This document shows, one piece after another, positions 1 through 64,000 of a stretch of DNA of 64,000 nt (its first letter is position 1; every line of letters begins with the position of its first letter). The notes under the pieces are model-generated. The model was not told the DNA's origin and did not search any database. It saw only the letters and a list, made by a program, of their open reading frames with translations. The position numbers and the translations under genes were made by a program. Source of the stretch: Vanrija pseudolonga (lineage: Eukaryota; Basidiomycota; Tremellomycetes; Trichosporonales; Trichosporonaceae); the NCBI RefSeq assembly GCF_020906515.1, contig NC_085850.1, positions 4,154,001 through 4,218,000 on the forward strand. The letters run 5' to 3'.

Positions 1-644
1 TATGAAAGAAGGTCATCTTGCGTGGGACACGGGCATGACATGGGTATGGATCTGGTCCAAGTCGATTGAAGTACACTCCCTTGATGTACCCCAGCGGGTC
101 TTTGCCTGCGGGTGAGGGATTAATGAAGACGTCACCTCGCCAGGGCCAAAGCAAGTCAACCCTCGAGGGTCGTTCTACCTCGCTAGAGTCGCTCTCTCTT
201 CCGACAATGCTTCGTCCTTTCCAGCACCCGAGCCCCACGAGGTGCATCCTCGAAGCCGAATCTTCCCGGCCAAACCATCCCACCTCCAAGTCAGCAACTG
301 ATCTCTTTCCGACGGAGGCAGCATGCTCGCAATGTAATCAACAATGCAACCACACACATTGTTGAATTGTTGCCAGTGTCAAGCGCACAGGATGGCCGGT
401 TTGATTAGATAATTGGCGTCATCGGCCAAGTCCGATTGAAGCACATTGCGCCATTCTTCGTCGGCAAACAGTCACCCACTGACTCATGGCGACATGATAC
501 GACAGGAAAGCAATCGCGCGGCGGTGTCGTGACTGGAAGAGAGGTGCGGTGTGGAGGTGTGGATGGCTGCCTTATAATGTGCGCGAGGTGACGCACTGGG
601 TCGTCCACACTCCTCACCACCTCGCAAGACCCACTACTACGACA
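1..644. other. 5' edge, no gene recognised
   Basis: No reading frame here has protein-like composition or plausible splice signals. The right end is the promoter of the glutathione transferase gene that starts at 645. A TATA-like TTATAATG lies at 572-579, about 65 bp before that ATG. Confidence 0.5.
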
Positions 645-1474
645 ATGACCGTCACCCCTTACATTCTCTACGGCCTCACTGGCAAGAAGGGCAGCACCAA
701 GAACGGTGGCCCCCACACCCTCAAGACCAAGGTCGACCTTGCGTGAGTTCCCTCGTCCGAGCCGCCTCCTCCCCGGGGCACCTGTCCGCTCCTTCCGTCG
801 CTTGCCCGCTGACGCCCACCCGCAGCATCCTCGGCGTCCCCCACACCGACATCCCCCAGACGTTCCCCCAGATCCGCAACGAGCTCGCCGAGGCCTCGGG
901 CAACCCCAAGGTCACCGTCCCGACGCTCAAGGTGGGCGACGAGTACATCACCGACTCGTGGGTGATTGCCGAGTGGCTCGAGGCGAAGCACGGCACTGCC
1001 GAGCGCTCGCTCTTCTACGGCCCCGAGGGCAAGGCGTACGCCAAGTTCCTCGAGACGTGGGCGAACAACGATCTCGCCAACGAGATCCGTCCCTTCGGTG
1101 GCCCGAACGCCTATGCCACCTCCGACGCGGCTGTTCAGGAGTGGCTTGTGGCCAACAAGCAGGGCGGCGACGACACGGCCCTCAAGGCGGCGGTCGCGCG
1201 CCTCGACGACCCCGAGTTTGTCGAGAAGCAGACCGGCGCCGCGCGCGCCAAGCTCGCTACCCTCGAGAAGCACCTCGCCGCCCTCAAGGCCGAGGGCAAG
1301 GGCCCCTTCGTCGCCGGTGACAAGATCACCCACGGCGACGCCATCATCTTCGGCTGGCTCGCGGGGAGCTATGGCCGCCGTGAAATCGGCGACAAGATCT
1401 GGAGGAACTCGGAGATTCCTCTCGTTGGCGAGTGGGCCGACGCAGTCATCAAGGCCACGGGTATCAACCCTTAG
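645..1474 (+). CDS. Glutathione S-transferase, fungal etherase-like
   Basis: Two exons, 645..742 and 826..1474, give 248 residues. The 83 bp intron has GTGAGT, a GCTGAC branch point and CGCAG. The N-terminal thioredoxin-like half contains the run GGPHTLKTKVDLAILGVPH followed by VPTLKVGDEYITDSWVIAEW, the pattern of fungal etherase-related (LigE/GTE-type) GSTs, where a conserved Pro precedes the edge strand and a D/E-S pair binds glutathione. The helical C-terminal half ends in a typical FVAGDKITHGDAIIFGWL segment. In this family glutathione is used to cleave aryl ethers or conjugate aromatic or electrophilic compounds in the cytosol; the substrate here is unknown. Its neighbour is a zinc-cluster regulator on the opposite strand, downstream. 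Family call is good; a lignin-ether role is only inference. Confidence 0.8.
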
Positions 1475-1695
1475 GGTGTGAGGAGTACATAGATGCGAAG
1501 GTAGAATAGGGCGTGCGAATGAACATTGCACAGAGGCAGCGTCGGTGCGGGTGTGAGAGCATTCGTTGAACAAACCGTGAAGCATGAGCAAGCGAAGTCG
1601 TTGGACACTATACAACACCTATACATGCAGCCTACATCCTAAGACAAACATCCCAGCCATATTCTATTCCACAACCACAGACCTCATGATAACCA

Positions 1696-3618
1696 TCACT
1701 CGAAACGGATCCACCGTTGTGTCGTCAATGGCGCAGCCAGCTCGAGGACACGCGCAACGAACTCCATGGCCTCGTCGTGGGAGGCGACACCCTCAAACGC
1801 CGTAGGAGGGTTGGGCAGTGCGAGCACAGCCTGGGCCGCGGCGACGATGTTCTTGAGCTTTTGTCCCTGCAGCCCGTCAGCGAAACCCTAGCCGCGCCAA
1901 GCTCTACTAACCATCGCTGGCCCGTTGCCTGACACCGCGCTGGCCGGCAGCCCATTGATGACCCTCACTGTCCGCGCGAGCACCTCGACGGGATACTCTA
2001 TCCGGAGTTCGCGGTGCTCTGGTTCAAACTGGAGCACCGAGTGGGACGTGCACGCACGCCAGATCTCAGCGTGCAGCCATAGCCGTGTGAGGAGGAAGTC
2101 GGCCGCCTGTACAGGGGACAGATGGCCAGAGGTCACGGCGTCCAGCGTGCGGTGGTATCCCATCGCTGCTTCGGCGTCGAAGGTACAAGGCTCCGAGCCC
2201 TCGCCGCCACATGTCCCGCTGATGCACGCGACCAGGTCCTCGTCGAGGATCTCGAACACGCGTGTTGTCGGCTCGATCTGCGCCACCGCCGCTGAAGTGG
2301 CCCACTCGGCCGACATGATAGAGGAGAGGTGGGTGACTTTGCCGCGGATGGCGATGAGCGGGCGGAAGTTGGGAAGGTCGCCCTCCAGCTTGGGGAGAAT
2401 GAGCGCGTTTGATCTGTTCATTAGCTGGGTCAGGTGAAGATCAACTACCCACCGATCACCTGTGGCCAGGTGCCAGAACAGCCGGACGGCCGTCGACTTC
2501 TCCGCCTCCGTGAACGTGTCGTACACCCGCGGGTTGCTGAGGTTGAGCAGCTCGACGAGCGCGTACGCCTCCCGGCGGCGGAGGTACCATGCGTTAAAGC
2601 CGTGCGTGAGCCGGAGGGCAGATGACATGATCAGCGAAGTGGAGATACAGTCTAGGTTGGGCCTGATCCCGAGCTCGGGGTTGCTCGAGTGTAGGGCGAG
2701 GGCTTCGCGGACTAGCGTGTCCGCTTGCCGCGACGAGCCGGGCTTGGCGGCCTCGAACGGGAGGAACAGCGCCAGGCTGCACATGGACAGTACCATGGCC
2801 GCAAAGCTCTCGCTGTACAGGTGCTCCTTGTGCCCGAAGCGCTTGAGCACGCCCACCCCGTCCACTACGGGCCAGACGGTGTGCAGGTGGGTGAAGTACG
2901 AGTGGAGGAGGGAGGACACGCGCGCCTCCATCAGCTCGATGATGTGTGCGCGCGAGTGGAACGCTTGGCCGAACGGATGGTCCGGGGAAGGGTTGAGCAG
3001 GGCCGGCGGGAGGGCGAGCGGCGCGAGCGAGAGGGGAGATGCGTGGGTCACTAGTTGCAGGCTGTTATCCCCCAGGTCTAGTGTTGGCAGCCAGTCGCTC
3101 GCTATCATCGAGATGGGCGAGATCTCCGCATTCGCCGTCGGTAGCTCCGATGGCCCAGCCTCGCACACCTGTGTCGTTGCGCTACTCGACGTCGTCGCTG
3201 CGCCGCTCCCGAACACCTCCTGCAGCATCGTCACTGTCCTGCCGTCAGCCTCTAGCTCGCAGCCATGACCACTCACTTGCCCCGCGGCCCCCGCTTCTTG
3301 CGCGACAGCTCGAACGTGCACCCGATGTCGCTCGTCTTGCATTTGAGGCATGGCTGGTGGCCGTCGCACTGGGGTGTAAGTGAGCTGGAACGGGGGTGCT
3401 AGAGACGGGCGCCTCGCTGCTCGGCGCAAGCAGTGGTGAGCATGCACAGACTACACGGCGGCTGTGCATCCACTGTCCTAGGAACTGCGAAGGCGAGCCG
3501 ACGCAAAGCCAAGTCCGAGCCGACACATTGCACGTGCGATCGCGCCTCCTCGCCCTGTCTCACTCCTCACCTTTGTTCGGCGGACGCGACATGCGTCACA
3601 CGCCTTGGAGACGACCAT
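1696..3618 (-). CDS. Zn2Cys6 fungal transcription factor
   Basis: Model on the minus strand: 3571..3618, 3277..3368, 2453..3238, 1912..2413, 1696..1866, giving 532 residues. Exon 1 encodes MVVSKACDACRVRRTK. Exon 2 continues in phase 0 with CDGHQPCLKC and a sixth Cys, which completes a perfect C-x2-C-x6-C-x5-C-x2-C-x6-C zinc cluster followed by a basic KKRGPRGK linker. The central and C-terminal part is the helical fungal-specific regulatory domain, with motifs such as HSYFTHLHTVWPVVDG and STAVRLFWHLATGDRSN. The 39 bp intron at 2414..2452 is inferred because its removal restores the usual FWxLxxxDR-S junction; it is a multiple of three, so retention keeps the frame. The first intron is 202 bp. 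It is a DNA-binding nuclear regulator and the nearest zinc-cluster gene to the first catabolic block; targets are unknown. Confidence 0.82.
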
Positions 3619-4391
3619 GACCTGTTCTTATCGCGGCTGATGCGACGAGCGAGCAACCGCAAGCGGCTGGTGGCGTCGGGCTTGGGAGTAGGGTGTAGAA
3701 TGTCAACAATGGAACGAGCAGCTGACAGGATGCAATGTGAGTTGGGCTGGCTGGCTCCTGGCTCGGGCTCGCTTGGCCCGCCGGCCACCCTCGTCGCACT
3801 CGCCCACTGGCGCAAGGAATCCACAGAACACGCAGGGTTCACCCACCCGGGGAGCTTTTCATTTTCGAGGGTGTCCCAGATCTGGTGCTCTCTCTTCTCG
3901 CTGCACGTGCTAAGCCTGGCCAGCTCATTAGGCCATGCTGTTAGTCTTGCGTCATGCGCGCGAGCTTTGCGCCTGTCCATTGTCGAGGGTTGTCGCGAGC
4001 CCACTGGCGAAGCTGGATCAGGCCCTCCCGTCAGCCGCGAGCCGCAGGGCGGGCATACGCTGGCCATAACCTTCCAAGCACCGATTGTTTGGTTCCAGCG
4101 TCAGTAGTGCTCGTCGGATGGACCACGGTCAGGCACTCTGTCTGACCCAGAAGAGCAGCAGCAGATCGGTGCTACCTGCCCCATGCCGTAGTGAGGCTCG
4201 CAAGTTTTGGGCCGCCTGCTTGGCGACCACGGACAGCAGACGTGGGCAGCGGCGGGTCGGGGTAGGAGTGACAGCCCAGAGGAGAAGATGGAAAAACAAA
4301 CTCGAGAGCAGCCAACCTTGGTTGTTCAACATTACTCAGTTACATTCACGCACTTGCAACCCACGTCAAGCCGACACGCACGCACGCCACG
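3619..4391. other. Divergent intergenic region
   Basis: About 770 bp between the zinc-cluster gene on the minus strand and the hypothetical gene on the plus strand. It must hold both promoters. No coding exon or clear motif was recognised; open frames across it have shadow-like composition. Confidence 0.5.
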
Positions 4392-5606
4392 ATGATGGAG
4401 TGGCTCTCGAGCGCGTGGAGCAGCATTGGGTTCTACAAGTCCAGTTCGGCGAGCTACGTCGAGCGAAGAAGGACAGAATACGACGTAGTCAAACACCAGT
4501 TCTTGGTACGTCCTGCTTTGTTTTCCGCGTTCAGTCCACGGCTCACACACACTACAGGTCGCCGTACACACGTCCCTCGCCGACGCTGTCGTCCGCTCCG
4601 ACCCCGAGTTTGCCGGCGTGCTCCGCTGGATCCTCGCATGGGAGCAGTCCCGCTACGAGTACTCAGAGACCGAGTATGCCCGGCTGCTGCGCATGATCGA
4701 CAACTTCAATGGCGAGCTGGAGCACTTCTTGAAGGATCGCGGCGGGGCTGCACGTCTCGTGGCAAGAGAGATCGCAGGTTACTACAGCTTGGAGGACGGC
4801 GGTGAGTATGGCTTTGGCGGCGGGTGGCGTGGGCGTGGAGGATGGGCAGTCGTGTGGTGCCTCGCCGTGACGATCTCGCCCGGGTCGAGGAGCTCGCACT
4901 GGCCTCGCTGGGAATCACATGGCGTGCATGTTTGTAGCCCTGCGTACGAGCAACAGATTCCAGGATCTGTCGTCTCCAAGCAAGCAAGAAGACGATCGCA
5001 GGGCGCAATTCCAACTGCAACACCTTCCCCTTCCCCTGTGCCTCGTTTCCAAGCTGACACCACGGCCCAGCCAACGTCGTCGCGGAGGGGCACGACCCAA
5101 AGGCAGTTCTCGAGGGGATCAACGCGCGCCTAGACGACGAGTATCGGCGCTCGACCTCGCTCGTCATCTCCTCGGATCCCCTGAAGAACGAGAAACAGTT
5201 CTCCCAGACGCGCAGCGACGTGGTGAAGCGGTGTATCAAGCACGCCACGTGTCTCGTGGACGCAGTAGCGGCAGCCGAAGCGGAGGGGTTGATCGACCGC
5301 GCGCGCCTGTTCCCCAAGGATGGAGCGGTCACTACCCCGTCCCATGCGCAGGTCAAATACGAGGCCACCGAGTTTGTGCGCCTCCGCGACGCGCGCGACG
5401 AGCGGCTCATGGCCGTCATTGAGGAGGAGCTGGGGGACGTTGAGTGGCCCAGCATGTTTGACGAGCTTGCTGCGTGGCGGCGAGCGCGGGGGAGCGTACG
5501 TGCTCGAGGTGGTGGGGAAGCTGAGGGTGTCGAGGAGGGCGCGGGGGAGAAGCAGGGCGGCGTGCCTCACGTCGTCGAGGGGGAGGCTGGCGAGGAGGAG
5601 TCATAG
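4392..5606 (+). CDS. Unknown protein, 297 residues
   Basis: Three exons, 4392..4505, 4558..4801 and 5071..5606, with phases that join cleanly. The first intron is 52 bp. The second is 269 bp, long for this genome. The start is the first of two tandem ATGs (MMEWLSSAW). The protein is mostly helical and charged: a WILAWEQSRYEYSETEYARL stretch near residue 55, a central VVKRCIKHATCLVDAVAAAE segment and an acidic, Gly/Glu-rich tail after about residue 265. No signal peptide or membrane segment is visible, and no family is recognised. It is divergent from the zinc-cluster regulator and its 3' end faces the phosphodiesterase gene. The long second intron has a good donor (GTGAGT) and a GCTGAC branch point just before the acceptor, so it is probably a real intron, but an alternative short form is possible. 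Confidence 0.65.
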
Positions 5607-5764
5607 ACACGCGTGACGGACACTGTACATCCTAAACACACATGATAATTGCAGCATACATAGCTGTTAATGGTCCTGCCTGCCGACGTAGCGCCAGCCG
5701 AGGTACCGGGTAGGCATGCACAACATACGAGTCACGAACCAAATGCATGTCACATCAATGCTAT

Positions 5765-7351
5765 CTAAGCACCCCGAGCTTGCTTCACCCGGGCGTCGCG
5801 CCACACCGCGTCCACGGGCGCCTGGAATGCAGGCTGTGCCGCGAAGAGGTCGGCGGAGCTGGGCGTGAGGTCGGCTGCGTGCTGTCAGGGAGAACCGTTC
5901 TTACAGCACGTACCAATGATCCAGGTGTATCCGAGGGCCTTGAACAGGTCTGTGGAGAGGGTTAGGTCGACAACCGGAGATTGAACCCTACTCACCGAGA
6001 TCATACCGCCAGTCCTTACCGTCCGGGGCGTCGCCAGGCGCGAGGAGGGTGTCGTACGACGTGGGCGGGATACTGGCGTCAGTTGAGCCATGCGGAGGCC
6101 AACTCACCCCTCGTCGAAGCAAGTGGGCGGGGCACCGGGCTTCTGCGCCGCCGCGAGGTCGAAGCCCGCGAGGTCATACCTGCTCGTCAGCTGCCGAGTC
6201 CGCGAGCCGCTAGCCGACGTACACTTCCTCGCGCCCATCAGCAGGGTGGATATCGCCCAACGTGCCGAACCATCCCATCGCGATGCCGGCCCCGTGGGCC
6301 CAGTCAACGAGGTTACGCAGCGGGCCGGTGGGCGAGCGCAGGCCGACCTCCAGGGCGAGGGTGTACGGGCGTGTAGCGTACGCCTTGGCGGCAGCAAGCA
6401 CTGGCTGTCAGCTCATCTCCATCGGATGCGGCTAGCTCACCGTCCATCACCCGCGCGGAGGACGGCTCAAAGACGGGGATGTACTGCGGCTTGCCGGTGG
6501 CCAGGGCATGCTGGAACCACGGCTCCGCCTCGAGGTTCGCAGGGTTGGGGTAGAACTCGACCGCGGGCTTCCAGACGCACCAGTCTGGCGGGGGTCAGCT
6601 TGCATCGACGAGGGGACCGCAGCTGGCCTACCGGACGCTGGGACGCCGCGGGCGTTGGTACGGCTCTTCATGACCTCGTAAGCGATCGGCATGGCCTCTT
6701 TGGATTTCCTGTGTGGATCAGCGACCACCCAAGCGATCCACATACACGTCAAGGAAGACGATCAGGTCCACGCCGTGCGCCTTGATCAGGTCGAGGAAGG
6801 AGGCAAAGTCGAGGATGTGGGCGTCGCTGACCAGTTAGCAGGCAACGACGAACACTAACTGACGTGATCTCGCCGTGCTCGTTCTTGAGGTTGAGCTGCC
6901 GCACAACGCTCCACGGGAGGGTGTTGATCGCCGGTGCGTACCCGTCGCCGGAGTACGGACTATAAACGTCTGCTCATCAGCTTCGATCCACCTGCCGCGA
7001 AGCTGACCATGGCGGCCCAAGTACTCTGCGATGTTGGTCGCGCGCCCCGCCAGGCGATCATGAAAGAGGACTGGGGTCAGCTTGCATCGGGCGGAGCTAG
7101 CTGTACCCACTCGGCACGCCGTCGGACGTGAGGCGCAGGTCGACCTCGATACACAGCAGTCCGAACCGCGCGGCGTTGAGCACGGCGTCGGCGCTCTGCG
7201 TGTCAGCTTGCACTTGCACGGCACGCCCACGTACGTTCTCCGGCACGCCGTCCCACCGCAGGCCGCGGTGCGCGGAGACCAGTAGCTCTGGCTGTGGGGA
7301 GCGGAAGAGGTCGAGGATGGAATGGACGGAGAGGCGCGTCGGGGCTGGCAT
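5765..7351 (-). CDS. Glycerophosphodiester phosphodiesterase family protein
   Basis: Twelve short exons on the minus strand: 7235..7351, 7111..7195, 7008..7070, 6864..6969, 6746..6826, 6632..6708, 6441..6584, 6223..6400, 6108..6179, 5996..6072, 5914..5949, 5765..5874. They give 381 residues, and all eleven introns are 35-47 bp. The GDPD signature is clear: SAHRGLRWDGVPEN near residues 26-39, then IEVDLRLTSDGVPILFHDRL, giving the metal-binding H-R, E-N, E-x-D and H-D pattern of the TIM-barrel phosphodiesterases. Later strands include LIVFLDVKSKEAM and a C-terminal LFKALGYTWII, where the barrel closes. No signal peptide is seen. The likely reaction is hydrolysis of glycerophosphodiesters to glycerol 3-phosphate and an alcohol; the substrate is unknown. 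It is divergent from the transporter gene at 8079. Confidence 0.85.
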
Positions 7352-8078
7352 TGTGGAATGGGAGGGGGGAGGAGGAGGGGGAACGTGCGCTCGTGGGCGT
7401 GATGGGTTCAAGTATCCCCCTCGTCGTCCCCACCTCTGTCCCCATCTCCCTCATTTCTCCTTCTCCACAAGCGCGTCATGGTGCTTGTTGGTTGTAACAG
7501 TCCACGGTTGACGGAGAAACTGTGTAGTGTGGTGTGGTCGGCACCTCGGCGACCATGGGACCGACCGACCCTGGCCTCACGCGCACGAGGAACGAGGGGC
7601 TGTGCTTCGCCCCAAGCCCCTCGTCGTCCACATACCTTCAGGAGAGGTCCGATGCCACTCGCCGCTGTCTCCCCATGCGGGGAAATCGTGGCGCATGGGC
7701 TCGTGGCCGCCACGGCCATGTCGTCCCTGATCGAGATACCGATAAAAAAAGCCCTCCACCTCGCCCACCACCACGATTTCTCCGGAGTCACGTTCTTGGC
7801 TGCTAGATTTCTCCACACCACCATTTCTCCTCGACCCCATGGTGTTGTTGTCGTCGTCCACATTACTCTGCGGAAGTGCTAGCGCTAAGGCTTAGCGCTT
7901 GGCCGTGAGTTACTCCGAGCTCCGAGCTCCTCCGCACGCACATCACGGGGCACGTTTCTCCCCGCGTCACCGACCTCCGATTCACCACCGATTCTCCAGC
8001 TCATCTGGAGGTGTTGTTGTTGTGACGACGACTTCGACACGCACGTTCAGAGGTCGACGAGATACTTAAGCCGCCACG
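7352..8078. other. Divergent promoter region, GDPD / MFS transporter
   Basis: About 727 bp between two start codons pointing outward. It contains a perfect 19 bp palindrome at 7881-7899 (listed separately), and just after it a short repeat of CTCCGAG. No gene is recognised in it. Confidence 0.55.
7881..7899. promoter_or_regulatory. Perfect 19 bp palindrome upstream of MFS gene
   Basis: AGCGCTAAGGCTTAGCGCT: two 9 bp arms around a single central G, about 180 bp upstream of the transporter ATG. The symmetry and position suggest a binding site for a dimeric regulator; the factor is unknown. Confidence 0.45.
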
Positions 8079-10228
8079 ATGACCTCTTCGTTCTCAGCAA
8101 GCTTCTCCAGCTCCGGCACCACCTCCTCAGCCATGTCGTACGACGAGAAGACCGCCCCGACACTCACCCACGACGGGAAGCACGTCGCCGTGCTCACCGA
8201 GAACAAGGACGACCTGGGTGGGTCCTCCCACTGTGACGCCCCGCTGACGGCAGAATCCCGCGCGACAAACGATGACGCCATCGGCGCCGTGTCGGACGCC
8301 ATTGCCGCCGAGAACGCAGAGAAGAACATTGGCTTCTTCGCCGCCGTCAAGACGTACCACCGCGCCGTGCTCTGGTCGATGGCGATCTCGCTGTGCCTCG
8401 TGATGGAGGGGTACGACACTGCGCGTCAGTCGGCTTTGGTGTTGAAAGTGCTAAGCTGACGCCCCAGTCCTTGGCGCGGCGATCGCCACGCCCGCGTTCC
8501 GCAAGAAGTTCGGCTACTACGCCGGCCCAAGCAAGGGATACCAGCTCAACCCGGCGTGGCAGGCCGCTCTGGGCCAAGGCCCGACGATTGGCGCGTTCTG
8601 GTGAGCAGCTGCGACGTCACCAGCCAAGCTCACGCCCAGTGGTATCTTCATCGCGTCGTGGGCCCAGGACAGGTGGGGCTACCGCCGCACCATCCAGGCC
8701 GGCCTCATCGCCATAACCAGCTTCATTTTCGTGGTGTTCTTCGCGCCGAGGATCGAGATCTTCTTCCTGGGCGGGTTCCTTTGTGGCTTTCCTTGGGGCG
8801 CGTTCTCGTCTGTGAGTGTTCAGCTAAACGCCGATTCGCACAGCTGACACGCACTCAGTCTGCTGTCGCCTACGCCAGTGAAATCACGCCCATCAAGCTG
8901 CGTGGATACCTCACGACGTGAGTAACCTGCCGCAGCGGGGGTCGAAGGCCCACTGTTAAAATTTGGTCCGCCAAGTGGCACAGTGACACCTGCCATCCAC
9001 TCCACCTCCTCCTCTCCACCCTCTGTCGCTGTCTCTCCTCCCCCACACGCCATGTACGCCCTCGCGCCCTCGCTGACGCAGCAGGTACGTCAACTTGTGC
9101 TGGATTATGGGGCAATTCCTGTCTGCCGCGGTCGTGCTCGAAGTCACGAACGTCCGACAGGATGAATGGGCTTACAAGGTAAGTCGTAGCCTTTTTCCGT
9201 CTTTTTGGCTTTTCATGACCTGCTAATCCTGCCAGATCCCCTTCGCCATCCAGTGGGTCTGGCCGATTCCAATCTTCATCCTCGTGACCCTCGCCCCCGA
9301 GTCGCCGTGGTTCCTCGTCCGCAAGGGCAGGTTGGACGACGCGGAGAAGTCTGTGGCGCGCCTCTCGTCCGGCACTGAGCGTGCCTCGCCAGCCGAGACT
9401 GTCGCGATGATGGTGCGCACCAACGACATCGAGAAGAGCCAGCACGAGAGCACGAGCTACCTCGAGTGCTTCAAGGGCTCCAACCTCCGCCGTACCGAGA
9501 TCACGACCGTCGCGTGGGCGTGTACCGTCTGGGCTGGCGCGTCGTTCGCCAACCACCCCGAGTACTTCTTCACGCAGGGTGAGCTCACACTCTCCTGATG
9601 CCAGCTGACACGCAGCCGGCATGTCCACCTCGCAGTCGTTCAAGGTCACGCTCGGCCTCCGTGCGCTCGGCTTCCTCGGCACGCTGGGCTCCTGGGTCCT
9701 TATGTCTGTGAGTTGCCCGGTTTGGCTCCCGCTAACTCGCAGCACTTTGGCCGCAGGCAGATGTACCTCTTCGGCCTCTCAGCCGACGCCATCATCCTCC
9801 TCCTGGTCGGCATCCTGGCGAGCACGACGCACACGCAGGGCGCCGTCTGGGCCCAAGGCGCGCTGGTCATGCTGTGGGTCTTCTTCTGGGACCTGAGCGT
9901 GACGGTCACGGCGTACGCTATCGTCGGTGAGATGTCGTCGACGCGCATGCGCGCCAAGAGCGTCGGGCTCGCGCGTAACCTGTACAATGTGTGCGGTATC
10001 GGTGCGGGATACATTAACACGTACTCGATCAACGCGACAGCCTGGAACTGGAAGGGCAAGGCCGCGTTCCTCTGGTGCGGTACCTGCTGCCTCTCGCTCG
10101 TGTGGACCTACTTCCGCCTCCCCGAGGCGAAGGGACGCTCGTTCCGTGAGCTCGACATTCTTTTCGAGCGCGGTGTGCCCGCTCGTGACTTCAAGAAGAC
10201 GGTCATTGCCGACAACGAGGAGAAATAG
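8079..10228 (+). CDS. MFS sugar-type transporter
   Basis: Eight exons (8079..8424, 8468..8600, 8640..8811, 8859..8917, 9085..9178, 9236..9578, 9616..9707, 9743..10228) give 574 residues, normal for the sugar porter family. After a hydrophilic N-terminus of about 100 residues comes MEGYDTALLGAAIATPAF, the helix-1 motif of maltose/alpha-glucoside permeases. DRWGYRRT follows (the D-R-x-G-R-R loop), then the central PESPWFLVRKGRLDDAE loop, and GEMSSTRMRAK in the second half. Twelve membrane segments are expected in the plasma membrane. Six introns are 37-57 bp; the fourth is 167 bp. Substrate could be a sugar or a related compound; the position beside a phosphodiesterase and near aromatic genes does not decide it. 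A GATACTTAAG box sits 9-18 bp before the ATG. Confidence 0.88.
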
Positions 10229-10492
10229 GCGACACATACGTAGATGGGTCTTGGTGTGGGTGGGGGCTGGAGAATTAATTCTTTAAAACCGCGATGCGGG
10301 CTTGGGAGACTTGGGATGAATGAATTCTGGTTTGCATCTGGGGCCATGAGTTGCGCTGGTCAGTGCGAGACGAGTCAGTGATCGAGGTGGAGGGCGATCA
10401 ATGATAGTGGCATGTGAGATCGAGCAGCAAGCCCCACCGCACCTCCAAGAAGCACACAGCCAATATGCCTACATGCAACCTAACCTAGCCCA

Positions 10493-12234
10493 CTAAACAG
10501 TGAAGATGCCCGCCGCGCCCATTCTGCCAGTCAGCATCGCCCCAGCATGTGCCACTCACCCGGAACCAATACACATGCTCGTGCAGAGAATCTTCTTGCC
10601 GTCGTGTGCTCCTTCACGTCGCAGCTCGTTGACGCCGGTGACGACCTGGCGCACGCCGGTAGCTCCGAGCGGGTGGCCGAGGGCACTGGGGTCAGCGGGT
10701 ACCTGTAGACTACCACTCACATGGCACCGCCGTTCACGTTGACCTTGTTGATGTCGAGGCCGAGCTTTTCGACACAGTAGGCGTACATGGACCCGAAGGC
10801 CTCGTTGATCTCGTACAGGTCGACGTCGGCGGTAGTGAGGCCTGCGCGTTCGAGTACCGCACTGAGAGTTAGCATACGAGAAGCTACAGCCAACTCACGG
10901 GATGGCGTAGACGGGCCCAACACCCATGATCTTGGGCGTGACGCCCACCACCGACGTGGCAATGTGCGTCGCGAGCACGGGCAGCCCGAGCTCCTCGGCC
11001 TTCTTGCGGCGCATCATGACCACCATGGCCGCGCCATCAGTCACCTGCGACGAGTTGGGCCCGGTGCTCCGCTCGTCGCCCATGCCCTTGAACGCAGGCT
11101 TGGCCGAGGCCATCTTCTCGGCCGTGAGGCCGTGCCGCATCCCGTCGTCCTGCGTCACCGTCACGCTCTTGGGCGCGCTCGCGGGGTCCTCGGGGTCGGA
11201 CGGCACAGTGGTGGACACGGGGATGATCTCGGCATCAAACTTGCCTGCCTTCTGCGCGGCGCTCGCGCGGTGGTGCGACAGGAGGCCGTACTTGTCCTGC
11301 TTGGCGCGCGAGACGTCGAACTCGAGAGCGAGCATCTCCGATGTCCAGCCCATGGGCTTGGCGCAGTCCACCGCGGGTGGGGAGGCGAGGATGGCCTCCT
11401 CCTTGAACACGGGCGTGGGGCGGGCGCTGAGGTGAGCGTTAGAGGTTGATGCGTTTCCCTCTGTCTCATCAAGCCTGCTCTACTCACTGGCTACTCATGC
11501 TCTCGTACCCGGCTGCGACGCCGACGTCAATATCGCCAACGCGGATGCTGTCCGAGATATGCCGGATAGCCATCAGCCCCGAGCCGCAGAGGCGGTTGAT
11601 CGCCTGTGCAGGCGTGGTCTCGGGGAATCCGGCGGCGAGGGAGGCGGCGCGCACCTCGTATGCAGGCGAGGGGGGGTGGCATGTTCCTGCAGGTGTCAGC
11701 CGATGCAGAAAGCAAATGAGTGCAGGGTGGGTGGACTTGTCCGGTGGAGGTAGGTCCGGAGCCCAAATGTCCGAACCACCGGTGACGTCGTGCCCTTCGA
11801 GTCACCGAGCACCCAGCACCGAGCAGACCGACACCGAGCAACAACCACGACGACGGCGGCGGCGTCGACTCACCGACAATGATGTCCTCGACGAGCTTGG
11901 GGTCGACGCCAGAGTCAGCCAGGCCAGACTTGAAGAGCTTGTAGATCAGCGCGTCGGAGGACGTGTGCGCGAGGAGGCCCTTCTTCGCGCGGGTGAGGGG
12001 GGTGCGTTTTGCGAACTGAAGGGTCAGCCATTGCTAGGGCAATAGAGAGGCGAGGCCAGCTGCTCTAGTATCGCATCGTAGCAGCATGCTCCAATGACTC
12101 ACCGTGATCACCACGTCGTCGGGGCGCGGCTTGGTGATCTCCGCCAGACCACTTGGGCGGGCATAGTTCCGGAGGGCCCCGAGAGGGCGGAGAGGCCCGG
12201 TGACGGCCCGGACGGCAGACTTGGTGAGGAGCAT
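10493..12234 (-). CDS. 3-ketoacyl-CoA thiolase, probable 3-oxoadipyl-CoA thiolase
   Basis: Seven exons on the minus strand: 12103..12234, 11874..12015, 11488..11686, 10899..11426, 10721..10861, 10560..10685, 10493..10523, giving 432 residues. All thiolase signatures are present: NRLCGSGLMAI with the acyl-accepting Cys, NEAFGSMYAY, NVNGGAIALGHPLGATG with the catalytic His, and CIGSGMGAAG with the proton-transfer Cys near the end. The N-terminus MLLTKSAVRAVTGPLRPLG is Arg/Lys-rich, lacks acids and resembles a mitochondrial presequence; no PTS1 is present at the C-terminus. The enzyme cleaves a 3-ketoacyl-CoA with CoA. Being divergent from the lactone hydrolase/lactonizing fusion, and in the same window as the CoA-transferase, it is probably the last step of the 3-oxoadipate pathway (succinyl-CoA plus acetyl-CoA); a fatty-acid role is the alternative. 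Confidence 0.88.
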
Positions 12235-12829
12235 GGCGGGGAGCGAAGGGTGGAGGGGGTCGTATCGAGGCTACAGTCGACGAGATGGATACAAGAGAAA
12301 AGTCGAGATGAACAATGTCTAGTGCGATGAGGGTTGAGTGACTTCCAGCAGCGCTAATCTAAAGCCGAGTTGCCGAAACAACAAGCATCTGATCCGTCCG
12401 TCAAGTCGAGCGGCCGTAGCCCACGACCATAACCATGCCCAAGCTCGATCTGACACATGGATCCCACGAGAGAGCGTCTGTAAGCATTCCTACGCCTACG
12501 CCTACGCGCCTATGCACTGTGCCTGCACGCGATGTGGCCTCGCCGCGGCCGAGCCGAGTGCCCGTAGCCGGTCCGACCAGCGCCGCCAAGATCGGGCGCT
12601 CCCGACCCGCTCGCTGCAAGCGACAAGTAATCATGTTGGGCCCCGCGCCGCTCCGTTGCTCCCCTCGCTCCTCACTCCGACCGGCCGACCTGCTCTGCAC
12701 TGCCGATGCACAAGGTTCGCAGCATGCCGCGGCGCGACCGCCGAGAATGCGCGGGGGGTCAGTTGCCTGCTCACCATATTATGCTGGCTGCGCTGCGCGC
12801 CGAGTCCCCAAACTCACACACTCACTACG
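12235..12829. other. Divergent promoter, thiolase / fusion enzyme
   Basis: About 595 bp between two outward-facing starts of the same pathway. It contains a short tandem CTACGC run near 12490-12508 and several CGG/CCG pairs, but no copy of the 16 bp palindrome found at 16.7 and 58.9 kb. No coding exon was recognised. Confidence 0.5.
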
Positions 12830-14897
12830 ATGGCGACGATATCCTTCAAGTCGAACAGCGTGACTCTGGGTGACCGGCGCGTGGCGTACATTGTCTCGGA
12901 GCCAGCGAGGGCGCGGGCAACGCCAGTGGTCGCCATCCACGGGCTGGGAGGGTGCGTCTCAGGCGGTGGAGGGGACATTGCTGACAGACTAGCAACTCGT
13001 CCTTCTGGCTTCCCGCGCTCGCTGCCTCGGGCCTTGGCGACCGCCGCGCGCTCTACGCGTACGACTTTGACGGGCACGCAGGGAGCGACTGGTCCGGACG
13101 GCAGCTGAGCATCGACGACCTCGTGGCTGACCTTGGAGGCGTGTTCGATGCGCTTGGCTTGCAGCGGGTCGTGCTGGTCGGGCACTCGATGAACGGCGTG
13201 AGTTGATGACCCACTGCCTCACTTGGCGGCACGCTGAGCTGAAACTTCAGACCGTCACGTCGCTGTTTGCCCAGCGATACCAGGACCGAGTGGAGAAGCT
13301 CATCCTCCTCCACCCGGTACGCAACATGTCCCCCGCAGCGCAGGAGGGCATGCGCGCGCGCGCGGCCGCCGCGTCCACCGTCGAGGGGCTGTCGGGCATC
13401 GCCAACACGGTGTGCACTGCTGCCGTGTCGGCCGTTAGCCGGCAAGACCTGGCGGTCCGCACGCTCATCCGGCACTGCGTCGCCGCCACCAAGCCCGCCG
13501 CGTACGCCGCGGCGTGCCTTGCGCTCGCTGGCGCGCCGCACGTCGACGCGAGCAAGACGGGAGTGCCGGTCCACATTATCGGCGGGGAGGAGGACTACCT
13601 CGCCGGCCCGGCGGCCGTCGCTGCCTGGGCCAAAGAGGCCGGCGGGACGCACAGCGTGCTTCAGAACGTTGGACACTGGGGGGCGATCGAGTCGCCGGAA
13701 GCTGTCGGCCGCGAGCTCGCGTGGGCACTGGCACCAGAGTACGTCGAGCGAGCTTGGGATGGCATGGGGCTCGGCTGACATGATTACAGAACGTACAAAC
13801 TCATCCTCGGGACTTTCCGATCTCCATATCTCTACAACCTGAGCTTCGACACCCGCTCCCGCAAGCTGGATCTCACAAAAACGAGCCAGGCCGTCGGGGG
13901 CCACTCGTGGCTCGACGTCTCGAAGAACGGCAAGACGCTATACTGCACCGTGTGGGGCGAGCCTCCGCGGGTCGCGAGCTATGTGCTCAACGACGACGGG
14001 GTACCCTCCTCGCCGACCGCGGTGCAGCTGCCATACCTCTCGGGGTATGTGTGCGCGAACACCAAGGCGATGTACTCTGCCGCCGGGCCGCAGGTGGACG
14101 TGTTCCTCCTCGACTCTACCGGCCAGGTGTCCGCGACCGCAGCGCAGAGTTTCAGCCTCGTCGACAAGCCGGCCAACGGCGCCAACGGCAAGCTTCCCGA
14201 GCTCGAGTTCGGCGGGCTCCGGCACGGAGGGCACAGCGCCGACCTGTCGCCCGACGGGTCGAAGCTGTACGTCGCCGACATTGGGCGGAACTGCGTCTGG
14301 GTGTACGGTGTCGACGCGTCCACAGGACTGTTGACCGAGGCGTCGAAGAACGTCGCCACGCGCCCAGACGACGGGCCACGGCACGCCTGGCCCCATCCGA
14401 ACGGGAGGATCGTGTACGTGCTGCAAGAGCACAGCAGCTACGTCGACGCGTTTGAGCTGGCTGGGTCGGAGCTGCAGTTCCTCGAGGGCGGGCGGATCCT
14501 ACCGCCGGGCGAGGATGCAGCTGCGTACTGGGCCGACGAGGTGCGCCTGTCCCCCGACAATGGCTGGGTGTTTGGCAGTGTGCGCGGCTTGACGCCCGAG
14601 AAGAGGGGGTACGTCGCTGCGTGGCGCCTGCGGCCGGACGGGCGCTTCGAGAAGCCAGGCGACGACACGGCCGACCACCGCTTCCAGACCTCCACGAGCG
14701 GGGGGTGGGCGAACGCCATTGCTGTCTGCCCCAACGCTGGGCCGAACGGCGAGGTCTGGCTCACGCTCACTGATAGTGAGGAGGGCTTTGTCCAGATGCT
14801 CGAGTTCAGCGAGACCTGCGGGTTCAAGGTCGTCGACGATGTGCGCCTGGGAAGTAAGGAGGAGCATGTGGGCGCGAGCGTTGCGGTGTGGCTGTAG
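12830..14897 (+). CDS. Fusion: 3-oxoadipate lactone hydrolase + muconate-lactonizing enzyme
   Basis: Four exons, 12830..12951, 12993..13197, 13251..13738 and 13790..14897, encode 640 residues. Residues 1-271 are an alpha/beta hydrolase of the enol-lactonase type: HGLGG oxyanion loop, GHSMNG nucleophile elbow (Ser106), Asp224 in GGEEDYLAG, His251 in NVGHWGA. Residues 272-640 are a seven-bladed propeller of the fungal 3-carboxy-cis,cis-muconate cyclase family, with GGHSADLSPDGSKLYVAD, GPRHAWPHPNGR, LQEHSSYVDAF and GSVRGLTPEKRGY matching the His, Arg, Glu and Arg of the Neurospora active site (from memory). The joining intron, 13739..13789, has GTACGT, CTGAC and TTACAG. Without splicing the hydrolase ends at TGA 13776-13778. 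The propeller frame has no own ATG before its second blade. The two activities are successive steps from a muconate to 3-oxoadipate. Confidence 0.8.
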
Positions 14898-15006
14898 AGT
14901 TAGATGGATAATGCAACGGGTCAATGGGTATCTGGGTGCGCATGAGGGTCGTCAGTCTTCCCCGCAGCATCGAGCATGCGAACAGTCACATGCATCACCG
15001 GTACCA

Positions 15007-15442
15007 CTAGTCCTTGGGCAACGTCTACCGTCAGCACACACAGTTCACGGCCCAAACCCACCAGCCAAACCCTGTAGTACGCGATCTTGAGCTCCCCCGC
15101 AAGGTCAACAAGAACAAGCCGCACCGCCCAATGGCCGAGCGTGCGCGTGCCGTCCTTGTACCCGTACTCGACGCTCCCATGGGCCATGTACTGGTCCGGC
15201 CGGTCGGAGACAAAGACGCCCTCACATACGTGGTGGCGCGTCGTGATCGTGGCCCACGCCGCCTCGCGCAGCGCAAGGATGCCTGCGCGGTGCTCGAAAG
15301 TGTTCTGGCCCATGACCACTGTCGCGTCGGGCGTGAACAGGTCGGCGTAGTCCCCGTGCGAGGAGGCACTGGCCGCTGGGCCGATGTCGGATGCGGCGAA
15401 GAGCTTGGCAATGAGGGATTGGGCTTCGGGAGGGACTGTCAT
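15007..15442 (-). CDS. SnoaL/NTF2-like protein A
   Basis: Exons 15062..15442 and 15007..15012 give 128 residues. The fold signature is a helical start (SLIAKLFAASDIGPAAS), then YADLFTPDATVVMGQNTFEH and AGILALREAAW, the conical NTF2/SnoaL pattern, with strands up to LKIAYYRVWL. The terminal exon is only six bases (GAC TAG) after a CCCAAG acceptor; the paralogue at 15.7 kb has the same arrangement. Small SnoaL-like proteins can be isomerases, cyclases, hydratases or subunits with a ligand pocket. Its place between the lactonizing fusion and the dioxygenase suggests a role on an aromatic breakdown intermediate, but no substrate can be read from the sequence. No targeting signal is visible. Confidence 0.75.
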
Positions 15443-15735
15443 TGCGAGGATGGGCTCAAGGGAGGTATCGAGCAGGCCGTGAGATGGTGCCGCGCTTTAT
15501 GTAGTGACATAACGAGGGAGATGGCCGACGGGCGAGGAGGGCGGCGCAGCGACCGCGATGCCGTCCGCGATGCCGAGCAGCAAGGTCCGAATATCTGCGC
15601 TGGTGAGAGCCGTTGAAGCGGGGTGGGTCAGCAGCATGGCCTAGTCTTCCTAGCAGGTCAATGGCTATCAGTAGGCAAAGGAGCTCAGAAGCTCCCGGCA
15701 CAAGCAGTCCACAGAACGCCATAACATCACACCGA

Positions 15736-16173
15736 CTAGTTCTTGGGAAGCGTCTGTCGTCAGCCCCGCACCTCCAATGGCCAACTCACAATCCAGACCT
15801 GGTAAAACGCAATCTTGAGCTCTCCCTCGACCTCGACCAGCTCCAGCCGGCCGGACCAGCTAATGCCCAGCGTGCTCGAGCCGTCCTTGTTCCCGTAGTC
15901 GAGCGTGCCATAGGTCATGACCTCGTTCGGCTTGCCGTTGGTGTAGATGCCCTGGCAGACATGCTTGCGCTTGGCGACCTTGCTCCACCCAGCCGCACGG
16001 AACGCGAGGATGCCAGCACGGTACTCGAACGTGTTCTGCCCCATGATGAGCACCGCGTCGGGCGTGAAGAGGTCGGCGTAGTCGTCGTGGCTGGTCGCTT
16101 TCGCCTCCGGGCCGACGTCGGACACGGCGTAGAGCTTGGTGATGAAGGCTTGGATCTGGGGCGAGGCGGCCAT
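15736..16173 (-). CDS. SnoaL/NTF2-like protein B
   Basis: Exons 15790..16173 and 15736..15741 give 129 residues. It is a tandem paralogue of the gene 290 bp away on the same strand: QIQAFITKLYAVSDVGPEA, YADLFTPDAVLIMGQNTFEY, RAGILAFRAAGW and ELKIAFYQVWI align along the whole length, roughly 50-60 percent identical by eye. The terminal six-base exon (AAC TAG) follows the same CCCAAG acceptor. It is divergent from the intradiol dioxygenase, and their shared promoter carries the 16 bp palindrome. Function as for copy A: a small ligand-binding or isomerase-like protein, probably in aromatic catabolism by context only. Confidence 0.75.
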
Positions 16174-16728
16174 TGTGCGCGAGGATTGGTGAGTGGTGGC
16201 AAGGACAATGGTGAGATGTGAAACGGAATGGGCGAGGTCGAGTTGAACAACCAAAGCAAGTAGCGCGTCCACCTGCTTGGTGGACGTTGTAAAGTGGATG
16301 ACATCATCAAACGGATACAGCCGGCGGAGAGGGGCCGACAGGCAGCCAACACTGACCACTGACTGACTGGGATGCATGGTAGCGAGCACGCTGGCACGGT
16401 GGCGAGCTCGACGTGACGTTCATGAGGCAGCAGAGCCCCGGACTCCAGCAGCACAGTCAAGCCAACCCCACCTCCATCACCCCCCTCCCCCATCATCCTC
16501 CTCCATCGTCAAGTGCGGATAACCACCGAGCCTCGCCTCGGCGCTTGCCCGTCCACAGCTCACGCATCGCGCTCTCCGACCTGCCTATGTCACCCAACCG
16601 GCCGGTGGGTGCCGGCCGACGCGCACAGCGTAACTCGCTACGATCTCGCTGTCGTCGCATCCACCTCGACGCGACGCGAGCACCCGCCCGACCGACCGGA
16701 AGTGGTAGCCGGAAGAATGCCACATGGC

Positions 16729-16745
16729 GATCGGAAGCTCCGATG
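16729..16745. promoter_or_regulatory. Shared palindrome, CGG-N5-CCG, copy 1
   Basis: GATCGGAAGCTCCGATG. The core ATCGGA-AGC-TCCGAT is a perfect inverted repeat and contains CGG-AAGCT-CCG, the everted/inverted spacing used by Zn2Cys6 dimers. The first 16 bases are identical to the site at 58909-58925. It lies about 185 bp upstream of the dioxygenase start. Confidence 0.6.
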
Positions 16746-16866
16746 CCAGCCAAGGCATGTCGCGGCTCGCGGTTGTGCCGCGGCACCGTTGCCTGCACCT
16801 GACGTCGTCTGGGGCACCGGGTCGGCTTCTTGTGCTCCTGCTGCATGCTCGAGGCCAACCAGGTGC

Positions 16867-16873
16867 TTATAAG
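16867..16873 (+). promoter_or_regulatory. TATA-like box of dioxygenase gene
   Basis: TTATAAG, 57-63 bp upstream of the ATG at 16930, a plausible core promoter element. Confidence 0.4.
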
Positions 16874-16929
16874 TTGTCAGAAACGGCCGTCGTGCCGCTG
16901 CATACCGCACCACGCACCCACCCATCATC

Positions 16930-17986
16930 ATGTCCAACATCGACTTTAGCGCCTACACCGACTCTGTGTGAGTTGTCTCGTCTCCGGCCGGTGGCGAGGT
17001 TGGGGCTGACGACGGGCAGCGTTAATGCCATCGGGCCAAAGGCGTCGCCGCGCGTCAAGGAGGTGAGTAGTGGTGTACGGCCGAGGTCGGCGTGTACGGG
17101 GGAGGTACACCGCCGACCTCGCACGCCATGGGCTTAGGCCCCAGCTCACACCCACCCCCAGGCATTCCCGATCCTCATCCGCAAGATCCACGAGTTCCTC
17201 ATCGAGGCCGACGTGACGACCGAGGAGTGGATGGAGGCATGCAACCTCATGGTCGAGGCGGGCGCCGTGTCCTCCGAGAAGCGTAACGAGGTTGTGCTCG
17301 TCACCGACGTGCTGGGCATCGAGTCGCTGGTGAACACGCTCGACCAGACACGCGTGCAGCGCAAGGCCGCGAACGGGGTTGCCTCCAGCAGCGCGAACCC
17401 GACTGACTCGGCCATCCTCGGGCCGTTCTACCGCGCCGGCGTGCCCCTCCAGCCGAACGGCACGTGCATCATCCGGCAGGACGAGCCGGGCGCGCCGTAC
17501 ACCCACTTGTATGGGCGCATCTTCGGCGCGGACGGCAAGCCGCTCGCCGACGCGCTCGTCGACATCTGGCACGACGCCCCGGACGGGTTCTACGACGCCC
17601 AGAGCCCCGAGAAGCCAGAGTACCATTGCCGCGGCCGCTTCAAGACGGACGCCGAGGGCCGCTACGACACGGTCTGTCTCCGCCCCACGGCGTACCCCAT
17701 CCCCTTTGACCACTCGGCAGGCAAGCTGCTCCAGATGATGGACCGCCACCCGTACCGCCCGGCGCACATCCACTTCTGGGTCGAGGCAGAGGGACACAAG
17801 ACGCTCGTGACCCAGATCTTCGACTCGGACTCGGACTACCTCACCGACGACGCCGTGTTCGCCGTCCGCGACAAGCTCATCGTCCACTTCCAGCCCATTA
17901 GCAAGAGCTACACCCCGCCAAAGGACTGCGAGGGCAAGATGAAGTTTGAGCTCGAGCAGGACTTCCACCTCCAGAAGGCCGAGTAG
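16930..17986 (+). CDS. Intradiol ring-cleavage dioxygenase (hydroxyquinol/catechol 1,2-dioxygenase type)
   Basis: Exons 16930..16967, 17020..17062 and 17162..17986 give 301 residues. The N-terminal helical dimerisation domain (VKEAFPILIRKIHEFLIEAD, TTEEWMEA) and the catalytic beta-sandwich are complete: SAILGPFYRAG with the first Tyr ligand, ALVDIWHDAPDGFYDAQ, RPTAYPIPFDH with the second Tyr, and DRHPYRPAHIHFWV with the two His ligands of non-haem Fe(III). Overall it resembles yeast HQD2-type enzymes, which open catechol or hydroxyquinol between the hydroxyls. The product would be a muconate or maleylacetate. It is cytosolic, with no signal. Exact substrate cannot be fixed by eye; protocatechuate is less likely but not excluded. 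It neighbours the lactonizing fusion, which uses muconates. Confidence 0.87.
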
Positions 17987-18405
17987 GGCGCGTGGTGTAC
18001 GTTTGGGTATTGCAAGGCTTTGTATTCTGGATGTATTGGGTCAGCAGTGTTAGTGGGAGAGGGATGAGTACGAGGTGAGTGTGGGGCTCTCGGCTGCTTG
18101 GTCACCTCTTGTACCGAGCACAGAAGGACTGTGCCGTCGTCACAGACACAATCGTGCTTATCGGTGCTCACCTTGCCTCTGACTCTAAACGGACGCTGAC
18201 CGATGAATGGAGGAACCCTCTGGCATGATGATGATGATACTCGCATATGAGCGCATGGAATGGTAGTGCACGTTGCGTTCCCGTCGGTCTTGCTGCATTG
18301 AATCTTGTCGCGTTGATCTCGGTCTGTCTTGTCTCGATATGTAACCTTGCTAATGGGCGACCCCGGCGGGTGCCCTCTCGATGTGTGTCGGCCTCTCGAG
18401 ACCGG
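17987..18405. other. Intergenic, convergent ends
   Basis: About 420 bp between the dioxygenase and the first member of the minus-strand array. The genes converge, so it holds terminator sequences; a short ATGATG run at 18224-18239 is the only feature noticed. Confidence 0.4.
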
Positions 18406-18998
18406 CTAGCCGAACCTCTCCTTGAGGAGGTGTCCGATGAAGTAGGGCAGGTCCTCGCAGATCCAGTCGCTAACGGCCGCGCGGAACTCGGCATATCTAC
18501 GCTCGTAGGGCGTCTTGACGCCCTCGCGGCGGAGGCAATCATGCAGTGGCGGTAACGTGCCCAGCCTTGGTACTTGGCCTCCTCGACCTTGGGGAGGTGG
18601 GACGAGAAGAAGGCGACGACGGCGGCGGTGAGGTCGTCCACCGTCATCTGGCGGAGGCGGCGGCGGCCGATACGGAGCTGCGTGTACGGGTTGACGTCGG
18701 ACAGCTGCTCCGAGATCTCGACGATGCCCTCGCGCACCGCGTGCGCGTCGGCGTCGAGCCCGTCCGTGCCGGCCAGGTCGAGCGCCGCGAGGCTGTTGGG
18801 GATGAACTTGCGGTGGCAGGAGTAGCGGAAGGCGTGCTCGCGGTCAAAGAGCGTGTCGTAGGGCAGACGGTGGACAGGCTCCTCGTACAGCGAGGTAGTG
18901 CGCTTGAGCTTGCGGGGCAGGAAGCCTGGCGTTAGTGGCTGGCTCTTGCTTGGGTGCTTACCACGCAGGCTGGCAGTTGGGTAGATACCAGGGTACAT
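18406..18998 (-). CDS. Array gene 1, unknown, frame switch near 3' end
   Basis: Exon 1 is 18962..18998 (MYPGIYPTASLR). A 36 bp phase-1 intron follows, and exon 2 starts at 18925. The frame runs through FLPRKLKRTTSLYEEPVHRL, DREHAFRYSCHRKF and GRRRLRQMTVDDLTAAVVAF to GWARYR near 18560. The natural C-terminus (REGVKTPYERRYAEFRAAV, then DWICEDLPYFIGHLL, stop at 18406) is in another frame. No convincing intron joins them: the best one has a weak GTCGAG donor. So either a poor intron, a frameshift in the gene, or a sequence error. The RQMTVDDL block fits the shared array motif. No targeting signal or known domain. Confidence 0.5.
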
Positions 18999-19157
18999 GG
19001 TGAGTTGGGTGGTAGAAGGTGGGAGAGAGAGCAGGCGAAAGGAGGCTTGATATAGTTGTGCGCACACATGGTGGCGAGGGGCGAGATGACTCGACACGCA
19101 CACCCCGGCATAACGGAGCTCACAACAATATACCAGCGCCATCGTCCCCAACGTGTG

Positions 19158-19784
19158 TCACAAACGTTTGATACACAGCTTGCATGTGAAACTAGGAATG
19201 TAGAGGGCCACAAGACTCCCAGGCAAGCACAGTACGGATGAAATGGATGCCACTTGTGAAACTCGACTCGACGCCGCCACTTCAAGTCGTCGCTTGTCGT
19301 CCCGCCGAGACGCTGTTTGCGCCGCCGCGCGGAAGGCGCGGAAGAAGGGCATGATGAACGCGCGCGCGATGATCGGGTTGTCGAGGTCGAGGGGAATGTC
19401 CATAGCGTAGTCGATTCTGTTCCAGACAAACACCGCGAAGAGGGCGCGGAACCACAGGAAGCGCAGACCGGGCGGGAAGCGCGCAGCCCTCAGGAGGCTG
19501 TAGTACTTGACGCACCCGGCAAAAATCGCCTCCTGCGTGCGCGGGTCGCGCGAGAGGTAAACACTCATGATGGCTGTGCGGATGTGCTCGCGGTCGTGGG
19601 GGCCGGACGTGACGGTGCCCATGAGTTCCTGGACCACGTTGGGGCGCAGGCGGGAGAGGGCCTCAACGGTGTGCATGAAGGCCTCGTAGATGATGTCGTT
19701 GTGCGCGCGGCTCGTGAGCCAGCCGAGGTCGCCGTCGGAGGTGGGGGTGATGGAGGTGGTGGTGGTGGTGGCGGGGGTGGTCAT
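19158..19784 (-). CDS. Array gene 2, unknown, 208 residues
   Basis: Single coding exon from ATG 19784. The 5' leader has a 37 bp intron (19786..19822) that ends one base before the ATG, as in several neighbours. A Thr-rich start (MTTPATTTTTSITPTSDGD) leads into a helical body: NDIIYEAFMHTVEALSRL, IRTAIMSVYLSRDPRT, then an aromatic stretch FLWFRALFAVFVWNRIDYA that may be buried or membrane-associated. The last 35 residues are less protein-like, so the true stop could differ if a 3' intron was missed. No known family. Array membership rests on position, strand, leader intron and the A-x-x-SVY-type helix. Confidence 0.5.
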   Translation of the reverse strand: MTTPATTTTTSITPTSDGDLGWLTSRAHNDIIYEAFMHTVEALSRLRPNVVQELMGTVTSGPHDREHIRTAIMSVYLSRDPRTQEAIFAGCVKYYSLLRAARFPPGLRFLWFRALFAVFVWNRIDYAMDIPLDLDNPIIARAFIMPFFRAFRAAAQTASRRDDKRRLEVAASSRVSQVASISSVLCLPGSLVALYIPSFTCKLCIKRL

Positions 19785-20166
19785 GCTGCCTGTTAGCTCG
19801 GTTGGGGGGTGCGCGTGCTCACTTGCTTGGGGCGTTGGCAGGTGATTGAGAAGGACGAGAGCAGGGCAAAGGTGAGTATTTGGGTAGAATAAGAAGTGGC
19901 CAAGAGCAAGGGAGTGACGACGACGGCGGAGTGATGCACACAACACAACACGGCGCTGCCATCCTCGCACTAGCCCATGGCGTTCACCCACCGCACCTCG
20001 CCACCCAAGTGCAGCACAAATCGTCAGTGGGTTGGGCACGACGTGGTGGACATTTGCTGTTGCTACCCAGTACCTGCATGCATCTGAGCACGAGCTGGGC
20101 ATACGTTCCAATGCCCCACACCCCTCCTTTGACGCTCTCAACCGCCCCCGCCCATGTAGCCCAATA

Positions 20167-20655
20167 TCACTCGTCCTGTTCGATATCGTCTTCGTCCTCC
20201 TCTTCAATAGTGTCCAGAAAGCGGACCCACATGATCGGCTGCTGTGGGATCTCGTCGCAGATGGTGTCGAGCTTCGGGCGGACAGTGTAGGTCATGAAGT
20301 CGGCGAATGCCGAGCTAAACGCGTCCCACTCAAGCAACGTGTCGACTTGCGCCCCGGCAACTTGCAGCTGGTGCAGGGCCGCCCCGTACACGGCGTACCC
20401 GAACGACATGGCGTCGCGCGCGGCCGGCAGGTCGGAGCGGAGGAAGTCGCACATGAGGGAGGAGCGCAGGCGGGGGTGGAGCGGCTGAATGGGTGCGTAG
20501 GACTCGAACGGGACGAAGGACAGGCGGCGAATGACGGATGTCATGCCGACGCGCAGCGCTGTCGTGTTCGGCTCGACGAGCGCGTCGTTGGCCGAGTCGA
20601 GGGCGGCGAGGAGGCCCGTCCACGCCTGGACGTGCCATGCAGGAGGCTCGGCCAT
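20167..20655 (-). CDS. Array gene 3, unknown, 162 residues, acidic tail
   Basis: Single coding exon from ATG 20655, one base after a 38 bp leader intron (20657..20694; GTGAGC, CACTGACGCCCAG). The helical protein has SFGYAVYGAALHQL at about residue 85 and LLEWDAFSSAFADFMTYTV at about 110, the two halves of the shared array motif. It ends with a strongly acidic tail (EEEDEDDIEQDE). No signal peptide or known domain. Confidence 0.6.
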   Translation of the reverse strand: MAEPPAWHVQAWTGLLAALDSANDALVEPNTTALRVGMTSVIRRLSFVPFESYAPIQPLHPRLRSSLMCDFLRSDLPAARDAMSFGYAVYGAALHQLQVAGAQVDTLLEWDAFSSAFADFMTYTVRPKLDTICDEIPQQPIMWVRFLDTIEEEDEDDIEQDE

Positions 20656-21108
20656 GCTGGGCGTCAGTGCTGCCTTGGCGGGGAGGGGGCTCACTTTGTT
20701 GTACGTGTGAAGACGGTGGGAAGAGAAAGAGAGGGCGAGTGGGGGCAGTGAGAAGAGAGAGAATAGCAATGCAACAAACAGGTGACGCCACCCACGGGCC
20801 GCACCCCCCGCCGCTCCCCCACTCCTCCACCGACGTCACCCACACAACAACCGCCACTCCCCCACTGATCGTCCAACCGTCACGACGCACAATGCAGCAT
20901 GCACGAGGTAGAATGGTCAATGTGAAGAGAAGTATCTGGAGCATCCTGCAAGCTTGCATAGAGGTGAGCGGCATCATGCTATGGGCAGCTAGATACGAGC
21001 AAGCTCAGGGCGGACTAAATCAACAGTATGTGTGTGGATGACTGGAACGAGGCGTGGAAGCCACCGGCGCGGAGCCGTGGCCAAACGCCGAGCGAAAGGC
21101 CGGTAAGC

Positions 21109-21765
21109 CTAGCTGCCGACATCCCAGAGGGGAGGCAGCTCGGCGGGGATGACTTCGAAGTCGTTGTCGATGAGGTCGTAGGCCCAGAAGTCGCGGACGA
21201 ACGCGTAAAACTTCCTCTGGAAGATCTCGGCGGCAAAGACGTGGTCCCACTGGGTCGGCGTGGTGCGCAGGCACACCATGCGGTGGCAAGTAGTGAACAC
21301 CTCTGCGCCGCCGAGCATCGCGTGCTCGAACTCGGGGTCCTGCGCGGCAGCGGCCTCGGCGATGATGCGCTCGATGCGCGCGTGCACGTAGGCGCGCGGC
21401 TTGCCCCCCATCCCGCGGCGCATGCGGCGGAAGAGGCGCGCGCGCGAGAGCATGCGCGTCGCGACGTGGAAGCCCGCCTGCAGGAACGGCAGGTGCTCCT
21501 CCTCCTCGGCGGCGCGGGCCGTCGCGATACGCGCCTGCACGGCCGCGAGGGCCGCCTGCGCGGCGGTGAGGTAGCGAGGCGCGGGCTCAGGCTCGGGAGA
21601 GGGCGAGGGGGAAGCGGGGCCGATGGTCGCGTGGGTCGCGTTCGTGGCGTCGGCGGGCGACGACGGGCCGCCGTCGCCGGAGGCCGTGATGGTGAGGTGG
21701 GTGGGCGTCATCGAGTGCAGACCGACAATCGTGACGGCCATGTTACTGCGCCTGGGGCGGACCAT
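21109..21765 (-). CDS. Array gene 4, unknown, 218 residues
   Basis: Single coding exon. The start MVRPRRSN at 21765 is chosen because it lies one base after the acceptor of a 40 bp leader intron (21767..21806), the same arrangement as in genes 2 and 3. After a Ser/Pro/Ala-rich linker comes a long helical part rich in Ala, Arg and Glu (AQAALAAVQARIATARAAEE, MLSRARLFRRMRRG), then an aromatic C-terminal section with FQRKFYAFVRDFWAYDLIDN. Unknown function; the shared motif is weak here. Confidence 0.55.
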   Translation of the reverse strand: MVRPRRSNMAVTIVGLHSMTPTHLTITASGDGGPSSPADATNATHATIGPASPSPSPEPEPAPRYLTAAQAALAAVQARIATARAAEEEEHLPFLQAGFHVATRMLSRARLFRRMRRGMGGKPRAYVHARIERIIAEAAAAQDPEFEHAMLGGAEVFTTCHRMVCLRTTPTQWDHVFAAEIFQRKFYAFVRDFWAYDLIDNDFEVIPAELPPLWDVGS

Positions 21766-22824
21766 CCTGTTGTCAGCGGGGTACAGTACGGTGGTGGTTG
21801 ACTCACTTGACTTGGCGGTGGTGTTTGGTGGGATGAGAGAAGAGAGAGAGAGCTGGGATAATGTTGGGCGTTGTGTTCACCGAGACGGCGGCGCCATGTC
21901 TGCCTGTGCTGCCGCCAGTCGACTTGACGCACGCCTATCCATCCCGCCGCATTCTCGCCCCGATCAATACCCAACGTGTCTGTTGGACGAGTCGGCGGCA
22001 GGCGTGCTGCTCCCAGCGTGCAGAATTACCAATGCGACGTTTGGCCCCGCTGCCACACTTGGCGGCGGCGCTCATGCTTGACCGCTCACATATCACAACT
22101 CACTCGATTCACGCACAAGACTGGAGACGATGAGCGAGGTCCAAACTGACAACGACAAGGGTGAAGACATTGCACTTACCGAGGGCACACACCCCTCGTC
22201 GAGCATGAGCAGCACCCGTTCGCACCCCTTGCTGCGCCAACTCCCCAGAAGTCTCCCCTGCCGGCTACTGAGCCCACGCCGCCGCCCAGTCGCAAGTGAC
22301 GCCATTTGCAATCCCCAACGTGGAGCCTCAAAGACTTGGTCTGTGCTGTGCTTACTCTCACAGTCGACTGGAGGGACTCGAGACAGAGGTGCGTAGTGCT
22401 GGGTTGCCGAGAACGCGAAGTGTGGTCCAAAACGATAACCCCACGCTCATCCGCTTGATACAAGGCATCCACGACAACGTCATTTGCATACCATTGTTTT
22501 GGCTGCTAGTCTCCAATGTACCAGATGTGATGAGGCCAGGGGGAAAGGAGCGAGGTTTGCTCACACTTCTACGTGAATTGACCGACCAGAGTGCGGTCTC
22601 ACTCACCTCGCCCGCTTTCACCCACCATTGTTGTGGAGCTTAAAATGTAATCGAGCCTCCACCCATCCGTTTTACCGCCACGCAGAGGGCGAGAAGAGCT
22701 GCACAATGTCCTTGGTATCCCTCACTATATGCATGGGCACATCCTATCACAGTTTATGGACGGGGGATGGGAGAGGGGTGACTTGACGGCTGGTCGCCGT
22801 GAGAGGGGGTGGGCTCTACCGGAC
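21766..22824. other. Larger array spacer, doubtful plus-strand gene
   Basis: About 1.06 kb, roughly twice the usual spacer. On the plus strand, ATG 22130 opens MSEVQTDNDKGEDIALTE, and a different frame at 22380-22640 contains the protein-like run LIRLIQGIHDNVICIPLFWL and LLTLLRELTDQSA. No clean intron connects them. This may be a decayed or spliced small gene, or chance. Confidence 0.25.
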
Positions 22825-23346
22825 CTAAGCCGCGGGGTAGACGATCTTCATGAGGTAGTGGTTGACGTAGTCGTCAAAGCGGTCAATGCAACAGCCTTGG
22901 AAGTCCTCGTAGGTGGCCATACCACCACCAAGAATGCCGACACCGAGGTTGTACTCCTCCATGTTGGCCTTGTAGATTTCGTAGGCGGTCGAGAGCGCGG
23001 CGGAGATGTTGCCCTGGTCGTCTAGGCGGAAGCGGCGGCGGTGGCTCTCGTAAAGCTGCTCGGGGCAGAAGAGCATCGGCGCGGCGATGAGAGTCTTGCG
23101 CTCGTCCTTCATCTGCTTGATCATCGTGGTCTTGATGGGCTTGAGTTCGTCGACGATGTAGTGGAACGCCTCCTCGAAGGCCTGGTGGTGCGCGGCTTCG
23201 TCGTAGCCGTTGCCGCCCTGCTGCATGCCGGTGCCCGCAGCCGCCGCGGCCGAGTGGAGGTGGTTGCCGACGTGGAGGTTGACGTTGTGCGAGCCACTGG
23301 TGACTGGGGTGCCGTTCTGGCCAGGGGTGGCGGCGTGGTTGTCCAT
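22825..23346 (-). CDS. Array gene 5, unknown, 173 residues
   Basis: Single coding exon from ATG 23346, two bases after a 36 bp leader intron (23349..23384). The start is low-complexity, His/Asn/Gly/Ala-rich (residues 1-50). A helical domain follows with QAFEEAFHYIVDELKPIK, ALSTAYEIYKANMEEYNLG and MATYEDFQGCCIDRFDDYV, a clear case of the array motif (A-x3-AY-x2-Y then T-Y-E-D-F). No known family, signal peptide or membrane segment. Confidence 0.65.
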   Translation of the reverse strand: MDNHAATPGQNGTPVTSGSHNVNLHVGNHLHSAAAAAGTGMQQGGNGYDEAAHHQAFEEAFHYIVDELKPIKTTMIKQMKDERKTLIAAPMLFCPEQLYESHRRRFRLDDQGNISAALSTAYEIYKANMEEYNLGVGILGGGMATYEDFQGCCIDRFDDYVNHYLMKIVYPAA

Positions 23347-23767
23347 GTCTGGACTGTCAGCGCCATTGTAGTCAACGTCCTCACCTCTTGTTGTTCTTTG
23401 CTGGTGCTTGGTGAATGGAGAAGAAAGAAGAAGAAGGGCGAGTGTGACAGTTGGTGGGTTGAGAGACAATGGGTCGAGTCAACAGATGCGTGGATGGCAC
23501 AGGATGGCACGAGGCCGTCAACACACCTCCTTTCGCGTCGTCACAGCCAGTGTCAGTTGCTGTCAGACGGCACGGAAGCTTCTTGCTCATTGGAACGACG
23601 GTCTGCAGCATGCCTTTGAGAGCGTTCTGAGTAGTGGTCTACAGCGTGTGCATTGGGGGACGCCCTTCTACAAGTGGGCCACTACATGCACGGCAGAATA
23701 AGACGTTTTGGGAGCATGGGCAGACCTGCTGCATGCCGACTAAACAATGGCTACAAAAAACGGCAGC

Positions 23768-24175
23768 CTAAGCGCCATTGACAGAGTAGTTGCCAAAGTG
23801 CATGTTGATGTGACGCCAGACAAGGGCACCGAGCGACACGAAGAAGAGGTCATTGAACTCGTCATAGTTGAGGTCCGAGCCGTTGTAGCGGGCCGACGCG
23901 AAGCCCTTCTCGATGCCCTTCTTGACATCGCCCTTCTTGTACTCGACGAGGAGGCGGCGGTAGAGCTCGGCGCGGCTCGAGGAGGTGGGGAAGTCGGACG
24001 GACCGAAGTTGCTGAGCAGAGCGACCATGCGACGCTCGGTATACTCGAGCTCGTGCATGGCCGTCTGGATGCCGGGGTGCGCGTTGTGCTCGGTGCCGGT
24101 GGGGAGGAGGCTGTGGTGGTACCCGAAGATAACCGCGTGCTGAGTGGTGCCAGAGGTGTTGGGGACGGCCGACAT
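23768..24175 (-). CDS. Array gene 6, unknown, 135 residues
   Basis: Single coding exon from ATG 24175. The leader intron 24178..24215 appears to be a rare GC-AG intron (donor GCAAGT after CAACAG, acceptor CTCGCAG), ending two bases before the ATG. The protein has an N-terminal His-containing segment, a helix MHELEYTERRMVALLSNFG, then GIEKGFASARYNGSDLNYDEF, where the helix-loop-(L-N-Y-D-E-F) pattern looks like a degenerate calcium-loop end, and a final aromatic helix. Function unknown. Confidence 0.6.
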   Translation of the reverse strand: MSAVPNTSGTTQHAVIFGYHHSLLPTGTEHNAHPGIQTAMHELEYTERRMVALLSNFGPSDFPTSSSRAELYRRLLVEYKKGDVKKGIEKGFASARYNGSDLNYDEFNDLFFVSLGALVWRHINMHFGNYSVNGA

Positions 24176-24737
24176 GGCTGCGAGGTTAGTGGGTGGCGAG
24201 ACGAGCAAGACTTGCCTGTTGTCTTGGTGAGAGTTTGGGAAGAAGGCAAAGTGCGAGTAGTTGGAATTCACTGTTGAGTGAGAGAAGCAATGACTGCCGG
24301 CTTGGTGAGTCGGACGACGGATCCAAAGCCTGGCTGGCGAAACTGGCGGTCATGGCGCCGCCGACACACAACATCGCCTCCACGCTGTCAGACGCGACCT
24401 CCAGCCAGTTTGTCAATTTTAATGGGCCCCACATGGGACATTACAAACTTCCAGCATGGGACAATGGCTGCAGACCGATTGTCTCTTGCTGGAAAATCGA
24501 CTGTGTAACGGTCGAATGCCACTTACACTCGGCCCGGATATCTCCCACCCCCCTCCATCCTCCTGCATGAAGCACCTGCCTCTTCAGCCAGCTTGCATGC
24601 CCGGGTCACATGTGGAATGCAGAGCTTCTGCATCGAGAGAGAACTAGACTATAGAAGGGCTGATGCTACTGAAAAATAGAGACGATGATACTACTAAGAG
24701 ATTGACGCGGTGACTAGACCGCTTGCACATGGACAGG

Positions 24738-25106
24738 CTACTTGTCCTTGTCCATGCGCGCCTTGACGGCGTGCACGAGAAGAATGGCAAAGTAGTGCGC
24801 GTCGATGACATCAGTGCCCGGCTGGGCAGCGCGACAGGACCTCTCGAGGTAGGCCTTGTGGCCGGCCATGATGGCCGGCATGACGCGGGCGTAGGTGTCC
24901 GAGTCGAGAGCGCCGAGGTCGTCGTGGAGGTCGTAGAACTCGAGGAGAGCGTCGTGCTTGACGAACTTGAGCTGGGCTGAGGCAACGTTGAAGCCATGGG
25001 CAAGCGAGGCGAGGTCCACACGGAAGGCTTCCATGGTGAGTGTGTGGAGAGTACCCTCGGCAGACGCTGAGTCGAAGGCGTTCATGTCGGTGTCGTTGGA
25101 GGACAT
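24738..25106 (-). CDS. Array gene 7, unknown, 122 residues
   Basis: Single coding exon from ATG 25106. Acidic start (MSSNDTDMNAFDSASAEG), a helix TLTMEAFRVDLASLAHGF, then RVMPAIMAGHKAYLERSCRA and DVIDAHYFAILLVHAVKARM, which align with the two helices of the array motif (A-G-H-K-A-Y; D-A-H-Y-F). It ends in a basic MDKDK. No leader intron was seen. Unknown function. Confidence 0.6.
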   Translation of the reverse strand: MSSNDTDMNAFDSASAEGTLHTLTMEAFRVDLASLAHGFNVASAQLKFVKHDALLEFYDLHDDLGALDSDTYARVMPAIMAGHKAYLERSCRAAQPGTDVIDAHYFAILLVHAVKARMDKDK

Positions 25107-25744
25107 GGCTGGAGGGTATCTAGTTGGGTTGGGGTGTGGGAGAAGAAGGAGAATCGGTTGGGCGTTGTGGTTGAGGGTGAGGAGGAGAGGGAGGGGAGAG
25201 CCCACAGCTACCTTTTTGCATTTGACTGGGACCTCAGCGGGTGCGAGATGATGACTAGCTGACTCGAGATACACTGCGGTAGGGGGGCGAGAAGTGGAGG
25301 GCGAGAACGACTTATTCACGTGAAGGTTGGAAAGAAATGAGGCCTATTGTTGTGGTGGAGCGATGGTGACAAGGAAGGCGAGTCAACCCGGCGTCCCCTG
25401 TTCACCTCGTCACACTGAGTGTACTTCAAACGCGCACCATCGCACTCCCCTCACCTTCAGAAACCACAAGAATGGTGGAGAAATCCATCGGCAATTTAGG
25501 AAAACGAGTTGCCGCAAACCTGAACACCACCCGCCAGGTTGTGTGATCGGCGTGCGGCAATGGCCTCCACCCTGCACGTCCACCACACCAAACACCCCCA
25601 ACAATATTCCACACGCATTGCTCTCGCCCCAAGTCAGCGGAGAAAGTAGTGTTAGTCGGCTAGTAGTATGGGTAAATTGCGTATGTGCATAGAGAGCATG
25701 TATCACTGCGCTACAAAAGCGCGAAGGAACAGGGGGTAGTGCGC

Positions 25745-26203
25745 TCAGTAAGGCTTGTAGCGGTACGAGCGAAGTGGGCCTGGAACTGCCTTGCGCTTGG
25801 GCTTGAGTTCAGGAGTGGCAGGTGGAGTGGCATTAATGTCAAGGGGGTCGAGAATGACAAGGGGGATGGAAGTGAAGAGGGGCGAGAGGCGAGGCAACTT
25901 GCGCACGGCGGCGCTGAGACCGATGTCCCTGCAAAGGTTCTCTTCGAGCGCCTTGAACGCCATCTCGGAGTACTTGCCGACGAACTCGGTGAGCGAGAGG
26001 GTCGGGTAGTCGGTGGGAGGGGGCGCCTTGCTGAGGTAGAGGTTGTAGGCCTTCTTGAGCGCGGCCTTGACCTCGGGATCGCAGAGGGGAGTCCAGATGG
26101 AGAAACCGAGGTTCATGATCGCCTCGGCTGCCTTCTTGCGGCCGTCGCCGAGAGCGAGGGCGTGGATCTGGGAGGCGTCGAGTCCGTCGTACATGGTGGC
26201 CAT
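25745..26203 (-). CDS. Array gene 8, unknown, 152 residues
   Basis: Single coding exon from ATG 26203. The leader contains a 35 bp intron (26221..26255) ending 17 bases before the ATG. Motifs: KKAAEAIMNLGFSIWTPL, ALKKAYNLYLSKAPPPTDYP and TLSLTEFVGKYSEMAFKALE, the cleanest copy of the array signature. The tail is Pro/Lys-rich and basic (PELKPKRKAVPGPLRSYRY). It may bind nucleic acid or a protein partner, but nothing in the sequence proves it. Confidence 0.65.
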   Translation of the reverse strand: MATMYDGLDASQIHALALGDGRKKAAEAIMNLGFSIWTPLCDPEVKAALKKAYNLYLSKAPPPTDYPTLSLTEFVGKYSEMAFKALEENLCRDIGLSAAVRKLPRLSPLFTSIPLVILDPLDINATPPATPELKPKRKAVPGPLRSYRYKPY

Positions 26204-26878
26204 AGTGTTGGTTGGGGGCTCTGAGGTCAGATGGGGGCGTCGATGGAGGGCTCACTGTTTTGTTCGGGTTGGTGGTTAGAGTGGACGAATGGCGGGAGGA
26301 GGGAGAAGGGTGTTTGGGCGAGTTGCGCCTTTTACACGCTATCAGAGGGTCGGGCGGGGTCGTGTCGTGCTCGCCGCATGCCGTCGTGACGGCTTCGTGT
26401 TTACCTCGCCGGTGGGCTTGCAGCCACGGCGTGGTACGTGAGAAACACGAGGCGGGCACCGTGGAGGCGTGAGTTGAGGAAACGGCGTGTTTTGGGGCAT
26501 GTTGTGGCCTCGCGGCGGGGCGAGTGCACACGCGCAAGGATTGTCGGCGACATCCGCACCCCCTGGCAGGTTGTGCAGCGTGCTCGGTGTGCGACACGCT
26601 CCGCCAGGTGGTACGCCGACATCAGGGTTAGAATAAAGCGAATGACATGGCTGCGAGGGCCAACTACACGCCGAGACGGAGAGGAGTGTGGTTTGATGGG
26701 TCATCGGGCAGCGGGCAAGTCTTCCCCGATTCACACTGCAGGGCGCCGTATACTCACGCCGGGTACATTGTCATTCTTACATCGATGGAACTGGGGTGGT
26801 ATGGTTTGGGTGACATGTGAAACATTGTCCTGTGGGGCTATAGAATGTCTATGTATTATGCGTAATGACTGCAGTGTC

Positions 26879-27514
26879 CTAACGGCGATAAGTCTTGAAA
26901 ATGGGGCGAGCGACGGGGGCAGCCGGGAGCCGCACAAACGGTGCAGGTATCACGGGGCAGATCAGGTTGAGAGAGATACCAACCTTCATGGCTGTGACGG
27001 CAGCGTTGTGGTAGTACCGGGCGTAGAAGTCGTCGACGGTGATGTACATGTCGGGGGACCCGGTGCGCACGGGGTGGTCGTGGCCGTCCCAGAACTCAGA
27101 CGCGTGCGCGCGGTAGAGACCGTAACCCTCGTCGATGGCGCCCCAGAACTCAAGCGAGGAGAGAGGGTGGTGGGGGTGTTGGAACATCATGTGGTTGAGC
27201 TCCTTGAGCGTACGGGAGAGGCCCTTCTGGATCGCGACCTCGAGGGCGGGATACTCGTGCGGCTGGCAGATGTACGGACCGGGGCGGGGGTCGGAGCGCC
27301 GGGCTGCATGTCAGCGCCTGTTCAGGCATGGGCACTCACGGAAGGGCAGGCCCGTTGGCACCTTGGGTGTCGCCTTGCGGTTGCGGATTCGGATTCGGAC
27401 TCGAGGCTTGTTGGCTGGCAGCAGGGGTCGGTTGGCCACGGGTGCCTCATCTGGCTGTGGGGGGGTGCTGGCAACAGGTGGCTTCGCTCGACCCGTTTTC
27501 TTGATCCGTGCCAT
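26879..27514 (-). CDS. Array gene 9, unknown, 199 residues, basic N-terminus
   Basis: Exons 27340..27514 and 26879..27303 with a 36 bp phase-1 intron. The first 58 residues are very basic (MARIKKTGRAKPPVAS; RVRIRIRNRKATPK), suggesting nuclear or nucleic-acid association. The second exon carries LEVAIQKGLSRTLKELNHMM, AIDEGYGLYRAHASEFWDG and MYITVDDFYARYYHNAAV, the archetype of the shared motif. The last 30 residues after AMK may be an unrecognised intron plus short exon, since a GTTGGT donor occurs there. No known family. Confidence 0.65.
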
Positions 27515-27731
27515 GTTGAATGGCGAGGTAGTGGTGATGAAGAGAAAGACAAGAGGGTGTCAGTCAGGTTTTTACACCCTCGCGCCTTGCTCTCATGTGA
27601 CGTCGGTGTCCCACACCGCGGTCTCGGAGGGGTGCTCAGCAGGGCCTCCTCGCACACAAACCACCACTCCCACCCATTGCTGCCGGATGCTTGACATCAC
27701 AGCATGCTTTTCCAGGTCCTATGGAACCTCA

Positions 27732-28098
27732 CTACTGAGACTGAGCCTGAGACTGAGCCTGAGCCTGAGCCTCAACACAGTCGTAGTACATGTCCGCGAA
27801 CTGCTCAAACGAAAGCCAGTCGTCGTAGGGGTCGAGCTCCATGCGGTAGACGGTGTATCCGTGGTTGACAGCGTTGTTGAGATCATCTTGCGAGAAGATA
27901 ATGCCGACTGGAGTCACCTCGCCGTTGTTGTTGAGGTAGTCGTCGACTGCCAGGATGCCGGTCGAAATGTGAGTGGTCGCGGCGTAAGGCGTGGTGCGGG
28001 GCTGCGTCGTGTTCGCGGCAGCGGGTTGACCTGAGTGTCAGCTGGGGCATGGAATGGTGGAGCCTACCAGACCCGTTGTAGTTCTTATCGTTGACCAT
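27732..28098 (-). CDS. Array gene 10, unknown, 109 residues, Q/A/S tail
   Basis: Exons 28068..28098 (MVNDKNYNGS) and 27732..28030, 37 bp phase-1 intron. After a Thr/Pro-rich linker come VTPVGIIFSQDDLNNAVNHG, YTVYRMELDPYDDW and LSFEQFADMYYDCVEA, the smallest complete copy of the array domain. It ends in a short repeat of Gln-Ala and Gln-Ser pairs (QAQAQSQAQSQ). It defines a minimum domain of about 60 residues. No known function. Confidence 0.68.
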
Positions 28099-28347
28099 TG
28101 TCAGCTTGGGTGAATGAGAAAATGAAGAAACTGCGAGAAGAAACAGACAAAGAGCAGGGCGTAACCAGATTGGACGTGTGTGCCGACCGCCGCCACCTCC
28201 ACCCACCTCCACCCCCCTTGTCGTCGTCACATGCCGTGCAAAGTGGCATTGTTCCGAGTGCGACGTCTGGCAAGAAATGCATGTAGAACGCTACATCATG
28301 CCCCATTGTAATGGGTACAACATGCGACGTCGAGTAGCTTCACCCCG

Positions 28348-29303
28348 TCACCACCGGCGAGGAGGCAGGGTGATGCCATTGGAATCAACCTTCTTCGTGC
28401 CAAGCATGAGCATTTGGTTGTTGATGTCACGGAACACTTGATACGTGAGTGGAACGAGGCCCTTGGGTGCCGGAAGGTCCTTCTTGGTCTTGTTCCATCG
28501 ATCGACGTAGTGGTTGTGGCCGACGAGCCGGGCTCCGCGAGCGGCCATGCTGTCCTGGCGGTGGTGAATCCGATGAGGCGGCGCCGCGAGCTGTGCAATA
28601 ACCGAGTCGTCGAGATCGGCAAGCATCATCATTGTCACCAACATGCCCTCACAGAGCTCGCCGATACCGTCGACCAGTTCGGGGTTGAAGAGGTCATGAA
28701 CGCCAAGTTGGAAGGGCATTGGAGGCAAGGTGTCGGCCAAGCTCTTTGTCGCTGTCGTCTTCTTGTTCTGGTAGTGCCAGACAAGCTGCACCTCGCCGTA
28801 GAATTGGTCGCAGGTGAGGGCTTCTTTCGGCCTCCGCTGCTTCTGAAGAAGACCTCGGTAGGTGTGGTATGCGCTGGTGATAGCGATGACAACCTTGACA
28901 AGCTCGTCGACAGTAAGCTGGAAAGGGTCCCCGAAACCCTCGAGAGTGCCAAGGCGGGCGAGGAGCGTCCAAGCCCGCCAAATGCCCTCCGTGAGGGGGG
29001 TTTCGGCGGTCGGCTTGGGCTTGGGCTTCGGAGCCGCAGCGCTCTGTTCTCCCGGGTGGGTGGACTCGTCGTCCGAGTCGCTCACGTAGATCGTTAGGAG
29101 GTTTAGGCCTTCGGGCGTCGGGTGGGTGGAAGAAGACGCGACAGCCGATTGGGATTGGGTGGCGGCTTGGCGCGTTTTCTTGGGTGACGACATCGGCGAT
29201 ACCTGCGAGTCCTCGTCTCGTGTAGCTGGAAGGTCAACTCAGAAGCCCGTCAGAACTTACAGCTACTTGACCGTTTAGTACCAGCACGGATGGCTTTGGG
29301 CAT
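28348..29303 (-). CDS. Array gene 11, unknown, 306 residues
   Basis: Exons 29261..29303 (MPKAIRAGTKRSSS) and 28348..29225, with a 35 bp phase-1 intron; the upstream exon is preferred over the internal MSSPKKTR start because it splices in frame. Basic and Ser-rich residues 1-60, a Lys-Pro repeat (APKPKPKPTAE), then VKVVIAITSAYHTYRGLL and EALTCDQFYGEVQLVWHYQN (array motif near residues 135-180). A second half holds PEVDGIGEL-like and MMMLADLDDSVIAQL helices and a basic stretch, DRWNKTKKDLPAPKGL. One of the longer members; function unknown. Confidence 0.62.
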
Positions 29304-29605
29304 TTTGGGTGACAGTGGTTGGGTGGACAAGAGAAGAGATCAGTTAGATACAAATGCGACACCACGGCTCGCCATCATCAATGTTGAGACAAAACACTCG
29401 CACTCGCACGGACCCCGCTGCGCACGCGACAAAACATCGACATGCTGCCATGGTCATCAATACAGCACATTAAGCCCGAGCAGAAGGAACCGTACCGTTT
29501 TGCTCGAACTGTCTATCCCTCAGCGGAAGAGGACGGAGAACAATGGCTACATGTCTGCTGCAGCATGTGCAGGGCGCCACTATGGTGAAACGAAGGCAAA
29601 GGTGA

Positions 29606-30152
29606 TTACAGCAGCACGGGATCTGCAGCCAGCTGAGCCCAAGCAATCAAGAATAGGATCCACCCGGCAGTCTTGGCAAAACCGTGATCTGTAAGACCTG
29701 TGAAGACTGAACCAGGTTGCTGGCGTCGCGTTAAATCGAAGAAGTAGTAGCCATAACCAAGATAGTACGATTTGACCGCCAAACAGATGTTCGCGTCGCT
29801 CTCGGCAATGGTAATTGGTCTCTGGTGGTTGAGCAGGAGGCGACGGAGATCCCCTTTGTGGTCGATTATGCTTGTCCAGGTTGCAATGATCCCCTGTATA
29901 AGGGTTTCTCGCTGAGAATCAAGCATTGCCGGGTAGATCGGACCACCAAGCTCGGGAAATAGGTACACGGTCATACCGTCTAGATTTGCGGCCAGCGGTC
30001 CCCGAGGGTCTGCACGTCGTCGTCGAGATCTGCCCTTCACGCTGACTGGGTTGGCAGACTTCTTCTGTCCGGTACCTGGGCGGTCAGCGAGGAAGTTCTT
30101 CACTGGTGCACCTACCAGTGCGACATGCTTTGTGGCGGTTGTTCTTGGCCAT
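29606..30152 (-). CDS. Array gene 12, unknown, 168 residues
   Basis: Exons 30116..30152 (MAKNNRHKACRT) and 29606..30075, 40 bp phase-1 intron. The start is strongly basic (GQKKSANPVSVKGRSRRRRA). The body is helical and aromatic: LIQGIIATWTSIIDHKGDL, ICLAVKSYYLGYGYYFFDL and AKTAGWILFLIAWAQLAAD. The last is hydrophobic enough to be buried or membrane-associated. The array pattern is recognisable in AVKSYYLGYGYY but the T/S-x-x-E-F half is lost. Unknown function. Confidence 0.58.
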
Positions 30153-30565
30153 TGAGTCTTGGTTCCCGCGGTGAGGAGTGGGGAGGCCAATCAGGGTGAG
30201 ACGTTGGTTATGTGGAAGCGACTCTTCGGTCCCCCGCACATGAAGACTCCTCGCTTGTCAGTCCAGTTCACAGGAGCGAGTCCTCGTGAATGGAGGAGAG
30301 GTCCGTTTGAGACGCGTCTCACATGGCACGCCGTCATTGTTTCCTGGAGGATCAGCAGCCACAATGCGACCTACATAAGCGAGGTACAGTAGGTGTTGCT
30401 CTTAGTGCATCAGCGACGTCATTGTCCTCTGGAATGTCACATGCATGCACTAGACATAACAGAAGAGAGTTTTAAGCTATGTTACAGTGACAGAGTAGTG
30501 AATTCAAACGAAGCGTTGCCCTCCGTGCGACCCTCGAGGGCAGCTCACCTTGGATGCGCCTCGGT

Positions 30566-31698
30566 TTAGCCGCCGGCCACGTCGGCGGCCGCATCGCTGA
30601 TGTAGAGGCCGAGAGCATTGGCCGAGTGCTCCCCCGAGGGATTGACCGAGTGCTCGTCCGAGTGCTCGTCCGACTGCGCGTCTGACTGCTCTATGGACTG
30701 CTTGGCGGGCTGCGCGGCCGGCTGCTGGAAGGGTAGTCAGTACGGTGGTCCGCAGACAGAGAGGCAGGTTAGACCGACACTCACGGAGCGGTACTTCATG
30801 TGCTCCATGAGAAGGTTGCAAAGGTGGTGGCGGAGGCTCACGTCGCAACGCATGCCCTGCTTCCAAGGGGGCGGCACTCCCACGACCTCGATTTCAACAT
30901 CGGTCCTGCGGTACCAGGGTGCTCCCTTTGTGTTAAAGACGGCCATCTTGATCTTGAGTACCTTCTGCGGAATCTTCTTCTTCTTGTCAATTGCCATCAT
31001 CTCGCGGGGGTAGAGGATGGGCCAGATGAACTCGAGCGTCGACAGGTAGTACTCGGAGAGGCGGAGGCGGCGGGAGCGAATGCCACCAGCATCCTTGAAC
31101 TTGCCACGGTACTCCATGAACCCGCTCCAGAAGGCCTTGTCGATGGTCGCCATGACGTCAGCACTGATAACAGCGCCGGGGGCGGCCGCCTGACGCTCAA
31201 GCTCGAAGATGTCAATGCCCGTCTTCTTCAGGTTGCGGTGGGTGATAGCGGCAGCCGCCTGGACAGCATGCAGGTGGGAGCAGAAGGCCTCCTTGACGTT
31301 GGCGCAGATGCCAGGGTGGTTGTTGGCAAGCTGAGCAAAGGCCAGCTCCTGGGGTGTGTTGCCGTTCCACTCGTTGTCCCCGTGTGTAATGCCCGAGCTC
31401 TCGTGGTTGAAGAGGGACGCTGGGATGTCAGTTGGGGCCCGCTGGCCACAGCCAAGGACTCACCGTTCGCAGCATCCTCCTTGATCATGTTCTTACGGGC
31501 CGTGTTGGCAGCCTTCTTGGCCAAGCGAGAAGCAACGAGAGATTCGTGCCCGGCAGCAATGATCTTGGCCTGAATGGTGGCACGGGTGACAGAGTCAACT
31601 AGACGATTAGCGGGGATCCCTCGAAGGTTGCTTCACTCACTACCGTCGTTCGCGGTGCCATTGATGCTGACAACGGGGGCCTCCGGGATGATGGTCAT
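30566..31698 (-). CDS. Array gene 13, unknown, 327 residues, QSD/EHSD tail
   Basis: Exons 31644..31698, 31464..31598, 30785..31419 and 30566..30724. The first two introns are phase 1 (45 and 44 bp); the third is phase 0 (60 bp). The body has VKEAFCSHLHAVQAAAAITH, TIDKAFWSGFMEYRGKFKD and LRLSEYYLSTLEFIWPILY (array motif near residues 175-215), followed by a Lys-rich segment (IDKKKKIPQKVLKIK). Exon 4 encodes a separate tail rich in Gln, Ser, Asp, Glu and His with repeats such as QSDEHSDEHS. No known family. Confidence 0.62.
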
Positions 31699-32721
31699 TG
31701 TTGCTGAGGGAGAGTGCAAAGAAAGGAAGAGTGCGAAGGTGTGGTAGTAGTAACTGGCGATCGGTTGGGACGCGGGGGGGCAAAATGGAGAGGGCCGTGT
31801 CGCTCGCATTATACCCCCAACAGCTGGCCCCAGGTGCGGCCCATGGGGGAGACGTCCCCACTGGCAACGAACAGGGTGCAAGGAACGCCGACACACACAG
31901 TCGTGACATCGAACCAGGCGGCGGTGCCATCGTCTTGCGCGCTGAGAGACAGAGATCTGCAGCAAAAGGAGGGCGCAGGTGGGATGATAATGAAGGGAGG
32001 GTGGCGGCGGCGTGTAGCTGCGGACGAGGTGTCGCTTCTCGAGGGCCGAGGCAGTCGGAAACACGGCGCACACCGTCCTCATCTCATACATTTGGCTAGA
32101 CTGGCACAGTGGTTGTGTGCACGATGTTGGCGGTGCCGAGTGACATGCCGTCATTGGCTTGGGTAGGAAATTCCGAGGAGGTAGAGGGTGGCTGCGGGCC
32201 GTCAACCGGCCTTACGACCGAGCGTCACACCGGCCATCCTTTGAGCCTCGAGGCGGGGCAAGGCATGGACGAAAGAAGCAGTGTTGCGAGGATGGATGGG
32301 AAGGCACAAAGTGCATTGGCCTCGCCAAATCGCTGCCGCCGACAGCGCCGGCCGTGCGCCACATTCCCGGCCACCCCGGTGCTTCCTCATTGTCTCGGCC
32401 GGGGGATATGAAACAAAGCAGCGGAGCATTTAGTTTTGCATCGTAAGCTTAGCTCACAGAGAAATTGTGCGGGGGCAAGGGGGAGGTGGAGGGCGGCAGA
32501 AACAGGACGTTGAAGCCGGCACAACGGCTCAGCCTCCCCCGCTGCACCCAGCCTCGCCCCAGGATTATTGGTGCACCAGATCCGCCCTCAAGACCGTCAA
32601 CACACACGCACACCGCCTCCAATGTCGTTAGGGAACAGGGTAAAATTGTGTATGCATGGGGACAGTCATCATGGTACGTGCAAGCCGCGGCCCAAAGGAG
32701 CCTGCCGCCTCGACATGGGCG
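31699..32721. other. Array spacer of about 1 kb
   Basis: Between array genes 13 and 14. Frames on both strands have shadow-like or low-complexity composition. The left part is the promoter of gene 13. Nothing else recognised. Confidence 0.4.
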
Positions 32722-33207
32722 TTACGCCGCAGCACCCGCAACAATCTCGGTGTCGGCGGCGACGCGAGCGGTGCCGTTCGCCTGAGGCATCACGAGGAAC
32801 TCGAGAGTCTTGAGGGCGAATTCGCCGAACTCAGCGGCATCGAGGAGGGGGTGGTACGCGGGGTATCCGGTAGCGGCGATGGCGGCGTCGGTGGTGTCGC
32901 ACGCCGCGCGGCGGAAGTAGACGGTGTATCCGGCGCGAAAGGCGGCGACGACTGCATCCGTGATTTCGGTGGGGCGGTCAATGGGGAGGCCCGCCGCCGC
33001 AAACTTCTCCCACACAAAGAGCGCGCCTTTAACCATAGCGGCCATCGAGCCGATCTTGTTGTAGAGCCGTTCGGGGCAGTCCACCGACGCGCGGACGACG
33101 GCGGTCACGGTGTCGCGGTCGAGCTCCGGCGAAGGGAAGGTGTACGTGCGGCGGGTGGGCGACGCGCTCGCCGAGTTGGGAACCGAAGAGGTGACGCCGG
33201 TGGCCAT
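32722..33207 (-). CDS. Array gene 14, unknown, 161 residues
   Basis: Single coding exon from ATG 33207. The leader has a 50 bp intron (33255..33304) with a tandemly doubled 15 bp branch-point region. The Ser/Thr-rich start is followed by YTFPSPELDRDTVTAVVRAS, a helix MAAMVKGALFVWEKFAA, then VVAAFRAGYTVYFRRAACD and LLDAAEFGEFALKTLEFLV: both halves of the array motif, with G-Y-T-V-Y exactly as in gene 10. No known function. Confidence 0.63.
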   Translation of the reverse strand: MATGVTSSVPNSASASPTRRTYTFPSPELDRDTVTAVVRASVDCPERLYNKIGSMAAMVKGALFVWEKFAAAGLPIDRPTEITDAVVAAFRAGYTVYFRRAACDTTDAAIAATGYPAYHPLLDAAEFGEFALKTLEFLVMPQANGTARVAADTEIVAGAAA

Positions 33208-33544
33208 CTTGATGGGTGTCTTGGGGTGTTTGTGCCTTGGTGCGCTGGCTGCGGCTGGATGTTAGCTGGTTCAATGTTAGCTGGTTCAATGGGTTGAAAC
33301 CTACCAGGACGAGCTGAGCGCTTGTTCTTTGTGACGGCGGAAAGGGCAATGGAGACACAGTGAAGGGTGGGTGTAATTGTCGCCTTTTGAATGTGGGAAA
33401 GGAGGGACAAACGGCGGTATTCTTGGCCACCACAACAACCAGCCAACTCTGACTCGGCGATCGAGAGACAAGCCTGCTACTCGTCACAACTGGGGCAAAA
33501 TGTGTTGCATACGGCAGCGAGGAAATGGACTGAACTACACTGCT

Positions 33545-34223
33545 CTACTGGTCCACTGTCTCCCCCGATGCGCGCGAGGCGATGGTCGTAGTGCGGTCGC
33601 GATTAGCCTTGGTGATATGGGCGTTCGCGGCAATGTAGGAGTTGCACCACCAGCGAAAGTCCTTGAAGCTCATCAGGGTGCACTGAGGCTTCTTGTTCAT
33701 GAGCTTGTTGAGGGAGTTGCTTGCGAAGTTGGCGGCGAAGTTTGACGTCTTGTAAGACTCGTACCCCTCCTTGATGATCTCGTTCAGCTTGCTGGCCGTC
33801 TCCCAAGAGAGTCCAACGCGCTTCCCCATCCACTTCTCCTCGAGCTCGGCGTATTCGGCGTTGGTAAAAGAGTCGCCGACCATCATGTCTGCATACTGGA
33901 GACCGACGAGGAGCGCGTGGCCATAGCGGGACATGACGTGGTCTCTGAATGAGACGTCCGAGTAGCGGACAGTGGCCTCGAAGGGGCCTGCCGCCGGCGG
34001 GTGGGAAGAAAGGGCGCTGGAAGTGTTGAAGGAGTTGCTCGTCTGGTACAGTCAGCGTTTGGCCCCCACATCTGGTGCACTCACTGCGGTCGCCTGGGGC
34101 GTCGTGGTGAGCTTACCGCTCCCCCAGTGGTAGAAGGACTGTGTGGGCCCGCCTGCAACGTTAGCTTTCCCAGAGCAGATCGGACGGCTTACCGGGACGG
34201 TTGGGACCAATACTTTGGGACAT
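33545..34223 (-). CDS. Array gene 15, unknown, 198 residues
   Basis: Exons 34193..34223 (MSQSIGPNRP), 34085..34152 and 33545..34042. The first intron is phase 1 (40 bp), the second phase 0 (42 bp). After a Ser/Thr-rich linker the protein has VMSRYGHALLVGLQYADMM, TASKLNEIIKEGYESYKTSN and TLMSFKDFRWWCNSYIAANA, a full array motif (E-G-Y-E-S-Y; M-S-F-K-D-F). Ends TTTIASRASGETVDQ. No known family. Confidence 0.64.
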
Positions 34224-34598
34224 GGTTGCTTGAGTGAGGTGAGCGACGTTGTAACAAGTGCATTGGGGGTACGGCAAATGGCAACAAGGGGTACGCTGCG
34301 GTGCGGCGTCGGGGCGAGCGACCTCGCCTCCTCCATGTTGTTGACACACAAGCTCAAACGACCATGGCGTGCCTCGGCGCCAGCCACGATCCCACTTGCC
34401 CCATTGCAGCCAGCGCCGCAGCAGCCAGGGTGACACGACTCTGATGCGAGTTGCCACCGTCAGTCCCCCACCGCCTCTCGCCACCCAACCGCACCGCACG
34501 CCCATGCCCGCAGCTCACAGCGCCAACAATCATAATGCATACTGGCCCCACCACGAGCCTAATTCAACTGGAAAGCAGTGCAAAGCAAAGCCTCTCGC

Positions 34599-35108
34599 TT
34601 AGCCGACGTAGTTCTCGTCGATCTTGAGGTAGAGCGAGAACTCGCCGCTGAAGGCGCGGCGGCGCATGGTGCCGGCGCCCGGGTTCTTGAGCTCCATCGC
34701 CGCGACGAACACCTCGTAACCCTTGGTTTCGGCCTCCTTGATCTTGAACGCCACCTCGGCCGAGAGGGTGTTGATCTGGCCGCGGCGGAACATCTTGACC
34801 TCGTCCCAGTTGCCGCGGGTGAGGGTCTGGTGGATGACCTCGTTCGCCTTCTCGCAGCCGAGGAAGATCTCGGGGGAGAAGGTGGCCTGGCGGATCTCCT
34901 TGACGGAGCGGCCGGTGACGGGGGGAGTGGTCTCGGCACCGGCGTTGAGGAGGGTGTTGTTCGAGTCGGCGCCCGCGGTGGTGGGGGCACCGAGGGTGGT
35001 GGTGACAACGATGTTCTCGGTCGCGTCTAGCTCCGTCAGAGAGGGAGAACACGAGGAGGGGTTGTACTCACCAACGGCGGGGGTCTGGTTCTGGTTGCGC
35101 TGGACCAT
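34599..35108 (-). CDS. Array gene 16, unknown, 154 residues
   Basis: Exons 35072..35108 (MVQRNQNQTPAV) and 34599..35026, 45 bp phase-1 intron ending GCTAG. A Thr-rich linker is followed by RSVKEIRQATFSPEIFLGCE, AFKIKEAETKGYEVFVAAME and RAFSGEFSLYLKIDENYVG, the array motif placed at the very C-terminus. No known family or targeting signal. Confidence 0.62.
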   Translation of the reverse strand: MVQRNQNQTPAVGEYNPSSCSPSLTELDATENIVVTTTLGAPTTAGADSNNTLLNAGAETTPPVTGRSVKEIRQATFSPEIFLGCEKANEVIHQTLTRGNWDEVKMFRRGQINTLSAEVAFKIKEAETKGYEVFVAAMELKNPGAGTMRRRAFSGEFSLYLKIDENYVG

Positions 35109-35525
35109 TTTTGCCTTGTGGTGGATAGTACGAAAGAGAGTGAGTGAGGATGAAGCGCCAAGATGGTACACACGGTGCCCAGGGCTAGGGTTGGCACAGG
35201 CAGCGCCGGCCACGTCGCTGCGTGGGGCAGGCCATGGCTGGGCTGGTTGGACGAGTGTGGCACAGTGGCACACACATCGTGTATGTGACGCCTCACGGGC
35301 GGTGCATGGGTGACAAGACGTGCCACGTGGATCTCACAGTGCAGTATCATGGTCTGGATGAGGTATGCCATGCAGGCCTGTTCATCGGCTGTCTCGTAAC
35401 CGGGGCAGCAACGCCCGAGAAGGCTGGGGAACGCAGTACTGGACTCAGTTGGAGGTCAGCGTGTAGGCAGCCCCGCTCATCGTCAACTACTCAATGCATA
35501 AAGCGAGAAACTACGAGTCATAGCA

Positions 35526-38500
35526 CTAGATCAGGGCAGTAGTAAGAGGCATCTGCGGGAATCCGTGCGGGTTGAACTTGTTCGAGAGAATGTAGTGGTG
35601 GAACGCAAGGAAGCACATGGGCTTGCGGGGAGCCTGGCCCGTCGCCTGCTGGTACAGTTCGTCATGCGCCTTCATGAAGCCCTTGTAAACGTAGTGACCT
35701 TGGATCGTGGCGATTGAGACCTTGAAAAGCGTGTCGCGCGAGTAGCCTGGAAGCTCGCCGCTCATAACGGTGAAGAACTCCTGCCAGTTGTTGTGGGAGA
35801 ACATGCGGAACAGCCTCCAGGTCGCGAAGAAGATGCCGAACGCCATCTCGGTGCCGCGGACAGGCGGGAAGTAGAGGCCGGTGCGGAGGAACAGGTTGCG
35901 CGGCGAGGCATCCGGGAACGCGATGTCGTGGAAAATGATGGGGGACGAGCGATGCGTTGCGTTCGAGGTGGTGCTAGTCGCGCTGTTGCCAGCCGAGGTG
36001 TTGGGAGCCGCCGAGGCGCTTGGGGTAGCAAAAGCCATTGGTGCCGTCCCAACCGCCTGGTTGGAAGGAGCGGCATAGCCAGCGGGAGGGCCATGGACGG
36101 CCTCAAACGCACAGCTAGAAGTGGTTCCACCACTGCCGCTCTGCTGAACAGTCGAGGCGACGCCCGAGTTGGCACGGACCTCATCGATAACCTGCTCCAT
36201 GGCACGGAGAACCTCAGCAACCTCAGCATCAGTTGGGTGGATCTCGATATGCGTATCTGAGGTTAGCAGGAAACATGCAGGTGAGACGTACCATTGATAC
36301 CCGGGCCAAGCTGGTTGGCCTGGTCCGTAGTCGTCTGGCCAGTAGTGGCAGGCGACGTGAAGTTCGCGCCGACGCGGTTCGCGTCGGGCACGGGCGCCGA
36401 GGTCTCGCTCACGAGATCCTCGTCCTTGAAGTTACCAGTTGAACTGGTGGCCGGGGCGCCGCCGGCCATGAACCGAAAAACCGCGTCGGGCGCGGCCGCG
36501 GTCTGCTGCTGGGCGCCAGGCTGCGAGGCCGTGGCACCGTCACCGACATTGGCGTCGTACACCTGCGTCGCCGAAGGGCCGTTCACGCTGCTTTGCTCGT
36601 TGAAGTTGCCAGTCCAACTGATGGCCGGGGCGTTGAGGCGGGGAATGCCAAAAATGGCGCTGGGCGCGACGGCGGTGGGCAGCTGGGCGGCAGGAGCCGA
36701 GGTCGTGGTACCCGCAGCGGCCTCAGCCGAACCCCCACCAAACCCCGCCGCCATCATGAGCGAGTCACGGTCAACTGCCGAGCCGGTGTCGTTGCCGGCG
36801 TTGTTCATGAGGCCAAGGCCAATCGACGTGGCCGAGTAGTTGGAGTGGCTCTGCTGGGGGACAGGCGGCGAGGTGTCCGCGGGCTTGGGCTGGTCGGGGT
36901 AGTCGATCGCCCAACTGAACTCGTCCTCCTCGGGCTGGCTGGCGATGGTGGGGCTCATGGTGCTACCACGCGAGTCGATGGCGGGCGTCATGAGGGGAGT
37001 CTCGGCAGGCGAGGCGATTGTCGAGCTCCCCGCCACGCTGGAGACGCTGTGGGTGGCACGCGCCACGTTGGGGACGCCAAAGTTCGTGCGGTGGGCCGAG
37101 CCCATTGGAGTCTCGGCTGGCGAGGCGACCGACGAGCTCGCCGCCACACGGGGGGTGGTGAAGGTGCCACGCGCCACGCTCGGGCCGCCAAAGTTGGGGC
37201 GGTGGGCCGAGCCCTGGGCAGGCATCGCGCGAACGATGTAGGTGGTTGGACCAAGCGCCGTCTGGTGTGTGACCCCCATGGACGGCTGAACCCAGTCCTG
37301 ACTGAGAGCATTCTTGGTGACGGTCTCTGACCTTTTAGGGACGTTGAAAAGACGCGACGCACCGAGGTCGTGCTGATCCTTGGGGGTCACGACATGGTAA
37401 GGAGCGCGCGTCGCGGCCACGGGAGGGCCAAAGCCAGCGGCCATGTGAGGGGCAAAGCCAGTAGCGACGTGAGGGGCATGGCCCAACGCCATGTGAGGGC
37501 CATGGCCAACAGGAGGAACATGGCCAGCGTGAGGAGCACGGCCAATGTGGGGAGCATGGCCAATGGGAGGAGCGTAGCCAATGGGACGAGCATTGCCAAC
37601 GGGGTGGAAAGCGGAGGGATCTGGCATTAGCGAGACGAACTCAGACGATGCACTTACTCATGCCACCCGGGTGATTGACAAAGTTGTTGTTGATGTTGAG
37701 CGCGCTCACGTACGCGGCCATCTCCTCCGCCTCGCCAGCTGCGAGCGGCGGTCCAGCAGCAGGAGGGGCGGAGGCCGTGCTTGGCCCATCCGAGCGAGGG
37801 CCCCAAATGAGCTCCTCCATGCCGGGGTTCTGGTCGAGGAACTCGACGACCTTCTCCTCGGGGACATTGAGCTGGCCGCCGTTGGAGGCAGCGAAGATGG
37901 CGTACGCCACATCGTCGTCGGGTGGAGGCGGGATCGCATGGCCATGCTGGCCGTACTGGCCTTCCTGGGGGTGCTGGAGCTGCTGGCCGTGCTGGCTGTG
38001 CTGGCCTTGCGGGGGATGCTGGAGGTACTCGGCGTACTGGTGGTCATAGCCATGCTGGGGGTGCTGGCCTCGCTCGCCATGCTGGCCGTACTGGGGGTGC
38101 TGCGGGTGCGGTCCTTGCTGACCGTATTGGCCGTGCTGGCCGTCCTGACCGTATTGACCGTACTGTGCGTGCTGGCCTTGCTGGAGGTACTGGAGGTGCT
38201 GACCATGCTCGGGGTGCTGGGGGTGCTGGGGTTGCCGACCGTGCAGGCCATGCTTGGGGAGCTGGACATGCTCGGCGTACTGGTGGTGCTGGCCAAGCTG
38301 GGGGTGCTGGAACTCGGCGTGCTGGTCGTACGGGAGGTACTGATCGTGCTGGGAGGGCTGCCCGTGCTGACCGTACGGGGCGTGCTGGCTGACTTGAGCA
38401 TTCCCGCCATCATCGTCGACTGGAGCAGCAGCCTGCGCGGTGGAATTGATAGCAGGAGCAGCGGTGCTCGGAGTGGCCTTAGCCTTGCCCTTGCCCTTGT

Positions 38501-39721
38501 CCTTGGCCTTGGCCTTGTCCTTGCCCTTGCCCTTGCCCTTGCCAACCGCGGGCTGCGGCGTATTGTCGTCAACCGGCTGTTGCGTGCCGTCGTCGGCGAT
38601 ACCAGCGGCGAGAAGCCTTTCGGCCTTGAGCTTGCGCCAATCTTGTGTCAGCTGGGCCCATTGTACACACTCACCATTTCCGCACAGACGCTTCTTGGTG
38701 GGCTGCGCGATACCAGTGCTCCCGGCAGAGACAACGGTGTCCACAGTGGCGGCAGCGGTGCTTTCAGCGGCGGCAGCGGTGCTTTCAGCGGCGGCAGTGT
38801 TGCTCCCACTGGCGGCAGCAACCGTGTTCCCAGCCCCAGCAGCAGCCTTGGCAGAGGCAGCGGCGTCGACAATATTGCTCCAATCAGTGTTCCAAGTGAC
38901 AGCAGTAGCCTGGGGAGCGGGAGCAGAGGTGCGCGCGCGAGTGTTGGGGGCTAAGCTGTTAGCGAGGCAACCGTGCAGCGCTTACGCGACTTCGAGGCCG
39001 CCGCAGTGGCGCTGTTAGTGGTTGTGCCGCCCGGCGCGTAGGCATTGTTGGGTCCGGGCTTGGCGCGCTCTGAGGTCAGCGAGGAGGTTGACGCAAAGGA
39101 CTCACTGGCGGCGGTCTTGGGCTTGGGGACAGTACCCGCAACCGCGGGATCGGCGGTCGCCTCGGGGGCGGGCGAGGTGGCCTTGCGATCTGTGTGTGTT
39201 AGATGATACAGACGTCGGAAGACACTCACTGTTGCGAGTGCGCGACGTGCGCGGGAGGAGCGGTTCGATGATGCCGCTGCCGCTGGCGTCGGCGACGGAG
39301 GACTCGCCACCGCCCTCCTTGAAGTAGGGGTCATCGTCGGCCGTCGTCGGCGCCGATGCCGGCGCCGCCTCCTTGCGGGCTGCATAGTCAGCGAAGAACA
39401 ATGAGTTTACCCACTCCTTGGCTTGTTCTTGGTCACCGGCGCGGCGGCCACGTTGGCGCCGCCGTCGTTGGTGGCGTCGACGTTCGAGGTCGTCGCTGGG
39501 TGGTGTGAGCAGTCCCCATGTGTGTGTGACTCACCAGCTGCCTGGTTGCCGGTGTCGACAGCGGCGCTGTCACCAGCACCACCACGAGCGGCGGGCTTCT
39601 TCTTGGTAGCTGCGTGTCAGCGTGGACGACGACGAGAGCACTCACGCTTGGCCTTGGGGGTCTGTTGCTCCATGGCAGCTTTGTGCTGACCGAGAGCAGG
39701 GAAGTCCTTGTCAATATCCAT
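35526..39721 (-). CDS. Array gene 17, 1289-residue modular protein with His/Gln/Gly repeats
   Basis: Ten exons on the minus strand: 39646..39721, 39535..39609, 39415..39495, 39230..39379, 39106..39189, 38986..39069, 38675..38950, 37658..38641, 36292..37620, 35526..36256. All nine introns are 33-40 bp and phase 1. Exons 2-7 encode short basic, Pro/Ala/Thr-rich modules; exons 4 and 5 begin alike (TRKEAAPASAP and NRKATSPAPEA). Exon 8 has a Lys-Gly/Lys-Ala run (GKGKGKGKDKAKAKDKGKG) and about 150 residues of QHGQYGQ/QHPQ repeats, prion-like in composition. Exon 9 opens with GHAPH-type repeats and goes on Ser/Thr/Pro-rich. The C-terminal exon carries the array domain: VSIATIQGHYVYKGFMKAHD, then CFLAFHHYILSNKF. 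The start is the only ATG before the first donor that fits. Nuclear or condensate-forming protein is inference. Confidence 0.68.
37380..37615 (-). repeat. GHAPH-type pentad/octad repeats in array gene 17
   Basis: In-frame repeats at the start of exon 9: units such as IGHAPHIGRAPHAGH and GHGPHMALGHAPHVA, seen at DNA level as recurring ATGGCCAA- and CATGTGAGGGG-like blocks on the plus strand. Confidence 0.7.
37925..38405 (-). repeat. His/Gln/Gly/Tyr-rich coding repeat in array gene 17
   Basis: About 160 codons dominated by Gln, His, Gly, Tyr and Pro in irregular QHGQ, QYGQ and QHPQ units. On the plus strand it appears as CTGGCCGTGCTGG-like repeats, which create a long false open frame there. 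Confidence 0.8.
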
Positions 39722-41174
39722 GATGGATGGTGAGAAGTGTCAAGAGAGTTAGGTGCAGAGTCACACACGCAACATGCGCCGCCGACTCGCACCGGCACGA
39801 GCAGAGTCGCCCAACTCATGGCCGTGTGGGTGTGGGTGTGGCGGTTGTGGCATTGTGTGTGGGCTCGTGCGGGTGACGTCAATTTGTTGTCCGCTGGCAG
39901 CAGGCGGTGCGGTGCCATTGAGCGAGGAGCGAGAGTGAGGGGCTCCTTGCTCGAGATGACGCCGGGAAACTCCTGCCTGGAGGATTGTCTAAACGGGGAC
40001 ATTTTGTTGTTGATGGCACGGCTTGAGCGGGAGTTGCCGACGACTTGGCACCTTCTCTCGTTATCTGTCTGTTTAATAGTGGCCAACTGGCGAGTTAGTG
40101 ACAAATTCATCATGACTTGAACGATCAAAACGTAGACAGTATCACAGAGGGAGCTCTTGCACCACGACGGTCCCTTCCCTCGGTTGTCGCTTCGAGCCCA
40201 TCCACCAGTCGGACGCGGTGTCCTCGGCGTGCGACAAGACACTACGCAAATGTAGCTCTACAGTCAGCCATACATGTAGTTGGCCTACGGTGAGCCAGGT
40301 TGCCGTTCGCCCCGAATGCCCTCCCCGGTAGCTCTTGAGTCTCCATAAGTGAGCGGCAGTCCAGCAGAAGCTCAAGCCTGGCAGGGCTGGGCAGGGCGAT
40401 GGCCTCGAGGTGGACACCAGGGTGAATCGACAACCTGAGTCGCCTCCGGCAGCTTGGGGGACTAGAGCCCCGTTGACTACACGCTGACCTTACACGCTCT
40501 ACCTGTGTCAGTACCTTATCGACGGGGAGGACGAGGCTGAGCGGAGCGGAGCACATGGCGACACTTATAACCAGCACGCGACATGGGAGGGTGCGACAGG
40601 CTCTCCTTGGCTTGGCGCGACAACTAATGCTTGGCCTCACGTGAACGCCACGTGGTTGATCTTCATCCGTCTGACAAGGTCACCAGCTCACAAGCTCACC
40701 AGCTCAATAGCGCACGAGGGCGAGCTGCACCAGACCTGTGTCATCCCAAAGCCACCCCCATGATCAGCGACGTCACAGAAGGACGGTGTCAACAAAGAAC
40801 GCCGCACTGCCACGCCACTAACGAACGCAAGGTGGGCAAGCAAGGGCACAAGCGAGGTGGAGCAAGCATGAATCATGCCGCGTCACATTGGCTTGCCCGC
40901 TCGTGGCTGGGAGTCGAGCACTGGAACTGGCTATTTGTTGGCAGGTCGGACGTGCCGACGACGCGATCGGGTTCTTGCCGCCAGCCCCCCACGGGGTTTG
41001 ACGAAAAGTTGATGGGGTCCGCGGGCTTCGGTTGACATGTTGGAATGCATGCATGGATGCATGCCATATCTTGGGCATGCGGGGGAGAGAGAGCAAGAGG
41101 GAGTAAGGACCTCGCTGCACGACGCCGCACTGGTCAAAACTATTCATGTTACATGTTACAGCTACAGGTACAGC
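39722..41174. other. Gap between array and second aromatic block
   Basis: About 1.45 kb. The right end lies beyond the dioxygenase stop and the left end is the promoter of array gene 17. Short frames on both strands (for example near 40142-40640) have no convincing splice structure. No gene recognised. Confidence 0.4.
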
Positions 41175-42347
41175 CTACGCCGGGACGTCGACACCACGCT
41201 CCTTGCGCGCCTTGGCCATCTCGGCCTTTGCCTCGTCCTCTGTAAGGAGGACAAAGTCCTGCTCGACGAGGTTGAAGGGCGCCGACTTGAAGCCGTACTT
41301 CTTTGCCTCGGCCTCGTCCGTGACCACCGTGGGCTCCTTGACCAGGGAGCCCTTGACGCCGAACACGGCGTCCGAGGTGAGGAACACGTCGCCCTTGAAG
41401 TACAGGCTCGTCACGAGCTCCTCGTACCCCTGCGCCTGGAGCATCATGTGCAGATGTGCGGGGCGGAACACGTGGCGGTTCATCGAGCGCAGCCACTTGC
41501 CGACGGGGCCGTCGTTGGGGATCGGGTACGCGACAGGCAGGACGGCGCGGAAGACGTACTCGCCCTTGGCGTCGGTACGCAGGCGCCCGCGGCAGTCGAC
41601 GTCGTACTCGGCATACTGCGTGTCGTAGAACCCGTCGTTGTCTGTCTCCCACGTCTCGATGAGACAGTTGGGGATGGGCTCGCCGCGCAGGTTCTTCACG
41701 CTGCCCTTGACGAGCATGTACGCGCCCTTGCCCTCTGATGCGATCGTGTCACCGTTGTTGATCTGGGAGTGTTAGTCGGCGGTGCAGCGACGTCCTCGGT
41801 GGGCTGGGTGGGCTCACCTCGCGTGTCTCCTCGACGAAGAATGGTCCGAGGACAGTCGACTCGGTCGCGCCCTTGGGCTTGGGGTGGTTGACGACGTCGA
41901 CGAGCGCCGACACGCCGAGGACGTCCGAGAGGAGGATGAACTCTTGCCTGAGGTCGGTGCAGATCTGTCCCGTCGCCGTGAGGAACTTGATCGCCGTCCT
42001 GGCGAGGGTCAGTTGTGCCCTTTGCGCCAAGCCAGCCCACTCACATCCACTCCTCGGTCGTGAGCTGCGTCTCGCGGACATAGTCGTGCAAGTGCTGCAC
42101 CAGCTTGTCCATGAGGAACTTCTGGCGGGGGTTGGGACACTTGCTGTCGATGAGGTGCACCAGGTCGGTGAGGTTGTCTGCGTTGAGGTCGGACATGGAG
42201 GGGAGGTTGTCCTGGGAGGGGGGTCAGTCATCAACGCGAGGGGGAGAGCTCGACAACACTACCCACCGTGTCGATATCCGGCGCACCGAGCGCCAGCGCA
42301 TCCTGGACGGCCTTGCCAAGGTGAGGGATGTTCGTGAGCTTTGGCAT
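41175..42347 (-). CDS. Intradiol ring-cleavage dioxygenase (second copy)
   Basis: Exons 42267..42347, 42045..42211, 41818..41998 and 41175..41762 give 338 residues. N-terminal helices (LVQHLHDYVRETQLTTEEWM, GQICTDLRQEFILLSDVLGV) precede the catalytic sandwich: STVLGPFFVEETRE, where the residue after GPF is Phe rather than the usual Tyr; ETWETDNDGFYDTQYAEYD; RAVLPVAYPIPNDGP with Tyr; and NRHVFRPAHLHMMLQAQGY with both His ligands. The C-terminus is longer than in the 17 kb copy and ends in a charged helix. It shares a promoter with maleylacetate reductase, which points to hydroxyquinol 1,2-dioxygenase; catechol or protocatechuate are alternatives. The Phe in place of the first Tyr ligand is worth checking, although the true ligand may be the nearby Tyr in another register. 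Confidence 0.82.
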
Positions 42348-42940
42348 GGTGAGCGGCGAGTCGTGGGCAGTCGTGTGGGTGGGGGAGACGTGTAGCGACA
42401 ACGTCGAGCAGGTTGCGGTCTCTTATGAGCGGCGGTGTCCAGATGCGCAGTCGGTTATGGTACGCATCAGAGTTAGGTTTCTGGGCCCCCAGCTAGCGCT
42501 ACGGCAAGTCTAGACCGGTGTCAGGCGCGCGCGCGTGTGCTGCTGCTTAGTGCTTGCTGAACAATACTTCCCAGTGGGTGAGACCTTGGGTGGGTGGGCG
42601 GGCAGATGCCTGCAGGTCGGGTCGGAGGGGTTATGGCCGGCCGGTCGGCCTCCACCCCTGCCTGCGTCACACGGCACGGCAACATGCCGCCCGTCATCGC
42701 CGGCTCCTCCGCTCCCATTGTCTAAGCATTCTCAGAAGGGGGAGCATATAGCCGCAGCAGCCGCAGATGCAGGGGCGCCGACGCGACAGGGAGCAGAGAG
42801 AGACAAGAACAACAAGGTAGCTAGCGACATTGACGAGACAACTTGTATCCATAACTATCGATTACTCTCAGTGTCAACCTCCACCCCCCACCTCCTCCCT
42901 GCCCTCCCTCCCTCCACCTCCACAAGCCCCCTCCTCCACA
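42348..42940. other. Divergent promoter, dioxygenase / maleylacetate reductase
   Basis: About 590 bp. It holds GGCCGG-rich inverted runs near 42630-42655 and a CATATAG box near 42746. No copy of the shared 16 bp palindrome and no gene were seen. Confidence 0.5.
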
Positions 42941-44071
42941 ATGCGTGCATTCACTTTTGAAGCCCACATCCCGCGCACAATCTTCGGCCAGGGCACGCTC
43001 AAGCAGGTCGGCGACGAGATCAAGCGGCTCAACTGCAAGCGCGTCCTCCTCATCACTCAGGACAATGAGCGGCAGATGGCGCTCGCGCACGAGGTGCGCG
43101 ACATTATCGGGGAAGCGAATGTCGCGGGCATGTAAGTGACGACTCCTCCCTGGCTTGCGCCGCGCCCGCTGACATGCCATTCCAGCTGTGTCGACGCGGT
43201 CATGCACACCCCGGAGGATGTGACGACCAAGGCGCTCGCGTACGCGAAGAGCATCAACGCCGACGGGCTCGTCTCCCTCGGCGGCGGGAGCACGGTCGGG
43301 CTGGCCAAGGCTCTGGCCGTGCGCACCGGCTGGCCGCACGTCGCCGTGCCCACGACCTACGCTGGGTCCGAGGCCACCCCCGTGCTGGGCGAGACGGTCA
43401 ATGGGCTCAAGACGACGCGGAGCGACCCCAAGATCCTGCCCAACACGATCGTGTACGACGTCGACCTCACCCTCACCATGCCGGCGTTCCTCACCTTCCC
43501 CTCCGGCATCAACGCGCTCGCGCACTGTGTCGAGGCGCTGTACAGCGCCACGCTCAACCCGATCATCGAGGGCGTCGGCCTGTCGGGGATCACGCAGATC
43601 TACCACGCCCTCCTCAAGCTCAAGGACGCGCCGACCGACGTCGACGCACGCGCCGATGCCCTCGGCGGCGCTTGGGCGGCGGGCGTCTGCCTCGCGCACG
43701 TAGGCATGGGCCTGCACCACAAGCTCTGCCACACGCTCGGCGGCTCCTTTGGCCTCCCGCACGCCGAGACGCATACCGTCGTCCTGCCCCATGCCATGGG
43801 GTACAACTACTCTGCGGCCAAGGGCGCGATGGAGAAGATTGAGCACGCGATCGGGAGCAGCGACAAGGCCCCCACGGCGTTCTGGAACCTCGAGAAGAAG
43901 CTCGGCACCCCCATGAGCCTCAAGGAGCTCGGTCTGAAGAAGGAGGACCTCGCAAAGGCCGCCGACATCGCCAGCAAGGCCCAGTACCCCAATCCCGCGC
44001 CTCTCGACCGCGAGAAGCTCCTCACGCTGCTTGAGAATGCTTGGGAGGGTAACCCGCCGGCGATTATGTAG
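42941..44071 (+). CDS. Maleylacetate reductase
   Basis: Exons 42941..43131 and 43186..44071 give 358 residues, the usual size. The start is MRAFTFEAHIPRTIFGQGTL. It belongs to the iron-type alcohol dehydrogenase superfamily: SLGGGSTVGLAKALA dinucleotide loop, PTTYAGSEATPVLGET, then NALAHCVEALYSATLNPI and GMGLHHKLCHTLGGSFGLPH with conserved His residues. These motifs are typical of maleylacetate reductases, which reduce maleylacetate to 3-oxoadipate with NAD(P)H and often do not keep metal. It lies head-to-head with an intradiol dioxygenase, the classical hydroxyquinol module. Product enters the CoA-transferase/thiolase steps encoded elsewhere in the window. Confidence 0.9.
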
Positions 44072-44730
44072 TGGCCTGTATGCATAGACTGGCACCTGGG
44101 CGTGGTCTTCGTTGCACGCATAGTATTGTCATCCGTGGTGGCCCGTCTTGGCGGTGATGGTGGTCGTCGTGGCGGCGGCCCCTGCCTCCTCCATCTCCCT
44201 CCCCCTGCCTCGAGGGAGATGCGTCTTCGTCTTGCCTAGCTTGCCACCAGGCTAAGCCAGTACTCGCTAGACGTCCCACGCCCACGTACGCACGCACGCA
44301 TCCCGAGCCCATTGGAATCGGAATCAGCAGTAGCGGCCAAGTATCCCGGCGCCCCGCATCTCCACCCGCTCCTCGCCACGGCCGCTGAATGCTCCCACCT
44401 CGCAAGTATCACCCAGGACCGCATTCCAAACCTGCTGCTGCTGCTCTGGGCATAGGCTTCGCGAGCGGCAAGCGAAGCTGAGCCCCGGGCAATTGCCGCG
44501 CCGACTGGGCGGCGCCGACTGCCGACCGACGATATGCGGTTATCTTGGATCCAGCGCGGGCATAAGGACTCCGGTATGCCGGCCGGCGCGGGGATGCGGG
44601 GCAACGGCCGTACCGGATCGCCTTGTCGTCAGTTGACCAAGGCATAGGCCATGCATTAGCGAGTGAGGGCTACTTGATATACTTGCATGCGTCGCTGTCG
44701 TCTCTCCTGGAATCACCAGCAGCTAGCATC
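44072..44730. other. Intergenic, promoter of salicylate-hydroxylase-like gene
   Basis: About 660 bp with no gene recognised. GATATAC at 44676-44682, 49-55 bp before the next ATG, is a TATA-like element; the longer CTTGATATA also occurs upstream of the 4-hydroxybenzoate hydroxylase gene (47.86 kb, minus strand). CGGTATGCCGG at 44572-44582 is a short CGG/CCG pair. Confidence 0.45.
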
Positions 44731-46255
44731 ATGGCACCGGGACTACCAGAGCTCAACATCCACATGTGAGTTGGGTTGGGGGCGGGAGACAAGCTGACGA
44801 AGGTAGTATCGGCGCAGGAATGGGCGGCATGGGCACTGCCCTAGCATGCGCGCGCCAAGGCTTCAAGTCGATCCACGTGTGGGAGAGCGCGAGCAACATT
44901 GGCGAGGTTGGCGCGGGGATCAACATCCCCCCGAACCTTGCGCGCGTGCTTGACAAGTGGGGCGTGCTGGGGGACGTGAGCAAGGAGGGCGTGTTGATTG
45001 AGAAGGCGCATGTGCTGGGTGAGTTCGAGCGAGCCGCGTAAGCAGCGCTAGTGTGTGAGAGCGAGCTGACGACGACGTAGACGGCTCGACCGACGAGGTG
45101 CTCACCACGGTCAGCTACGAGGACTACATGCAGAAGGAGTACGGCTGGCCCTTCACCACTGTGCACCGTGCCGCCCTGCAGCGCGGGCTCGTGAACGGCG
45201 CGACGGGCAGCGGCGTGGTCACGCTGCACCTCGGACACTACATCACCAAGTACGACTTTGACAATACCCGCTTCCAGGTCAAGGGCAAGCACAAGGACGA
45301 CAGCAAGGCTGTGTGGACGGACGCCGACGTCATTATCGCCGCGGACGGGGTGAAGAGCAAGGCTCGCGAGGCGATGATGGCGCGCAAGGGAGTTGTGGAT
45401 GAGGGTGAGTCGCGCGGCGAGCGAGCCACAGAGAGCCAGCCAGGCTGACCACACACCTAGTTGAGGACACCGGCCAGGCAGCCTACCGTATCATGGTGCG
45501 CCGCTCGGCCATCAAGGAGGACCCCGACCTCGTGCCCTTCTTCACTGGCTCCGAGTCTTACCGCTGGATCGGCGAGAAGCGCCACATCATTGTAAGTGGC
45601 TCACTCACTTCCTTGCCTCCCCCTCCCCCTTGTTGACACCCCCTAGGCCTACCCCATCGACAGCCACGACCTGTTCAACATGTCGACGACTCAGCCTGAC
45701 CGGCACTTCGTGCAGGCGGACACGTGGACCGCGGCGGGGAGCAAGACGGAGATGCTCAAGACGTTCCACGACTTCTGCCCGCGTGTGCAGAAGCTGCTCT
45801 CGCTCGTGCCAGAGGGCGAGGTGCTCGAGTGGAAGCTGCGCGTGCACAAGCCCATCGCGCAGTGGGTGGACCACAACACCGCGCTCGTAGGCGACGCGTG
45901 CCACCCGACGCTGCCGCACATCGCGCAAGGCGCGGCCCAGGCGGTCGAGGACGCAATGTGCCTCGGTATCGTGCTCGCCAAGGTCAAGGACAAGAGCGAG
46001 ATCCACCGCGCCCTCGAGGTGTACCAGACTATCCGCAAGCCGCGCACCGACTGGGCCGTCAACACGGCCGCGGAGAACTCGAAGGGCCTGCATACTGCCG
46101 ACGCGAAGGCGCGCAACGCCGCGTTTGCGAGCGCGGACGAGAGCGCCAACCCCGACAAGATGCTCAGCCGCGAGGTCCACGACATCCTGTTCAACTATGA
46201 TATTGCCAAGGAGACGGAGGCGAGCTTTGACAAGCTGTTTGCCGAGCAGAAGTAG
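44731..46255 (+). CDS. FAD monooxygenase, salicylate hydroxylase-like
   Basis: Exons 44731..44765, 44807..45018, 45081..45404, 45461..45591 and 45647..46255 give 436 residues. Class A flavoprotein monooxygenase pattern: IIGAGMGGMGTALACARQGF (GxGxxG, FAD), then VHRAALQRGLV, DVIIAADGVKSKAREAM (DG motif) and ALVGDACHPTLPHIAQGAAQ (GD motif, ribityl contact), followed by AVEDAMCLGIVLAK. Length and motifs fit salicylate 1-monooxygenases and related hydroxylases that decarboxylate salicylate to catechol with NADH and O2. No signal or membrane segment; cytosolic. Next to maleylacetate reductase and the 4-hydroxybenzoate hydroxylase. A 6-hydroxynicotinate- or other hydroxybenzoate-type substrate is possible, for instance one yielding hydroxyquinol. 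Confidence 0.85.
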
Positions 46256-46586
46256 TGTGTACGACTAGGAATGCATATGTTGTGACTGTTACGGCTTGGG
46301 GAGCACCGGGTCGCGTGAGCCGGAGGGAGACGATGGTAAGTGCACATGTGGTGGGCAGGACAACAGGTAGGTCAAGCTGCCCGGCTGCAGGCAACAGAGC
46401 TGTCCGGCGCGGCATTGTCCGGACGTCGGCCCTTCAGGTGCACTCTCCTGTAAGTCGCACCCCAGCTCCCCTCATCCGCCATACGTCCTCCTCTCGGCCC
46501 CTGTCTCCCGGCCACCCATGCTCGTGCTCGCGTCACTGCCCAAACCCATTCATGCTGCCGAGATACTGCTACAACACTCTCAATGC

Positions 46587-47828
46587 CTAGTCAAGGGGGA
46601 AGCCAGTGTACGCCTGGGCCGTGTCGGTGGCCGCGGCCTTGTTGGTGACGATGCGCGTGAGCCGTGCGATCTGGAGCTTGTCGACAAACTCGGACTCGTT
46701 CGGGTCGGTGTGGAGCATGTTGGTCATGTCGTAGCTGAAGCGCTCGGCCTGCCAGACGCGGCGGAGGCAGTTGTCCGAGTACTTCTGGAGCTTCTCCTCG
46801 CTGCCGGTCGCGACCTTGTGCTTGATCGCGTTGGCGAAGGTGATGACGTCGCCGACGGCGAGGTTGAGCCCCTTCGCTCCGGTGGGAGGGACGATGTGCG
46901 CCGCGTCGCCGGCGAGGAAGAGGCGCCCGTAGCTCATCGGCTCGTGCACGTAGCTCCGCATCGGGGTGACACTCTTCTGCGTGATCGGCCCGCGCTTGAC
47001 CTTCCACCCGTCCTTGGTCTCGGTACGCCGCTCGATCTCGTCCCAGATCTCCTCGTCGGCCCAGTCGTTGGCGTCCGTGTCGTTCGGCACCTGGATGTAG
47101 TTGCGCGACACGGTGCTGCTGCGCATCGACAAGAGCGTGAACCCGCGCGGGTGGCGCGCGTAGATCAGGTCCTCGTTGGAGGGGGGCACGTCGGCAAGGA
47201 TACCGAGCCACGAGAAGGGGTACGTCCGCTCGTAGCTCTTGCTCAGCTCCTCGGGGATGGCGGCGCGCGCGACGCCCCAGAAGCCGTCACACCCGACGAC
47301 GTACTCGCACGACAGGGTGTGCTCGGCGCCGTCCTTGGTCTTGTACCGGATAGATGGGTTGGGCGAGTTTGCGCCGTCGACGGCGAGCGCGCTCGTCTCG
47401 AACAAGAGGGGTGGTGCGCCAGCGCTCGCAGCGGACACCTGCAGCTCGATGAGGTCCTTGCACACCTCGGTCTGGGCGTAGATCATGACCGTGCGCCCGC
47501 CCGTGAGCTCGGGAAAGCCGATCGCATGGCGCTCCTTGTCGAAGAGGAACTCGATACCGTGGTGCACGAGGCCCTCCTTGTCGAGGCGCGCGCCGGCGCC
47601 GCACTCGCGCAGGGCGTCGACGGTGCCCTGCTCTAGGATGCCAGCACGCTGCCGGTGCTCGACGTACGCGCGGTCCTTGGCCTCGAGGAGGACGCACTCG
47701 ATGCCCGCGACGTAGAGCAGGCGCGCGAGCAGCAGGCCCGCCGGGCCAGCGCCCAGGATGCCAACGGTCGTCTTGGTAGGTGCGGGGGACTGGGATGTGG
47801 TCATTGTGTGGGTGGTACTGCTGGCCAT
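46587..47828 (-). CDS. 4-hydroxybenzoate 3-monooxygenase, bacterial PobA type, intronless
   Basis: One uninterrupted exon, 413 residues, beside neighbours with 1-6 introns. GILGAGPAGLLLARLLYVAG (FAD), RQRAGILEQGTVDALRE, VVGCDGFWGVARAAIP (DG motif) and GDAAHIVPPTGAKGLNLAVG (GD motif) follow the Pseudomonas enzyme closely. Substrate-pocket residues are kept, by position in known PobA numbering from memory: Tyr201 in RTYPFSWLG, and Ser212, Arg214, Arg220 and Tyr222 in LLSMRSSTVSRNYIQVP; Pro293 in PPTGAKG; Tyr385 in QAYTGFPLD. Reaction: 4-hydroxybenzoate to protocatechuate with NAD(P)H and O2. There is an extra N-terminal 20 residues rich in Ser/Thr. A TATATC-like box lies 30-40 bp upstream (47858-47867). 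Bacterial-type sequence plus lack of introns suggests horizontal acquisition. Confidence 0.9.
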   Translation of the reverse strand: MASSTTHTMTTSQSPAPTKTTVGILGAGPAGLLLARLLYVAGIECVLLEAKDRAYVEHRQRAGILEQGTVDALRECGAGARLDKEGLVHHGIEFLFDKERHAIGFPELTGGRTVMIYAQTEVCKDLIELQVSAASAGAPPLLFETSALAVDGANSPNPSIRYKTKDGAEHTLSCEYVVGCDGFWGVARAAIPEELSKSYERTYPFSWLGILADVPPSNEDLIYARHPRGFTLLSMRSSTVSRNYIQVPNDTDANDWADEEIWDEIERRTETKDGWKVKRGPITQKSVTPMRSYVHEPMSYGRLFLAGDAAHIVPPTGAKGLNLAVGDVITFANAIKHKVATGSEEKLQKYSDNCLRRVWQAERFSYDMTNMLHTDPNESEFVDKLQIARLTRIVTNKAAATDTAQAYTGFPLD

Positions 47829-50459
47829 TGTTGGACACGGCGAGGACGGATCCCGATCGATATATCAAGTCCCAGCCAGAGCAGCGCTCAGCAGCCGACT
47901 TGACCTACCGACCGCCCGGAGGCCCGGAGTGAAGCCGTCCCTGCGTCTACGGGGCCACGGGACGCGAGCGAGCGTAGGCGGCCCACAACCGCCGGAACGT
48001 ACACGGCCGACCGTGTCGCGTCGGAAGTCGGTCAAGTGGGAAGATGTGTGGTTGCTTGTGACTTCGTCGATGGCCACGGCGCCGCGGACAACTTGTGGCC
48101 GGAGAGCCAGGCAGAAGCAACAACAAATCGCCACGTGGCCAAGTGCCACGTGTATCCCTGTTCCCCTCGCGTGGCTTTTACATTCCGCGGACCTTTTTCG
48201 GATAACGTCATGGCCCCAGTCCCGTGAGCACGACCATGGTGCTTCCTTGCTGCTCCAATGCTCCTACTGGTAATGGTCTTTATTATTCTGCATCCCCGCT
48301 TGTTCCTCGTCCCCCTCGATCAGGAAGCCAGTTCGCGCGCGTCATATGGGCAGGTTTTGGTCTCGCCCCGCTCGTTCGCCCCCTTTGAACCGTGTCAACT
48401 CTGACTGCTGCTGCGCAATGCGCATCGCATCGTGACGCCAGTCGAGACAGGGAGTTTGGCCAGAGAAACGAGAAACCCGCACTGCACTCACACACACGCG
48501 CGCCCCATGTGATATGTAGCGTGCAAGCGTGGTGTGGAGGTCGCTTACTTGCTTGCTTTCCTGCTTGTTAGGCCAGATCGCTCACTACCCGCCCACGCCT
48601 CTGACGTATGTGGAATATGTTGGTTCTGATCTGCGGCGGTATGCGCTTGACACGGTCCGGCTGGCTGGCTCTTGGTCGTCGCTTGCTCGGTGTTTATTTG
48701 ACTTTCCTTTCCCATTCGGTAGTCACCAGCCCAACCAGCATGTGGAGTCTGTGCAATTCGGTTACGATCGCTTTGCGACCACACAACACTGACAACCCGC
48801 TTTCCGTCCCTCCAGCGGCTTGCAGGTTGGGGCTTGCAAGTGTGGGCCAAAGAGCGTGCACGCCAGGGCCTGGACCGGAGAGAGCGCGCGAACGAGCGAA
48901 CGAGCGAACGAGCGACCCCGCCAGCGAGCCAGTGGGCGAGTTAGCCAGCAACCAGCCGACGGACGCTAAAGCGCGGTATGTGAACCTTGCTTCCATGCTG
49001 CGCAAGTGGCACTTGATATGGGCCATGCAGGAATGTTCTGAGCAACTCGGTCCGGTGTGCGTGCTGTGGCAGTTGAATGAGCATGGTCACCGCAGGTACT
49101 TGATGATGGCGACGGTTAATATGCCCACTTGCAACTTGGTTGTTTCCGAGTGATTCATAGATATCCAGTCCTCTCCCCTCGTGCCGATTCCCCGGCCCCG
49201 GTGGGTTCCAGGGTCGCTCGGTGACAAGGTTTCACGGAGCGTTGCCTTTTGCTTTTGCTCTCGGCACCTCGTCGCCCGGTGTCAGCGTGTCGGTCGCACG
49301 CCTTGCCAGTATTTCGTCGGGCTCGCTGCTTGCACAGCCGAGAGTGAGAGGCCGCACGCCAAGAGAAGCAACACGACGCACGAGCTGCTCGGCCCGAGCG
49401 GGAGCTATTGGCCAAGGTCCCAATCGAGTGCCGGGCCGTGATGCGTGAAGCTTCCACTCGTCAAGACGTGGGACCGAGAGGGCAGGCAGCCTGGGCTCCC
49501 AGCTGGCCCACTGGCCTTCCTTCTCAAGCCAAACACTGCAAGAAGCAGATTTACACGGTCCAGCCGTCTCCTCAGCTGGAAGGTATAACCTCTATGCGCC
49601 GTGCCCTGTCCCGAGCGAGCGAGCAGTGCAACCAGCGCGTTATCGACAAGAGCAGGGACGACGCCATGACCTGCGGATGATCGTGCCCACACAAAACGCA
49701 ACAGGAACCAGCCATACGTGGCAGGGCAGGAAAGTGGGGAAGCGTGCAGCAGCAGAGCGGAAGCACCAGGCGCTGGTGGCGCACCCGGGCGGCGCACACA
49801 AGCCACGCCGACAGAAGAGAGCGCGCTGGCTACGGCAGGGCGATCTTCTAGGCGTTCTGCCTATACCATCCTTTTCTGCCACGAGTTGTCGTCAGTCTCC
49901 TGTCAGAGAGAGGCGTCAAAAAAAATCTGGGGGCCATGCAGGCGCTCCACCACGCCCACACGGTGGCAGAGCACGACGCAGGCGGGGAACTGATGCGCAA
50001 GGGGCGGTTACAGGGCCAATTGCACAAAGGAACAGCCACTTCCGCACCCATCCAATCGCATCTCGTCGACCCTTGCCCTCGCCGCTGCTGGGAATGGACA
50101 GGGTGTGGTGGGAATCGTGTCCGGAACCGCCAACACGACCCAAATGATGCGCTGGAATACCTGGGAATGCGATACCCACACTGTGGCAGATGGCGAGTGG
50201 TCACCTCCGCCCAGATAGCGGACGTCGTCGTCCCTAGTCCAAAGCTGGCATGGCACGGCCGAGATCTACATTCCTGTGCAATAGAGAAGAAAGAAAAGTA
50301 CAACTGTATTCGGTCTGATATCCGGGTCTCTCGCTGAGCTACATGAATCGTGTTCTGTACTTGACGAGGAAGAAACTGTTACATTGACGAGGGCGATACC
50401 GCCTCCCTTCGCTCACTCCCTGCTGCTGCGCTCCAAGTGGCCATCTCCCCTCCTCGCCG
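47829..50459. other. Gene-poor stretch, 2.6 kb
   Basis: Between the 4-hydroxybenzoate hydroxylase start and the end of the RDS2-like gene. No frame on either strand has protein-like composition or clean splicing. A run of near-perfect GCGAACGA units (about 48887-48918) is the only repeat noticed. It may hold regulatory sequence or non-coding transcripts. Confidence 0.4.
48887..48918. repeat. Short tandem AACGAGCG-type repeat
   Basis: About four units of an 8-base motif (GCGAACGA) in a non-coding region. Confidence 0.6.
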
Positions 50460-52776
50460 CTAGTTGACTGGCACGTCGACTGCTTGAACGGGTGGATCCC
50501 GAGGAGGGAGCGACATTGGCGATAGAACGGCAGTGACAATCATTGGGAGCCCAAACGAGTCGAACACAATTTGCGACGACATGATGTGGGTCAGTTCCGG
50601 GGAACCGCTCCGGAGCAAGGCGACAGGAAGAGTGACGTCGAATGTGGAGCGATCGACCATGTTCTGGAGAACCTGTGCGGCATAGTCTTCCCAGTAGCGC
50701 GTGAACGAGCTCGCGTCGAGCACCTGGACAGATTAGCGAGGTTATAATGGGTGCGTGTTCTACAATGCCGTTGGCGGCTACAATGCGGGGACATGTGGAA
50801 GCGAACGCGAAGTAGAAGCGATGAAATCTGGGGGCGGGCAGAGGCACGCGCTCCTTCTTTCGCAGTGCTTAGACTGGGCCTTAACTCCGCTTCATCTGTT
50901 TTCGGAGTCGCGCAGAGGCGTAGCCACATGCCAACCCCGCCTCATTCGCCCTTTCCCATCCGCGCAAGATTCTGCCAGCGTGGAGCAGGTGGGATCGTAG
51001 CGAAGGTGACCAACTCTCAGGCCCGCGCAGTGCACATCGAGGGGAGGCCGCCGCTCTGAAACCTGAACCTGGTTGTCTTGCGCGGAAGGTGCCTCGCCTC
51101 CGTCCGCCCGCCGCGGATCTCACTTTCTGCCCACTGCCACCCTGCCCCTCGGCTCCCAGCCCGCCGCCCCGCGCGCGCTCTTACTCACATGGTAAATCGT
51201 AACCTTGCCCGTCCTGAGCTGGCTGGGCTGTAGTTCGAGCAGCCGGCACATGCGCTGGTTGACGCCCATGATTTCGCCCGTTCGGCGGAAGACCATTGCT
51301 GGCGTGGGGATCATGTCGGCCATTGTGAGCCATCCACGAACATATGTCAAGAACTGGGCCTCGATGGCGACAATCTGGTCATCTCCCAGCTGGGAGAGCA
51401 CGCCGTGGAGCACTGCCTTGAACTGATTTGTCGCATTGGCGACGCGCGCCTGGAGTGTCGGGTCCGACTGCTCGTTTGCCCACGTCCGCAGACGCGAGTA
51501 CGCATACGTGTAGTTGTAGGGCATGATTGCTGCTGCGTCCATCACGTCACCTGGCGAGACTGACGACGGAGTGTGGGTGGCCCGGAAATCGGGGTGCGAC
51601 GGGGACGACGCGACCGCAGAGCCCAGAGCCGGGTTGACAAAGTCGATGGGCTGGTGGTAGTCGACGCCACCGTTGGGGATACGTCCGTTCGGAACAGGCA
51701 CACCGGCGCTGCGTACGCCCGCGGCGGCGCTGTTGGCTTCGAGCCAGCTCGAGAAGCCTGGTGTCTGGGGACCGACGCCGGGAGGGAAGCCCGCAGCCGC
51801 AGCTGCGGCGGCGGCGGCAGCTGGGTTCTGGTTGTGCAGCATCCCTTCGACGAGCGCCGACCACGTCAACTCTGGCGTCGGGGCCGAGGTTGGAGATGTC
51901 CCCATGTCGGGCATCTTCTGCAGGCCTTGGAACTGCGGGTCGTACCACCCCATGGGCCGCTCGATTGGCGGTGCGCCGGGCACGGGCGGTGCGCCGCTGC
52001 CGTCGTCAAAGGACATGTGCCTGTAGCCCTCACCGGGCGGCATCATAGCCGGGAGAGGAACAACGTTCATCCGTCCGCTGCCGCTCAGCGATGGGTTGGA
52101 AGGGTTGGAGGATGGCGAGGGGGTGCGCCCACTTCCACTCGCGTGCGCCTTGTGCGTTGGTCCTTCCTCCTCTCCTGACCGGCCGTAGCTCGTTCGTCGC
52201 TTGGCGGGGATCGAGGGGCGCCTAGACATGCCGTCTGGTGGAGCTGATGGCCCGCCGCTCATGCTTGCGCGCTGAGCTTGCTGTTCGGCCTGCTCTGCCA
52301 GCTGCTCCGCCTCATCCGCCAGGCATAGGTTGGCAATGTCCCGTTTGATGCTGTTCGGTTAGCGCGCTGCGGCGGCTGGTTTACTGGCTTGCTGGGGCGG
52401 GGAATTACTAACCATCGTTGACACGGGCGCGTGTCCTCGCAGGTGGTATGACTTTTTCGGCAAAACTTGCATGCCTGGGGGCGGGGGTGAGCTTGGTGCT
52501 ATGCATAGCGCACCTACTCTCTGGCACTTCGTTTTCTCTGTGCATACGACATGACGTGGTCGTGGGGATGTGTGGTTCCATGGAATCACCAGAGTTTACC
52601 GAAGGGGACGTGGGAACAAGGGTGGGGTATCAGGTCGGCCGGGGTTTGAAGTAAAGTGTGTATGCATGAGCAGGGTTCGCGATTAGATGGAGCGTGCGCA
52701 GTGTGCATCGCTGGGGTCAAAACTCACTGCTTTGGGTCCTACCCGTGTCCTCTTGGAGGTACTTGAACATGGCCAT
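50460..52776 (-). CDS. Zn2Cys6/PAS regulator of RDS2/ERT1 (AcuK) type
   Basis: Exons 52743..52776, 52518..52537 (20-base microexon), 52413..52474, 51189..52350 and 50460..50723 give 513 residues. The zinc cluster is split over exons 3 and 4: ACKFCRKSHTTCEDTRPCQR then CIKRDIANLC, the signature of RDS2/ERT1/AcuK regulators. A Gln/Ala-rich helix, then a Ser/Pro/Gly-rich linker with a run of Ala, lead to the C-terminal PAS-like domain (WLTMADMIPTPAMVFRRTGE, GVNQRMCRLLELQPSQL, then exon 5 ASSFTRYWEDYAAQVLQ). In other fungi this family controls gluconeogenesis and respiratory growth on non-sugar carbon. The first intron is 205 bp and the last 465 bp, unusual here. The short first exon MAMFKYLQEDT is inferred from phase. 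Confidence 0.83.
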
Positions 52777-55253
52777 GGGCGATGATTGAACGTGAGGAGG
52801 AGGTTTGTGCTTGGCCAGGGGGGAATGCAAGTGGAGGCGGGTTGGGACTGCGGCTGCAAGGGTCAAGTCGGGTGGTGACGGGTAAAGACGTTGATTGAAA
52901 ACGACAATGGATGGATGCAAGTTGAAGTGGAGACAGTGGTGGGGTGGGCAGGCAGACAAAGTGTGTGGAAACTGGGCAGGGCAGGGGCAAGGAAGGAACA
53001 AAGGGTTGTAGGCAGGGCGACAGGGGTTGCGGGGCGTTCGGGGGCTTTGTTTGGCTTTGTATACCGTTTCTGCTGGCTTACGTTATGTGGGGGCACACCA
53101 CTGTCGAGCCACGAGGGGGGTCAAAGGATGATGACGATGGTGTGGTGGATGACGTGAGCAAATTGGGATATGTGCGATGGCCGTCGACTTGAGCGATATA
53201 CTATTGCGATGGATGGGCGGCGAGTATGGTGTGTGTCTTTGTTGTGATGGGTGAAGGTGAGAGAAGAGGAAGAGGGGAAAGGAGAGGCGGGGGTGGCTTC
53301 CACACGGAGAGTTGAAGCCGCAAGTCACAAGATATCTAAAGGATGGATGAAGCGCGGGGGAACTAAAGTAGAGGGCGGTCAACAATACGCGCACTAATAA
53401 CAGATCGTGAATGTTTCCTTTGGGGGGAGGCGAATGTCGACACACTGTTATAGCATCCGATCTGATATGCGCAACAGCCGAGGCAGCGTCGTGGCTACAG
53501 AGGCAGGCAGGAGCACGACCCCGGCCCCAGAAAGCCAAGAGCATGCAGCAGCATCAAGTCAGAGTTCAGGTGGTCTGTGACGTTCACGTGTCTTGTGCTC
53601 TCAAAATACAGTGGGTCATGCGCTTACCACGCCCTTGTGCTAGTCCCCTTCTCGTCCTCCCCCCGTCGCCTCGTTCCTGCGTGCATTCGACCGCCGTTGT
53701 CCTCGTCGCTCGATGCATGCGTACATCTCACGCAGATTCACGTAACCAGGGCCGGATGCACAGCGAGGTTACCGGACCGACCGAGAGAGGAGAGAGAGAG
53801 AGTGTGTGTGTGTGTGCGCGCGGCGCGCTCATTCTGCGCGCTCTGCGTCGCCGCGGCGCCGTTGTCACCGGCAGGTGTGTACACCATCCACGCTATACAG
53901 CCTCCGGCGGGAAGCAGGCACGGCGGATATGTTTGGTGGCGACGAATGGGGGGAGCGGAGGTGCGGGACAAGAGGAGAGGGAGGCAAGGGAGCGGGCTTA
54001 CTCTACGTGAATGAGAGCGAGAGCGAGCGCGGGTGGCACGCCGCCTCTGTTCTTAGTGAGGCCTTGTTGTTGGAAATCGAGAGGGTCAGCATGGCGATGG
54101 GACGGACAGCAAGAGACCAACCAGGACCCAGATACTTGCCCGTTATCGCCCCATTCTGCGTGAGTGCCGTCAAGCAGAGTTGGGTTTGTGGCCTGCGCAG
54201 TACTGCCACGAGCGCAGGGGTGGCGTGCGACTACCGGACTTCGGCTTGTTAGCGCAGGTAGCGGGGTGTGGGCGCGCTGTGCTGCTGTCCTGCTGCTGCT
54301 GGCCCGCTCGCGCGATCGTGCGCGTGCGAGAACGCCAACGGCTGACTGCCAGCCGGGGCCCAGTGACCGTGCGCAGCACACGGGGGCAGAGTGTGAGTTG
54401 CAAGTACGCTTTCGTGCTCGGCGGGTCGCGCCGCAACCCTCGCCGTGGTATGCGGTCGCAGGAATCCAGACGGGCGCATTGGAATCGCGTGTAACCTTGT
54501 GAAGGGGAGAGGCAGGCACAGGCGCACGACGGCGACGTCCTGTGAGCGGAAGGGATGGATGCAGGGGAGGGGCAGGCAGGAGGCCCGTCACCGGCCTAGA
54601 GGCCGGGTCTGGGTCACAGTGTTTCAAATAGACACTTGGGAGAGTTGGTTTCAATGCATGATGGCATGGGTAGCATGTACGCACTTGGGGAATGTGGACG
54701 GCGCCGCCTGGTGCCGTGACTCGGCTGCAGATTGGATGGAAGATATACTGGAATAGACTCGGGGTGACTGTTGGCTGGGCAGACGGAGCTTGAACTGCGC
54801 GCGTCAACTCGGCTCCACTCAAAGGCCACCTGCACCGTTGGCGGTGGTGGCGGATACCAATGTCCGCTGATGCGGTGGCGGACGTGTCTCCTCCGTTGGA
54901 CAGATGTAGACGGCGACGGGGGACGGGCTCGCGGCTCCTCATCATCTCATCACGCGGAACGTGCGCCTAGACAACAGGCTATTCTTGCTCGGAGTAGGTT
55001 TGGGGGCGGGGTGACGCATGGGTGGAGCACGGGTCATTACATTCCGCCGCGTCGCCCGTCTAGAGCCACCGGGGTGGCGCGCTCGCAAGTGGCAGTAGCG
55101 TGTGGAAGAACTACTGGAATAACATGCTCGGGCTAGTTAATCCAGCGAATAATGAATTGGCATCGACATCGAGCTACGAGGTGGCTGGGGGTGGGTATGC
55201 GAGGTGGTGGCTATCTCCGTCTCATTCTCTCTCGCCGCCTTGTCTCCGCCACG
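52777..55253. other. Gene-poor stretch, 2.5 kb
   Basis: Upstream of the RDS2-like gene and beyond the 3' end of the CoA-transferase. Long frames are artefacts of GC-rich sequence. It contains a purine/GT microsatellite at 53788-53821. It probably includes a long promoter and leader of the regulator gene. Nothing coding recognised. Confidence 0.4.
53788..53821. repeat. Microsatellite (AG)n-(TG)n-(CG)n
   Basis: A compound dinucleotide run, AGAGAG then TGTGTG then CGCG, in non-coding sequence. Confidence 0.7.
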
Positions 55254-58102
55254 CTAAACATGCGTCTCGACCACACTATCCGCCACGCTGAACTTGGCGT
55301 CCGTCTTGGCCTGGACCTCGTCGAGCGTTACGCCGGGCATTAGCTCGACAAGGGTGAGCTTTCCGGCGTGCCGATCGACGTTGAACACGGCCTAGAGCGT
55401 GTCAGCTTTGGGTACGAGGCGTGTGGGATTGTGGAACTGGGAACTGGGTTAGGCGACGCCGTACGCGAGGCGATGACTGTCCGTGCAAACGGCATTGATC
55501 GGGGCCAGTCAAGCCACCCAAAGCTGCCCCAGCCCCCGAGCACAGGAAAACAACACTCACGAGGTCGGTAATAATCACGCTGACGCAGCGAGCACCCGTC
55601 AGTGGCAATGAGCACTCTTGCACAATCTTGCTCTTGCCCTTCTTGTCGACGTGGTCGGTCAAGACAATAATTTTCGTCGAATCAGGCGACGACACAAGGT
55701 CCATGGCGCCGCCCATTCCTTTTTGTTAGCAGCGAAAAACGGGGAGGGCACACAAACCCTTGACGAGCTTGCCGGGAATAATCCAGTTGGCGAGGTCGCC
55801 CGCCGCCGACACCTCCATCGCGCCGAGCACCGACACGTCAATGTGCCCGCCGCGGATCATGGCAAACGACTCGGAAGAGTCGAATGTCGATGCACCAGGG
55901 AGGAGGGTGACTGAGGGGGTCAGTTGTGTCTCGGGGTCGACTGCGGAAATTGGGTGCCACGGAACGAAGCCAAAGCCACGTTTCACCCTTTTCGCTCTTG
56001 TCCTTCCCATCTCCTTGTTCCTCTTTTTCCTCTTCTTTCAACTCTTGCAACTCACCAGTCTCCTTTCCGGCGTTGATAATGTCGGCGTCGACCTCCTCCT
56101 TCGTCGGCAGCGGGCCCATGCCCAGGATGCCATTCTCGCTCTGGAGCCAGATCTGGATGCCAGGCGGCACAAAGTTGGGAATGAGTGTGGGGATGCCGAT
56201 GCCCAGGTTGACATAGTCGCCGTCCGACAGCTCCTTGGCCGCGCGCTGTGTGCGGCGTCAGCGACGTGTTCGCGCCGTTAGCGTGTGGTGGATGCGGCAT
56301 TGAGGTGCGGCACGCGGCGCGCGGTGCGGCGACGACGGCGGTGACGCCGCAGGCACGACGATCTTTGATCTGCCACTACTCGCACTGCGCACCGTACACC
56401 GACCGCGGCGGTTTAAGTACTGTAGCCATCCGCCCGGCGACGGCGCGCGACGACCACCACACCGTCACGTGGTCCGCGGAGCCGAGTCAGTGTGACGGCC
56501 CACCCCGCACCCGTGTCAGCTGCGGTGAGCACGACGCCGCCGTCATGGTGGGGGTGCGTTTTTGGTCCTGGCTAATGCCCGTCCGTTCGGCGCACCGCGC
56601 GGGTGTCCCCGTCTGCCCGGCGGGCTCGTTGCTGGCAGCTCGCTCGCTCGCCACGCCCATGCCCGAAGACAACTCACCCTCGCGATGAGCTCGCGCTTGC
56701 CTCCCGTGCTCTGTGCCTCGGAGCCAGGCTCAGGCGCGAGCGTCTCAAACTCGATCTCCTTGGGGGTCGTGGCCTGTACGATGCGGTTGACGTAGATGCC
56801 GGGCAGGTGGATCTCGTTTGGGTCGAGTTCGCCGACGGGGACGATGTGTTCGGCCTGCACGAGGAGGACAGGCGTCAGCAAGCGTTCAGGCAACGATTGC
56901 GAGTTGTCAAGTCGCGATGTGCCGCCAGTTGCGAGTGGCGAGACGAGGCGAGTGGCAAGGTTCGAGGTGTGAACCGTGGACGGAGTAACACGGCACCTCG
57001 TTTCCCCCGCCCTGCACTACCCGCTACGCGTTCACGTCAAAGTTCACGCAGCACTCACCTCGACGATGGTAACCTTTGCGCTCTTAGCCATGGCAGTACT
57101 GAAGTTGTTCGCAGTGTACCGGAACACCACATTGCCTGCCTCGTCGGCCTTCCACGCCCGGATGAACGCCACGTCGCCGTAGATGCTCTCCTCGAGGACG
57201 TAGTCGCGTCCGTTGAAGGTACGCGTCTCGCGGGGCTTGGGGTAGACTGCGGGCTGGGTGTGGGGGTTAGTGACACAGTAGCTGGCAACAGCGACTCCAG
57301 CCTGGCAACGGCCGTCTCGGACTGGCCTCGGCGGCGCCCTCTCATCGACTCACCTTGCCCTCGGCGTCGTTGCGCATCGCGACGCTCCCAAACTCGACTG
57401 GCGTCCCCGCGCCCGTGGGCGTGTAAAATGCCGGGATTCCGGCCCCGGCCGCGCGCATGCGCTCCGCGAGCGTGCCTTGCGGCGTGAGCTCGAGGTCGAT
57501 CTTGCCAGTCAAGTAGAGCTTCTCGAGCACCTTGTTGCTGTGCGGATCAGCTGCTGGTTGATCGATCGATCCCCCTGTCCGAACGGGCGCCGGGCTTAGA
57601 ACGGCGGCGGCAACGGTCGACACGAAGGCACCCGCCGGCGAGCAGCGAGTCGAGTCACGACACGGGATGACGCCGCGCGCCTGCCTGGCCGGCCGGACGC
57701 TGCTCGCTTCTCGCTTGCGATCACCGTCCCTGGCCGCGCCGGCGCACCCGCACCCGCACCCGACGACCTCTACTCTACTCACGTCCCAAGATAGCTCCCG
57801 ATAAACTTGCTCAGCTGGCCGCTCTCGAGCAGCATGCCGAGGCCTGCCACGCGCCCGCCGGCGCCGGCATTGTTGCTCACGCCGGTGAGGTTCTTGACGT
57901 CGCTGCGCGCCGCGAGCGCGCCCATCAGCGTGTTGGGCAGGCCGCACAGCCCGAAGCCGGAGGACAGGAGCGTGTCGCCCGATTTGACGACGGCGACGGC
58001 CGCTTCGGGGGACGGGTAGATCTTGGACGCGGCTCGCTGCGCCGTCGTGCTGAATGCGCGCCGGGCCAAACGCACACGGCGGGTGAGTACGGTGAATGTC
58101 AT
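55254..58102 (-). CDS. 3-oxoacid CoA-transferase, probable 3-oxoadipate:succinyl-CoA transferase
   Basis: Eight exons on the minus strand: 57783..58102, 57354..57537, 57059..57253, 56678..56854, 56056..56245, 55758..55910, 55561..55718, 55254..55391, giving 504 residues. Alpha and beta parts are fused as in mitochondrial [39 protein letters not shown] and [20 protein letters not shown] in the alpha half; [24 protein letters not shown] with the catalytic Glu, [15 protein letters not shown] and [13 protein letters not shown] in the beta half. The N-terminus [20 protein letters not shown] is a typical mitochondrial presequence. It moves CoA from succinyl-CoA to a 3-oxoacid. Position opposite phenol hydroxylase and presence of the thiolase make 3-oxoadipate the likely acceptor; acetoacetate is the alternative. 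Introns here are long for this genome (up to 431 bp). Confidence 0.9.
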
Positions 58103-61255
<3,153 letters not shown>

Positions 61256-61717
61256 GGAGAGAGGGAGTGGTGTTGGGGTTGTTCAGCAGTTTGGTAGTTC
61301 TCTGTGCGATCACGACGTGTTACGAGGTCGGGCGAAGCCAATGTAGTTTAGTAGCTCATCATGAACCGGGTTCTTGGGTCGGGCGGGGGCGAGCAGTGGA
61401 GCTGGGTCGGGTCTTCATCGGCGGTGCAAGTGCCTTCACTTCCACTGTATGCAATGCACAAGCTATGCCTCTCACTCAAGTCCGAGTCGATCCCCTCTCG
61501 CCATGCATGCATACCTCCGAGTCGATCCCATCGTTACTGCCGTCGACGGTCGGCACCACTCTCCCCGATTGGCCGCTCCAATCTCGGCAATGACGAGATC
61601 CGGTGGCTCCACCCGACAAGTGCACTTCCGACAGCCGATGCGATACAACCTCGGAATGCAACCTCGCATCGTCAACACCTATCTCCTTTGCATCTCTCTC
61701 CATCTCTCTCATCCACC
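61256..61717. other. Intergenic, 460 bp
   Basis: Between phenol hydroxylase and the acetyltransferase-like gene. The pyrimidine-rich CTCTCTC run just before 61718 looks like a leader. No gene recognised. Confidence 0.5.
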
Positions 61718-62711
61718 ATGCCCCGCCCCCGCATCACGCGCGTCAACCAAGCAGTCCGGCAGACCGTCGAGCCAATCGGACGGGCGCTAGCGCAGGCCTT
61801 CAACGACGGCGACTTCCTCTCCACCGGGCTGGCCAAGAGCGTGTCCCCCGACGTGGGGACACAGGAGAAGTGGACCGCCGCGCGGCTCGAGAACAAGACG
61901 GCGCAGGCCATCCTCGAGCTCGAGGCGTGGGTCGCTATCCCGGCCGATGCGCCGTTCCCCGACGATCCGGTCTTCCCCGGCGCAGTGATGCTCCTCGCCC
62001 CGCCCGGCGTCGAGGCCAGCGCGGTGCCGCATCCGAAGAACAGCTGGTATACGGCGTACAAGGAGGTCACGCCGGCTGAGACGACGCGGATCTACGACCA
62101 GGTGGGTTGGGGTTTGGGGAAGTGGTGGATCGCGCGTCCGTCACGTCACCACCTGGTACTGCTTGCTGGATCAGGCCCGCTGACACCCCACACAGCTCCT
62201 CACCGAACTCGCCGACCTCGAGGATTCGGCAGTCCCCGGCGGGGCGAAGGACACCTACCACATCGACTTTATCGGCACGCCCCCTGCCGCACGCAAGCAG
62301 GGCCTCGCGAGTGCACTCCTGCGCCACGTGTTAGATCGCGCGGACCGGGATAAGATCATCGCGACGCTCGTTACGCAGACTGCCTCGAATGTGAGTCGGC
62401 AGGCATGAGCGGGCGTTGGGACCGCTGTCGGGGACGAAGGTCTGCCCCAGCTCTCTGCTGACCGTTCCCAGGAGGCATACTACACCCGATTCGGCTTCCA
62501 AACGGTCGCCCAGCGCTCCCTGACAGTCAACGGCGAGAGCGGCACCATCTGGTACATGGTCTACAAGCCCGGCAGCCAACCAGAATACGAGAAGGACGAG
62601 GAGGAGGAGGAGGACGACGCCGAGGCGCAGGCCTTCGTTGCGCGCACCGGGACTGTGGGGCACGACCACGGGCACGACCACGACCACTCACACGGCGGCG
62701 GGTGTTGCTGA
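61718..62711 (+). CDS. GNAT-type N-acetyltransferase-like protein with His/Cys-rich tail
   Basis: Exons 61718..62101, 62196..62390 and 62472..62711, all phase 0, give 272 residues. Conserved GNAT pieces: IGRALAQAFNDGDFLST early, then DTYHIDFIGTPPAARKQGLA, where the R-K-Q-G-L-A-S/A stretch is the acetyl-CoA pyrophosphate loop (Q/R-x2-G-x-A), ALLRHVLDRADRD and EAYYTRFGFQTVAQ as motif B. After an acidic run (KDEEEEEDDAEAQ) the protein ends GHDHGHDHDHSHGGGCC, a plausible metal-binding tail. The family moves an acetyl group from acetyl-CoA to an amine; the substrate is unknown. No clear functional link to the aromatic genes. Confidence 0.8.
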
Positions 62712-64000
62712 GAGGTTGAGACCTGGGCAGGTAGGCTTTACATATGCACAGGCACTGCTGTCGGATTTATTACGGGTTTCGGGGTCTAGTCTGTGTGTGT
62801 GTGTTCTGCATCCGAGGCTATTGGCCGTGGCACCCGTCATCCAGGGCGGTAGTGGGTAGACTGGTACGCAAGTGAGAGTTGTCAGAGCGGTAGTGGGTAG
62901 ACTGGTACGCAAGTGAGAGTTGTCAGAGCTCGCACTAGCGTTGTTTGCAGCTGCTGTTGTGCTTCTGCCGCCTCTGCTGCCTCTGCGCCCTCCGTTTTTT
63001 CTTCTGGTGCGTCTACTCGCCGAGATGCCGCGACGCTAGCAGCCCCGAGTCAATGGCATCCGCGGCCACACGCGGAACCACCGCGACCAGCCTCGAGCGA
63101 TAACGCTGGGGCTACGTCCGCTCCGTTGGCACGAGCTATAAACAGCCGCCGACACGCAGGTTAGATGGCCTAGATAAACGGCTGACGGGTGTGGGTGGTG
63201 GGGCTGGCGTGCCGTCGTCGTAGTACTGACAGGCCTCGCTCGGGACCATCCGACACCTACACGGGTCAGCTGAGGGCACATTCCTCGGCACCTGACGCAC
63301 TTTGACGTCATTAGTTTCGTCTGGCCCCTCCCGCATGGCCGCCTCTCACCGCCCCCTCCCCTCGCCGTCTTGCCTCGCTTCGCTTCGGGGGAACAAATTA
63401 TGGGAACGCAAGTTGACCCAGTGACATGTGGGCCAGCGTGACGACGTGTAGGATTGGGACCTGTGGCCAGCCAGTGTTTTGCACCAGAATAGAGAATAGC
63501 CAGAATATGATCGAGGGCAGCTGAGAGGCTTAGAACGCCGCTTGCCGCTGATGCCGTGAGGCCATGGATGGTGCTGGCGACGACAACTGCGAGCTAGATT
63601 ATTGGTTGGAGTGGATCTTGAAGGACCCCTCTTTAGTACGAGGCGAGGTCGTGCATACACGTCCCCATTCCACTCTACATTCCTCGCCCCCCCTCGTCCC
63701 ATTCCACGCCCCCTCCCCCATCGATCATCACTCGCCCCCCCCTACTAGACTAGCGCACTGTCAATCATCGCGACAATCACTCTCTGATCTTCTGCTCATC
63801 TCATCCATCCACACGACTATCAAGATCAACACATTGTAGACGGCGTGGATCATCAGGTTGTGGCCACTGTAGCCTTTTTCCCCCACGGGCTTGTAGTGAA
63901 TTGCCCGCCGCTGGCTCGGTTTCACACCACCCAGCGTTTTGTAGCTCCCCTCCACCTCTCCATCTCTCCTCGCTGATCTACAGGAGCATCTGAGACAATC
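62712..64000. other. 3' edge, no gene recognised
   Basis: About 1.3 kb. It contains the 41 bp tandem duplication at 62848-62929. A short plus-strand frame from ATG 63564 (MDGAGDDNCELDYWLEWIL) has protein-like first residues but turns low-complexity; it might be the first exon of a gene continuing beyond the window. Confidence 0.4.
62848..62929. repeat. 41 bp direct tandem duplication
   Basis: Two identical adjacent 41 bp units starting GGTAGTGGGTAGACTGG, in non-coding sequence after the acetyltransferase-like gene. Identity suggests a recent duplication. Confidence 0.85.

What the first reader, a model, noticed from the sequence alone, without database searches (positions are those of the whole stretch)
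18406..39721. Unnamed, fast-diverging family of 17 same-strand genes splitting an aromatic gene cluster
Seventeen consecutive genes on one strand share a roughly 60-residue signature (A-x3-G/A-Y-x2-Y/F, loop, L/M-S/T-x2-E/D-F, aromatic helix), although overall identity is very low. Lengths, linkers, tails and intron placement vary, with Ser/Thr-, Lys- or Gln/His-rich extensions. I recognise no known domain. Such arrays usually mean repeated duplication with diversifying selection, as in self/non-self recognition, effector-like or regulatory families. The signature ends resemble a decayed EF-hand loop exit (L-S-x-x-E-F), only a weak hint.
Basis: partly seen in the sequence, partly recalled or inferred. 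Interest (0 to 1): 0.9.

Follow-up and report, generated by a model that had tools for sequence, protein, structure and literature searches.

The report
Two arrays of hugely diverged genes
A yeast carries a row of about 17 neighbouring genes, and a second row of about six nearby, that look unrelated but appear to descend from one ancestral gene for a small protein with no named relatives and no known function.

Summary
The array is real. The genome is Vanrija pseudolonga. About seventeen minus-strand genes (18406-39721) share a weak 60-110 residue domain: tested against a profile of the others, 16 of 17 held-out members were beaten by at most 5 of 300 own shuffles. g12 is doubtful, and g17 may be one gene or up to three. 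Extensions: (1) a second, oppositely oriented array of about six genes lies 40 kb beyond, outside the window, plus one likely copy on another contig; (2) 13 of 17 genes have an intron near the start codon, against 3 of 39 controls, and near-start coding introns are phase 1 with few exceptions; (3) near neighbours are on average more alike (permutation p 0.0005); (4) a hydropathy scan shows no clear signal peptide; (5) the only relative found elsewhere, a probable orthologue of g14, best conserves the signature and loop, against an arms race there. The EF-hand hint fails. Best reading: tandem duplication and extreme divergence of an unnamed, probably intracellular and helical interaction domain, laid out like fungal sequence-unrelated effector arrays but apparently not secreted.

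The parts
18406..18998 (-). g01, 150 aa; weakest form of the signature; leader intron after 37 coding nt (phase 1)
19192..19784 (-). g02, 177 aa; A-I-F-A-G-C-V-K-Y; leader intron in the 5' UTR ending 1 nt before the ATG
20167..20655 (-). g03, 162 aa; A-M-S-F-G-Y-A-V-Y; UTR leader intron
21109..21741 (-). g04, 210 aa; degenerate signature (GGAEVF); UTR leader intron
22825..23346 (-). g05, 173 aa (annotated as LOC62_02G003363 with a longer, 202 aa, N-terminus); best leave-one-out score; UTR leader intron
23768..24175 (-). g06, 135 aa; G-I-E-K-G-F-A-S-A then L-N-Y-D-E-F; no leader intron above threshold
24738..25106 (-). g07, 122 aa; A-I-M-A-G-H-K-A-Y; no leader intron found
25745..26203 (-). g08, 152 aa; A-L-K-K-A-Y-N-L-Y then L-S-L-T-E-F; UTR leader intron
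26879..27514 (-). g09, 199 aa; A-I-D-E-G-Y-G-L-Y then I-T-V-D-D-F; Lys/Arg-rich N-terminus; no leader intron, first intron phase 1 after 175 nt; one hydrophobic stretch near residue 158
27732..28098 (-). g10, 109 aa; A-V-N-H-G-Y-T-V-Y then L-S-F-E-Q-F; leader intron after 31 nt, phase 1
28348..29303 (-). g11, 306 aa; A-I-T-S-A-Y-H-T-Y then L-T-C-D-Q-F; possible degenerate second domain copy (6.4 bits); leader intron after 43 nt, phase 1 (model extended by hand); weak codon usage
29606..30152 (-). g12, 168 aa; doubtful or decaying member (no leave-one-out score, non-coding-like codon usage); leader intron after 37 nt, phase 1 (model made by hand)
30566..31698 (-). g13, 328 aa; A-F-W-S-G-F-M-E-Y; leader intron after 58 nt, phase 1
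32722..33207 (-). g14, 161 aa; A-F-R-A-G-Y-T-V-Y then L-D-A-A-E-F; UTR intron about 60-100 nt upstream; only member with a probable orthologue found elsewhere (P0005, 54% identity)
33545..34223 (-). g15, 198 aa (model identical to annotated LOC62_02G003371); I-I-K-E-G-Y-E-S-Y; leader intron after 31 nt, phase 1
34599..35108 (-). g16, 154 aa; A-E-T-K-G-Y-E-V-F; highest codon-usage score; leader intron after 37 nt, phase 1
35526..39721 (-). g17: one gene of about 1,080-1,210 aa or up to three; low-complexity stretches (Lys-, Gln/His-, Ser/Thr-rich) and the domain in the last 170 residues, 35526-36038 (A-T-I-Q-G-H-Y-V-Y)

Best explanation
Well supported: the array-1 genes, and those of a second array 79.8-89.5 kb from the window's first base, descend from one ancestral gene by tandem duplication followed by divergence to the limit of detectability; one more likely member is on another contig. 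Each encodes a protein without a clear secretion signal: a low-complexity tail, in several members Lys/Arg-rich, and one domain of 60-110 residues. Inferred: the domain is a small helical module made of helix A, a linker, helix B (Phi-x2-A-Phi-x2-[GA]-[YHF]-x2-[YF]), a loop of very variable length, and an L-[ST]-x2-[ED]-F-like entry into an aromatic helix C. It works as a protein-protein interaction module inside the cell or nucleus. The conserved helix faces hold the fold, and the paralogue-specific loop and tail choose the partner, so the array is a set of subfunctionalised adaptors or regulators.
For: Leave-one-out profile: 16 of 17 members with at most 5 of 300 own shuffles reaching them. 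Second array found from motif clustering (4 places within 6.2 kb; Poisson 1.3e-8, about 5e-5 after correcting for windows). All 4 of those places have the L-[STAP]-x2-E-F exit, which was not part of the search pattern, against 1 of 41 motif places elsewhere, chosen by eye (2 of 41 for the looser form; Fisher 1e-4 on the looser form). The array-1 profile alone ranks h2 and h3 first and second outside array 1 among 2124 ORFs. Intron with its donor within -100 to +60 of the ATG in 13 of 17 genes against 3 of 39 controls (score threshold 5; 9 against 3 at threshold 6). Ten near-start coding introns at 31-58 nt are phase 1, against a background of 52 of 156 introns. Similarity falls with array distance (rho -0.29, p 0.0005). 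Prolines depleted in helix B (4 of 352 residues against 81 of 1632 in the rest of 22 cores). No clear signal peptide. Probable orthologue pair: signature plus loop 34 of 42 identical, rest 49 of 111.
Against: No structure was obtained; the helical fold is inferred from composition, and a helical-moment test was not significant (341 of 2000 shuffles reach it). Nothing links the family to a partner, compartment or phenotype. By the same rule that finds the exit at 4 of 4 array-2 places, only 3 of 7 array-1 places have it (2 strictly), and the C8 member lacks it. h1 and h5 were added by reading, not found by the array-1 profile. g09 has a hydrophobic stretch (Kyte-Doolittle 1.72 over 19 residues) that could be membrane-like. 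Loop conservation rests on one pair, with the segment chosen after seeing the alignment. Leave-one-out scores are low (3-17 bits); core boundaries and gene models are mine (g11 and g12 by hand), without RNA evidence. h1 (66 nt, phase 0) and the C8 model (9 nt, phase 0) break the phase rule; h6 obeys it with a weak splice site; first coding introns of g02 and h4 are later ones in phase 2.
Confidence: 0.5

Rival explanations
1. The array is a non-self recognition (allorecognition or incompatibility) repertoire under diversifying selection.
For: Tandem array of strongly diverged paralogues with variable loops and tails; almost no relatives found elsewhere.
Against: The variable loop is among the best conserved parts of the one probable orthologue pair (19 of 23). 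No incompatibility-type family among Pfam matches of the members scanned. No population data.
Confidence: 0.15
2. The genes are secreted effectors or killer-type proteins, like the smut and mildew arrays they resemble.
For: Same genomic layout and the same kind of intron evidence as published effector families.
Against: N-termini are mostly polar, Ser/Thr- or Lys-rich; none of 23 proteins has a clear signal peptide by a simple hydropathy scan, h1 being partly hydrophobic with an uncertain start.
Confidence: 0.05
3. The domain is a decayed EF-hand pair that lost calcium binding.
For: L-S-x2-E-F resembles the exit of an EF-hand loop; helix-loop-helix order is similar (direct reading). The small profile-profile score (11.2 and 12.6) was not reached by 40 column shuffles.
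Against: That comparison, with seven EF-hand pairs of this genome, aligns only 7-9 columns, probability about 1%. None of 16 EF-hand_7 places lies in the arrays. No EF-hand family among the Pfam matches.
Confidence: 0.05
4. The genes are unrelated orphans and the shared signature is chance plus selective reading.
For: Identities to the first sequence of the alignments are only 9-27%, and the bare motif is not enriched genome-wide.
Against: Leave-one-out scores, out-of-sample array 2 with the L-x3-E-F exit, leader-intron architecture and adjacency correlation.
Confidence: 0.05
5. The family derives from a domesticated mobile-element protein (for example a capsid-like helical protein) and is drifting.
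For: Small proteins of no known family; one member (g12) looks decayed.
Against: No convincing repeated DNA between members in a direct-repeat search (inverted repeats and other element hallmarks were not searched). Fifteen of 17 members (all but g11 and g12) keep codon usage within or near the control range, and g14 and P0005 share a constrained core.
Confidence: 0.08

Closest known systems
Tin2-like effector cluster of Ustilago maydis chromosome 19 (sequence-unrelated, structurally similar effectors; PMC9816061, passages and sections 13 and 16 seen)
   Same: Tens of kilobases of seemingly unrelated neighbouring genes; subclusters of neighbours keep detectable similarity; extra members elsewhere in the genome; fusion of the domain to disordered stretches; positions under constraint.
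   Different: Those proteins are secreted and belong to a plant pathogen; here no signal peptide is evident. The common fold was shown there by structure prediction, not here.
Powdery mildew Y/F/WxC effector candidates (PMC2886064, passages seen)
   Same: Low sequence similarity, one short aromatic motif, and a shared phase-1 intron taken as evidence of common origin (51 of 54 genes there).
   Different: Signal peptides and a cysteine-containing motif, intron 218-329 nt into the gene; here the intron lies within about 100 nt of the start codon, on either side of it.
EF-hand domain (Pfam PF13499)
   Same: Helix, loop, then a Phi-[ST]-x2-[ED]-F exit (direct reading).
   Different: Loop length varies widely between members and there is no profile match beyond 7-9 columns.

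Membership tests
[quoted passage not shown]
   Hydropathy scan of 23 proteins, (simple heuristic, no dedicated predictor; h1 partly hydrophobic with an uncertain start)
[quoted passage not shown]
   g15-g16 (1.6e-4) and g16-g17 (1.3e-3) detectable, g15-g17 weak (0.02); rho -0.29, permutation p 0.0005
[quoted passage not shown]
   Structure job was interrupted and the predictor was then switched off
Powdery mildew Y/F/WxC family | Y/F/WxC motif after a signal peptide | tested here: not met
   No clear signal peptide; the shared motif is A-x3-[GA]-Y-x2-[YF], without cysteine. Y/F/WxC itself was not searched for
Powdery mildew Y/F/WxC family | Shared phase-1 intron 218-329 nt from the start codon | tested here: not met
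   A shared phase-1 intron exists but at another position, 31-58 nt
EF-hand | Profile match to the EF-hand pair | tested here: not met
Fungal allorecognition (HET-type) genes | Recognised incompatibility or NLR-type domain | tested here: not met
   No such family among Pfam matches: ten members or fragments (g16 in the wrong frame) and 16 of 17 array-1 cores; g01 and array 2 not scanned
Fungal allorecognition (HET-type) genes | High allelic polymorphism or incompatibility phenotype | not testable with these tools
   Only one strain available

The most novel reading that the evidence does not exclude
A non-secreted, array-borne repertoire of sequence-unrelated paralogues in a basidiomycete yeast: the hyperdivergent array strategy known for secreted pathogen effectors, used inside the cell with an undescribed domain, where each paralogue's loop is dedicated to its own partner.
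Probability: 0.35. Interest if true: 0.75.

Novelty: new variant of a known kind. Interest (0 to 1): 0.52.

Why it matters
The published arrays I read about of neighbouring genes that look unrelated but share one origin are secreted effectors of plant pathogens. Here a similar pattern appears in proteins without a clear secretion signal, in a yeast genus described as generally free-living (PMC7026411, passage), in two oppositely oriented arrays, with a phase-1 leader intron as an independent marker of descent. If a common fold is confirmed, extreme divergence of array genes would need no host arms race, and a domain not found in Pfam could be named. The intron marker also offers a way to find members that sequence searches miss.

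Tried and rejected
Word-based homology searches of 5.8 billion proteins found only the array's own proteins and P0005: g05 alone (41 candidates), a 13-sequence profile (2469 candidates, four proteins), the g14/P0005 pair (best 8000 candidates scored, two proteins). The method needs shared 5-residue words, so absence from other Vanrija species is not proved.

Searching the genome with g15's last exon and with g17's domain returned only themselves. Ten members or fragments in Pfam (g16 was in the wrong frame there and in the alignment, and correct later) gave two matches below cut-off (DUF2560, 0.018; Toxin_37, 0.022). Sixteen cores (not g01, not array 2) in Pfam, NCBIfam, PHROGs and PADLOC gave only weak single-member matches. 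The profile against solved-structure sequences gave a best E of 0.071, a molecule named 'H12'. Rfam and tRNA scans of the window were empty.

Helical moment of helix B: not significant. Shared promoter words: the best, CACACAA, is upstream of 8 of 17 genes against 1 of 38 controls (p 1.5e-4), borderline after correcting for the 505 words tested, which were preselected as frequent in the family; not pursued. Direct repeats in 18000-40000: four families inside g17, and two short ones (34-35 nt, 68-80% alike) joining different places, probably chance.

Of 120 non-array motif places listed were fetched, chosen by eye as helix-like, plus one; two more lay in flanks already scanned. One of the 40 fetched (C8) scored as a member; L052 (E 0.05 with the array-1 model, 0.0017 with the enlarged one) and L023 (0.45, 0.039) look like chance. 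Seventy-nine of the 120 were not examined. Literature searches on Vanrija, Trichosporonales and tandem or orphan families showed nothing on this family in their listings; PMC12820176 and PMC7026411 were searched for key words only.


Full report
WHAT GENOME. The window lies on contig C2 of a 24.87 Mb, nine-contig genome. A protein search with g05 returned a 100% match annotated LOC62_02G003363 of Vanrija pseudolonga, so this is that basidiomycete yeast. PMC12820176 lists a V. pseudolonga DUCC4014 assembly (passage seen); that the window comes from that strain is my inference.

THE ARRAY. With a simple gene finder trained on long ORFs of the window I recover 17 genes on the minus strand between 18406 and 39721; g12 and the start of g11 were modelled by hand. 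The g15 model is identical to the annotated protein LOC62_02G003371; the g05 model is 29 residues shorter at the N-terminus than the annotated one. g17 (35526-39721) can be read as one gene of 1,083-1,214 residues, but at default settings the finder gives three genes with a slightly higher summed score (218 against 213), of which only the last carries the domain. Codon usage supports 16 of 17 as coding, g11 weakly (0.08); g12 is negative with GC3 0.56 and may be decaying. If the annotated tags are consecutive, two of my genes between g05 and g15 were not annotated; this is inference.

IS THE SIGNATURE REAL. The literal motif is in 8 of 17 proteins against a shuffle mean of 0.18 (0 of 2000 reach 8) and 1 of 39 control proteins; a relaxed form is in 12 of 17 against a shuffle mean of 1.19 and 4 of 39 controls. 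Leave-one-out profiles: 11 of 17 beat all 300 own shuffles, 5 more are beaten by 1 to 5 of 300, g12 fails. In the 16 tests with a score, 16-17 of the 330 window ORFs scored at least as high, equal to the number of family ORFs in that set. Pairwise searches alone are nearly blind: the clearest pairs are g15-g16 (about 2e-4), g16-g17 (about 1e-3) and g01-g03 (0.01), in a database of 17. The core boundaries were chosen by me, which favours the scores; the next tests do not depend on that.

WHAT THE PROTEINS LOOK LIKE. A simple hydropathy scan of 23 proteins shows no clear signal peptide (h1 was given as its first 256 residues and is partly hydrophobic at an uncertain N-terminus; g17 was given as its last 615 residues). 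One stretch, in g09, reaches 1.72 over 19 residues, above the cut-off of 1.6 usual for membrane helices (recalled); the next highest is 1.55 in g12. N-termini are mostly Ser/Thr/Pro/Ala- or Lys/Arg-rich. Helix B is poor in proline (4 of 352 residues against 81 of 1632 in the rest of 22 cores) and its conserved positions fall on one helical face by eye, but a helical-moment test was not significant. No library searched has the domain. The EF-hand idea was tested against seven EF-hand pairs from the same genome and aligns only the L-S-x2-E-F stretch; none of 16 EF-hand places in the genome is in the arrays. Structure prediction could not be completed.

SELECTION. The only relative found outside this genome is P0005, a 153-residue protein on an unnamed 37.7 kb contig (source tag 'lgn'), 54% identical to g14 and probably its orthologue. 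Between them the signature and loop (residues 81-122) are identical at 34 of 42 positions, the rest at 49 of 111 (Fisher 3e-5; the segment was chosen after seeing the alignment); the loop alone is 19 of 23, while the exit and helix C are only 7 of 19. The loop that differs most between paralogues is thus strongly kept here. One pair proves little, but it points to dedicated function rather than an arms race at the loop.

CONTEXT. On the left lie an intradiol dioxygenase (16930-17986) and a lactonase (12830-14897); on the right an intradiol dioxygenase (41175-42347), an iron-dependent alcohol dehydrogenase (42941-44071, position fits a maleylacetate reductase, recalled), FAD-binding monooxygenase-like proteins (44820-46255, 46587-47828) and a phenol hydroxylase (59155-61255). 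Whether they once formed one cluster is not testable here. The neighbours of array 2 look like ordinary genes by eye; I ran no family search on them.

COMPARISON. In Ustilago maydis a 40 kb segment with 24 secreted effectors holds mostly Tin2-like proteins that share a predicted fold despite dissimilar sequences, with subclusters of neighbours and fusions to disordered stretches (PMC9816061, sections 13 and 16 read). [quoted passage not shown] Both are secreted; this one shows no clear sign of being so. It resembles those arrays in how it evolved, but it is not a member of either family.

VERDICT. Duplication is well supported, diversifying selection is not shown, the EF-hand hint fails, and the molecular function is inferred only.

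Noticed in passing
window 4392-5606 (+): Gene of a second family without a Pfam match (MEWLSSAW...), with relatives on the far side of array 2 (C2:4271024-4273047) and five weaker places on contig C4:3169557-3263672; the two C2 locations bracket both arrays.
   Followed up: partly
window 37939-38389: Nine-base-period repeat coding a Gln/His/Gly/Tyr-rich stretch inside the g17 stretch, about 50 copies.
   Followed up: no
C2:4233800-4236462 (about 79.8-82.5 kb in window coordinates): h1, the array-2 gene nearest array 1, is long and low-complexity like g17, the array-1 gene nearest array 2; the two arrays are transcribed away from each other.
   Followed up: no
window 29606-30152: g12 has codon usage like non-coding DNA and may be a decaying member.
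   Followed up: partly
window 30609-30691: Tandem repeat of 12 and 24 bases in the 3' coding end of g13, giving a Ser/Glu/His-rich tail.
   Followed up: no
upstream regions of array-1 genes: The word CACACAA occurs upstream of 8 of 17 array genes against 1 of 38 controls; borderline after correction.
   Followed up: no
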